From a virus: a DNA stretch of 31,704 bases. Within the stretch, counting starts at the first letter, position 1; every line of letters starts with the position of its first letter. The notes under the pieces were generated by a model. The model made no database searches. It was not told the origin of the DNA and saw nothing but the letters and a program-made list of their open reading frames with translations. Shown piece after piece: positions 1-31,704 of this stretch. Both the position numbers and the translations under genes were made by a program. The stretch is taken from positions 1 to 31,704 of the IMG/VR virus record IMGVR_UViG_3300044616_002294. The stretch is one strand, 5' to 3'.

Positions 1-450
1 ATGATGAAGACCACAGGCTCCGTCCCCCCGACGGTGATCGCCGACACCGAGGAAGGCTTCGTTTTCTGCATGCCTTCTGCGCTGGCCGACGATGCTGCCA
101 AGGATCGGTTCGCCGAGGCCGCGAAACTCTTCGCAGTCGCCTACCGGGCACAGGCCCTGGTGATGATCGTGGAGGCGTGGGTGCGGCTGCCCGACTCACG
201 GGGACACCTCGACCCAACCATCCGGCCTTCGGAGGCGGCGGACAGGAAGGAAGTGGTCGCCCTCATGCTGGAGGACGGTTCGGTTTCCGCCACCCGGCTG
301 ATCCCTATCCTGCGTGACAGCAACGAGGCGTTCACGGACTTTGGGGCAGACACCCCGCTTCAAACCGGTGAGGCCGAGGGGCGCTTTTCCAAACTGATGC
401 CCCGCCACAAGCCCAGCGCCGAAGATTGCGCCAAGGCGAAGCGCACCCTG
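1..450 (+). pseudogene. 5' part of a small host gene split by the prophage
   Basis: The frame is open from the first base of the window, so the true start may lie upstream. It encodes about 150 residues that I do not recognise. The open frame physically runs on to 549, but from 451 it would be reading prophage end sequence that contains putative transposase sites. If the prophage and one CCCTG copy are removed, codon 150 (CTG, 448-450) joins in frame to 31084-31137. That gives a 167-residue protein ending in FSIGMNVENRGFDPTMN, with its stop two bases before the ATG of the next gene. This tidy operon-like join is the main reason for calling an interrupted host gene. The function is unknown. 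Confidence 0.55.
446..450. repeat. left copy of 5-bp target-site duplication (CCCTG)
   Basis: CCCTG here is repeated at 31079-31083. Mu-type transposition duplicates 5 bp of target, and joining at this repeat restores a reading frame. A 5-bp match alone could be chance. The support comes from the frame restoration and the near-equal distance to the outermost TTAGAA/TTCTAA core on each side (24 and 25 bp). Confidence 0.5.
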
Positions 451-467
451 GTAACCGGCCTCGCGAG

Positions 468-496
468 TTTAGAAGATTCCACCGACACTTTAGAAA
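468..496 (+). promoter_or_regulatory. putative left-end transposase binding sites (two)
   Basis: Two cores, TTTAGAA at 468-474 and TTTAGAA at 489-495, lie 21 bp apart, about two helical turns. Read on the minus strand, the inner one continues as TTCTAAAGTGTCGGTGG. It matches the right-end motif TTCTAATCTATCCGTGG at 13 of 17 positions. The right-end cores face the opposite way, so the two ends are inverted relative to each other, like the L and R sites bound by MuA. This is inference from repeat position and orientation. Confidence 0.45.
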
Positions 497-549
497 TTCA
501 TGTCCTTGGTGCGGGTGCAGGTGCCTTGCAGGCCGCGTGCATTATCTGA

Positions 550-2508
550 TCACAGATAGACGATGTTGTCCCTTGGCTGCCGTCTGATGCGGCTGGTGAG
601 GGTGCCGAAGTCTGCCCTGGCGGGTGCGCCTAGGTCGATGGTGGTGCGGCCTGACATGATGTCGTGGGAGATGGAGCGGGCGAGGGTCTGCATGGTGGCA
701 GCGGCGGCGACTGTTCCGGCGAGGTTGTATTTCGCGGCTAGGAGGTTGCTGGCGGTGACCTGATCCGCGATGAGGGTGATGGGCCCTTCCCATGGCACCC
801 AGTTCTGGGCGGCTTGGAGTCCGGCGGCGAGTCCGGCGGGGGGGACGAGGAAATCGTAGGTGAACTCGGAGACGAACTCGCCCGCGACGGTGTAGGCCTG
901 CCCGGTTGCCGGTGCCTTGGATGAGGCGACTGCGCCGCCCTTGAGCGTCGCCACCTTGGTTGCTCCGACGTAGGCCGAGATCACCGCACCGTAGCGGACG
1001 CCGTCCTTGATCCAGAAAACCGTGCGCCCCACGTAAGCCCCGTCCGTGGCGGATGCTCCGGATGCGAGCTTCACCGCGCTCGATGTCGTGCCGCTGGCAA
1101 AAGTCCCTGTGTGGGCGGCGGCGGGGACATTGGCGGTGTCGATCAGGTAGATGGGCAGATCGTCGCCCCTCACTTCCTTGATCAGAGCCGTGTAGATCGG
1201 CACGCCGTTGCCCACGCCGAAGCCTGCGGATGAGTTGGTATGCACATCCGGCATGAGCGCGTTCGCAATCGCTTGCCTGCGCTTCGAATTAAACGGCGGC
1301 GAGGAGGTGCTGCCGTTGCCGTCGTGGATAAAGAAATCGTTAACGAACCACCGAACGAGCCCGGCCTCCGCGAGCAGCCAATCCGGCGCGATAGTCTTGC
1401 CGTCGAGTCCAAGCATCACCGCCGTTTTACCGGCAGGGATCGTGGTTTCCACCGACTCGTAGGTGCCGCTACTGACGGCATCTTCGTAGAGCTCCCGCCC
1501 GTTTATCAGTTTCGCCCTGCTCGCCGTGAAGACGTAAGGATCGATGATCCGCCCGGCGTAAACGATGGCATCTGGCCAAGCCGCCGCGAGTTTCATGAGA
1601 GCTGGATCCGAGTTCTGGATCGCCAGAGCCGGGTTTGTCGTCGCGTAGTAAACCGGGATCCGCTCGATGCTTTCCACGGGGAGGAAGTCCACGATCTCCG
1701 GCCCACTGACTGTCACGATCTGGCGTTTTCCGGCGGCGGCGGTTCCTGACGCTTGGCTGGCCCAGGAGGGGAGTCCGGTGGTGGCGTTGCGGGTGATGTA
1801 ATCGAGCCGCGAGTAGGTCACCTCCAGATCGAGGCGGGGGGTGATGTCTTGGTCGATGACCGCGTCCGTGCCGATGGTGTAGGTCGTTGCGGAAAAAGCC
1901 CCGCGCCTGCCGACGTTCAGGATCGGCGTGGCGTCTCCGGTGGTGTCCGAGTAGTCGAACCATGCGACGGCATCCGGCACCCATGCCATGAGCTCGGCCA
2001 AGGCTTGGGCGCAGTTCATTTCCGCGAGGCTCATGTTCGGGGTGTCATACATGGCGGCGACGGTGCCGAGGCGCATGGGTGTGCCGTTGGTGATGGCGCG
2101 GCTGATGAGGGTGGAGACCTTCGTGTTGTGCGCGCCGGTGGGGAAGACGTAGTTGACCCGCTCGGCAGTTACGCCGCCGCCGTCGATCTGGTCGGAGGTA
2201 AGGGGGGTTCTGGTGAGCCACCACCACGCACCTTCTGCGCGGACGGTGATCCTTTTCGATGAGACGCGAGGCTTCGTGACATGCCCGCGGAATTTCCGGA
2301 CACCGTCCAGCCAGAGCTCCACGATCTGCCCGTAATCCGGGACGATGGTGCCCGCTCCAGTGGCATCGAGCGTGGCTGCGCTCCAGGTGAATGAGTCTTC
2401 CGAGAGAGATTGGAAAACGACCTGTGCCGAGTCGATGTTGAGCGTGTGTAGCTCGCGCAATGTGGCATCGAGCGTCCTGCCTGCTTCGCCTTTTATGAAC
2501 CAGCTCAT
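550..2508 (-). CDS. tail hub / baseplate-like protein
   Basis: This 652-residue protein is the last gene of the late operon. Its ATG overlaps the stop of the tape-measure gene by four bases (ATGA, 2505-2508), indicating translational coupling. The first 120 residues (MSWFIKGEAGRTL..., with DYGQIVELWLDGVRKFRGHVTKPR) read like the N-terminal beta-rich part of tail hub or late-control-D-type proteins, where a short barrel is followed by a module that positions the tail tip. The rest is beta-rich and unrecognised. The place right after the tape measure fits a distal tail or hub protein. A second small tail-tip role is possible. I see no peptidoglycan hydrolase motif. Confidence 0.5.
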   Translation of the reverse strand: MSWFIKGEAGRTLDATLRELHTLNIDSAQVVFQSLSEDSFTWSAATLDATGAGTIVPDYGQIVELWLDGVRKFRGHVTKPRVSSKRITVRAEGAWWWLTRTPLTSDQIDGGGVTAERVNYVFPTGAHNTKVSTLISRAITNGTPMRLGTVAAMYDTPNMSLAEMNCAQALAELMAWVPDAVAWFDYSDTTGDATPILNVGRRGAFSATTYTIGTDAVIDQDITPRLDLEVTYSRLDYITRNATTGLPSWASQASGTAAAGKRQIVTVSGPEIVDFLPVESIERIPVYYATTNPALAIQNSDPALMKLAAAWPDAIVYAGRIIDPYVFTASRAKLINGRELYEDAVSSGTYESVETTIPAGKTAVMLGLDGKTIAPDWLLAEAGLVRWFVNDFFIHDGNGSTSSPPFNSKRRQAIANALMPDVHTNSSAGFGVGNGVPIYTALIKEVRGDDLPIYLIDTANVPAAAHTGTFASGTTSSAVKLASGASATDGAYVGRTVFWIKDGVRYGAVISAYVGATKVATLKGGAVASSKAPATGQAYTVAGEFVSEFTYDFLVPPAGLAAGLQAAQNWVPWEGPITLIADQVTASNLLAAKYNLAGTVAAAATMQTLARSISHDIMSGRTTIDLGAPARADFGTLTSRIRRQPRDNIVYL

Positions 2509-4073
2509 CGTCCGGAAAGTTGGTTGACCTGGGCACGCAGGCGGGCTTGTTCCTGTTTTAGGGAGTCGATGCCGCCCGCCATCGAGGAGATGATCGAGTT
2601 CCCCTCAGCCACGATCTGCTGGAAGGACTGCATGTCTGTCTGCACGCCGCTGAGGAGCTGGGAAAGGGCTTGCTGGAAAGCGGTGGTCTCACTGGCGGCG
2701 ATTTTGCCGTCCGCGAGGATGGCATCCGCCCTGGCCTTGGCATCCTGTTGGAGAGCCGTTAGCTCTGATCCGGTGCCGGTGATGCTTTCCACCAGCGCAC
2801 GGCCTTTGTCTGCGGCTTGTTTCTGGATGTCGATCCCGGCGGTGGAGAAGGCCTGATCCACGCCCACCATGATCTCTGCCGTCTTGTTGGTGGCGATCGT
2901 TTCGAGTGCGGCCGCATCGGCTTTGATTTGGTCGAAAGCGTCCTTGGCCTTGATGAGTGAGGTGAAGGCGGCCTGCGCAGACGGACTATCCGCTCCGGCC
3001 TTGGCGTTGGCGCGGGTGAGTTCTGCATCGGCCTGTTGCACCTTTACCCGCGCCTCCTCGATGCCGCGCTGGGCGATGGCGAGATCTTCATTGAGTGCGG
3101 CGATGTCTGCCTGCGCTTGGCGGGCGGTAGCCTGCGCCTGCACCACATTGGGGTCGGCACCGCCTTGGATCGCGGCGGTATCGGAGCTTTGCGCCTGCGC
3201 TTCCTGTAGATCCCTGGCGGATCTTTCCACGCGGATCTTGCGTTCCAGCGCGGCGGTGATGGCGTTCACGGCACCGAGTTCCGCTTCCAGCTTCCCGAGG
3301 CGGATGGTGTTGTCCACCTCGGCATAGAGCTTGGCCTGCTGCTTGGCTTTCTCGATGCCAGCGGCCAAGAGCACGGACTGCTCCGCGCTTCTTTGCAGGT
3401 CATCGAGACCGGCGAGATTCGCGAATCCGGTTGAGACGAAATCCTTGATCGCCTGGAGCGGGTTGGAAACATTCTGGAGCATGTCCACCCAGAGGAAATC
3501 GCCGGGGTTTGTCTCTCGGAGTTTGTCGAGATCGACGCCCGCTTGCTGGAGGTTTCCGAGAAACTCTTGGGTGGCATTGTCCGCCAGCTTGATCGATGCG
3601 AAGACCGCCGCCGCATAGGCTCCGCCGCGTGCCACCGCCGCATCATCCGCCACCGCCGCCTGTCCCTCTGCCTCATTGCGCTGCGCCCTCCTGGCCTTCG
3701 CGTCCTCGACATCCTGCTTTGCCTGTTCGGCGCGATCTTTCTGCGCGGCGGCCAGCGTCTTTTCCTCTTCGGTGAGCTGGCGCGTGGCCTTTGCCTCGTT
3801 TTCCTTGGCGCGGGTGGCAGCCTCGGATTGCCGCTGTGCCTCGGCGGCGGCGGCGCGTCTCTCAGAGGCGGCGCGGCCGTTATCGCCGAAGCCGACCGTC
3901 TCTCCGCCGGGGACTTTTTTGACGGCTTGCTCGGCACGCGCGGCTTCCACGGCGATGCCGCCCATCGCTTGCTTTCCGCTATCGCCTACGTCCTTGATCG
4001 CCTGCGCGGCCTGCTCGGCGGCGGCGAGATCGGCTTCGGTCTTGATTGCGATGGTGATGTCTTTGTCGCTCAT
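2505..4073 (-). CDS. tape measure protein
   Basis: The frame is open further upstream, but the ATG at 4073 (MSDKDITIAIKTEADL) is the sensible start because it lies just after the stop of the preceding gene at 4076. The product is 522 residues, rich in Ala, Glu, Lys and Gln. It has long predicted coiled coils at about residues 60-145 and 230-400, and a short Ala/Val stretch near 150-165. Its composition, length and place between tail tube/fibre genes and the hub gene fit a tape measure that sets tail length. It is short for the family, suggesting a short flexible tail, or that other proteins share the job. Confidence 0.7.
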   Translation of the reverse strand: MSDKDITIAIKTEADLAAAEQAAQAIKDVGDSGKQAMGGIAVEAARAEQAVKKVPGGETVGFGDNGRAASERRAAAAEAQRQSEAATRAKENEAKATRQLTEEEKTLAAAQKDRAEQAKQDVEDAKARRAQRNEAEGQAAVADDAAVARGGAYAAAVFASIKLADNATQEFLGNLQQAGVDLDKLRETNPGDFLWVDMLQNVSNPLQAIKDFVSTGFANLAGLDDLQRSAEQSVLLAAGIEKAKQQAKLYAEVDNTIRLGKLEAELGAVNAITAALERKIRVERSARDLQEAQAQSSDTAAIQGGADPNVVQAQATARQAQADIAALNEDLAIAQRGIEEARVKVQQADAELTRANAKAGADSPSAQAAFTSLIKAKDAFDQIKADAAALETIATNKTAEIMVGVDQAFSTAGIDIQKQAADKGRALVESITGTGSELTALQQDAKARADAILADGKIAASETTAFQQALSQLLSGVQTDMQSFQQIVAEGNSIISSMAGGIDSLKQEQARLRAQVNQLSGR

Positions 4074-4075
4074 GG

Positions 4076-5152
4076 TCAGACGGCGGTGATGGTGGGTGTG
4101 CCGGTGGCGGTCGGAGCTCCGCCAAAGGATGCGGCTGGGAACCATCCCGTGGCACTCGCCGGAGTTGGCACTGATCCTGTGGTCTGGACGGACGCTGCCC
4201 AGACGCTGCCTGCGCTCACGGATGTCTGGTAACGCATCCGCCAGAATCCGATGCCGGTTTCCAGCGGATCCACCCACATGACCTGGATCGTTGGGTAGGT
4301 CACAAAGGGGTTGGCGGAGGTGTAAACTGGCAGCCCGTGTATGTCCGTGCTGGTCTGGTAATAGATGCCAGTGGCGTCCGGGGTGAGCGTGCCGGCTACC
4401 ATCATGCCCGGCACGACCGGAGCCGAGCCATCGCCCGGATCGGATGGGGAGAAGCCAGCGAAGGTGAAATCGCCGGGATTGGCAGGAGCGAAGGCGGGTG
4501 CGTCAAAGTCGCCGGGGTCTGCGGGGGAGAAGGCTGCCGCTTCAAAATCGCCCGGATCGAGGGGGGAGAAAGTGGGTGGTTCAAAATCTCCCGGATCGGC
4601 GGGGTTGTAGGAGGCCGCCTCGAAGTCACCGGGATCTGCCGGGGAGAAAGCGGACGCTTCGAAGTCACCGGGATCGGCGGGCGTGAAGGCCGGAATGGTA
4701 AGCGCGGCCTCCGCCGTGGCGACCTGCGCGATGGAGGCGAAAACTAGGCTGTAGCTTGTCGCCATCTCGGAGCTGCCCTTGACAAGGATTCCCGGCTCCA
4801 CCGATGGCACCAGGCACGCGCTGGCCAGCCAATAGCACTCCGCCACGCCCGCAGCCTCGATCTTGAGCGGTTTCTTTACCAGGCTGCCATGGGAGATGAG
4901 CCGCGTCATGACCGCTTTGCAGAGCGCCGCATGGGTCGTCACAGGCTCCATCCGGTCAAAGGAAACGCTTACCGCCCGGTTGCCCGAGTCCCGCAGGAAC
5001 GGCGCGACTGCATCGAGCAGCGGCACCGTCACCGCACCGCGCGTGCTGCCCCACCGGATCTCGGAGGCGAGGCGGTCATCGATGTCGAGGAGCACCACGG
5101 GCGTCCCGGAGGGGTCATAGGTGAGTCTCCAGCTTGAACGGACGTTGGGCAT
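4076..5152 (-). CDS. virion-associated protein with seven DPGDF repeats
   Basis: The product has 358 residues in three parts. Residues 1-150 form an unrecognised globular domain (MPNVRSSWRLTYDPSGTP...). Residues 156-241 hold seven tandem 13-residue units of consensus FSPADPGDFEAAA. Residues 245-358 are a Gly/Thr/Ser-rich, probably beta-stranded C-terminus (QVMWVDPLETGIGFWRMRY). It sits between the tail fibre and the tape measure, so a tail or tail-tip role is likely. The same repeat is found in the small protein at 7142-7447, on the other side of the fibre gene. I know of no assigned function for this repeat. It could be a spacer, a trimerisation element or a surface-display segment. Confidence 0.65.
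   Translation of the reverse strand: MPNVRSSWRLTYDPSGTPVVLLDIDDRLASEIRWGSTRGAVTVPLLDAVAPFLRDSGNRAVSVSFDRMEPVTTHAALCKAVMTRLISHGSLVKKPLKIEAAGVAECYWLASACLVPSVEPGILVKGSSEMATSYSLVFASIAQVATAEAALTIPAFTPADPGDFEASAFSPADPGDFEAASYNPADPGDFEPPTFSPLDPGDFEAAAFSPADPGDFDAPAFAPANPGDFTFAGFSPSDPGDGSAPVVPGMMVAGTLTPDATGIYYQTSTDIHGLPVYTSANPFVTYPTIQVMWVDPLETGIGFWRMRYQTSVSAGSVWAASVQTTGSVPTPASATGWFPAASFGGAPTATGTPTITAV
4430..4687 (-). repeat. seven tandem 39-bp units encoding the DPGDF repeat
   Basis: Seven consecutive 39-bp units encode F-x-P-A-D-P-G-D-F-E-x-x-x. The Pro-(Asp/Asn)-Pro-Gly-Asp core is conserved in every unit, while the three residues after Glu and the one after Phe vary. The DNA is also similar between units (TCxAAxTCxCCxGGATC on the plus strand), so copy number could change by slippage or recombination. 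Confidence 0.9.
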
Positions 5153-5245
5153 GGCTATTTAGCGGGCGGGGAGGTGGTATCACGCGGGATCGGAGCGCAG
5201 GAGGCGAGGGCTAGGCAGAGGATATCGGTGTGATGATTGATGGTT

Positions 5246-7120
5246 TTAGGTGCCTGTAACAAACCACTGCGAAGCCCCAGCTTGTATGGTTACGCAGCTC
5301 CACTGTGAGGGGAGAGAGTATGTGGTTGCTCCGTTGATCGTTTCTGATCCGTTGCCGTCTAGCGTTACTGCGTTGATAGATGAGTCCGTTTTGATGATCG
5401 TGTAGATGCGGCCAATCGCCGAGGCAATAGATGGCAGGTTGACAGTAACTGCTGCGCTTGTGGCGTTGCATTCCACAAGGCCGGAAAAGCTCGGAGGTGA
5501 TCCCGTTGAAACCATGCCGCTTGTCGTCGATCCCTGATCCGTAAATGTTGGCTCCGCCTCGTCATCGCAGCGGATCAAACCAACCTGCCGCATGTCGATC
5601 GTGCCTTGTCCTGATGCGGTGAACCAAAGCGCCGAAAGCTTCGCCCCACCAGCGACAACAATAACAGGACTGACAAACACGCCGTCAAAGGCTGGGAAAT
5701 CAAGCGGGTTGGCTGCGATCAAATCAACGTCTTGGTTAAGTATCGCCACTCCATTGCTGTTCTGGATAACTGTAATGGTGAAATTCGAGAATCCTGAGCC
5801 TTTTGCTCTCATGATAATTCTGAATTTCATTCCGCCGTAAATGATTGCATTAGGGAAATCCAGTTTTAGTCCTTTGCCGTTTGACCTATTGGAGCCGCCG
5901 ACAACAATCCGCTGCCATTCGCCCTCGGTGTCCGTCACCTTTGAAAAAGTCGTGGTTGCGTTCGTCGCGTCTGTGATCGTGTTGATTGCCCAGGTTGTCG
6001 CAATGTTCCCGCTGTATCCCGTCCCGCTGACAGCTACTGATCCCGTCATGTATGGGTTTCCAGTGAGCCATGGGCCATCGGATGAGTGAGGGATTGCAAA
6101 TGGAGCGTCTGGCAAAATAGGCTCAATGGCTGCCGCGACCTCTTGCCCAAGCAGCAATGCTCCGACCTTGTTTGGGTGGATAAGGTCGCGGTAATACGAT
6201 GCAACAGGTGCGCCAGCGGAACTGAAGACAGATGGATATGCTACCCATGTGATGCCGAGAGTGGCCGCGTCCGCCTGATTGATCGCATTTACCGCATCGG
6301 CAAAAGTTGTGATCGTGGAGTTTGTGTGGGGCAGGATCGCCACCGCGAAGATGTTTTCAGCGGGGATTCCGCCGAGGATCATCTCGTCCCATAATGCCTT
6401 CCGTTTCGCAGCTACCTGCGCGATGGTGTATGTAAAAACATCAGCAACATCATTCGCGCCAGATAACTCAACCACGATGGGGTTCCTGTCCCGCGCCCGA
6501 TTGAGCAAGGCGGAAAGCTGGCTGTTCGAACCCGTTACCGCCTCCACGGCACGGGCGGCAAAGTTGCCCGCCGTGGTGTTACGAATCGCGTTGATGGTTG
6601 CGCCCGATACTCCAAAATGACTGAGCGATGAGCTTTTGCGGCGTAGAAGTGATCGAGTCCTGCCCTTAAGGTGAAAGTTGACCCAATGGATGAAGCCGGA
6701 AGCGTTCATTCGAAGGTAGTTGCCAGAGAAGGAGTCGGCTTGTTCTGTGATGCTGTCACCGATGAAAGCAATGAATCGTGTCTGGTCACGCTGGTTGAAC
6801 CCGTCCTCGATCTGCGCGGCGGCTCCGGCGGGCGTCTCCGCTCCCAGTTCCGCGATCTGCGTGGCGGCGTTGGCGGCGGTTAGGAGGGCGCGGCCTGCGG
6901 CGGTGCTGTCGGAGATCTGACTGGCGGTGACATTCGCACCCCCTACCTCTACCCCATTGACGAAGGCCTTGGTGGCGGTGAAGGCCAGCGGGCTTTCGGT
7001 GCCGTCTCCTTTTAGGAGGGGCTGCGGGGTCTGGCCGTCTGCCGGAAAGTTCCCGGCCGTCTCAAATTGCGCGAGGTTGCGGTAAGTTCCGCGCGGATTT
7101 GTTGTAAGTGGTTTTCCCAT
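5246..7120 (-). CDS. tail fibre/spike with SGNH (GDSL) hydrolase domain
   Basis: The product has 624 residues. Residues 1-110 look like a virion-attachment and collar region. Residues 113-345 are an SGNH hydrolase: block I IGDSIT (nucleophile Ser123), block II Gly near FGVSGATIN (165-176), block III GAND (221-224) and block V DLIH (312-315, Asp/His). This family removes acyl or acetyl groups, so the likely role is deacylating host surface glycan during adsorption. The rest, about 350-624, is beta-rich, as in trimeric fibre tips. The gene is visibly less GC-rich than its neighbours, especially 5300-6800. It is flanked by two genes carrying the same DPGDF repeat. Confidence 0.75.
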   Translation of the reverse strand: MGKPLTTNPRGTYRNLAQFETAGNFPADGQTPQPLLKGDGTESPLAFTATKAFVNGVEVGGANVTASQISDSTAAGRALLTAANAATQIAELGAETPAGAAAQIEDGFNQRDQTRFIAFIGDSITEQADSFSGNYLRMNASGFIHWVNFHLKGRTRSLLRRKSSSLSHFGVSGATINAIRNTTAGNFAARAVEAVTGSNSQLSALLNRARDRNPIVVELSGANDVADVFTYTIAQVAAKRKALWDEMILGGIPAENIFAVAILPHTNSTITTFADAVNAINQADAATLGITWVAYPSVFSSAGAPVASYYRDLIHPNKVGALLLGQEVAAAIEPILPDAPFAIPHSSDGPWLTGNPYMTGSVAVSGTGYSGNIATTWAINTITDATNATTTFSKVTDTEGEWQRIVVGGSNRSNGKGLKLDFPNAIIYGGMKFRIIMRAKGSGFSNFTITVIQNSNGVAILNQDVDLIAANPLDFPAFDGVFVSPVIVVAGGAKLSALWFTASGQGTIDMRQVGLIRCDDEAEPTFTDQGSTTSGMVSTGSPPSFSGLVECNATSAAVTVNLPSIASAIGRIYTIIKTDSSINAVTLDGNGSETINGATTYSLPSQWSCVTIQAGASQWFVTGT

Positions 7121-7141
7121 GGTCGTGTTTGTGTTTTTCGA

Positions 7142-7447
7142 TTAGCGGATGGCTTCCCAGTTCACCGCCTCCCAGTCCACCGGAGGGGTGGCGGGCAGCG
7201 GTATGATTGCTCCAGGGTCAGAGGGTGAAAACGCCGCCGCCTCGAAGTCTCCCGGATCGGCAGGAGAGGAAGCAGCGGCCTCGAAGTCTCCCGGATCGGA
7301 GGGAGAGAAAGCCGATGCCTCCGCCCCACCCGGATCTGCCGGTGCAAACGCCGCTGCTTCGAAGTCCCCCGGATCAGCGGGAGCGAAGCTGGCCTCCGTG
7401 AGATCGCCCGGATTGGCGGGCGCGAAGGTGTAGGATGGCGTAGGCAT
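7142..7447 (-). CDS. small protein made almost wholly of six DPGDF repeats
   Basis: Of 101 residues, 8-80 are six 13-residue units of the DPGDF type, some degenerate (for example DPGGAEASA and DPGAIIPLP). A short tail follows with the duplicated motif DWEAVNWEAI. It lies between the tail tube gene and the SGNH fibre gene in the same transcript. It has no separate globular domain, so it may be a linker, a fibre adaptor, or a partial duplicate of the repeat part of the 358-residue protein at 4076-5152. The function is unknown. Confidence 0.6.
   Translation of the reverse strand: MPTPSYTFAPANPGDLTEASFAPADPGDFEAAAFAPADPGGAEASAFSPSDPGDFEAAASSPADPGDFEAAAFSPSDPGAIIPLPATPPVDWEAVNWEAIR
7208..7426 (-). 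repeat. six tandem 39-bp units encoding the DPGDF repeat
   Basis: These are the same 39-bp unit as at 4430-4687 and in the same orientation, about 2.5 kb away. The two arrays bracket the fibre gene as direct repeats. Confidence 0.88.
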
Positions 7448-7460
7448 CGGCGGAGGGGTG

Positions 7461-8015
7461 TTAGACGATGGCGAGCGGCTCGACGGCTTGGATGGTCGAG
7501 GTGATGATCTCGAACTTCACCGCAGGTTTCGTGGGGTCTTTCGCCCACTTCGGCGCGGCGTCGAGGCGGAGTTTCCCCCAAAGGGCGGCGACGATGCGAT
7601 CCGTGCCATCCTGCCCGCGAAGCTGGAAGTGCAGCCAGCCCTGGACAAAGCGATCCTTCTTCTTGAAAGGAGTGAAAGCGGCATCGTTCACGATGACTGC
7701 ATCTGCACCCCACACCATCCGGTGGATCAGCTCGGAGTGCTCGCGCAGGGAGAGCTTGATGATGTCCTGCAGGACGATCTCCTCGGTGGTGCGGCCATAG
7801 CCACCCGCCGCTTGCGGGCAATCGTCCTCGTAGGTCTCCGTTACCGTCTCCGCGCTGCTATCGAGCACGCAGCCGAGGGATTTCCAAGAGGCTGGGTAAG
7901 TGTCTGCATTCGGGTAAAGCCCGATGCCCACCGTGTTGACGGGGGAGGTGCCGTATGTGGTGCCCTCTGCCGCGAAAGACGCGAACGCGCCGAGTATTAG
8001 TTTTTCAAGTTTCAT
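7461..8015 (-). CDS. major tail tube protein
   Basis: The 184-residue protein starts MKLEKLILGAFASFAAEGTTYGTSP. It has the small, beta-rich, single-domain character of tail tube proteins, with a conserved-looking centre (ETVTETYEDDCPQAAGGYGRTTEE). It is encoded after the tail-terminator-like gene and before the fibre genes, where a tube protein is expected in long-tailed phages. No sheath gene lies next to it, supporting a non-contractile tail. The assignment rests on position and fold-like composition rather than a diagnostic motif. Confidence 0.55.
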   Translation of the reverse strand: MKLEKLILGAFASFAAEGTTYGTSPVNTVGIGLYPNADTYPASWKSLGCVLDSSAETVTETYEDDCPQAAGGYGRTTEEIVLQDIIKLSLREHSELIHRMVWGADAVIVNDAAFTPFKKKDRFVQGWLHFQLRGQDGTDRIVAALWGKLRLDAAPKWAKDPTKPAVKFEIITSTIQAVEPLAIV

Positions 8016-8060
8016 GATTTAGGTCGTGTTTAGAGTTTGGAGTTTTGAGAATCGAATTTT

Positions 8061-8270
8061 TCAGGCGACGCCGAGGATTTCCACCTCGCCGCGTTTTGCG
8101 AAGAGTTCCGCATCTGCCGCCAGGACGTTCACGATCGTGCCGCGCGCGGCGGTAGATCCGGCGATGCTCATGCCGCCTTTGAGGACTTTCACGCGCACAG
8201 CTGCCGGCGTCGGTTGTTCCGCAGCCCTGTCATTTTTTGCGGGCTTCGCCGCTTTGGTTTCTACTCTCAT
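8061..8270 (-). CDS. small tail-region protein (Mu gp38-like position)
   Basis: The product has 69 residues. Its start at 8270 overlaps the preceding stop by four bases (ATGA), which selects this ATG over the longer open frame. The N-terminus is Lys/Ala-rich and likely flexible. It is followed by a small beta domain (VKVLKGGMSIAGSTAARGTIVNVL) typical of small head-tail or tail accessory proteins. The role is not known. Confidence 0.6.
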   Translation of the reverse strand: MRVETKAAKPAKNDRAAEQPTPAAVRVKVLKGGMSIAGSTAARGTIVNVLAADAELFAKRGEVEILGVA

Positions 8271-8725
8271 AGTAATGTTGGTTGGATCAGTCGCACCCGG
8301 CCAGTGACCGGGAAAAAGTAGATATTGAGGCTCTTGTCCGGGATCAGGTCGATGTCCCCGCTCACGCGGAATTCCCAGTCGCAATGTCCGGCGGGATCTG
8401 CCTGCCACTGGTGGATGGCGGGGACAAGCGCCGCCACCAGCTCGTCCGCCGGTTCCTCTCCCTCGCGCATGATCGGCTTTGCGTACACGCTCACCTCATA
8501 GAGCGCGTCCATCACCAGCGGGTTGCCGTCCACCGCTTTCCCACCGACCCATAGCACGGTCACCGCCACGCCCTTGGCCTTCTTCGCCACCGCGCTGGTG
8601 ATCTCGCTGAGGATGTTCTTCTGCCGATCAACGATCACTGTCACGGCATCCGCTCCCGTGCCCATGATCGCCAGGCTGCGGAACCGCGTCGCGATCTCCT
8701 CGGCGCGTGTCAGGAAAGGACTCAT
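8267..8725 (-). CDS. tail terminator / minor tail protein-like
   Basis: The 152-residue protein starts MSPFLTRAEEIATRF and overlaps both neighbours by four bases. An N-terminal helix is followed by alternating strands and a helix containing DELVAALVPAIHQW. This is the general pattern of tail terminator or neck proteins that cap the tail tube. It sits directly after the gpG-like gene and before the tail tube, as expected. No diagnostic residues can be named. Confidence 0.5.
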   Translation of the reverse strand: MSPFLTRAEEIATRFRSLAIMGTGADAVTVIVDRQKNILSEITSAVAKKAKGVAVTVLWVGGKAVDGNPLVMDALYEVSVYAKPIMREGEEPADELVAALVPAIHQWQADPAGHCDWEFRVSGDIDLIPDKSLNIYFFPVTGRVRLIQPTLL

Positions 8726-9324
8726 GCCGCACCTCCTTTTCCGTTCACAATCTCATCGATGTAATCGACGGCCTCCTCGGCCAGGTCGCGTGCCAGGATG
8801 TCGAAAGGGATCAGCGTCTTGTCCTCCTCCATGGTGATGGAAGCTTTGAGCCAGTAGGCGATCTCCCCGTCGGGGAAAACCAGCGCCTTGAACCGACCCG
8901 CCGCGCCGCCGAAGGGGACGAATTTCAGCGTCTCCTGGATCTCGCCCGGCCGCTTACCGTAGGTCTTGGCATTTGCCGGGATGGCGAGGAACTTCTTGCC
9001 CGCGCCGGGCTTGATCGTGTAGGTGCCGTACGCCGCCCGGAGCCTGCCCGCGCGCGGCAGCAGGATCACGGCCTCGGTCGCATCGCTCTGCGCCTCGATC
9101 TTCCGCGCCTGCTTCGCCAGGTGCTCCGTCGGCGATGCTCCCAGCCGGTTAGCGGTGCGGTGCGATTGGATGCCCGCGATGTCCACCCGCAGCTTTTCCT
9201 TTCCGAAAAGCGCGAGGCGGGCATGGATCTGCCGACGGTCTGCAACGGCATGGCGGAGCCGTTGCACGGCCTCCGCAGTCTCAGCGAGTCCATCGATGTT
9301 GGCGGTGACTTTGAGCGGGATCAT
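8722..9324 (-). CDS. virion morphogenesis protein (Mu gpG-like)
   Basis: The start ATG at 9324 overlaps the upstream stop by four bases, giving 200 residues (MIPLKVTANIDGLAETAEAVQRLRHAV...). The N-terminal helix, the middle segment HRTANRLGASPTEHLAKQA and a following beta-rich half containing GAAGRFKALVFPDGEIAYWL resemble tail-completion or gpG-type virion morphogenesis proteins, which join head and tail. The position between a minor head-like gene and the tail terminator supports this. I am unsure of the exact family. Confidence 0.45.
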   Translation of the reverse strand: MIPLKVTANIDGLAETAEAVQRLRHAVADRRQIHARLALFGKEKLRVDIAGIQSHRTANRLGASPTEHLAKQARKIEAQSDATEAVILLPRAGRLRAAYGTYTIKPGAGKKFLAIPANAKTYGKRPGEIQETLKFVPFGGAAGRFKALVFPDGEIAYWLKASITMEEDKTLIPFDILARDLAEEAVDYIDEIVNGKGGAA

Positions 9325-10259
9325 CTTGCTGTTGCCTCCACGTTGGTTCTCCGCGCCCTGGCTTCCGCCCATAGGGCTTTGCTCCTCGCCTTGCGTGCTT
9401 CCCGGCGCTCCGCCCGCGTGCTTCCGCCCGCCGTGGTGAGCTTGCCATCGGCGGTGACTTCCGCGCCTTCCTTCAAAACTTTCACCAGCTCCGGATCGAT
9501 GTCCTTGATGCTCATCACCGGATCCGCGTAGGGCAGCTCCCCGGCGATCACGCGCGGCCTGGTCTCCCCGCGCAGCCATTCGTCGATGCTTTCGCCCGCC
9601 GGCCCCGTGATTCCCAGCTCCTCCACCTCGCCGCGCAAAACCTCGCGCCAGCCCATCCCGGAATTAAAAGCGAAGGGCGGATGGTCCACATCGAGCGCGT
9701 CGTCGAAATTCCCGGACGATCCCAGCTCGCCCCACACCGGATCGCCTTTCAGCGCGATCATCTTCCCGCCGATGTCCTTGCCCCCCGCGATCACCCACCG
9801 TGCAGGCCAATCCCTCGGAACCCGCACCGGCACGATCCGCACCAGCTCCCATGCCGGAGCTACCGCCAGCCGAGCCGGTACGTGCCCGCGCAGTTGTTCG
9901 CCCGCACCCGCCAGCAGATCCGCCTGGGTGCGAACGATGAGGTCGAGGCGACGGAATGAGGATAGATCCTCCAGTGATCCCCGCACCGCAGGCGGCACCT
10001 CGCCCACCGGCGTGTCCGGAAAACCGCCTTCCGGCGTATAGCCTACAGCGCGAAGTGTCTGCAAAAGTGTCCATCGCGCCGATGCCTCATCCAGCTCCCC
10101 GTTCGCGATCGAGATGGCCACCTTCTTCAGCGTCGACAGGAAATCCGCATTCGCCACCCTCGCGGAAAACACGGAACCGGCCAGCAGATCCTTTGCCATC
10201 CGCTCCCGGATCTCCGCCGTGCCCAGCGTGGTTGGCAGAATGTCCCGGAGCCTCGCCAC
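9321..10259 (-). CDS. putative minor head / MuF-like protein
   Basis: The product has 312 residues. The N-terminal half (LPTTLGTAEIRERMAKDLLAGSVFSARVANADFLSTLKK) is helical and resembles minor head proteins of the MuF/SPP1 gp7 type. A conserved-looking central segment (RDWPARWVIAGGKD, ALKGDPVWGELGSS, PPFAFNSGMGW) follows, then an Arg/Ala-rich tail. In Mu, MuF follows the portal gene. Here it lies after the DUF1320 connector, so either the order is rearranged or this is another connector. The start is uncertain. GTG at 10259 is used here, but homologous-looking sequence continues upstream in frame (LSEELTFDAAR), and only a CTG codon would be available there. Confidence 0.45.
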   Translation of the reverse strand: MARLRDILPTTLGTAEIRERMAKDLLAGSVFSARVANADFLSTLKKVAISIANGELDEASARWTLLQTLRAVGYTPEGGFPDTPVGEVPPAVRGSLEDLSSFRRLDLIVRTQADLLAGAGEQLRGHVPARLAVAPAWELVRIVPVRVPRDWPARWVIAGGKDIGGKMIALKGDPVWGELGSSGNFDDALDVDHPPFAFNSGMGWREVLRGEVEELGITGPAGESIDEWLRGETRPRVIAGELPYADPVMSIKDIDPELVKVLKEGAEVTADGKLTTAGGSTRAERREARKARSKALWAEARARRTNVEATAR

Positions 10260-10296
10260 ACGGGCCGCATCGAATGTAAGTTCTTCGCTCAGTCTT

Positions 10297-10638
10297 TCAG
10301 GGTTTCAGTTCGCCGGGGTCATCGCCGATCTCCCGGCGCAGGATCATTTCCGCGTCCTCGATCTTCCTCAGCGCGAGAGCGCGGAGCGGGGATGTGTGCT
10401 TTGAAATTCTCAGGAAATCCGCGATGGCATTGAGCTGGGTGATGATGTCAGCATCCTCGCCCGCCCAGACCTCCAGCCCGTCCGCCCGCTCCGCGAGCTT
10501 GTCCGCGTTCACGCCGCAATCATGGGCCTCGCGGGGGCACTTCCGGTTCGAGCGTGCCGATGTTGCTTCGCGCACCGCCTGGCGGCGCACGGTGCGGATC
10601 TCGGCAAGCAGGCCGGTGATGGGTGGCAGGGTTTTCAT
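10297..10638 (-). CDS. small head-tail region protein of unknown function
   Basis: The product is 113 residues from the ATG at 10638, which overlaps the preceding stop by four bases. It is helical and charged, with two cysteines (CPREAHDC). It is encoded between the DUF1320-like connector and the MuF-like gene, so a head-completion or connector role is plausible but not shown. Confidence 0.55.
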   Translation of the reverse strand: MKTLPPITGLLAEIRTVRRQAVREATSARSNRKCPREAHDCGVNADKLAERADGLEVWAGEDADIITQLNAIADFLRISKHTSPLRALALRKIEDAEMILRREIGDDPGELKP

Positions 10639-11078
10639 AGTCCTTTGAGTTGATCCCGCCCCGCGATGCGCGTCCGGCTGGAAAGGGTTTCTGTGCGTGC
10701 CGAGGCTCCGGTCTCTTCCGTCACGCCGGTCGGCGCTTCGATGCCGACCTTGCACTCTGACACGCGCTCGAAGAAGCGCATCGCGGTCTTGTATTCCGTG
10801 CGCCTGTCCTCGCCCACCTCGGAGTCCACGCGGGTAAGCATCCGGTAGCGGATGATGGCGAGCAGATGATGCACCACGCGATCCGGCACCGTGCTGCCCT
10901 CGGCCAGCGAGTTCGTCGCGCAATCCGCGATGTGCGCCCGCGCCTCCTGCACCGCCGTCTCCGTGATGTCGGCAAGTGGATCCTGCCCGTCCGCAATCGC
11001 GGCCAGGTTGTATGCATCCAGCTCCGGGGAACTCATCGCCCCCTTTACGTCCGCTTCTGTGATCGTTCTCCACGCCAT
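10635..11078 (-). CDS. head-tail connector, Mu gp36-like (DUF1320)
   Basis: The 147-residue protein starts MAWRTITEADVKGAMSSPELDAY. It contains the helical pattern typical of Mu gp36-type proteins (VQEARAHIADCATNSLAEGSTVPDRVVHHLLAIIRYRMLTR), which form a ring under the portal. It is the first gene after the major capsid gene and its hairpin. Homology to the DUF1320 family is judged from sequence pattern and synteny. Confidence 0.65.
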   Translation of the reverse strand: MAWRTITEADVKGAMSSPELDAYNLAAIADGQDPLADITETAVQEARAHIADCATNSLAEGSTVPDRVVHHLLAIIRYRMLTRVDSEVGEDRRTEYKTAMRFFERVSECKVGIEAPTGVTEETGASARTETLSSRTRIAGRDQLKGL

Positions 11079-11084
11079 CTCTTT

Positions 11085-11117
11085 TTAGAATTTAGAATTT
11101 AGAATTTCGTGCTTCGG
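11085..11117. repeat. TTTAGAATT-type intergenic spacer element
   Basis: This is an imperfect tandem of the 8-mer TTTAGAAT ending in GTGCTTCGG, just upstream of the connector gene start. A second copy of the same composite (TTTAGAATTTAG then TGCTTCGG) lies at 16352-16372 in another late-operon gap. It resembles dispersed host intergenic spacers and may carry no phage function. Confidence 0.6.
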
Positions 11118-11126
11118 TGCCGGTGA

Positions 11127-11156
11127 TGCGCTCCACGCCGTGAAGCGTGGAGCGCA
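11127..11156 (-). terminator. 12-bp GC-rich hairpin after the major capsid gene
   Basis: Perfect 12-nt arms (TGCGCTCCACGC and its complement) enclose a 6-nt loop, starting 16 bases downstream of the capsid stop on the minus strand. No T-run follows, so it is not a classical intrinsic terminator. It may instead protect the capsid mRNA 3' end or attenuate downstream expression. It could also be a dispersed REP-like host element. Confidence 0.5.
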
Positions 11157-11171
11157 CGAACCGGAACCGCC

Positions 11172-12188
11172 TTACGTGAGGGTCGGTGCTGTCTTGCGGA
11201 TGCCCAGCGAGCTGGTCAGGTCGATGGAGCTGTAATGCTCAACCGTGATCGCCGTGCGCTTGAGGATCGGCGTGATGTAAACGCGGAACATGCCGCCGCC
11301 CGGCACCGCAGTGACGAAGCGTTTGATGTTGCTCGGATCGTTCGGCATGGCACCGGCCTTCGCGTAGTAAGAGAAGACCTTGTTGTCGCCGACCTTGGTC
11401 TTCGCTGTGGCGCTGGCCTGGTAGCGGATCTTCGCCTTAACGACTTTCTCCACTCCGAGCAGCTCGGCGAGTTGTTCCGGCGTGAGGTTGCGCGTCTGGT
11501 GGCGGGCGGCATTGCTGCCCACGCCCAGGCTCAGGAAGCGGCGCAGCCAGGCACCGCCGCAGAATACGACGACGTTGCCATCGATGCCGCGTGCGTCGCC
11601 GCCGAGTTCGAGGTCGGCTGCGATGTTACCGTCCGGATCCGCCGAGGCGTTCGATCCGCCCCAGTTCGGGGTGAGGGCGGTGTCGTTCGCCTCAAGCAAC
11701 GCTTCCGTCCGGTAAATCTCCGTGCGGAGAAGACGGTTGCGGAGGTTAGTGACCGCGCGTTGTTGCACGGCTGGATCCTCGCCGCCCTGGTCGTTGTCCA
11801 GGATCATGGTGAGACCTTTGTTCGCGGTGCGTCCGTTGACCTGTGTGCCTTTCGGGCGGATGTTTGCAAACTCTCCGCCGATTTCGCGGATGTCCTTATC
11901 CGCAAGCATGGCCTGGAAGCTCGCGGTGTCATCCGCTTTCAGGTAGGTGAACGCGCGTCCGACGGGAACCGATGGGGCCATGGCCTCAAGGATCACGTCG
12001 AGACCTTCTTCGTCCGGCGTATCGGCTACGAATTCCGAAAGCGGCTCGGACAGGTGTGCCGAGTCGAAGTTCGCATCGTTGGCCGCGAGGATGATGCCGC
12101 TTTGGGCATCGGTGGTGAACGATCCGAAGAGTTGCGTCGAATCGTTGAGGAGTGCGGAATTGCCCGCGAGCATGAGTAACTTTTTCAT
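11172..12188 (-). CDS. major capsid protein (Mu gpT-like)
   Basis: The 338-residue protein follows the protease/scaffold and decoration genes. The sequence includes PVGRAFTYLKADDTASFQAML, LLRTEIYRTEALLEAND and the late beta segment FVTAVPGGGMFRVYITPIL, consistent with an HK97-fold capsid protein. The N-terminal region (MKKLLMLAGNSALLNDSTQLFG) may be trimmed by the prohead protease. Its position between the protease/scaffold and the DUF1320-like connector is the standard place for the capsid gene in Mu-like phages. Confidence 0.75.
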   Translation of the reverse strand: MKKLLMLAGNSALLNDSTQLFGSFTTDAQSGIILAANDANFDSAHLSEPLSEFVADTPDEEGLDVILEAMAPSVPVGRAFTYLKADDTASFQAMLADKDIREIGGEFANIRPKGTQVNGRTANKGLTMILDNDQGGEDPAVQQRAVTNLRNRLLRTEIYRTEALLEANDTALTPNWGGSNASADPDGNIAADLELGGDARGIDGNVVVFCGGAWLRRFLSLGVGSNAARHQTRNLTPEQLAELLGVEKVVKAKIRYQASATAKTKVGDNKVFSYYAKAGAMPNDPSNIKRFVTAVPGGGMFRVYITPILKRTAITVEHYSSIDLTSSLGIRKTAPTLT

Positions 12189-12215
12189 AATTTCTATTCT
12201 TACGATGGGGTTGGA

Positions 12216-12695
12216 TTATGCGAAGACGAGGCGAACAGGCACGCAGTCCTGCACCTCAATGATGTCTCCATCCGCAGCGGCTGACGTGAGTGTGGTGCCG
12301 ACGAGATAGACGGTTACGCCGGTCGGCGTGTCCTGCACCTTGCCAGCGGCAGCTGTGAAGACCTGCTTGCCTGCGGTGATCGCCTCCGAGGCAACCATTT
12401 TCTTGGTGGGACCCTTGCCGAGCAAGAGCAGGGCTTGGCCTTCGCCAATGGCGGCTTCCACGTTATCCACGGTGCCGAGCGGGCAGGTCGTGGCGTTGTT
12501 GACGGCGATGCCGTTGTCGGTCGCGCCTTGCTGCCAGAGCAGGTGGCGGGCGGTGACGGCGGCGTCGTTTTTGCGGCGCACGGAGGCGTCATGGGTCTCG
12601 ATGGCCGCGTCGTAGGTGTTCGCCGCGAGGCGCAAGCCCCGGATGGCAGACACCAGCGCAGCAACCGCGATGATGATGTGTGTTTTCAGTTTCAT
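12216..12695 (-). CDS. capsid decoration/stabilisation protein (DUF2190-like)
   Basis: The product has 159 residues. The C-terminal half (VFTAAAGKVQDTPTGVTVYLVGTTLTSAAADGDIIEVQ) has the small-barrel pattern of DUF2190-type capsid decoration proteins. The N-terminus has a hydrophobic stretch (HIIIAVAALVSAI) that could resemble a signal segment but is more likely part of the fold or trimmed. It is encoded between scaffold and major capsid, as are head decoration proteins in many phages. Confidence 0.55.
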   Translation of the reverse strand: MKLKTHIIIAVAALVSAIRGLRLAANTYDAAIETHDASVRRKNDAAVTARHLLWQQGATDNGIAVNNATTCPLGTVDNVEAAIGEGQALLLLGKGPTKKMVASEAITAGKQVFTAAAGKVQDTPTGVTVYLVGTTLTSAAADGDIIEVQDCVPVRLVFA

Positions 12696-12771
12696 GTGTT
12701 CTATGTTTTCTTTTTTTGGGGTGCGTGTTGCTATGCTACCGATCCGTCACGCGGCGGGATCGGAAGAGTGT

Positions 12772-13380
12772 TTAGGCCTTACCGAAAAGCTCCGGGTTCT
12801 TCTTCTGCGCCCGCTGCCAGGCGAGGCGCTTCCGCTCCCCGAGGCTTTGGTTCGGGTTGGTGGCCTGAAATTCGCTTTCCACGAGCTGCGCACGCTCCTC
12901 GCGGGCGGCTTTGCTCTCGTCGTTGGCCGCGAGCACCATGCGGCTCTTCGCGCTGCCCAGGTCGCCGGTCGCGCTGGCGGTCTTCACCTTCGGGGCGGCG
13001 GCGTTGAGTTCCTTGAGTGCATCGGTGAAATCGTTCGCGGCGAGGATCTCGGTCACCTTCGCGTCCTTCTCGGCGGGAGTGATCTTCCCGGCGGCGATGG
13101 CGGAGTCCACGGCATTCGCGGCGGCGGTGGCGAGGTGACCTTCGAGCACGGTCACCTTCTTGTTCGCGGCTTCCTTCTCCTCCTCGGCGAGCCTGGCCTT
13201 TTCCTCGGCGGCTGCTTTTTCCTCCTCCGCCATTTTCAGAGCATCGGGATCCGGAGCTTCGGGCTTCTCCGCATTCGCTGCGGCCTCGGCGGCTTCCTTG
13301 AGGGATGCGATTTTTGCCAGCGCATCCTCAGCGGTGGCACCTTCTTCAAGCCCGAGGGCTGCTAGCAGTTCTGGATTCAT
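12772..13380 (-). CDS. nested scaffold protein (Mu gpZ-like internal start)
   Basis: The in-frame ATG at 13380 begins MNPELLAALGLEEGATAEDALAKIASL. This closely matches the style of the internally started Z scaffold in Mu (from memory). It would give a 202-residue coiled-coil protein identical to the C-terminal half of the protease fusion. No strong ribosome-binding site is visible, only AGAAG a few bases upstream, so independent translation is inferred. Confidence 0.5.
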   Translation of the reverse strand: MNPELLAALGLEEGATAEDALAKIASLKEAAEAAANAEKPEAPDPDALKMAEEEKAAAEEKARLAEEEKEAANKKVTVLEGHLATAAANAVDSAIAAGKITPAEKDAKVTEILAANDFTDALKELNAAAPKVKTASATGDLGSAKSRMVLAANDESKAAREERAQLVESEFQATNPNQSLGERKRLAWQRAQKKNPELFGKA

Positions 13381-13968
13381 ATCTTCTTGGTTGGTTTGAG
13401 ATTGTTCTTCTGACTCCTGACCTCTGACCTCTGATTCCTCATATTCATTGGCGAGAGCAGGGACGGGGATGTTCGGATCATTCGTGAGACCCATGGACTT
13501 GAATGCAACGGGCTGGATCCCGCCCTTCACCGGGCGCGTCCACCAGAGCGGGGAGTAGTATTTGAAGTGGGCGTTCTCCACGAGTTCGCGCCCGGCCTCG
13601 CTCCATTTCACGGACAGCCGCATTCCGGTTTCCTCGGGGATCATGTTTTCCACCCAGCCGTAAGACTTCTTGTCGGTGTCCTTTGATCCGGGAAGATCCG
13701 GATGTCCGATGTAAACCGGATAGGAGGGACTCTCCCCGAGCGCCCAGCTCACCAACCGCTTCACAAGGCCGTTATGATTCGCGGCGATCCTCTCGGCGGC
13801 AGCACGGTCGAATTTCTGCTTGCCCAGCTTGTGCGGATAATCCCCGTAAGGCACGAAAAACGAATCTCCCTGGAGGATCGCAAATGGGCTGCAATTCTCC
13901 GTAGCGTTCGCCAGGAGCGTGACATCGGCGGCATCGTTCGCCGCGAGGGTGAGGTGGTCAGTTTTCAT
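12772..13968 (-). CDS. prohead protease-scaffold fusion (Mu gpI-like)
   Basis: The product has 398 residues. Residues 25-170 resemble the Mu I protease (peptidase U35), with candidate catalytic His in YIGHPD (residue 89) and Ser in YYSPLWW (139). A low-complexity linker at 175-195 (EYEESEVRGQESEEQSQ) joins a highly charged coiled-coil scaffold half (197-398). An internal ATG at 13380 would make the scaffold alone. The 5' end overlaps the portal 3' end by 11 bases. The protease would mature the prohead and degrade the scaffold. Confidence 0.7.
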   Translation of the reverse strand: MKTDHLTLAANDAADVTLLANATENCSPFAILQGDSFFVPYGDYPHKLGKQKFDRAAAERIAANHNGLVKRLVSWALGESPSYPVYIGHPDLPGSKDTDKKSYGWVENMIPEETGMRLSVKWSEAGRELVENAHFKYYSPLWWTRPVKGGIQPVAFKSMGLTNDPNIPVPALANEYEESEVRGQESEEQSQTNQEDMNPELLAALGLEEGATAEDALAKIASLKEAAEAAANAEKPEAPDPDALKMAEEEKAAAEEKARLAEEEKEAANKKVTVLEGHLATAAANAVDSAIAAGKITPAEKDAKVTEILAANDFTDALKELNAAAPKVKTASATGDLGSAKSRMVLAANDESKAAREERAQLVESEFQATNPNQSLGERKRLAWQRAQKKNPELFGKA

Positions 13969-16219
13969 CGGTCTCTGTGAGTGCGGTTAGAAGCTCGACT
14001 CCCATGGCCTCCGCCAGCGCGGTGCTTTCGAGGAAATCCGGCATGTCCTTGGAAATCTTTTTCAGCGCCGCCTTCATCGCCGCCTCATCGCCCGCGTTGA
14101 ACGCCGCAAACAGCGCATCGCCCAGAGGTTGCAGATCCGCTGCAAGGGAGATGCGGAGCTTGTCCGTTTGGAAATATGCGGCTTCGTTGGCTATACCTAC
14201 CACGCCCGCCGCGTTTTCGGTAGGCTCCCCGGAAGATGCCGAGGATGACTGATCAAAACGGCGGGACAAAGGGATCAGTCTACCAGATGTATCCCTTTTG
14301 AACACATTGTTATCACTGCCGAATTTAGAATAACTAGTATATGTCTCGGGCTTTCTGACTACATCCAAAACGACAGCATCACCTAAGACGGTCTCACCCA
14401 AATCTTCACCGCCCTGCGCCGAACTACCTGAGATAAGAGCAGGCTGTTGTCCAGAATAAGATCCCCCAGTTTTTTTGCCAAAGCCCTTCGGATTGATACC
14501 CATCAAGTTCATCGCCCGCACCATTGTTTCCCGATCTCCTTCAACTAAAATGGATGAAGTTCCGGGCAACTCTTCTTCTGTTCGATTACCATCAACCCAG
14601 ACCGCCGAATTCCGAAGATTTTCACCGACAACAACCGTGTGCCCGTCTATCGCCCGTATTCCGTAATAATTATTACCTCCGTCTGCTTCAATAGCGCTGA
14701 TGAACCTATCTGTGATTTTTTCAGCTTCTAGCTTGGCTGCTTGGTTCAATAGTTCGATAGCAGAATCCTTGTCTCCACGCTCTACAGCACCAAGATACGC
14801 AGCATCCATTTCGGGGGTGACGGCAGAATCAACCGGCAGGGTTCCGTCACCAATGTCTGCCCCACCGGGCGTTTTGTTGTCGATGCCATGGGATTTATCT
14901 GATAATGCGCCTTTTGTCCACCTCCCGCCGTCAGGTTCACCCTTCGGTGCCCGCGCCTGGAGAGGATTGTAAGCATTCTCAGCCGCAATATCTTCCTCCG
15001 TCTTCTCTTTCTCTGGTTTCTGGTATCTGGTCTCTGGCTTCTCAGCTTCTTCCACAATCTCCCGCCCATAGCGCTCCGCTAGATCCGCCGGATCCTGCTT
15101 CACGCCCAGCTTCACGAGTCCGGTGTCAATCGCCAGATCGCGGGTGAGGTCTTCGTCGCCCGGTGGATTCACCACGATGTAGGCCGCCGGTTTCTCATCG
15201 CCATGCACCATGCGGATCACCAGCCGGTCGAGCTGCGTTTGCAAGGTTTCGGAGATCATCGCGCAATCGTCCTGAAGAAGCGCATCGGTTTCCTCGGCCT
15301 GCGGGTTCGAGCCGGTGCCTTCACTGCGGGAAATGGTGGAGAGGTCTCCGCCGCGCACCAGGGTGGCGATGGCTCTGTCCATGTATTCGATGATGGACAT
15401 CGGCGGCAGCGTGCCGGAACTCGGCGTCTGCATGATCTCGATGGGGTTCTTGATCGAACCGTCGTCCGAGTAGGTGACGCCCACCCAGTCCGAAGCGTAG
15501 GCCAGCACGGAATCGCGCATGGCGCGGCCTTCGTCGCTGTCCTTCTGCGCGCTCGTCCGGCCAAGCACGCCCGGCACGGAGAATTTCTCCGAGAAGGAGA
15601 TCAGATCCTGCACGCCCAGCCGCTTGAACTGATAAAGGATCGAAAGCGCCTCGCCCAGCCCGTCGCCCACCGTGATCATCCAGCCGTCCTCTTCCAGCGG
15701 CATCCCGTCCGAGCGGTTCTCGACGCCGACGAATTTGAGCTTCCCGGTGCGGTTCTCGAAAAAGTAGAGCGGCACCCGGCGCAGCTCGGCGGTCATGCCT
15801 CCCTCGGAGGGCTTCCAGATGATCTCATGCACCGCGTATTTCTGGAGCACGGCATCCATCATCTGCCGCAGCAGGCCGGACATGCCGGTGCGCACGTTGC
15901 CGTCCGTCGCGTCGGTGGTGGTGAGGTTGTTGTAGAAATACAACAGCGTTGCCTTGTGCGCCTCGGCGTTCGGATCCTCCGCGTCCGGGACGATGATCTG
16001 CCAGTCCCGCCGCGCCACCGCCGCACGGCGCTTGCCCATCACCGATTTGATGATCGCCTCGCGCCCCTCAATCGTCTCGAAAATCAACGCCGCATCCCGC
16101 AGCCAACCCGCCGCCCACTGGTCAAGCGCGGACGCGAGCCGCTCCGGTGTCAGCGACCGCAGCGGATTGAAGCGCGTCTGCCTCCAGCGCAGCCCAAGGC
16201 TCTCCATGCCGATATTCAC
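13958..16219 (-). CDS. DUF935 portal protein carrying an inserted cargo-like module
   Basis: The start is GTG at 16219, chosen for a strong ribosome-binding site (AAGGAGGT on the minus strand, 16225-16232). The product has 753 residues. Residues 5-410 are the Mu gp29-type (DUF935) portal core (SLTPERLASALDQWAAGWLRDA; SEKFSVPGVLGRT). Residues 423-656 are an unexpected module opening with RAPKGEPDGGRWTKG, containing DAAYLGAVERGDKDSA and closing with GRLIPLSRRFD. Residues 681-753 (DKLRISLAADLQPLGDALFAAF...) resume a portal-like helical C-terminus. The DNA of the module (about 14250-14900) is much more AT-rich than its flanks. The portal forms the ring through which DNA enters and leaves the head. 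Confidence 0.75.
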   Translation of the reverse strand: MNIGMESLGLRWRQTRFNPLRSLTPERLASALDQWAAGWLRDAALIFETIEGREAIIKSVMGKRRAAVARRDWQIIVPDAEDPNAEAHKATLLYFYNNLTTTDATDGNVRTGMSGLLRQMMDAVLQKYAVHEIIWKPSEGGMTAELRRVPLYFFENRTGKLKFVGVENRSDGMPLEEDGWMITVGDGLGEALSILYQFKRLGVQDLISFSEKFSVPGVLGRTSAQKDSDEGRAMRDSVLAYASDWVGVTYSDDGSIKNPIEIMQTPSSGTLPPMSIIEYMDRAIATLVRGGDLSTISRSEGTGSNPQAEETDALLQDDCAMISETLQTQLDRLVIRMVHGDEKPAAYIVVNPPGDEDLTRDLAIDTGLVKLGVKQDPADLAERYGREIVEEAEKPETRYQKPEKEKTEEDIAAENAYNPLQARAPKGEPDGGRWTKGALSDKSHGIDNKTPGGADIGDGTLPVDSAVTPEMDAAYLGAVERGDKDSAIELLNQAAKLEAEKITDRFISAIEADGGNNYYGIRAIDGHTVVVGENLRNSAVWVDGNRTEEELPGTSSILVEGDRETMVRAMNLMGINPKGFGKKTGGSYSGQQPALISGSSAQGGEDLGETVLGDAVVLDVVRKPETYTSYSKFGSDNNVFKRDTSGRLIPLSRRFDQSSSASSGEPTENAAGVVGIANEAAYFQTDKLRISLAADLQPLGDALFAAFNAGDEAAMKAALKKISKDMPDFLESTALAEAMGVELLTALTETDEN
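14252..14953 (-). other. low-GC module embedded in the portal gene
   Basis: This segment encodes portal residues 423-656. Its edges carry two motifs I associate with phage-borne polymorphic-toxin or MuF-type cargo proteins: an Arg-Pro-Lys-Gly-x-Pro-x-Gly-Gly-Arg-Trp-Thr element, and a Gly-x-x-Ile-Pro-Leu-Ser-x-Arg-Phe element. The interior (residues about 490-610) is unrecognised. It has a strand-rich part (GHTVVVGENLRNSAVWVDG) and a helix (DRETMVRAMNLMGINP). Confidence 0.6.
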
Positions 16220-16351
16220 AGCGCACCTCCTTTGCCATCGCGCCACGAAGCCCTTGCACAGCGTTGCAAGCGGCTTTTTGCGCGATTATCGCCCGTTCCT
16301 TCGGAAAAGTTAGATACCCCCCTAAAATCGCCTCCTACAGCTCTTTTTTCG

Positions 16352-16372
16352 GATTTAGAATTTAGTGCTTCG
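16352..16372. repeat. second copy of the TTTAGAATT...TGCTTCGG spacer
   Basis: This is a shortened copy of the composite spacer at 11085-11117, in the same orientation. It lies just past the terminase stop (16377 on the minus strand), in the 157-base gap before the portal start. The rest of the gap shows nothing recognisable apart from the portal ribosome-binding site. Confidence 0.55.
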
Positions 16373-16376
16373 GATT

Positions 16377-17783
16377 TCACAGCACACCTCCTCTTCCCCG
16401 GCGGTTGCCGTCGTTTGAAATCCTCATCGTGTCGAATTGTGCCGGCCCTGCATTCGACTTCCCGGCGTGCAGTGCCAGGCCGAGCGCCCAGAAGCGGTCT
16501 GCGTGGCCGTCCTTGTCGCCGTCCGCCACGAAGCGGATGTTCCCGCTCGCGGTCGTTTCCTTGCGGATCTTGCGGAGATCCGCCACCAGCGCGTCATCGC
16601 CGAAGGGGATGCGGATCGTCTTGTCCTCGAAGGCCGAGCGCACCGGATACGCGAGATCCTCTTTCACCGGCCCCGAGAAAGTCACACCCTCCACGCGGCT
16701 GGTGCCGAACCTTTGCCCAGCCCGCTCCGCGAACTGCATCCCGAGGCCCGTCTTATCGATGCAAGTCCGGCGGCAAAGCTCGATCCATGGGTAAAGCACG
16801 CTCTCCTGTGTGGAGAACATCATCGCCTGAAGATCGATGCGCTTGCGGATGAAGTTCATGCCGCCCACCTTTTCCACCACGATGAGCGAGGTGAGGTCTC
16901 GCACCCGTCCGATGTCGATCCCGGCATAGAGTCCGTTCTGGCAAGCCCGCGCCTGGTCCAGGGAGAATTCCCAATCCTCGCCCGCCGGGTAGGTGCAGCC
17001 GTCGATCAGCTCGTAGGGGATGAACGCGCTCGCATCGTCCGCCGGGACGCACATGAACTCCTGGAGGAAACTTTCCTCATCCACACAGCCCTTGCGGATG
17101 AAATCGAAATACGCGGCCTCATCCATCTCCTGCCGCTCGTCGCCGCTCGGGAGCTTGCTTTGCAGCTTCACGAGGAATCCCTGCTCCAGCGCATCCTGCA
17201 AGGTGACGCGGTGAAGGCTCCAGCCCATCGGGTTGCCCTTCTCGCGGATCTCGCGGATGATCTTGTTGAAAAAGTTCCCGCTGCCCCGGTGCGTGGAGAA
17301 CACCTCCAGCGAGCCGCCCCAGGTGATGCCGGGATACGCGATGGCGTAGAGCTTGCGCGGATCCGGATGCAGGGCGAACTCATCGAGCACGCGGTCGCCG
17401 CGCTTTCCCGCCTGCGCGTCCGGGTTCGATGACATGGAATTGATCCGCAGCCCCGTGGCCATTTTCAGGACATGGGCGCTGTGGCCTTTCTCATCGATCA
17501 CCGTTTCCCCGAGATCCTGCGCCGCGATTTGCAGGACGTTCGCAAAGCCCTTGCAGTCCTCAAGGAAGAGCCGCGCCTGGATGTCATCCCGCGAGGAAAT
17601 CCACGCATCAAGCCGCGCATCCTTCAAGGACTTCTCACGCACCAACCGGTAGGCCGAGCACCATGTCCAGCCGATCTGCCGGGACTTCTCCGCGATCTTG
17701 AGCCGCGAGCGATCCTTCACCCACTTCTCCTGGAAAGGGAGAAGCAGCGTGTCCTTCGTGAGCTTGACCTTGGCGGCACCCAT
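16377..17783 (-). CDS. terminase large subunit (Mu gp28-like)
   Basis: The start is the ATG at 17783 (MGAAKVKLTKDTLLLPFQEKW), overlapping the small-subunit stop by one base (TGATG). The product has 468 residues. The N-terminal ATPase has a deviant Walker A (AEKSRQIGWTW, residues 31-41; the usual GK(T/S) is absent) and a Walker B with catalytic acid RVLDEF (131-136). The C-terminal RNase H-like nuclease has acidic residues in YAGIDIGR (Asp290) and CIDKTG (Asp343). It cuts and pumps DNA into the prohead through the portal. The SRQIG form without a P-loop Lys is, as I recall, usual for Mu-type terminases. Confidence 0.85.
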   Translation of the reverse strand: MGAAKVKLTKDTLLLPFQEKWVKDRSRLKIAEKSRQIGWTWCSAYRLVREKSLKDARLDAWISSRDDIQARLFLEDCKGFANVLQIAAQDLGETVIDEKGHSAHVLKMATGLRINSMSSNPDAQAGKRGDRVLDEFALHPDPRKLYAIAYPGITWGGSLEVFSTHRGSGNFFNKIIREIREKGNPMGWSLHRVTLQDALEQGFLVKLQSKLPSGDERQEMDEAAYFDFIRKGCVDEESFLQEFMCVPADDASAFIPYELIDGCTYPAGEDWEFSLDQARACQNGLYAGIDIGRVRDLTSLIVVEKVGGMNFIRKRIDLQAMMFSTQESVLYPWIELCRRTCIDKTGLGMQFAERAGQRFGTSRVEGVTFSGPVKEDLAYPVRSAFEDKTIRIPFGDDALVADLRKIRKETTASGNIRFVADGDKDGHADRFWALGLALHAGKSNAGPAQFDTMRISNDGNRRGRGGVL

Positions 17784-18328
17784 CAGAGCAGTTTCGCCGC
17801 CTCCTCCAGCTCCCTCAGCGTTTCCTCGGAAATCCCGCCGCCCGCCTTGGCCTTCGCCGTTGCAGACTCGATGGCTGCCTTGGCCGCTGCGGACTTCTCT
17901 TCCATGAGTTTCAGCTTCCGCGCATCGTGATCCAGCGCCCTGCGCTTCAAGCCCAGCGCCGCCAGCTTCACGTAGCTCTCCACATCGCCCGATTGCAGCG
18001 TCTCCGCCGTGAATACGGTCTGCGCCACCCGCTCGATGTCCTCCGGCGAGATGCTCGGATCCTTCGCCAGCTCCAGCCGCGCCTGGTCGGCACGTTCCGC
18101 CGCCATCTCCATGCGCCGCTTGAGCGCATACCAGGAGTGCCATTCCGAGAGCGTAGCCAAGCCCACGGAGATCCCGTGTGAGTCGAAGACATGCCCGCCC
18201 AGATCCTCCAGCGTGTAGGCCTTCGTCTCCGGATCCGAAGGGTGCAGCAAAAGCCACATGCCCTCCTGGACGTTGTCCGGCAGGTTCTTGAGCTTTGAAT
18301 CCGCCCTCGGTTTTTTCGGTTCCTTCAT
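17783..18328 (-). CDS. terminase small subunit (DUF3486, Mu gp27-like)
   Basis: The 181-residue protein starts MKEPKKPRADSKLKNLPDNVQEGMW. The Lys/Arg-rich start followed by LP-x-x-VQE and a helix-turn-helix-like region ending in HGISVGLATLSEWHSWY is the pattern of DUF3486 small terminases. The second half is a long helix (coiled coil about 115-180). It recognises phage DNA for packaging. It directly precedes the large subunit with a one-base overlap. Confidence 0.8.
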   Translation of the reverse strand: MKEPKKPRADSKLKNLPDNVQEGMWLLLHPSDPETKAYTLEDLGGHVFDSHGISVGLATLSEWHSWYALKRRMEMAAERADQARLELAKDPSISPEDIERVAQTVFTAETLQSGDVESYVKLAALGLKRRALDHDARKLKLMEEKSAAAKAAIESATAKAKAGGGISEETLRELEEAAKLL

Positions 18329-18338
18329 TCACGTTTTG

Positions 18339-18593
18339 TTAGAGTGTCGCGAGGATCGTCCGCCCCCGCTCGGTGATCGACCATTGCACCAGTGCCTCGT
18401 CGAGATCCGATGCCACGCGGGTGATGTGGTTGTTCTTTTCGAGCCAGCCGGTGGTCTGCTCCCATTCATCGCCGGAAAGCGGCGGGCGCATCAGCGCGTC
18501 CACATGCCGGTGCAAAGTCTCATCCGGCAGTGCGTAGCCGTGAGCCATAGAGAGCGCCTCCAGAACAGTCTGGCGGATGAGCTTGGTTCTCAC
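18339..18593 (-). CDS. small winged-helix-like protein (Mu gp26-like position)
   Basis: The product has 84 residues, with alternating short helices and a C-terminal wing-like segment (NHITRVASDLDEALVQWSITERGRTIL) typical of a winged helix-turn-helix. It overlaps the upstream gene by four bases (ATGA at 18590-18593) and precedes terminase, the place of gp26 in Mu. It may be DNA-binding; its role in packaging is unknown. Confidence 0.6.
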   Translation of the reverse strand: MRTKLIRQTVLEALSMAHGYALPDETLHRHVDALMRPPLSGDEWEQTTGWLEKNNHITRVASDLDEALVQWSITERGRTILATL

Positions 18594-19012
18594 TTCGCCC
18601 CTCCTTTCCAGTTATCGATCCGGGCATGGATGGCACGCGCCACATCATCGATCTTGTCCATGATCCGGCTCTCGCGTCCGCTCGCCGCCTCAAGCAGATC
18701 CTTGAACTGGTCGGAGCTCTCCTTGCGCATCGCGTCTAGGTGCGAGTCGATCCGGTCAACCCGGCGCACCAGGTTGATGTGGTCGGCCCATGTCACCGGC
18801 TGCTGGTGTTTCACCACGCCGATGGGTTGCCCCTTGATCACGGTCTCGGTCTCAGCGGCCTTCGCCCGGTCGCGCTGTTGCTTGCCCCAGAAAAGAGCCG
18901 CCGCCGTGGAGAGCGCCCCGATCACATGGATGATCCAGTTTCCCGAGATCATCGGATCCGCCGTCTGCGCGTTCGCCATCATCGGCACCCACCAGTAATA
19001 GAAACTTGCCAT
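18590..19012 (-). CDS. membrane-anchored coiled-coil protein (DUF2730-like)
   Basis: The ATG at 19012 (MASFYYWWVPMMANAQ) gives 140 residues and leaves a 5-base gap to the upstream stop. One hydrophobic segment lies at about residues 24-43 (GNWIIHVIGALSTAAALFWG), followed by a charged helical region with heptad character (VDRIDSHLDAMRKESSDQFKDLLEAA). This matches the small membrane/coiled-coil proteins located between lysis and terminase genes in Mu-like phages. An inner-membrane spanin role is also possible. Confidence 0.6.
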   Translation of the reverse strand: MASFYYWWVPMMANAQTADPMISGNWIIHVIGALSTAAALFWGKQQRDRAKAAETETVIKGQPIGVVKHQQPVTWADHINLVRRVDRIDSHLDAMRKESSDQFKDLLEAASGRESRIMDKIDDVARAIHARIDNWKGGAK

Positions 19013-19017
19013 CGCGA

Positions 19018-19332
19018 TCACTCCGCCACCTCCGTTCCATGGCCGCAGTCCACATTCGCCCGGTGCGTGATTTCTTCCATCCGTGTCGATCCGTGTCCAC
19101 TTGTCCGTCGTAGCCTTGCCGAAGTCGGATCCGTGGTTCTCTTCATCTTCTCGAACCGCCTGCTTGCATCCAAAATGCAGACCCCCTGCACCCGCTGCGC
19201 AGGCCAGCTTTTTTCCAAGCCTGCCTGGAGATGCTCCAAGGCCGCGCACAGATCCGCATCGGAGAGCCCGCTCACCGCCGCGACCAGATCCGGTGAGTAG
19301 AGTAGCTCGTTGTATGTCAGCTCCCCGATCAT
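19018..19332 (-). CDS. small lysis-region protein of unknown function
   Basis: The 104-residue protein starts at the ATG sharing one base with the endolysin stop (TGATG). A helical N-terminal half (ELLYSPDLVAAVSGLSDADLCAALEHLQ) is followed by a polar, probably disordered C-terminus. No motif was recognised. Tight coupling to the endolysin gene supports a real gene. Confidence 0.5.
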   Translation of the reverse strand: MIGELTYNELLYSPDLVAAVSGLSDADLCAALEHLQAGLEKSWPAQRVQGVCILDASRRFEKMKRTTDPTSARLRRTSGHGSTRMEEITHRANVDCGHGTEVAE

Positions 19333-19781
19333 CAGAAATCCACGTTGTCCCCCCGGTTGTCGATGTGGACGAAGGACGGGTATTTCAGCCCCATGCCTCC
19401 GGTGAACCAGCCCTCCTTGCGGAGCTGCTTCAGCACCGTGCGCAGCTTCGCTGTCGTGGCCTTAGGTGCGGCCAGATCCAGCGCATCGCACCACATGTGC
19501 CGGGAAAACTTCGCCCCGCCGATGGCCACGTTGTAGGCCGGCGCACGGTAGGCACTGAGGATGATGATCGTGGAACCCAGCCGATCGCGCGCCTCATCCG
19601 CCGCCCGTAGAACCGGCACGAGCCTAGAGCGGATGTCTTTCGGCGGCAGCGCGTTCTTCCCCTGCGCCTTGCCGGATGCGTAGTGGGAATTCCCGAGGAA
19701 CCTCACCTCGTGCGGCTGGAAATGTTTCAGCCCGAGCGTGGCAACCCACCCGTCGAACTCTTCGATCTGCTTCGGTGTCAT
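19332..19781 (-). CDS. endolysin, peptidase M15-type
   Basis: The product has 149 residues. The zinc-ligand pattern of M15 carboxy/endopeptidases is visible: SRHMWCDALDL (His95, Asp102) and FVHID (His139). The upstream segment IIILSAYRAPAYN (73-84) carries the Ser-x-Tyr-Arg typical of the family. It would cleave peptide cross-bridges of peptidoglycan at lysis. There is no signal peptide, so it depends on the holin-like protein encoded just upstream. Confidence 0.85.
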   Translation of the reverse strand: MTPKQIEEFDGWVATLGLKHFQPHEVRFLGNSHYASGKAQGKNALPPKDIRSRLVPVLRAADEARDRLGSTIIILSAYRAPAYNVAIGGAKFSRHMWCDALDLAAPKATTAKLRTVLKQLRKEGWFTGGMGLKYPSFVHIDNRGDNVDF

Positions 19782-19851
19782 GTTGTTAAATGTTTCGGGT
19801 TCAGCTTTGGGCGTCCTGGTATTTCCTCAGTGCCACGCGTCCCCCTGAAAT

Positions 19852-20358
19852 TCACTTCGTCGCGCTGATCTCGCGGCTCAACGGCCCGGTCAGTTCCCCC
19901 ATGCCGATCAGTTCCCCCGTCTCCGGGTCATAGACAGGCACCCGCACCGAAGCCCGCGGAGCCTCTCCGGGAGTGAAAACAAGACCGCCCTTCGCGCCGC
20001 TCTTCGGATCGCGGAGAGTGATGGAGCCGATCACCGGATAATCCGGCGAGCATGATGGCAGGGCCAGCAAACAACCCAGCCCTGCCACCAGGAACAGCAC
20101 CGCCGGCAGACCTCCAAGACCGCCGCCGCTTTTGTTCCCATCGCCACTAGCTCCATCGTAGGAAAACTTCACGCCCTTGCTCGTCACCGAGCGCAGCACC
20201 AGGTTGACGAACGCCAGGATGATCACGGGAGCCTCAGGCTCCGCCGCCGCCCAGTCCCGGACAGCCGGGAACAGCAGCGCGAGCAGCGCGATGGCGTTCA
20301 CCCAAAGGGTTTTGGAAAGTAGGAAATTTTTCGGCTCGGCAGGCGCTTCGTTCGACAT
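19852..20358 (-). CDS. holin-like protein with lipobox-like second segment
   Basis: The ATG at 20358 (MSNEAPAEPKNFL) gives 168 residues. Two hydrophobic segments lie around residues 19-32 and 40-56 (TLWVNAIALLALLFPAV; PVIILAFVNLVLRSVTSKG), the arrangement of small phage holins. A Gly/Ser linker leads to a third hydrophobic stretch (AVLFLVAGLGCLLALPSC) that ends in a lipobox-like LPSC. A soluble 55-residue tail follows. It is the first gene of the lysis cluster. It may be a holin, or a holin fused to a spanin-like lipoprotein part. Confidence 0.6.
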   Translation of the reverse strand: MSNEAPAEPKNFLLSKTLWVNAIALLALLFPAVRDWAAAEPEAPVIILAFVNLVLRSVTSKGVKFSYDGASGDGNKSGGGLGGLPAVLFLVAGLGCLLALPSCSPDYPVIGSITLRDPKSGAKGGLVFTPGEAPRASVRVPVYDPETGELIGMGELTGPLSREISATK

Positions 20359-20443
20359 GCCCGCATCAAAACACACATCCGGGAAAGACCATTTCCACAC
20401 CCGTCCACCACCCGCAAAATCCCGCCACCTTTCTTGCCGGAGC

Positions 20444-20460
20444 GCGGGTCTTTAGCCCGC
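20444..20460. repeat. short GC-rich inverted repeat (GCGGG/CCCGC)
   Basis: Five-base arms GCGGG and CCCGC flank a 7-nt loop, with CCGG on either side. It sits 18 bases past the stop of the HTH gene and upstream of the lysis cluster. It could end the repressor transcript, or be a dispersed host palindrome. It is too short to be sure. Confidence 0.35.
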
Positions 20461-20477
20461 CCCGGAGCACCCGTAAA

Positions 20478-20762
20478 TCATTCTCGCCCTACGGAGTCCA
20501 TCCGGCGCGCCTTGTAATCAAGCACGCCCTGTAAGTCAATCCTCCACTTGCCGTTATGGTTCGCGCTCTCAGGCTTCCACGCCTTCAGCGCACCCATCTC
20601 GATCAGCCGGTAAACGCTCTCGCGGTCGCGGTAGCCCAGCATCTTCGCCGCCTTCTTAACGCCGATCTCCTCGCCGGTTAGAAGCCGCCTCGGGCGCACC
20701 ACAAGGCTACCGTCCGCACGCGCCTCGGAGTCCGTCTCGAATAGCATCATCTGGCTGGCCAT
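20478..20762 (-). CDS. excisionase/MerR-type HTH protein
   Basis: The product has 94 residues. Residues 32-90 (EIGVKKAAKMLGYRDRESVYRLIEMGALKAWKP...GKWRIDLQGVLDYKARR) form a winged helix of the excisionase/MerR-like (helix_turn_helix_17) type. It is co-directional with the repressor and the membrane protein, and lies last before the late genes. It could regulate late transcription. Mu's own late activators Mor and C were not found anywhere in the window, which makes this a candidate replacement. Confidence 0.65.
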   Translation of the reverse strand: MASQMMLFETDSEARADGSLVVRPRRLLTGEEIGVKKAAKMLGYRDRESVYRLIEMGALKAWKPESANHNGKWRIDLQGVLDYKARRMDSVGRE

Positions 20763-20803
20763 GCCCGCATCATATCACAGCCCGGCGGAATCCCTCTAAC
20801 AGG

Positions 20804-21163
20804 TTACACCATCAGCATCACCGCCAGCAGCCCGCCGGAAACCACGCACCCGATCAGCAACGCCGTGATGGCGATGTCAATCGTGCCCTTATCGGATCGC
20901 TCCTTCTCCTCACGCGGCGGCGCTTCCTTTTCCTCCCATCCCCGGCCAAGGTAATAGTGGCGGAAAATGCTCGCAGCAAAGAACGGCAGGATCAGCCAGA
21001 AGAAGCCTGCGGAAAAGAGCGTCAGCACGAAATAACCCGTCGCGGGCATCCATGCCCCCTTGATTCCCAGATACAGCGGCCCGCACAGCAGGCAACCGAG
21101 CGCCGGATAGTCGATTCTCACCTCATAGCCGTTGGCCGGGTTCCTGAATAATAGTGATTTCAT
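20804..21163 (-). CDS. small membrane protein downstream of the repressor
   Basis: The product has 119 residues, with hydrophobic segments at about 22-36, 43-65 and 98-117 and a charged loop between the last two (GRGWEEKEAPPREEKERSDKG). Minus-strand sequence AAAGGA upstream of the ATG gives a fair ribosome-binding site. It starts 30 bases after the repressor stop, so both are probably made in the lysogen. Superinfection exclusion is a reasonable guess for a lysogenically expressed membrane protein, but nothing in the sequence proves it. Confidence 0.6.
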   Translation of the reverse strand: MKSLLFRNPANGYEVRIDYPALGCLLCGPLYLGIKGAWMPATGYFVLTLFSAGFFWLILPFFAASIFRHYYLGRGWEEKEAPPREEKERSDKGTIDIAITALLIGCVVSGGLLAVMLMV

Positions 21164-21193
21164 CGTTTCTTTTTTCCTTTCGTTTCTAACAGT

Positions 21194-21829
21194 TCATCGT
21201 TTCCACATCTGCGTGAACCTTCCCCACACGGGATGGATCCACTCGAAATCTTCAATCGGATACTCGCTCGTCGGGTAGCGGTCGTTGATCGGCATGAGCC
21301 GCACCATCCCGCCGGTCAGCTCGATGCGGCGGAAGACGACACCCTCGTTCCTGAATTTCACCACAGCGAAGCAGCCGCTGTAGGGAGCCTCCTCCGACAT
21401 CACCACCAGCACATCGCCGTCCGCGAAGCGCGGCTCCATCGAGTCTCCCTCAAGCCTCACCGCGAACACCTTTTCCTTCGGGCAATCGGTGGCCATCGTT
21501 TCCTGCCAGTCCGCTGGCATCTCGTCATAGACGCTGGCATCGCCCGCGTGCGCCCAGCCGATGATAGGGATCCGCTTTTCCCGCCGCTGCCGTTGCGATC
21601 CGTAGGGCTTGGCGTCCTCCCTCAGCGTGGATCCGGAATCCATCATCCCCGCATCCATCTGCTCCTCCAGCATTCGCAAAAGCGTCTCCACGGCATCGCT
21701 GGGTGTGCGCTTGTCCCCTTCGAGCTGGCTGATGTAGCTCATGCTCAGTCCCATCCGCTCCGCCATTTCAGTCTGGGTGACACCCATCCTTTTTCTGAGC
21801 GCCAGAAGGCGTGTGCAAAATTTATTCAC
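21194..21829 (-). CDS. LexA/CI-type phage repressor (S24 family)
   Basis: A GTG start at 21829 (VNKFCTRLLALRKRMGVTQ) is preferred because the helix-turn-helix then begins near residue 16 (GVTQTEMAERMGLSMSYISQLEG). An upstream extension would run through the operator region. The product has 211 residues. The C-terminal S24 domain has an Ala95-Gly96 cleavage site (GWAHAGDAS) and the nucleophile Ser130 (EGDSMEP). The expected catalytic Lys in the FKKL-type motif is Arg167 (VVFRRIEL). It should hold the divergent early genes off and, since operator half-sites overlap its own start, control itself. Confidence 0.8.
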   Translation of the reverse strand: MNKFCTRLLALRKRMGVTQTEMAERMGLSMSYISQLEGDKRTPSDAVETLLRMLEEQMDAGMMDSGSTLREDAKPYGSQRQRREKRIPIIGWAHAGDASVYDEMPADWQETMATDCPKEKVFAVRLEGDSMEPRFADGDVLVVMSEEAPYSGCFAVVKFRNEGVVFRRIELTGGMVRLMPINDRYPTSEYPIEDFEWIHPVWGRFTQMWKR

Positions 21830-21873
21830 TGTGCGAATTTTCTTAGTTGACTTGATTCGCACTCTGAGCGAAT
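21812..21873. promoter_or_regulatory. operator cluster between repressor and Ner-like gene
   Basis: Half-sites GCGAAT (21833-21838), ATTCGC (21855-21860) and GCGAAT (21868-21873) are present. The last two form a perfect 6-bp palindrome with a 7-nt spacer. GTGCGAAT (21831-21838) and ATTCGCAC (21855-21862) form an 8-bp inverted pair. TGTGC-type direct repeats start at 21812 and 21830. A possible -35 for the early promoter is TTGACT at 21847-21852, with only a poor -10. The cluster overlaps the repressor start and abuts the rightward HTH gene, as a lysis/lysogeny switch should. Confidence 0.6.
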
Positions 21874-21883
21874 TACTGTGCAG

Positions 21884-22093
21884 ATGCAACGCGCAACTGC
21901 TAACACTCAGAAACGACCCCCGCAAGGAGAATTCACACTCCGCGTGAAAACCGCCCTTCTGCGCCGCCACATGAGCGTGAGCGATCTCGCCCGCGATCTC
22001 GGCCTTTCCCGCAACACCGTCTCCCTCGCCATCAATCGCGGCCTCTACGCCCCGACCCGCAAACGCATCGCCAAGCACCTCTCCCTCTCATGA
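21884..22093 (+). CDS. Ner/Cro-like HTH regulator, first early gene
   Basis: The ATG at 21884 gives 69 residues; an in-frame GTG at 21878 is also possible. Residues about 30-55 (MSVSDLARDLGLSRNTVSLAIN) form a clear helix-turn-helix. It is the first rightward gene facing the repressor across the operator cluster, the place of Ner in Mu, where it damps repressor and early transcription. The stop overlaps the next ATG (22090). Confidence 0.7.
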   Translation: MQRATANTQKRPPQGEFTLRVKTALLRRHMSVSDLARDLGLSRNTVSLAINRGLYAPTRKRIAKHLSLS

Positions 22094-22302
22094 ACCCGCA
22101 CACACAAGAACTCATCATCCGCGCCCTCGCCACCCTTCCCTCCGTCTCGGATCCGCTTCACCGCGCGGATCTCCTCCAGGCGGCTGCGGAATCGCTGACC
22201 GATCCCGAAATCTCCATCGCCTGCCGCGCCACCGCGAGCTGCATCCGCGAAGCAGAGCGCTGCCAGCTCACACTCTTCTCCTCCATCCAGATCCCCGCCT
22301 AA
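22090..22302 (+). CDS. small early protein of unknown function
   Basis: This 70-residue helical protein starts MNPHTQELIIRALATLPSV and is coupled to the Ner-like gene by an ATGA overlap. No motif is recognised. It contains two cysteines in the second half (IACRATASCIREAERC gives three including the last). Confidence 0.5.
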   Translation: MNPHTQELIIRALATLPSVSDPLHRADLLQAAAESLTDPEISIACRATASCIREAERCQLTLFSSIQIPA

Positions 22303-22308
22303 CACCCC

Positions 22309-22497
22309 ATGCCCTCCACCCCATCACTCCCCGCCCTCCTCACCGACGCGAAACTCGCCCTCGAAACCATCGAGATCAACAAGAGCCCCGTCTTCCGCAA
22401 AGCCGCCGCAGAGTTCCTGCAAACCATCGCTGCCGAGATGGCCGCCAGCATCATCACCCCTTCCGCACCCCATCAAGCCTCTTCCACCGATCACTGA
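22309..22497 (+). CDS. small early protein of unknown function
   Basis: The 62-residue product starts MPSTPSLPALLTDAKLALETIE, six bases after the previous stop. It is mostly helical. Its last residues (HQASSTDH) are encoded by the start of a GATCAC-type spacer (22489-22508), so the C-terminus may be accidental sequence. Function unknown. Confidence 0.45.
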   Translation: MPSTPSLPALLTDAKLALETIEINKSPVFRKAAAEFLQTIAAEMAASIITPSAPHQASSTDH

Positions 22498-22508
22498 TCA
22501 CCGATCAC
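22489..22508. repeat. GATCAC-type spacer repeat
   Basis: Three near-identical GATCAC units lie in tandem, overlapping the end of one early gene and preceding the next ATG at 22518. It is one of several simple oligonucleotide spacers found ahead of genes in this window. Confidence 0.6.
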
Positions 22509-22517
22509 TTCTTCCCC

Positions 22518-22733
22518 ATGACCGCCCTCACCGCCGCCAAGATCGACCTCGTGCTTCTCGCCCTCCAGGAGCGGCAGATGCGCGGTGCCGCGCCGAAGCC
22601 CGGCGAGGTCACCCCCGAGTATCTCGCCCGCCTCGCCGCCGAGATCGGGGAACCCGTCTCCGCCGGAACATGGCGCAAGATCGAGTTCCGCGCCGTCGCC
22701 AAGCTCCGCCACGCCCTCTCCCCGTCCGAGTAA
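22518..22733 (+). CDS. small protein with sigma-region-4-like HTH
   Basis: The product has 71 residues. The C-terminal half (LARLAAEIGEPVSAGTWRKIEFRAVAKLRHAL) resembles region 4 of sigma-70 factors, in which the recognition helix ends in a R-x-IE-x-x-A-x-x-KLR pattern. It is too short to be a full sigma factor. It could be a DNA-binding regulator that contacts -35-like sites. Confidence in the domain is moderate. Confidence 0.5.
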   Translation: MTALTAAKIDLVLLALQERQMRGAAPKPGEVTPEYLARLAAEIGEPVSAGTWRKIEFRAVAKLRHALSPSE

Positions 22734-22735
22734 AT

Positions 22736-22767
22736 CCAAAATCCAAAATCATCAATCATCAATCGAA
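22736..22767. repeat. CCAAAAT/ATCAATC spacer repeat
   Basis: Two AATCCAAA-type units followed by ATCATCAATC units fill the gap before the ATG at 22768. The same kind of filler, with AATTCAAA units, precedes the gene at 23808. Confidence 0.6.
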
Positions 22768-22926
22768 ATGATCCCCGACCACTACCTCCACATCATCCTC
22801 GGCCTCATCGTCGGCCTGCCCTTCGGCATCCTCATCGGATTCGCCATCAACAGCGCCAAGCGCCACGCCCGCCTCACCTTCAATGAATACAAACGCGCCC
22901 GCATCTTCCACGGCACCAAGTTCTGA
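22768..22926 (+). CDS. small single-span membrane protein
   Basis: The 52-residue product (MIPDHYLHIILGLIVGLPFG...) has one long hydrophobic helix at about residues 7-28 and a basic C-terminus (KRHARLTFNEYKRARIFHG), predicting an N-out, C-in orientation. It sits in the early operon. No family is recognised. Confidence 0.5.
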   Translation: MIPDHYLHIILGLIVGLPFGILIGFAINSAKRHARLTFNEYKRARIFHGTKF

Positions 22927-22959
22927 TCCCCCATGAAACCCCTGACCTCTGATCTTCCC

Positions 22960-23769
22960 ATGCCATCCAACCAACCACCGCTCCTCATCGTCCCGCAATC
23001 CCCTGCGCCGGAAATCACCACGGACTCCCCGCGCAACCCCGCCTGGGACACCGCCCGCGAAACCGCCGCCACCCTCCGCGCCATGGGCCGCCTCTACCTG
23101 CGCGGCCAGGTCAAGCTCGGCATGATCCTCGCAGGCCTCAAAAAGGAGCATGGAATCACCAACGGGAAGCGCCCGTCCACCTTGCCAGAGTCTGGCAAGG
23201 TAGCCCTCACCTGGCCTGAAATCGTCGAACAGGAAACCGGCTACTCCCGCCAATCCGCCGAAGTATTCATCCGCCTTTTCGAGGCCACCGGCGCGAAGCT
23301 CAAGACCTCCAAAAAGCTCGCCCTCCCCGCCCCGGCGAAGAAGGACGCCCTCGCCATCTTCCGCTCCGAGAACCCCCTCGCCCTCACGGAGGAGCAGTGG
23401 CACCTCGTCGATGACGTCATCGGCACCCTCACCGACGGCGAGACACAGGCCAGCCTCATGCGCGAACTCGGGATCCTGCCCAAGCCCGCCCCCATGCCCG
23501 TGAAAAAGGGCGATCCGAAAAAGCCCGACGAGCGCACCGCAGGCCAGCTCGCCTTCCACTTCTTCGACGGCCTCGGCGCGAGCCTCATCAACACCCGCAT
23601 GTCCCCGGACTACCAGAAGCTCCTCCACGCCCTCCCCCTCCATTCCACCGAGGAACAGCCCCTCTCCCTCACCACCCTGGAAACCGAAGCCCGCGCCCTC
23701 CTCGCCGACATCGAGCGCGCCAAGGCCGACGCCGCCAAACACGCCAAGCCCGCCCGCCGCCTGAGCTAA
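22960..23769 (+). CDS. DUF3102-like early protein
   Basis: ATG at 22960 (MPSNQPP) is preferred; an earlier ATG at 22933 would translate a CTGACCTCTGA-type spacer. The product has 269 residues. Residues about 30-110 (ATLRAMGRLYLRGQVKLGMILAGLKKEHG, then WPEIVEQETGYSRQSAEVFIRLFEA) resemble DUF3102-type helical regions of plasmid and phage replication or partition proteins, including an HTH-like GYSRQSAEVFIRL. The C-terminus is Lys/Ala-rich. A long perfect palindrome lies inside the gene. Role unknown. Confidence 0.55.
   Translation: MPSNQPPLLIVPQSPAPEITTDSPRNPAWDTARETAATLRAMGRLYLRGQVKLGMILAGLKKEHGITNGKRPSTLPESGKVALTWPEIVEQETGYSRQSAEVFIRLFEATGAKLKTSKKLALPAPAKKDALAIFRSENPLALTEEQWHLVDDVIGTLTDGETQASLMRELGILPKPAPMPVKKGDPKKPDERTAGQLAFHFFDGLGASLINTRMSPDYQKLLHALPLHSTEEQPLSLTTLETEARALLADIERAKADAAKHAKPARRLS
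23179..23201. repeat. perfect 23-bp palindrome inside the DUF3102-like gene
   Basis: Arms of 11 bp (ACCTTGCCAGA and TCTGGCAAGGT) surround a single G. It encodes TLPESGK in frame, right where the protein passes from a Lys-rich loop (NGKRPS) to the conserved helix. It could be a small mobile palindrome tolerated in a loop, or a binding site. Confidence 0.85.
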
Positions 23770-23807
23770 TCCATCATCCAAAATTCAAAATTCAAAATCT
23801 GAAATCC
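23770..23807. repeat. AAATTC/CAAAATC spacer
   Basis: This is a chain of CCAAAATTC and AAAATTC units in the gap before the ATG at 23808. No promoter or hairpin is visible in it. Confidence 0.6.
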
Positions 23808-24098
23808 ATGGACCCCATCATCCCCATCCACATAGAGCGCCTCCTCCGCACGGACGAAGCCCGCATCCTCACCGTCGCACGCCAGCCCTCCTTCAAGGCC
23901 ATCCCGGCAATCGCCGCCCAGCTCACCGCCTACTCCTACGCCGAGGATCTCCACGACATCCACGAGACCTACGAGAACCACTTCCTGTCGAACGCGAACA
24001 ACGATCACCGCGCCCTCGCTCACAGGATCCTCCATGAGAAAGCCCACCAGCTCAAGCTCCTCGCCCTCCAGAACCTCCAGGAACTCACACGACCATGA
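23808..24098 (+). CDS. small early protein of unknown function
   Basis: The 96-residue product (MDPIIPIHIERLLRTDEARILTV...) is helical and His-rich in its second half (HDIHETYENHF, HRALAHRILHEKAHQ). It ends in an ATGA overlap with the ASCH gene at 24095, so the two are co-translated. No family is recognised. Confidence 0.5.
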   Translation: MDPIIPIHIERLLRTDEARILTVARQPSFKAIPAIAAQLTAYSYAEDLHDIHETYENHFLSNANNDHRALAHRILHEKAHQLKLLALQNLQELTRP

Positions 24099-24490
24099 AA
24101 GCCCTCTCCATCCGCCAGCCCTGGGCGTGGCTCATCGCCAACGGCCACAAGGACATCGAGAACCGCTGCTGGAAGACATTCTTCCGTGGCAGCTTCTACA
24201 TCCATGCCGCCAAAGGCATGACCCGCGATGAATACGCGATCGCCTTCGTCATGGCCGAAGAGCAGGGCGTCGAGCTGCCCGCATTCGATGACCTGGATCG
24301 CGGCGGCATCGTCGGCAGGGCCGTCATCACCGATTGCGTCACGGAAGACGCCTCCCCGTGGTTCTTCGGCGAATACGGCTTCGTCATCAAGGACGCGCGC
24401 CCGCTGCCCTTCTCTCCCTGCAAAGGCTCCCTCCAATTCTTCACCCCCGAACTCCCCCTCTTCATCGATCACCCGATCACAGCCCCATGA
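24095..24490 (+). CDS. ASCH-domain protein
   Basis: The product has 131 residues, with the typical ASCH/PUA-like opening MKALSIRQPWAWLIANGHKDIENRCW followed by RGSFYIHAAKG (31-41), then beta strands (GGIVGRAVITDCV). ASCH domains bind RNA or modified nucleotides, and small stand-alone versions are common in phages. The gene overlaps both neighbours by four bases. The target is unknown. Confidence 0.75.
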   Translation: MKALSIRQPWAWLIANGHKDIENRCWKTFFRGSFYIHAAKGMTRDEYAIAFVMAEEQGVELPAFDDLDRGGIVGRAVITDCVTEDASPWFFGEYGFVIKDARPLPFSPCKGSLQFFTPELPLFIDHPITAP

Positions 24491-24672
24491 AAAACTTCAC
24501 CCCCTACTATCGCCTCCCCCGCCGCGAGCCTCTCCCGCTCCCGAAGTCTTTCGAGAACCCCTCCCTGATCGCCGGATACCAGGACTGCGGCAGCCGCCAG
24601 GAATACGGCATCTGCCGCAGCTGCGGGAAAGCCCACGGCTACGTCATCCGCCTCACCGCCCCTCTTCCTTGA
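24487..24672 (+). CDS. small zinc-ribbon-like protein
   Basis: The 61-residue product starts at the ATGA overlap with the ASCH gene. Two Cys clusters (QDCGSRQEYGICRSCGK) suggest one half of a zinc-binding knuckle, though a full four-ligand set would need Cys36, Cys44, Cys47 and a His such as the one in KAHGY. Function unknown. Confidence 0.5.
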   Translation: MKNFTPYYRLPRREPLPLPKSFENPSLIAGYQDCGSRQEYGICRSCGKAHGYVIRLTAPLP

Positions 24673-24698
24673 GAGTTGAAATTTGAATTTTGAAATTT

Positions 24699-26849
24699 AT
24701 GCAAACGCTCACCCACGCACCCGCCACCCTCCTCGACCTCATCGCCCGCGAGGGAGGCCTGGCCGATCTCAACCGCCTCAACCCCGGCCAGAAGGATGAC
24801 ATGTTCCGCAAGCTCGGAGCCGTCCAGGCTGTCATGCAGGCGGGGCGCGGCGGCATGTGCCAGGTGAAGAAAACAATCGCCCGCACCCTCGGCATTTCCC
24901 CGCAGGCCATCGATGTCTGGATCAAGGCCTACCGCCAGCACGGCTGGCAAGGCCTCGTCGATCAGCGCCGCCTCGCCGCGAAAGGCCGCAGGCATATCCC
25001 GGACATCACCGCGCAGTGGTTCAAGGATCTCATCACCAGCACCCAGCGCACCGAGGACGGCATGATGGAAGCCCACCGTCAGGTCATCGATCAATGGAAC
25101 CTCTGGCGCAGAACCGGCGATCCCAAGTGGGCGATCCCCGGCTTCCTCAACCCGCCCGCCGATTGCGGGAAAGGCTACCCCGCCGGTTTCAGCTACGAGA
25201 CCTTCCGTAAATGCAAGCCCACCAAGTATCAGCGCAAGCTCGCCAGCCAAGGCACCATCAGCTCCTACCGCGATCTCCCCTCCATCCTCTCCACATGCGT
25301 CGGCACCGAGTATCTCGAATACATCTTCTTCGACGATGAAAAGCCCGACGTCCAGGTGCGCGTCCCCGGCTTCGACCGCCCCATGGTTCCCCTCTGCTTC
25401 CATGCCCTCGACCGCCTGACCCGCTTTCCCTTCCGTCCGCACATCCGCCTCCGCTGGTATGATACCGACGCGCAGACCCACCGCACGCTCACCCAGAAAG
25501 AGTTCGTCTGGTATGTGATCGCCATCCTCGGCACCGAGGGATACCGCACCGATGCCGCTGGCACCACGCTGATCCAGGAGCACGGCACCGCCAAGACCTG
25601 GGAGAACAAAGCCCTCTCCACACCCGACGGCCACCACTCCTTCGAGGAAGCCCTCCACGCCATCACCGGCGGCTGCGTCCGCATGGACAGCTCCGGCCTC
25701 TTCAACAAGCCCGCCTTCGCGGAAATGCTCTACGGCCCGCAGTCATCGGGCAACCCGCGCTTCAAGGCACCCATCGAATCCAGCTTCCACCTCTGGCGCA
25801 CCTACTCGCAGATGCTCATCGGCCAGACCGGCCGCAACGTCGAGAACTCGCCCGAGGAAAACTACGGCATCACGAAATACGAGAAGCAGATCCTCAAGGC
25901 CGTGAAAGACCTGCCGGCCCACATCCAGGACGGCATCCTTTCCAACTACCTCACCGGCGTGGAATTCACCTCCATCGCCGAGCTGATCCGCCACGCCCTG
26001 GCAAACCGCACCGACCACTCCTTCGAAGGCTGGAACGCCCTGAACTTCGTCGAGCCGGTCTGGCGCTGGAAGCAGGATGAACCCGGCATGTGGCGCTCCC
26101 GCAGCGACCTTGCAAAGCTCCCGCAGCACCTCCGCGATCACGCTGCAAGCGAGCAGCGCGAGGATCCCAGCCTCAGCTCCATCATCCCGTGGAGTCCCTC
26201 CATCGCCCGCGCCGTGAAAGCCGCCGATCCGTGCATCAAGAAGCTCTCCCTCTTCGATAGCGTCCACCTCCTCCCCACCTCATGGGCGAAGCCCGTCACC
26301 GTCACCAGCCGCCACGAGATCCACATCACCGAGGAACTCCTCCCCGGCGAGGAACTCATCTACCTCCCGGAACTCACCACCCCGCGCGGCCGCACCGAGT
26401 TCCTCCAGCCCGGCGACAAGCTCATGGCCTACCTCAACCCCATGATGCCGGAAACCCTCATCATCTGCGACATGGAGTTCACCCCCCTCGGCACCTTGAC
26501 AAGGAACGTCCGCCACCACCGCGACAACAACGCCGTCGAGGAAATGTTCAGGCAGCGCGCCCGCCTCCAGGGAGCCATGGAAGCCCCCGTCAAGCGCGCC
26601 ATGCAAGGCCAGATGGATCGCCGCGACGCCGTCCACCAGCTCAACAAGGATCTCATCGCCAAGGCCAACGGCGAGACCCGCTCCGAGAACGAGATCAAGG
26701 CCGAAGCCCGCCACGCCGCCGCCGACAAGGCCGTCACCACCCGCCGCGTCGCCACCTACGAAACCGCAGCGCCCGAGGACATCTTCACCCCCGCCGCCGC
26801 GCAAGCCCCCATCGACGAAGCCGACATCGCCGACTGGCTGAATGACTGA
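24699..26849 (+). CDS. MuA-like DDE transposase
   Basis: ATG at 24699 (MQTLTHAPATLL) gives 716 residues; a TTG three codons earlier would read through a spacer. Residue numbers below use the ATG as 1. An N-terminal HTH region lies at about 40-95 (IARTLGISPQAIDVWIKAYRQHGWQGLVDQ). The RNase H-like core follows with candidate catalytic residues Asp212/213 (IFFDDEK), Glu294 (LIQEHGTA) and Glu360 (FKAPIESSFHLW). A Mu-type C-terminal beta barrel lies near 510-590 (PGDKLMAYLNPMMPETLIIC), then a helical MuB-contacting-like tail. It catalyses strand transfer in integration and replicative transposition. The second acid is Glu where Asp is usual. Confidence 0.85.
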   Translation: MQTLTHAPATLLDLIAREGGLADLNRLNPGQKDDMFRKLGAVQAVMQAGRGGMCQVKKTIARTLGISPQAIDVWIKAYRQHGWQGLVDQRRLAAKGRRHIPDITAQWFKDLITSTQRTEDGMMEAHRQVIDQWNLWRRTGDPKWAIPGFLNPPADCGKGYPAGFSYETFRKCKPTKYQRKLASQGTISSYRDLPSILSTCVGTEYLEYIFFDDEKPDVQVRVPGFDRPMVPLCFHALDRLTRFPFRPHIRLRWYDTDAQTHRTLTQKEFVWYVIAILGTEGYRTDAAGTTLIQEHGTAKTWENKALSTPDGHHSFEEALHAITGGCVRMDSSGLFNKPAFAEMLYGPQSSGNPRFKAPIESSFHLWRTYSQMLIGQTGRNVENSPEENYGITKYEKQILKAVKDLPAHIQDGILSNYLTGVEFTSIAELIRHALANRTDHSFEGWNALNFVEPVWRWKQDEPGMWRSRSDLAKLPQHLRDHAASEQREDPSLSSIIPWSPSIARAVKAADPCIKKLSLFDSVHLLPTSWAKPVTVTSRHEIHITEELLPGEELIYLPELTTPRGRTEFLQPGDKLMAYLNPMMPETLIICDMEFTPLGTLTRNVRHHRDNNAVEEMFRQRARLQGAMEAPVKRAMQGQMDRRDAVHQLNKDLIAKANGETRSENEIKAEARHAAADKAVTTRRVATYETAAPEDIFTPAAAQAPIDEADIADWLND

Positions 26850-26882
26850 TCTCCGAAACCAACAACCAACACACACAACAAA

Positions 26883-27032
26883 ATGAAAAACTACGACCGC
26901 CACCAAATGTTCCGCTCTCCGAACCGCCGAGCCATCACCATCGGCAACCTCAAGGCCGACCGGCTCGCCGCCAAGAACCGCCGCCGCGCCGCTAATGGCC
27001 AGCCTCCGAAGTCCTCCTACGCGGACATCTAA
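26883..27032 (+). CDS. 49-residue Arg-rich protein between transposase and ATPase
   Basis: The product (MKNYDRHQMFRSPNRRAITI..., ending SSYADI) is strongly basic (KNRRRAANG) and lies in the gap between the A-like and B-like genes. Codon use matches the neighbours, with G or C at nearly all third positions. It could bind DNA or the transposome. No family is recognised. Confidence 0.5.
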   Translation: MKNYDRHQMFRSPNRRAITIGNLKADRLAAKNRRRAANGQPPKSSYADI

Positions 27033-27044
27033 CCCCCGGCTCTT

Positions 27045-27076
27045 CCACTGATCACTGCTCACTCCCCACTCTCCAT
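27045..27076. repeat. CACTGATCACTGCTCACT-type spacer
   Basis: Imperfect CACTGATCACTGCTCACTC units lie between the small basic gene and the MuB-like gene. They are similar to the GATCAC spacer at 22489. Confidence 0.5.
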
Positions 27077-27088
27077 CCAAACAACACC

Positions 27089-28186
27089 ATGCCCCACACC
27101 ACCACCATCGAAGCCGAAACGGATCTTGATTCCCGCACCTCACCCGTCGGGAAAAGCGAACTCGCGAAAGCGTCCAGCTCCAAGTCCCGGATCAACATCC
27201 CCTTCAACCTCAACAACTGGAAAGGCCTCGACGAGGAAACCGTCGAGCAGCTCGCCTGGTTCCACCAGCACGCCCTGGAATCCGACCTCTCCTGGAAGCA
27301 ATGCGAGCAGGCGCTCAACTACTCGCAGACCACCGTCTTCCGCGCTTTGAAAGGCGAATACGGCGGCGACCTCGCCAAGGTCATCGCCGCCATCCGCTCC
27401 TACCGCACCATCATCACCGAGCGCACCGCCATCACCAACGCCGACTTCCGCGAGACCCGCATCACCAAGCTCGTCACCGGCGGCCTCAGCTACGCCCTGG
27501 CCAACAACTCCATCACCTCCATCACCGGCGAAAGCCGCATGGGAAAGACCGCCTCCGCGAAATACTGGCGCGACCAGAACAACCACGGCCGCACCGTCTT
27601 CGTCACCGCCCCGGCCTACGGCGGCGCGAAAGCCCTCCTCAAGGAAATCGCCTTCTGCCTCGGCATCAACCGGAACCTTTCCGTCCCGAACATGCACGAC
27701 GCCATCCTCCGCGCCTTCAACCAGAACCGCATGCTCATCGTCGATGAAGCCCACCGCATGCTCCCCAACGACTACCGCTCCAACCCCGTCCTCCTGGAGA
27801 TCCTCCGCGACATCCACGACCGCACCGGCTGCGGCCTCGGCATCCTCGCCACCGAGCGTTTCTCCACCGCCATCGCCAAGTCCGCCTACCAATATGAGCA
27901 GGTGCTTGGCCGCATCGGCATGCCCGTCCGCCTCCCCCGCGAATTCGTCTGGGGCGACGTCGCACCCATCGCCGCGCAATACCTCCCCGACACCCCGAAA
28001 GACCTCGCCTCCGAGCTGCTCAAGATCGCCAACCAGCCCGGCCGCCTCGGCATCGTCTGCGAGACCCTCAAGTTCGCCAGCCGCATCGCCTCCAAGAAGA
28101 AATCCGCCCTCACCCCGGAGATCGTCCGCATGGCCATCGGCACCCGCCACCAGATGATGGGAGAAACCCAATACGCCAAGAAATAA
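27089..28186 (+). CDS. MuB-like AAA ATPase, transposition target selector
   Basis: The product has 365 residues. The N-terminal region has a basic patch (KSELAKASSSKSR) and an HTH-like segment (65-90, LSWKQCEQALNYSQTTVFRAL). The AAA core has Walker A GESRMGKT (147-154) and Walker B MLIVDEAH (215-222), followed by a sensor-like region (LGILATERFS). MuB binds target DNA, delivers it to the transposase and gives target immunity. Placement after the transposase gene is as in Mu. Confidence 0.85.
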   Translation: MPHTTTIEAETDLDSRTSPVGKSELAKASSSKSRINIPFNLNNWKGLDEETVEQLAWFHQHALESDLSWKQCEQALNYSQTTVFRALKGEYGGDLAKVIAAIRSYRTIITERTAITNADFRETRITKLVTGGLSYALANNSITSITGESRMGKTASAKYWRDQNNHGRTVFVTAPAYGGAKALLKEIAFCLGINRNLSVPNMHDAILRAFNQNRMLIVDEAHRMLPNDYRSNPVLLEILRDIHDRTGCGLGILATERFSTAIAKSAYQYEQVLGRIGMPVRLPREFVWGDVAPIAAQYLPDTPKDLASELLKIANQPGRLGIVCETLKFASRIASKKKSALTPEIVRMAIGTRHQMMGETQYAKK

Positions 28187-28190
28187 GCCC

Positions 28191-28532
28191 ATGACCACGC
28201 AACTCGACCTCTGCTTCGCCGCCGCCGCCGCTCCGCTCCAGCAGGATGCAGAGACCGAGCGCGTGCTCACCCACCTCCGCGAGAACCCCGGCTTCCACAC
28301 CGCCCGCCAACTCTCCGCCGCCCTCGATCTCACCGACCGCCAGATCCGCAAGGCTGCCGAGACCTCCGGCAACGAAATCGTCTCCGGCCCAGGCTCCCCC
28401 GGCTACTGCCACATAGACCACTGCCCGCCCGAAAAAATCGCCCACATCGCCGACACCCTCCGCTCCCAGGCGAGGATCATGCTCGCCCGCTCCATCCGCC
28501 TCCGTATCCGCGCCCACGCCATCATCCGATGA
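28191..28532 (+). CDS. small winged-helix early protein
   Basis: The product has 113 residues. Residues 24-60 (RVLTHLRENPGFHTARQLSAALDLTDRQIRKAAETSG) form a winged-helix-like segment. The second half is basic (ARSIRLRIRAHAIIR). It follows the ATPase gene by four bases and overlaps the next gene by four. Confidence 0.55.
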   Translation: MTTQLDLCFAAAAAPLQQDAETERVLTHLRENPGFHTARQLSAALDLTDRQIRKAAETSGNEIVSGPGSPGYCHIDHCPPEKIAHIADTLRSQARIMLARSIRLRIRAHAIIR

Positions 28533-28741
28533 CCCACTACTCCCAACAGATCCTCAAGGATCTCTCCGTCAGCCAATCCACCGCCGACAGCATCGCCGGA
28601 CGCATCGGCATCACCGACCAGCGCTGCGAAGCCCTCCTCCGCGAACTCAAGGCCGAGGGCTATGTCACCGTCCACCCCCTTGAAATCGACGGAAAGGACT
28701 CCCTCGCCGTCTATCGCCTCACCGAAAAATCCCGCGCATGA
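28529..28741 (+). CDS. small winged-helix early protein
   Basis: The product has 70 residues. SVSQSTADSIAGRIGITDQRCEALLRELKAEGYV plus the following strands (TVHPLEIDGKDSLAVYRLT) make a compact winged helix. It is coupled by ATGA overlaps on both sides, within a run of three small putative DNA-binding proteins. Confidence 0.6.
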   Translation: MTHYSQQILKDLSVSQSTADSIAGRIGITDQRCEALLRELKAEGYVTVHPLEIDGKDSLAVYRLTEKSRA

Positions 28742-28992
28742 TCACCATGGAAGCCCCCCTTAAACGCCGCCGTGGACGCCCCGACACCTACGAGGGGCGC
28801 AGCAGCATCGCCCTCGGCCTCGCCGTCGCCGGTGCCACCCTCAAGCCCGGAGAAACCCGCACCTGCACCGAGCTTGCCGCCTACGCCGGATGCACCCGCT
28901 CACACATCTCCGCCATCGAGAGGAAAGCCCTCCGCAAGATCCGCAACAATATCCCCCCCGACCTTCTCCGCGATCTCAACATCCAACTCTAA
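28738..28992 (+). CDS. small sigma-region-4-like HTH protein
   Basis: The product has 84 residues. A basic N-terminus (LKRRRGRPDTYEGR) precedes LAAYAGCTRSHISAIERKALRKIRNN, which carries the I-x-x-IE-x-x-ALRKIR pattern of sigma-70 region 4. It is too small for a sigma factor. A late-gene activator acting at promoters is an attractive guess, as no Mor or C homologue is present. Its partner at 22518 has a weaker version of the same pattern. Confidence 0.55.
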   Translation: MITMEAPLKRRRGRPDTYEGRSSIALGLAVAGATLKPGETRTCTELAAYAGCTRSHISAIERKALRKIRNNIPPDLLRDLNIQL

Positions 28993-29005
28993 CACCACCG
29001 AAACC

Positions 29006-29143
29006 ATGCCAAGCAAACCGAAAGCCAAGACCATCGCCGCCGCCGAAAAACGCGTCATCAGGTACGAAGTTTCCACCCTGAAAAAAGCCGTCCGCAAGAT
29101 CAAACGTCCTAACTACTATGCCACTCCGAAACAAAGCCGCTAA
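29006..29143 (+). CDS. 45-residue Lys-rich protein
   Basis: The product (MPSKPKAKTIAAAEKRVIRY...) is highly basic and helical. It starts 13 bases after the previous stop and overlaps the next gene by 26 bases. It could be a small nucleic-acid-binding protein. No family is recognised. Confidence 0.45.
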   Translation: MPSKPKAKTIAAAEKRVIRYEVSTLKKAVRKIKRPNYYATPKQSR

Positions 29144-29417
29144 GAGCGGTTCCTCTCTGCCGCCTGTTTGGAATCCGCTCGATGATGAGTTCGAGGAAAT
29201 CCTTGGAGGCTCGTGGGCCGTAATCAGAACCGCAGATGGATGGGAGATTGAATGCCAGCATAGTCAGACGACTCTCCCGCTAAAATCGACCGAAATGGGA
29301 TCCGCGAAAATCGAGGGCAGGAAATTAGCCCGTCAATTCGAGCAGCGATATCTGCCGAACGCTCAAGCGATGGCAGCCGCCGACACCGCCACTCCGACGA
29401 AGGAAACGACTTTATGA
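29118..29417 (+). CDS. hypothetical protein preceding the methyltransferase
   Basis: The product has 99 residues, with VWNPLDDEFEEILGGSWAVIRTADGWEIECQ as its most ordered part. The stop overlaps the methyltransferase start by four bases. Third-position GC is clearly lower here than in the transposition genes, as it is in the methyltransferase, so the two may have come as one cassette. It could be an accessory of the enzyme. Confidence 0.5.
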   Translation: MPLRNKAAKSGSSLPPVWNPLDDEFEEILGGSWAVIRTADGWEIECQHSQTTLPLKSTEMGSAKIEGRKLARQFEQRYLPNAQAMAAADTATPTKETTL

Positions 29418-30193
29418 TACCTGAAACCTACGAAACACCATCGCAGGCGGATTGCCATCCGCGCCTTGTTCATCCTCTTACGGATCACGGGGGGATTGCG
29501 ATCTATCTGGGCGACTGCCTGGACATCATGCCGCAACTGGAAAACGACACCTTCGACGCCGTGGTGACTGATCCGCCATACTCCAGCGGAGGCCGCACGC
29601 AAGCTGCAGCTCGGAACGTGGTCAGCAAATCAGACAGCCGGGAAGCCGATGAGTGGTTCATGGGCGACAACATGGGAGTTGATACCTACATCCGCTGGAT
29701 GCGCCAAATCGCACGGGAAAGCCTGCGCGTGGTGATCCAAGGCGGCCATGCCTACGTCTTCACCGACTGGCGGCAGTTCACGAACCTCTCGACGGCGTGG
29801 GAAAGCATCGGCTGGTCTCTCCGCTCGGTGATCGTCTGGGACAAAGCCAAAGGTGGGGCAATGGGTAGCTTCTGGCGGAACAATCACGAATGGTGCTGCG
29901 TCTTCACGAAAGGCCAGCCAAACCCGCCCGCGCATCGCTCCTGCTTCAACACATGGACAGGATCGAAGCCACAAGGCCACGAACACCCGACGGAAAAGCC
30001 GCTGGGACTCATGACCTACATCATCGGGGCGATCCCGAAAAGCACGGGGAAAATCCTCGAACCGTTCGCAGGCTCTGGCACCACGCTGGAAGCCGCGAAG
30101 CTGTGCGGATTCGGTGCCGTCGGAATCGAACGGAACCCGGTCTATGCCAAAGCCTGCGCCGCCAAGATTTCACAGGGGACGCTCGCTCTATGA
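29414..30193 (+). CDS. DNA methyltransferase (DPPY, beta-class-like)
   Basis: The product has 259 residues. DPPY (53-56) comes before the AdoMet motif FAGSGTT (218-224), the beta-class order of N6-adenine or N4-cytosine methyltransferases. HPTEKP (191-196) is the usual neighbour of the AdoMet pocket. No partner endonuclease gene is visible, so it is an orphan enzyme that may shield phage DNA from host restriction or mark it, a role comparable to mom in Mu though by different chemistry. The target sequence cannot be told. The composition differs from the flanks. Confidence 0.8.
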   Translation: MIPETYETPSQADCHPRLVHPLTDHGGIAIYLGDCLDIMPQLENDTFDAVVTDPPYSSGGRTQAAARNVVSKSDSREADEWFMGDNMGVDTYIRWMRQIARESLRVVIQGGHAYVFTDWRQFTNLSTAWESIGWSLRSVIVWDKAKGGAMGSFWRNNHEWCCVFTKGQPNPPAHRSCFNTWTGSKPQGHEHPTEKPLGLMTYIIGAIPKSTGKILEPFAGSGTTLEAAKLCGFGAVGIERNPVYAKACAAKISQGTLAL

Positions 30194-30235
30194 TTCTTTG
30201 GATGAACAGCTAATTATCCCCATGAGGAGACAAGC

Positions 30236-30904
30236 ATGAAAGCCCCCGGCAAAACAGCCCCACGCAAGCCCTCTGCAAAGCCCGTGCAGAAGACCGGCAC
30301 ACCCGGAGAAACCGGCAATCTCTCAAAACCCGAGATCACCAAGTTGCTCCTCCAGGCGAAGGAAGCCTGGGGATACCAGCTCGCCTGCAAAGGCATCCAG
30401 CCCTGCTGCACTTTCGACAACTTCCGCCGCCATCATGTCATGGCCGCCGTCGGCCTCCCCGGAATTTCCAAGCTCAACCGCTCCCACTGGCGCACCGTCA
30501 GCGCCCACTTCCTAACTCTCGCCGGACGCGAGGACGAAGCCTTCGATCTCCTCAACCGCACCGGCGGGAAAACCTATCGCGGCACTAAGCCCGGCGACAC
30601 CTGGGAAACAGCCGAGGCCTACGTCTCCCACATCCGCCAGACCCTCGCCGATCACCTCGCCGTGGATCTCCCGCAGCACATTGAGACCGGCTGGTTCCTC
30701 CACGCCTCCCGCCAGCGCACCGGCAAGCCCAGCCTCACCATGGATACCCTCGCCGAGCGCCTCGATCCCCAGATTCTCCACGGCCTCCTCTCCCACCTCC
30801 GCAACCACATCGCCCTCCGCGAAGGCCGCGCCGATCTCGACCGCAGATCCGCCCGCTCCTACCCCGCCAAGCCCGACCCCGGCCAGATCGACGATCCCTT
30901 CTGA
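30236..30904 (+). CDS. last early gene, function unknown (gp16-like possible)
   Basis: The product has 222 residues, with a basic, Pro/Lys-rich start (residues 1-28). The domain (ITKLLLQAKEAWGYQLACKGI, FRRHHVMAAVGLPGISKLNRSHWRTVSAHFLTLAG) is helical and resembles in outline the gp16/GemA-type proteins of Mu-like phages, which influence host gene expression and supercoiling. I am not sure of this. A second helical half and a Pro-rich tail (KPDPGQIDDPF) follow. It abuts the right end region. Confidence 0.45.
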   Translation: MKAPGKTAPRKPSAKPVQKTGTPGETGNLSKPEITKLLLQAKEAWGYQLACKGIQPCCTFDNFRRHHVMAAVGLPGISKLNRSHWRTVSAHFLTLAGREDEAFDLLNRTGGKTYRGTKPGDTWETAEAYVSHIRQTLADHLAVDLPQHIETGWFLHASRQRTGKPSLTMDTLAERLDPQILHGLLSHLRNHIALREGRADLDRRSARSYPAKPDPGQIDDPF

Positions 30905-30917
30905 CCCTCCGATTTGT

Positions 30918-31060
30918 TTCTAATCTATCCGTGGATTCCCCACGAACCCGCCACAAGCTTCTAATTCTGCCGTTCCAGCCGATTCCCGCCCCCGGCCAAG
31001 CCAAAGCCCTTTGTTTGCGGGATCTTTCGGCCTCCTTCCCCCTCCTTCGGCTTTTCTAAT
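30918..31060 (-). promoter_or_regulatory. putative right-end transposase binding sites (three)
   Basis: TTCTAAT cores start at 30918, 30959 and 31054. The first continues CTATCCGTGG, the second TCTGCCGTTC and the third CTACCTCGAC. The first two share TTCTAATnnnnCCGT and are 41 bp apart. They are inverted relative to the two cores near the left end. The 174 bases of this right-end region carry no gene. TTCTAA also occurs elsewhere by chance, for example at 21183. Confidence 0.45.
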
Positions 31061-31078
31061 CTACCTCGACCCACCGCC

Positions 31079-31083
31079 CCCTG
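31079..31083. repeat. right copy of 5-bp target-site duplication (CCCTG)
   Basis: CCCTG here matches 446-450. It is followed directly by the in-frame tail of the interrupted host gene. Confidence 0.5.
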
Positions 31084-31137
31084 TTTTCCATCGGCATGAA
31101 CGTGGAGAACCGGGGATTCGATCCCACCATGAACTGA
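31084..31137 (+). pseudogene. 3' tail of the host gene split by the prophage
   Basis: It encodes FSIGMNVENRGFDPTMN and a TGA stop, in the same frame as codon 150 of the gene at the left edge once CCCTG is collapsed. The stop is two bases before the next ATG, as expected in a host operon. Confidence 0.5.
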
Positions 31138-31139
31138 CC

Positions 31140-31583
31140 ATGCCCCCGGGAAAAAACGCCATCGTCGTGATGTTCAGCAGGGAGCAGGTGCGCCAGCGCA
31201 AGCTCAACCACTTCCTCAAGACCTTCGGGCCAGACGCGTTGCCGGAAGGCGCGGACTTGGCCGCGATGATGGGCAGCTTCCAGTTCCTAGTGGACGGCTG
31301 GAACGACGACCCCAACGAACTCTACGCCATCCCGGAGATCCGGAAATTCTACCAGCACTTCCACAACGTCTGGCCGTATTGGTTCTACTTCTGCGACCTC
31401 CACACCGAGACGCTCCAGATGATGACCCTCTGCCTGCTTCCCAACCTCCAGGGCTTCAAGCGCCTCGGCGAACCCAAGGCCGCCGTCGAATACGACCCGC
31501 AGGATCTGATCACGTTCATCTCGAAAAACTTCATCCCCCTCAACCTGATGATGGAACGCGCCGGGATGAGCGAGATGGACTGA
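31140..31583 (+). CDS. host gene of unknown function, 3' end at IS junction
   Basis: The ATG at 31140 gives 147 residues (MPPGKNAIVVMFSREQVRQRK..., ending ERAGMSEMD). A longer frame exists upstream, but its start would lie inside the prophage end. Aromatic-rich centre: HFHNVWPYWFYFCDLHTETLQ. The TGA stop coincides with the first three bases of the putative IS (31581), so the protein may be truncated and missing a C-terminal part. No family is recognised. It probably forms an operon with the split gene before it. Confidence 0.55.
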   Translation: MPPGKNAIVVMFSREQVRQRKLNHFLKTFGPDALPEGADLAAMMGSFQFLVDGWNDDPNELYAIPEIRKFYQHFHNVWPYWFYFCDLHTETLQMMTLCLLPNLQGFKRLGEPKAAVEYDPQDLITFISKNFIPLNLMMERAGMSEMD

Positions 31584-31704
31584 GCCGGACCCAGAAAATC
31601 AGGCCAGTGGCTAAGCTATGATTGTGGTGTGCGGGAGCGGCATTAAAACCGAACCGAACACACACAAAATGAAAGGCAAACGAAGAAGACACGATCCCGA
31701 ATTC
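31581..31704 (+). mobile_element. left end of a probable IS3-family element (partial)
   Basis: The sequence from 31581 starts TGAGCCGGACCC, matching the TGA-plus-C-rich style of IS3 terminal repeats. An open frame with an IS3 OrfA-like start follows 88 bases later. The element runs off the window, so the other end and the target duplication cannot be seen. Confidence 0.5.
31669..31704 (+). CDS. start of an IS3-type transposase OrfA (partial)
   Basis: Only twelve codons are in the window: MKGKRRRHDPEF. The Lys/Arg-rich start followed by H-x-PEF is typical of IS3-family OrfA proteins, where the helix-turn-helix follows. It is truncated by the window edge. Confidence 0.55.
   Translation, partial: MKGKRRRHDPEF

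Follow-up and report, generated by a model that had tools for sequence, protein, structure and literature searches.

The window, by which we mean the whole stretch of DNA analysed here, makes up one complete virus record, 31,704 bases long, and the analysis of it covered that record. It contains two parts of a bacterial gene and, between them, the genes and ends of a Mu-type transposable prophage, with the following features.

1 to 449, plus strand: host gene, 5′ part (codons 1 to 149 plus two bases of codon 150, out of 167 codons), with uninterrupted homologues in Akkermansiaceae genomes
446 to 449, no strand: target duplication, left copy, CCCT (scan and relatives)
450 to 31078, no strand: the element, a transposable prophage of 30,629 bp, 5′-GG...CC-3′ (repeat and end scan, alignment of the ends to those of G001, A, B, C089 and D093)
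450 to 460, plus strand: left terminus, GGTAACCGGCC, of which NGTAA(C/G)N(C/G)GCC is kept in relatives
469 to 474, plus strand: left end site 1, TTAGAA, from base 20, a candidate transposase binding site
490 to 495, plus strand: left end site 2, TTAGAA, same putative role
550 to 2508, minus strand: late-module gene, 652 aa, no assigned function, 30-41% identical to genes adjoining the left end of A, B, C089 and D093
2505 to 4277, minus strand: late-module gene, 590 aa, no assigned function (comparison with relatives)
5246 to 7120, minus strand: virion protein of 624 aa resembling a GDSL lipase/acylhydrolase (phrog_6102; Pfam match at E 3.4e-05, short of the cut-off)
11172 to 12188, minus strand: major head protein, weak match (phrog_1005, E 4.7e-05)
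12216 to 12695, minus strand: phage cement protein-like, below the Pfam cut-off
12772 to 13968, minus strand: Mu-like prophage I protein/head maturation protease (Pfam and PHROG matches)
13958 to 16246, minus strand: Mu-type portal protein (family matches)
16377 to 18332, minus strand: large terminase, 67% of whose length aligns with the terminase of phage B3 at 57.7% identity
19332 to 19781, minus strand: M15 peptidase, endolysin-like (family matches)
21194 to 22078, minus strand: repressor with HTH and S24 peptidase (family matches)
22933 to 23769, plus strand: conserved early gene upstream of the transposase, no assigned function (relatives)
24690 to 26849, plus strand: divergent MuA-like transposase, 719 aa (716 aa from the ATG at 24699), with putative catalytic D215, E297 and E363
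27089 to 28186, plus strand: MuB-like transposition ATPase (PHROG and Mu B matches)
29414 to 30193, plus strand: N6/N4 DNA methyltransferase (family matches)
30236 to 30904, plus strand: conserved last early gene adjoining the right end, no assigned function (relatives)
30918 to 30923, minus strand: candidate binding site of the right end, TTCTAA (minus-strand TTAGAA), at base 156 counted from that edge
30959 to 30964, minus strand: candidate binding site of the right end, at base 115 counted from that edge
31054 to 31059, minus strand: right end site 1, from base 20 of the right edge, a candidate binding site
31079 to 31082, no strand: target duplication, right copy, CCCT (scan and relatives)
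31083 to 31137, plus strand: host gene, 3′ part including the stop codon (joined-frame reading, homologues)
31140 to 31583, plus strand: next host gene, Crr6-like by a weak match below the cut-off, the same neighbour as in L006, L007 and L010

Early genes point to the right end of the element and virion genes to the left end. The portal protein and protease I matched PF06074 and PF10123 above the cut-off, and the ATPase neighbouring the transposase matched phrog_296 (E 9.9e-39) as well as Mu B. Best matches of the terminase were in Mu- and B3-like phages, with a Leptolyngbya phage at 61.7% identity and B3 at 57.7%, both alignments covering roughly two thirds of the query.

As the original prediction had noted, CCCTG is present on both sides of the element, at 446-450 and again at 31079-31083, and fusing the flanks with a single copy produced a 167-codon open frame that stops at TGA, with CC and an ATG coming directly after it. 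The product of this host gene matched no Pfam family. When the joined protein was searched in genome_contigs (84,980 species genomes), seven of 73 pattern-matching stretches encoded a relative, five of these seven being full length with 54-67% identity, in MAGs titled Akkermansiaceae, Verrucomicrobiaceae or Verrucomicrobia. Each of the five is 167 aa long and aligns without a gap across the joint (residues 150/151); L011 and L012, which match the host protein only to residues 63 and 39, were left out of the joint comparison. The Crr6-like gene lies downstream of the homologue in L006, L007 and L010 (three of the five), and not in L008 or L009. In 260 genomes of the bacterial family we found 21 matches to the host protein in 19 genomes, 14 of them covering residues 1-167 without a stop and seven partial. 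None of three candidate stretches from viral_contigs carried a relative. Judged by these comparisons, the prophage lies within a gene of an Akkermansiaceae-like host (Verrucomicrobia) and the empty site is that of the homologues, which upholds the original prediction of a transposable prophage lying complete between two ends within a gene. The outcome that the original prediction had named as refuting it, uninterrupted homologues at odds with the joined sequence, was looked for in these homologues and did not occur. For a sequence drawn from a virus collection, it is unusual to have an empty site documented so cleanly.

The original prediction placed the edges at 451 and 31078, from which the nearest TTAGAA cores indeed stop 24 (left) and 25 (right) bases away. 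Shifting the left edge one base outwards, to 450, made both cores start at base 20 and removed this inequality. The closest relative, G001 from IMG/VR, encodes a transposase 92-95% identical to that of the window and aligns with the window from base 450 on the left to 31069 on the right, a starting point that fits G450 being inside the element. Its ends are as in the window (left GGTAACC..., right GG...), and the last eight bases of the right end differ between the two except for the final CC. The host flanks of G001, of only 94 and 73 bases, are mutually unmatched and show no common 4- or 5-bp repeat (GCGG and ACCC); our guess is that short unequal flanks of this kind would fit a contig from virion or multi-site DNA.

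Both junctions could be read in four related prophages in three genomes: A and B, on one chromosome (G137), C089 and D093. A and B have common ends (left GGTAAGCCGCC, right ...GGAACCC) and differing flanks, A being flanked by CGGC/CGGC and B by TGGG/TGGG. C089 reads GGTAACCCGCC...TTGCC between GAGG/GAGG, and D093 reads CGTAACGCGCC...GGTTCG between CGCT/CGCT. In these four as in the window, a TTAGAA-type core starts at base 20 of both ends, with the variants TAAGAA on the right of C089 and TGACAA in D093. A 4-bp repeat was present in all five elements, which occupy five different insertion sites (two in one genome), each with its short duplication. Five repeated bases in that same register were found in none of them, and five bases in the register of the original prediction in two of the five, the window and B (TGGGG), in both of which the host base after the 4-bp copy is G. 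The fifth base mismatches in the other three (A, G/T; C089, G/T; D093, C/G). Since the left ends of five elements (those of the window, G001, A, B and C089) all have a G before GTAA, this G belongs to element sequence, and so does base 1 generally, because it is complementary between the two ends in seven of seven elements (G/C, C/G or T/A). Terminal bases are GG...CC in four elements of this group and CG...CG in one.

D093 interrupts the 3′ part of a different host gene, where keeping one 4-bp copy lengthens the frame by about 18 residues. This gene had ten matches in eight of the 260 genomes, one being D093's own, and all five homologues inspected run without a gap at the joint, so that by sequence D093 is an independent proof of 4-bp restoration. 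Taken from these junctions, the duplication in the window is 4 bp (CCCT), the element occupies 450-31078 beginning with G450, and its ends are GG...CC; the fifth base of CCCTG is to be read as a chance match of the element's first G with the next host base. The original prediction therefore stands in holding that the ends are not TG/CA, and was corrected in its 5-bp duplication, which the relatives show as 4 bp with the fifth base mismatched in three of five, and in its left end at 451, one base too far in; we regard this corrected junction as the interesting part. TG/CA ends near the proposed edges were considered and rejected, as reading both junctions showed no matching repeat there.

The ends were also sought with a scan that demanded NGTAA at the left edge, the same 6-mer ending in AA (at most one mismatch) at base 20 of both ends, a complementary base 1 and a repeat of 4, 5 or 6 bp. 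In the window it returned exactly one pair, 450/31078 with CCCT, and 200 shuffles of the window gave none. Six regions taken together gave ten pairs in 1,200 shuffles, and their six reverse complements gave none. Over ten regions, A, B, C089 and D093 each yielded a single pair of 4 bp and M1 (see below) a single pair of 5 bp, and no ends were found in the other five (N9, O12, R14, P and Q, the last two being copies in G299). Dropping the GTAA requirement produced many pairs everywhere and no discrimination. The scan was designed after the ends of the window, A, B and C089 had been seen and with D093 and M1 already suspected; because its form was thus chosen after most ends were known, it is no blind test, and shows consistency and a low background, indicating more than chance.

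Genome G150, of the same family as G002, holds two near-identical prophages, M1 and M2, with a left end of TGTAACTCGCC, a right end of ...GGGATCA and flanks of CCAAG/CCAAG and GACAG/GACAG, that is, TG...CA ends with a 5-bp duplication. TGAGAA stands at base 20 of both ends, in the same register as in the window, and M1 starts with TGTAAC. As these cousins, with the same end anatomy, were read as 5 bp, the approach separates 4 from 5.

Further elements were searched with the end patterns. The right-end pattern matched G001 alone, and the left-end pattern matched nine stretches, one of which was G001; v117 had one weak match to a window protein and the other seven had none. Across the family, the left-end pattern occurred at 24 places in 21 of 260 genomes, six of them known ends. 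Among the 12 of the remaining 18 places that were examined, G127 carries a remnant with the left end only, G243 and G132 resemble TG ends that lack a right partner, and the others had no match to window proteins. A relaxed pair scan over ten of these regions produced two weak pairs, in g160 and g113, which were not accepted. The copies in G010 gave no junctions; they form a duplication of more than 42 kb that extends past the stretch examined. The IMG/VR relatives L066-L071 have no left-end site within their first 400 bases (none of six), L066 also being without a right junction, and these records look trimmed at gene ends.

Three other explanations were weighed. A 5-bp duplication CCCTG around an element of 451-31078 would agree with Mu, which makes 5 bp, with the truly 5-base repeat of the window and with B, yet we regard it as very improbable: A, C089 and D093 contradict it at the fifth base, the window, G001, A, B and C089 have the G before GTAA in common, it leaves the core sites asymmetric at 24 and 25, and M1 starts with TGTAAC in the same register. 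For the idea that the repeat is a coincidence at an assembly join of flanks from different sites speak the origin of the record in a virus collection (IMG/VR) and the weakness of a 4-bp repeat taken alone; against it, the joined gene and its neighbour are kept as such in other genomes, which refutes this idea at the gene level and leaves it next to no credit.

It is also unlikely, though less so, that the element is old or defective, a complete-looking but immobile remnant. At 30.6 kb the window element is shorter than A, B, C089 and D093 (34.3-36.7 kb), and a remnant with the left end alone does exist in G127. Against this stand exact ends, an exact duplication and open frames for the transposase, MuB, portal, protease, terminase and repressor, the open frames being the sense in which the original prediction's word intact may be kept for the genes inspected; the unmatched short flanks of G001 may also come from several insertion sites or from virions. 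We are highly confident that the window contains a 30,629-bp Mu-type prophage at 450-31078, inserted in a 167-codon host gene with a 4-bp CCCT duplication and GG...CC ends. Weighing against this reading are the unrepeated flanks and differing right-end bases of G001, the small number of resolved 4-bp insertions (five), the five scanned regions that gave no ends and the weak likeness of the transposase to MuA. Insertion, empty site, ends, duplication and gene families are read here from the sequences, and from them a chemistry, roles for the end sites and a mode of regulation may be proposed. The MuA-like transposase, together with the MuB-like ATPase, would recognise the TTAGAA-core sites near both ends and cut the element at 5′-GG...CC-3′; the 3′ ends would be joined to the two target strands 4 bases apart, and gap repair would leave the 4-bp duplication, here CCCT. 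The S24-type repressor would keep the prophage silent.

The transposase itself is divergent. Its Pfam matches were to HTH families only, with no catalytic domain; phrog_310 matched its N-terminal part, and also matched the transposases of eight of eight relatives, one over nearly full length. Profile searches of the PDB returned, apart from a weak match to the HTH of TnsB, unrelated chains; a tblastn search of 50,697 phage records was negative at E 0.01, and the AlphaFold model was poor (mean pLDDT 56.9). The catalytic residues of MuA are D269, D336 and E392. With 30 sequences, hhalign scored MuA at 88.5%, a weak full-length similarity, and with eight sequences it gave nothing; in this weak alignment D215 falls on D269 and E297 on D336. 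Across the 30 aligned transposases D215, D216, E297 and E363 are invariant, and in nearly every row the second motif takes the form E-x-GTA (E[HN]GTA) or departs little from it (EWKTA in D093). This pattern suggests a D-E-E triad (D215/E297/E363) for the whole family, the 5-bp cousins included; a search of open-licence PMC papers gave nothing relevant on such a transposase triad.

Relatives of the transposase were found in 33 of the 260 genomes. In a tree of 34 transposases, midpoint-rooted for drawing only, one branch (support 100/99) unites the window with G001, A, B, C089, D093 and eight others, and M1 and M2, whose transposase is 23-26% identical to that of the window, lie elsewhere. Neighbours of this branch are L068, L069 and F172. 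The eight others in this 14-row clade (E114, H213, I116, J142, L066, L067, L070 and L071) fall outside the two-end reading, as their contigs break or their records look trimmed. As far as five insertions tell, a 4-bp duplication appears to be a property of the clade, 5 bp being presumably ancestral. We propose tentatively, at slightly below even chances, that the clade changed its stagger from 5 to 4 and its terminal dinucleotide from TG to GG or CG, in a family that has a D-E-E rather than a D-D-E triad throughout. If true, the family would offer a natural experiment on how the stagger is set in a DDE transpososome, the measuring step of a well-studied transposition machine having changed in this clade. 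A 4-bp GG/CC clade beside 5-bp TG/CA cousins in the same bacterial family allows one to ask which residues determine it.

Mu provides the textbook example of a transpososome. Its short duplication and its TG/CA ends serve to define prophages of this kind, and prophage finders demanding 5 or 6 bp and TG/CA would misplace the present ends by a base or miss them. B3 makes 6 bp in comparison with the 5 bp of Mu, and every Mu- or B3-like DNA yet described has kept TG-CA ends, from which the TA-TA group departs (PMC8705779); Mushu is reported to have a 5-bp repeat (PMC5883640), and for KS10 no direct repeats were found (PMC2628397). Searches of open-licence PMC papers for 4-bp Mu-like duplications or Mu-like prophages of Verrucomicrobia/Akkermansia gave, by title and abstract start, no description of these elements. 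The transposable prophages of Porphyromonas gingivalis (proposed Alisviridae, with Hankyphage) are already mentioned in PMC10367356 as having 4-bp bounding repeats outside the phage ends; those phages have Bacteroidota hosts, and the likeness to the window is one of repeat description. The Leptospira TA-TA prophages, as outlined in PMC8705779, resemble the window in having ends that are not TG-CA, but differ in their 6-bp duplications and TA-TA termini.

With Mu and Mu-like phages ('Saltoviridae' as proposed) the window element has in common a MuB-type gene and a putative MuA-type one, portal and protease families, terminal candidate binding sites and insertion at unrelated sites with a short duplication. 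It differs from Mu in 4 bp versus 5 bp, GG...CC versus TG...CA, the S24-type repressor, a transposase without a match among the phage records searched, and virion genes that run to one end with transposition genes running to the other. M1 and M2 have the same end-site register and differ by TG...CA, 5 bp and the low transposase identity. B3 (Beetrevirus), whose 6-bp duplication (PMC8705779) contrasts with the 4 bp of the window, has a transposase similar to that of the window only within a 39-residue HTH stretch. Beyond its related large terminase, the transposase and other early genes of B3 run leftward to the left end of its record, an arrangement comparable to the early module at one end of the window.

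The transposase of the window prophage was aligned with those of 29 relatives, 5-bp-duplicating cousins with TG...CA ends among them, its coding frame being as follows:

24690-26849, transposase frame, 719 aa, with the putative second catalytic acid at residue 297

At the position of residue 297, all 30 aligned proteins carry Glu rather than Asp, usually within the motif EHGTA or ENGTA. This alignment suggests that Glu takes the place of Asp as second catalytic acid throughout these transposases.

Within the element, at window positions 11084-11104, TTTAGAA occurs three times in tandem with a spacing of 7 bases. The core of these units is identical to that of the end sites, and the array could be an internal regulatory site.

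In G001, the closest relative and itself an IMG/VR record (L004, L005), both element ends are standard, and comparison of its host flanks at the two ends (94 and 73 bases) revealed no shared duplication; this record possibly represents virion or multi-site DNA. A remnant in G127 (contig C4, about position 162400) has a nearly perfect left end, GGTAAGCCGCC...TTTAGAA, in which TTTAGAA occurs twice and which resembles that of A, a related 4-bp-duplicating prophage of G137. Only one matching gene was present there, and no right end was found in the fetched stretch (L145).

Matches to the interrupted host gene end at residue 102/64 in G135, 101 in G254, 63 in G007 and 41 in G008; further insertions may lie at these points, or the gene may have diverged in its 3' part.

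The terminase match of the IMG/VR relative G426 (L075) contains two in-frame TGA codons, and contigs C1 and C18 of genome G010 are identical over more than 42 kb, extending beyond the fetched stretch.

Follow-up and report, generated by a model that had tools for sequence, protein, structure and literature searches.

Why should one 13-residue repeat be encoded in two different tail proteins, with a fibre gene lying between the two arrays? This question is raised by the DNA analysed here (the window), an IMG/VR virus record of 31,704 bases, whose tail genes follow on the minus strand in the order 184-aa tail-tube-fold protein, 101-aa array protein, SGNH fibre, 358-aa array protein, putative tape measure and a conserved tail protein, here called the "hub" (Table 1). 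It was proposed in an earlier note on this DNA that the arrays could act as recombination arms for swapping or losing the fibre gene, or that the proteins bearing them could be paired structural partners of the fibre. The reading preferred here, drawn from sequence comparison and held at a probability of roughly 55%, is that DPGDF repeats serve verrucomicrobial phages as disordered, multivalent arms by which receptor-binding modules are attached to the tail.

Table 1 Tail-gene features of the window, with positions counted from its first base
Feature	Position	Strand	Basis and remarks
Conserved tail protein used as marker ("hub")	550-2508	-	41-49% identity to relatives; no Pfam/PHROG match
Putative tape measure	2505-4073	-	Position only; no convincing family match
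358-aa array protein	4076-5152	-	ORF: adaptor domain, long array, C-terminal domain
C-terminal domain of 358-aa protein	4079-4414	-	Weakly similar to "GTLT" module of slot proteins
Long array	4415-4687	-	Seven 39-bp units (A1-A7) of the 358-aa protein, following its adaptor domain; Tandem Repeats Finder and in-register reading; low pLDDT
Adaptor domain, residues 1-150 of 358-aa protein	4703-5152	-	Predicted tail-tube/Dit fold; Foldseek and VIA-align matches; homologues in relatives
SGNH/GDSL fibre gene, 624 aa	5246-7120	-	Pfam Lipase_GDSL_2 E 3.4e-5 (below curated cut-off); phrog_6102 lipase E 6.9e-14
SGNH cassette, residues 109-624, low GC	5249-6796	-	Homologous to fibre of unrelated phage contig L004
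101-aa array-only protein	7142-7447	-	ORF directly after tail-tube-fold gene; C-terminus PPVDWEAVNWEAIR
Short array	7193-7426	-	Six 39-bp units (S1-S6) in the 101-aa protein; Tandem Repeats Finder and in-register reading
Tail-tube-fold protein, 184 aa, upstream of array protein	7461-8015	-	AlphaFold2 mean pLDDT 87.6; Foldseek tail-tube matches

Period-39 arrays were reported by Tandem Repeats Finder at 4473-4690 and 7210-7383, a repeat search of the window placed both in a single direct-repeat family, and the peptide consensus F-x-P-A-D-P-G-D-F-E-x-x-x was read in frame in both the 358-aa and the 101-aa protein. At lag 13, the 358-aa protein has 63 identical residues, compared with a mean of 26 and a maximum of 46 over 5000 shuffles; the 101-aa protein has 44 (mean 10, maximum 21). 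The back-translated pattern PGDF-x9-PGDF was matched 6 times in the window and 0 times in 100 shuffles. With lag-13 identity so far above the shuffles, the two arrays of seven and six 39-bp units described in the earlier note are real, and they lie in the same orientation, one on either side of the SGNH fibre gene. Their limits needed correction: the positions first given, 4430-4687 and 7208-7426, cut short the degenerate unit that ends each array, and the in-register limits are those of Table 1. At the amino acid level, mean unit identity was 62% for the long array, 57% for the short array and 61% for units of different arrays; the DNA values were 65%, 61% and 63%, respectively.

Neither array was covered by a family model from Pfam, PHROG or NCBIfam. 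The 101-aa protein matched 0 families of these collections, and the sole match of the 358-aa protein, phrog_23558 (residues 43-93, E 0.0077), falls outside the array. The literature on such tail repeats was also searched, including the string DPGDF, and nothing relevant was found in the papers covered, in agreement with the earlier view that no repeat of this consensus had been described. Direct searches with the two array proteins found no relative among viral contigs or phage records, nor, for the 358-aa query, in genome contigs. No close relative of the window was found in which array copy number could be compared. The PGDF-x9-PGDF DNA pattern occurred in one stretch of the viral contigs and 25 of the genome contigs. 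When read in frame none of these equals the window array (the scans may omit records near the window): the viral match is a 19-residue frame, and the matches in L012, L022, L025 and others are other repeats.

Relatives were reached through the neighbour genes and not through the repeat: the conserved tail protein led to loci L030-L032 and the adaptor domain to L036-L039. The adaptor was detected by its profile in 1 of 387 genomes sampled from the phylum of G001, the Cerasicoccus frondis genome (phylum Verrucomicrobiota), and in 5 of 288 sampled from the G221 order; in the family of G586, the conserved tail protein profile found 22 of 145 genomes and the tube-fold profile 38 of 260. The hub had no match among 50,697 phage records. 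As the relatives of the window come from Verrucomicrobiota genomes and IMG/VR, we infer that its own host also belongs to this phylum. On one 68 kb contig (IMGVR_UViG_3300046001_005260) both L030 and L036 are found, two tail modules each with its own adaptor-SGNH fusion. Elsewhere in the window, a MuA-like transposase (24690-26849, plus strand; phrog_310, E 8.9e-14) and a TniB/MuB-like ATPase (27089-28186, plus strand; AAA_22, E 1.6e-14) are encoded, on the basis of which the phage appears to be Mu-like and transposable. The window also contains a portal protein gene (13958-16246, minus strand; phrog_113, with a second match to phrog_18666 at residues 526-630) and an ORF with a DPPY motif (29414-30193, plus strand), presumably a DNA methyltransferase.

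In the relatives, the gene that directly follows the tail-tube-fold gene (the slot) encodes a protein with proline-rich units of 13-16 residues, x-P-x-x-P-[G/P]-x-[V/F], and the DPGDF repeat would be one lineage's form of this unit family. Visual inspection showed slot arrays in 13 of 22 loci (window, L030, L031, L036, L039, L048, L051, L083, L091, L092, L094, L095 and L096) and in 9 of 20 further loci (L134-L141 and L144); these counts by eye, like the array limits set by hand, were our choice, and they include loci sharing a genome or contig (L030 with L036, L095 with L096), while L050 and L085, counted among the misses, are one place. The shortest arrays (L030, L031, L036 and L092) have just two or three units, and in L041 an array is present with the tube gene absent from its contig. 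Among the misses, the adaptor immediately follows the tube gene in L050, L085, L087 and L089, and L088, L090, L099, L101 and L102 have isolated PPV-type units only; those of the 20-locus set are L133, L142, L143 and L145-L152. Two different tandem adaptor-type genes, again without an array protein, directly follow the tail-tube-fold gene at L087 (9437-11043), L089 (9037-10643) and L050 (6769-8441).

The flavour of the units differs by phage, for example APSATTPGTVLGA in L091, SPTAPGSVVVDH in L051, TPGDVGAVFVA in L137 and DPGDFEAAAF in the window. The motif count per slot protein is mostly just modestly above shuffles. Of 26 slot proteins, 11 have the motif within their last 9 residues, where 5000 shuffles gave a mean of 1.2 and a maximum of 6. 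In L135 (1307-2572, plus strand), a folded part lies between an N-terminal array and a C-terminal one that is very long and of a single flavour. The associated parts change places: a W-rich C-terminus was found in 7 of 45 adaptors versus 1 of 26 slot proteins, that of the window; the GTLT-like domain, typically a part of slot proteins, comes after the adaptor array in the window and in genome G260; and the adaptor domains of L030 and L036 are fused straight to an SGNH-like region, with 32% and 31% identity, respectively, to the SGNH protein of the window. Since these parts sit on different proteins among phages, modules are, by this comparison, shuffled around the tail array genes.

The gene enclosed by the two arrays did not reach the curated cut-offs of its Pfam families (Lipase_GDSL_2, 24.9 bits against 32.9; Lipase_GDSL, 18.2 against 23.6). 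The blocks GDS 121, GAND 221 and DLIH 312 are all intact and in order, and we take GDS, GxND and DxxH to be the catalytic block set of SGNH/GDSL enzymes. Its GC content of 55.6% (GC3 0.61), compared with 60.7-66.3% (GC3 0.66-0.80) in five other measured tail genes, bears out the earlier remark that the fibre gene differs in composition from its operon. The change takes place inside the gene, where GC is 69% over residues 51-100, 53% over residues 101-150 and low from there on. The alignment with the L004 fibre (43.5% identity over 508 columns) likewise starts at residue 109; the L004 contig has 45.6% GC over the 11.4 kb examined, and no homologue of the tube-fold, adaptor or hub protein was found there at E <= 1. 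Because the GC drop and the homology to a foreign fibre both begin inside the gene, the fibre body looks imported, with a seam within the gene and one homologue behind it. Receptor-binding SGNH esterase fibres of temperate phages are already known (PMC13123978; PMC11058221), and those of Klebsiella prophages are receptor-binding esterases (PMC13123978). They share with the window an SGNH hydrolase in a prophage tail fibre with its catalytic motifs kept; however, the abstracts of these two papers mention no DPGDF-type array, and the window esterase is a gene of its own between two array proteins.

Are the arrays preserved as DNA or as peptide? Across the two arrays, the same codon was used in 0.386 of 334 identical-residue comparisons, against an expectation of 0.398 derived from codon usage in ten window genes; the corresponding value was 0.471 (expected 0.412) for unit pairs inside the long array and 0.396 (expected 0.386) inside the short one. 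Units compared across the arrays are 41-77% identical. Since cross-array codon matching equals the expectation from codon usage, the array DNA has by this measure drifted to saturation with the 13-mer peptide kept. Together with a longest identical DNA run of 14 bp between the arrays, this favours a function of the peptide and disfavours arrays that are homologous recombination arms at present. It is thus very improbable that the arrays are direct repeats for deleting, duplicating or swapping the fibre gene, as one part of the earlier interpretation had it. Their direct orientation around a lower-GC fibre gene would fit, as would the variation among phages of modules near the arrays, such as the W-rich tail and the placement of the GTLT-like domain. 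However, two near-identical G260 prophages share one unit layout, and the break in composition and homology (about residues 100-109) is placed within the SGNH gene, about 370-400 bp from the nearest array. A direct-repeat recombination cassette has near-identical flanking DNA repeats and an exchange boundary at the repeats; here the mean unit identity is 63% with the short longest run given above, and the boundary, marked by a single homologue, falls inside the gene.

The adaptor domain of the 358-aa protein was modelled by AlphaFold2 with pLDDT 84-96, but 57-62 in residues 41-60. Foldseek matches, the best at E 2.6e-4 in PDB and E 9.6e-6 in BFVD, agree with a tail-tube/Dit fold, and VIA-align gave Z 8.4 and 8.2 to tip/baseplate proteins, followed by tube, neck, baseplate and Hcp proteins; because these Z values are middling, the assignment is limited to the fold. 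The only hmmsearch match among PDB sequences was an unrelated protein (E 0.66). Residues 5-149 are thus predicted to share the fold of the tail-tube/Dit superfamily (SPP1 TTP 6yeg, phage p2 baseplate 2wzp, 80alpha baseplate 6v8i), whereas the window adaptor has no convincing PDB sequence match and is extended by a repeat arm and then a distal domain. The models of the adaptor and of the 184-aa tube-fold protein are both tail-tube-like, yet hhalign found no similarity between the two profiles. GTLT pieces that aligned onto adaptors were left out of the adaptor alignment. The distal, C-terminal domain is weakly similar to GTLT (E 0.023 with the profile of the other members, 9.9 without the L096 row). 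The fold prediction of the repeat called for in the earlier note yielded no fold: pLDDT was about 30-59 across the long array, for which reason no array fold or interface is predicted, and the C-terminal domain was likewise without a confident model.

Under the attachment-arm reading, which draws on the 13-mer being kept with synonymous codons saturated, the long array would link the tail-tube/Dit-fold adaptor domain to the distal domain, and the short array would be a stand-alone protein beside the SGNH fibre. The disordered multivalent arm would fasten receptor-binding modules to the tail ring, with its units at the N-termini, and often the last residues, of slot proteins. We infer that the array units share one binding partner on the virion and that the 101-aa protein acts in trans for the SGNH fibre.

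The flavour of the units bears on such a partner. Flavour scores were computed against composition-keeping shuffles. For 30 arrays, genome-mates had a mean z of 7.6 versus 1.96 when permuted, a mean reached by 0 of 5000 permutations; when the window was excluded, the values were 6.3 and 2.1 (0 of 5000). In the three phages that have an array in each of two proteins (window, G260 and G600), all six arrays rank their own mate first of 29, and an earlier 16-array run gave the same first ranks; the mate margin of G260 is thin (4.4 versus 4.3 in the 16-array run, 4.1 in the 30-array run). However, an array of another genome outranks the mate for 8 of 18 genome-mate arrays, each of them belonging to an N/C pair of a single protein; the mates of G743 are a clear exception (ranks 13 and 21), and flavour is also common to different genomes (G550 and G574, G586 and G221).

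The slot protein of G260 consists of an N-terminal array and a SASA esterase (Pfam 37.5 bits, cut-off 24.8), an esterase of the SGNH superfamily, and matches the tail fibre protein phrog_4201 (E 9.6e-72). An array protein thus occupies the equivalent slot and bears an esterase; in G260 array and esterase form one protein, whereas in the window they are two proteins and the flavour is another. The G260 adaptor protein carries an array of the same flavour between its adaptor domain and a GTLT-type domain, as in the 358-aa protein of the window, and the 786-aa array protein of G600 gave a SASA match of 20.3 bits, below the cut-off. The flavour of genome-mates, the arrays in two G260 proteins and the array as N-terminus of an esterase fibre give indirect support to the other part of the earlier interpretation, that of paired structural partners. 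A bolder version, which we consider rather unlikely, is that flavour is a phage-specific matching code, by which two tail proteins dock on one another or share a docking site, with modules supplied in cis or in trans and free to be exchanged if the flavour matches.

A plain flexible linker would explain much of the array data. The main rival to the attachment-arm reading is that the arrays are passive, proline-rich spacers without specific binding, whose likeness in one genome would stem from an old duplication and a common composition; we regard it as a serious but less probable explanation. It accords with the low pLDDT, with the proline-rich, low-complexity sequence and with a unit length that varies from 13 to 16 among phages. 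However, the 101-aa protein of the window and the 88-aa protein of L141 are hardly more than arrays, so there is little in them to link. The units at the extreme C-terminus of 11 of 26 slot proteins and the 13-mer kept despite saturated codons also argue against mere spacers, and the flavour scores were already set against composition-keeping shuffles.

Other phages keep tail chaperones between the tail tube and tape measure genes, where the array genes of the window are also placed, which would suit proteins that act in tail assembly and are absent from the finished virion. But the G260 array is joined to an esterase tail fibre and the other window array to a tail-tube/Dit-fold domain, and we consider such an assembly role very unlikely.

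For attachment arms of receptor-binding modules, the consequence concerns host range, which is set by the tail fibres of a phage; how a module is fastened limits what can be swapped. A repeat tether common to two tail proteins would, if true, be a simple and evolvable fastening, and it would mark receptor-binding loci in a phage group whose hub has no match in the phage records searched.

What the first reader, a model, noticed from the sequence alone, without database searches (positions are those of the whole stretch)
14252..14953. Cargo-like module inserted inside the phage portal protein
Seen: a DUF935-type portal core (about residues 5-410) and a portal-like helical C-terminus (681-753) are separated by about 230-260 residues with a sharp drop in GC. 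The insert begins with RAPKGEPDGGRWTKG, contains DAAYLGAVERGDKDSA, and ends with GRLIPLSRRFD. From memory, these three motifs recur around mobile toxin or effector domains carried by phage head proteins, especially MuF-type proteins. Inference: the portal, normally only a DNA channel, may carry an effector that is cleaved off or delivered with the DNA. The central domain is not one I recognise. No separate MuF gene follows the portal, where Mu has one.
Basis: partly seen in the sequence, partly recalled or inferred. Interest (0 to 1): 0.85.

Follow-up and report, generated by a model that had tools for sequence, protein, structure and literature searches.

The report
Mobile effector-like cassette inside phage portal
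The DNA-channel protein of this Mu/B3-like phage carries, spliced into a flexible linker, a mobile cassette of the kind found in giant phage "injected effector" proteins, with an undescribed payload family that looks like an ADP-ribosyltransferase, so the phage may carry a dozen copies of a host-modifying enzyme inside its head.

Summary
The 762-aa portal (13958-16246, minus) matches Pfam Portal_Mu at residues 55-394. Its closest relative found (L002, 83% identical core, 478 aa) lacks residues ~398-681 completely but keeps the short helical tail, so this is a true internal insertion. Cassette GC3 is 0.41, against 0.85 for the core.

The insert is modular. The motif pair DAxYLxAVxxGD...IPLSxRF[D/N] recurs in giant phage polyvalent proteins; 26 of 39 such cassettes scanned carry ART-PolyVal. 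A seawater virus (L010) has the whole cassette, 54% identical, at the end of another protein. The PxGxPxGGRWT linker recurs after other portals and MuF, and before RNase toxins.

The payload belongs to phrog_18666 (unknown function). It also occurs as a ~110-aa stand-alone phage gene and inside proteins with LPD22, LPD37/38 or ART-PolyVal. Two AlphaFold models place rifampin ADP-ribosyltransferase (Arr) at or near the top (Z 5.5-5.6, weak); Arg, Ser and Glu are near-invariant.

Most likely this is head-carried effector cargo in the portal linker. Packaging, release and enzyme activity are inferred. Portal-effector fusions are already published, so this is a new variant: an internal site and a new payload family. 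Only one such portal was found.

The parts
13958..16246 (-). portal ORF, 762 aa, GTG start
   Evidence: Portal_Mu PF06074 res 55-394 E 6e-54; phrog_113 portal E 2e-30
15056..16207 (-). portal core, residues 14-397
   Evidence: 83% identical to L002 portal; GC3 0.85
14204..15055 (-). whole inserted segment, residues 398-681, absent from L002
   Evidence: GC3 0.46
14909..14953 (-). motif 1 linker RAPKGEPDGGRWTKG, residues 432-446
   Evidence: same motif in a Portal_Mu (L056), a PF04860 portal (L059), MuF (L073) and RNase-toxin ORFs (L054, L060, L071)
14255..14818 (-). mobile cassette, residues 477-664 (TPEMDAAYL...IPLSRRF)
   Evidence: 54% identical over its full length to the C-terminus of another protein in L010, E 4e-68; both cassettes GC 0.47-0.48
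14771..14806 (-). motif 2 DAAYLGAVERGD, residues 481-492
   Evidence: 113 distinct ORFs with this motif in IMG/VR, 81 with IPLSxRF[DN] downstream
14351..14728 (-). payload domain, residues 507-632; near-invariant R531, S547, W550, Y597, G613, D615, E618
   Evidence: phrog_18666 E 4e-13 at res 526-630; alignment of 28 members; AF2 models
14252..14302 (-). motif 3 FKRDTSGRLIPLSRRFD, residues 649-665
   Evidence: hhalign to ART-PolyVal cassettes: prob 95.7, E 8e-9 over this stretch
14180..14194 (-). IANEA, residues 685-689: candidate maturation-protease site between cargo and tail
   Evidence: motif [LIMV]A(A)N[DEAS]: 5 copies in the protease, 1 in MCP, 1 in portal; conserved in L002. Inference only
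13958..14203 (-). portal C-terminal helical tail, residues 682-762
   Evidence: 38% identical to L002 tail, E 1e-7
12772..13968 (-). Mu-I-like head maturation protease, next gene
   Evidence: PF10123 E 9e-21; phrog_328

Best explanation
A low-GC cassette of the kind found in phage polyvalent proteins has been inserted in frame into the flexible linker between the core and the C-terminal helices of a Mu-type portal. Its payload, a phrog_18666 domain, is probably a small ADP-ribosyltransferase-like enzyme. As the portal C-terminal region normally faces the inside of the head (established knowledge of portals), about twelve copies would be held inside the capsid. They are then either freed by the neighbouring maturation protease and ejected with the DNA, or act from the assembled portal, to modify a host molecule early in infection. 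Shown: insertion, modularity, recurrence of the flanks, membership in phrog_18666, co-occurrence with ART and LPD domains. Inferred: ART activity, capsid location, release and delivery.
For: Insert-free relative L002. Same cassette in an unrelated protein of L010. Flanking motifs in 113 distinct ORFs, median 1929 aa; 81 with both motifs, median motif spacing 183 aa against about 177 here. 26 of 39 such cassettes hit ART-PolyVal PF18760. Payload beside LPD37, LPD38 and ART-PolyVal in L050 and beside LPD22 in L005. 27 of 28 payload relatives hit phrog_18666. Two AF2 models of different members: Arr at Z 5.5 (second) and Z 5.6 (first); in the second model the four best rows are Arr, Arr, Arr-2 and AvrPphF ORF2, Z 5.6-3.6, the next row 2.3. 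Arr-ms, AvrPphF-ORF-2 and ART-PolyVal are ART families (PMC7955679). R531, W550, Y597, D615, E618 invariant and S547 27/28. Portal fused to PBECR, 2H and InPase domains is published (PMC5512222), and head/portal-fused ARTs too (PMC9503650).
Against: Fold matches are weak: Foldseek's best PDB E-value is 0.9, Z is below 8, and the tool warns that middling Z is common. Profile comparison of the payload core with the ART cassettes, flanks removed, finds nothing. No virion data, no active-site geometry, no assay. Only one portal with this insert was found. No MuF or LPD domain in the polypeptide itself.
Confidence: 0.6

Rival explanations
1. The cassette is effector-type cargo, but the payload is not an ADP-ribosyltransferase; it is another small domain (binding protein, inhibitor or other enzyme) of phrog_18666.
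For: No sequence link to any ART; best Z only 5.6-6.0.
Against: ART folds lead both structural lists, and the usual payload between these motifs is an ART.
Confidence: 0.22
2. The insert is a neutral or structural passenger: it sits in a tolerant linker and has no role after infection.
For: The linker is variable in other Mu-type portals and L002 does without the insert.
Against: The frame is intact over 280 codons, and residues conserved over the whole family, including Arg, Ser and Glu, are all kept in the portal copy.
Confidence: 0.1
3. The payload acts in the producing cell or lysogen (for example as a toxin or immunity factor made late), not in the next host.
For: The stand-alone gene is followed by a helix-turn-helix gene in several phages (L011, L014, L043/L044, L053), as in toxin-antitoxin or regulator pairs.
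Against: In the portal it would be made with the head genes, and its other fused forms are in polyvalent proteins, thought to be packaged and injected (PMC5512222).
Confidence: 0.08

Closest known systems
Portal fusions to PBECR, 2H and InPase effector domains (Iyer et al. 2017, PMC5512222) and head/portal-fused ARTs (PMC9503650)
   Same: A portal polypeptide carries an effector-type domain thought to be packaged and injected.
   Different: The payload family here has no Pfam or NCBIfam model, and the cassette is inside the portal, before a retained portal tail.
Phage polyvalent proteins with ART-PolyVal (PF18760)
   Same: Identical flanking motifs and spacing; the payload also occurs in such proteins (L005, L010, L050).
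   Different: Here the carrier is a structural portal without LPD domains, and the payload is not detectably ART-PolyVal by sequence.
MuF polymorphic toxins (PMC5576092) and portal-MuF-PBECR2 fusions (L230, L231)
   Same: Head protein at the portal vertex plus exchangeable effector domain; the PxGxPxGGRWT linker also follows a MuF domain in L073.
   Different: No MuF domain here; the payload is internal, not C-terminal.
Arr rifampin ADP-ribosyltransferase
   Same: Best structural neighbour of the stand-alone model (Z 5.6, 88 residues, rmsd 3.5).
   Different: No sequence similarity found by Pfam scans; the domain has Arg where Arr uses His (Arr residues from memory).

Membership tests
Portal_Mu (PF06074) portal | full-length match to the portal domain | tested here: met
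   profile 3-335 of 336, 184 bits against cut-off 23.9
phrog_18666 | profile match of the payload | tested here: met
   E 4e-13 within the portal, 6e-14 for the insert alone; 27/28 relatives
Polyvalent-protein effector cassette | DAxYLxAVxxGD and [IV]PLSxRF[DN] at typical spacing around one payload | tested here: met
Polyvalent protein (as a whole polypeptide) | several conflict-related or LPD domains in one polypeptide | tested here: not met
   Pfam finds only Portal_Mu
MuF polymorphic toxin | MuF domain (PF04233) N-terminal to the toxin, gene next to portal | tested here: not met
   no PF04233 match in the record
ADP-ribosyltransferase superfamily | ART fold | tested here: inconclusive
   Arr Z 5.5/5.6, AvrPphF ORF2 Z 3.6; Foldseek not significant
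ADP-ribosyltransferase superfamily | clade-typical catalytic triad (R-S-E, H-Y-E/D/Q or H-H-h) | tested here: inconclusive
   R531, S547, E618 near-invariant in R-S-E order; geometry not examined
ADP-ribosyltransferase superfamily | NAD-dependent activity | not testable with these tools
   needs an assay
Injected virion effector | present in virion and delivered with DNA | not testable with these tools
   needs virion proteomics and infection assays

The most novel reading that the evidence does not exclude
A dodecameric portal acts as a magazine for a new ADP-ribosyltransferase family: the enzyme is built in as an internal portal domain, excised by the phage's own maturation protease at [LIMV]A(A)N[DE]-type sites, and ejected with the genome in fixed stoichiometry.
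Probability: 0.22. Interest if true: 0.8.

Novelty: new variant of a known kind. Interest (0 to 1): 0.55.

Why it matters
It shows that the exchangeable effector cassettes of giant polyvalent proteins also enter an essential oligomeric head protein, at an internal site. It gives a function hypothesis (ADP-ribosyltransferase-like) to an uncharacterised phage family that is also widespread as small stand-alone genes. If the cargo is delivered, the number of effector molecules would be set by the portal ring, and the maturation protease would be the release switch, which is directly testable.

Tried and rejected
Single-protein scan of IMG/VR with the insert found nothing; a two-sequence portal alignment and a cassette alignment found only L002 and L010, so no second portal with this payload is known. 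PLSDB plasmids: none. 398 Pseudomonadota genomes: only the genome of L005. PDB by sequence: nothing. NCBIfam and PADLOC: nothing for portal or payload. Foldseek against PDB: no E below 0.9; BFVD: only two sequence relatives at E below 0.001. RbcS and DNA-ligase rows in the VIA list (Z 3-4) were dismissed as unrelated middling matches, since they vanish or fall to Z near 2 with the second model. B12-binding_2 hit (E 0.07-0.12) is below its cut-off and was dismissed. Ordinary portal variation was rejected because none of the long Portal_Mu ORFs that I read has such an internal insert: L226 and L230/L231 are C-terminal MuF fusions by Pfam, L228/L229 read the same way. An assembly chimera is unlikely: one open frame, both cassette ends intact, and the conserved tail follows. 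Whether 2aua (BC2332, Z 6.0) is an ART-clan protein (DUF2441) is from memory only.

Full report
What is there. The minus-strand ORF 13958-16246 encodes a 762-residue portal. Pfam Portal_Mu covers residues 55-394 (E 6e-54). Downstream lie a Mu-I-like protease, a cement-like protein and a major head protein candidate; upstream lies the large terminase. The terminase resembles those of transposable phages such as Pseudomonas B3 (57.7% over 72% of the query). The record is an IMG/VR virus contig.

The insertion is real. In IMG/VR the only close portal is L002: 83% identical over residues 5-404 but 478 aa long. It passes directly from the core to a tail, MANEAEYFQADELR..., that aligns to our IANEAAYFQTDKLR... 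tail with 38% identity, E 1e-7. Residues about 398-681 have no counterpart. The cassette has GC 0.470 and GC3 0.41, both below every one of 182 equal-length windows taken from other ORFs of the record and from the portal core. In other Mu-type portals this place is a variable, often Pro/Ala-rich linker (reading of the sequences).

The flanks are a known kind of cassette boundary. The 113 distinct ORFs recovered are all at least 150 aa, with a median of 1929 aa, and 81 carry [IV]PLSxRF[DN] downstream, at a median spacing of 183 residues; here it is about 177. Of 39 such cassettes scanned, 26 hit ART-PolyVal. Profile comparison links our C-terminal flank to theirs (prob 95.7, E 8e-9). The first motif, PxGxPxGGRWT, was found in 22 stretches. 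Among the real ORFs it lies after a Portal_Mu domain (L056), after a PF04860 portal (L059), twice after MuF (L073), and before RNase toxin domains (L054, L060, L071).

The payload. Residues 526-630 match phrog_18666, unknown function. Relatives: Mannheimia phage 3927AP2 gp16, 130 aa, followed by an XRE-type gene; Blautia phage Montmirail, 110 aa; about twenty IMG/VR stand-alone genes; and embedded copies in L005 (with LPD22), L050 (with LPD37, LPD38 and ART-PolyVal) and L010. L010 holds the complete cassette with both flanks, 53.7% identical, E 4e-68, with the same low GC (0.482) in a richer background. R531, G541, W550, G562, Y597, G613, D615 and E618 are invariant in 28 aligned members, and S547 is kept in 27.

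Fold. AlphaFold2 gave mean pLDDT 84.7 for residues 476-666 of the portal and 83.4 for a stand-alone relative, L018. Foldseek found no significant PDB match. The VIA-align second look ranked BC2332 (Z 6.0, rmsd 3.0, 76 aligned) and Arr (Z 5.5, rmsd 2.9, 84 aligned) first for the portal domain, and Arr (Z 5.6, rmsd 3.5, 88 aligned), Arr (4.9), Arr-2 (4.0) and AvrPphF ORF2 (3.6) first for L018, with unrelated rows at 2.3 and below. Arr-ms, AvrPphF-ORF-2, DUF2441 and ART-PolyVal are listed as ART families in PMC7955679. This is a lead, not proof: Z below 8 can be a common arrangement, and sequence profiles of the payload cores show no link.

Mechanism. Most likely the portal carries the payload on two flexible linkers next to its C-terminal helices, which in portals lie on the capsid-interior side (established knowledge, not tested here). 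The maturation protease is the next gene. The short motif [LIMV]A(A)N[DEAS] occurs five times in that protease, once near the N-terminus of the major head protein candidate (position 34) and once in the portal at 685, exactly between cargo and tail. Those in the portal, head protein and most in the protease are conserved in L002, and the motif is nearly absent from the other ORFs scored. This suggests, but does not show, a cleavage site. A cut there alone would remove the tail and leave the cargo as the portal C-terminus; release needs a second cut, for which the linker at 420-446 is the natural place. After ejection the enzyme would modify a host target, as T4 Alt does (PMC5512222).

Known or new. 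Iyer et al. 2017 report portal fusions with PBECR, 2H and InPase domains and interpret them as injected effectors; ARTs fused to head or portal proteins are also reported. In 398 Pseudomonadota genomes, 65 had Portal_Mu; the longest ORFs examined here are portal-MuF or portal-MuF-PBECR2 fusions, with effectors at the C-terminus. The present case differs in its internal site and its payload. It is therefore a new variant of a known kind. It is not a MuF toxin.

Limits. One example of this portal was found. Host unknown. No virion, structural or biochemical data. The payload is not shown to be an enzyme.

Noticed in passing
L230:876-3587:+ and L231:1752-4451:-: Pseudomonadota genomes encode single-chain Portal_Mu-MuF-PBECR2 fusions of about 900 aa.
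   Followed up: partly
L056:2966-5527:+: Portal_Mu protein of 854 aa with a long C-terminal extension joined by FDPAQVRAPRGGPGGGRWTKGG; the extension has no Pfam match.
   Followed up: partly
L073:4940-6958:-: MuF protein with two consecutive PxGxPxGG[RQ]WT-joined modules, the last with an ART-like YRGT...EGEVV pattern (read by eye).
   Followed up: no
L011:6004-6630, L014:398-1013, L043:2935-3566, L053:2941-3604: Stand-alone phrog_18666 genes directly followed by a small helix-turn-helix gene; possible toxin-antitoxin or regulator pair.
   Followed up: partly
window 12772-13968, 11172-12188, 14180-14194: Repeated LAAND/LANE-type motif in protease, major head protein candidate and portal: candidate maturation-protease recognition site.
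   Followed up: partly
L050:1-6264:+: Giant phage protein (at least 2088 aa) with ART-PolyVal, LPD37, LPD38 and the phrog_18666 domain.
   Followed up: partly
window 5246-7120 (-) and 29414-30193 (+): Weak GDSL-lipase-like match (below Pfam cut-off) in a 624-aa ORF, and a DNA methyltransferase gene.
   Followed up: no
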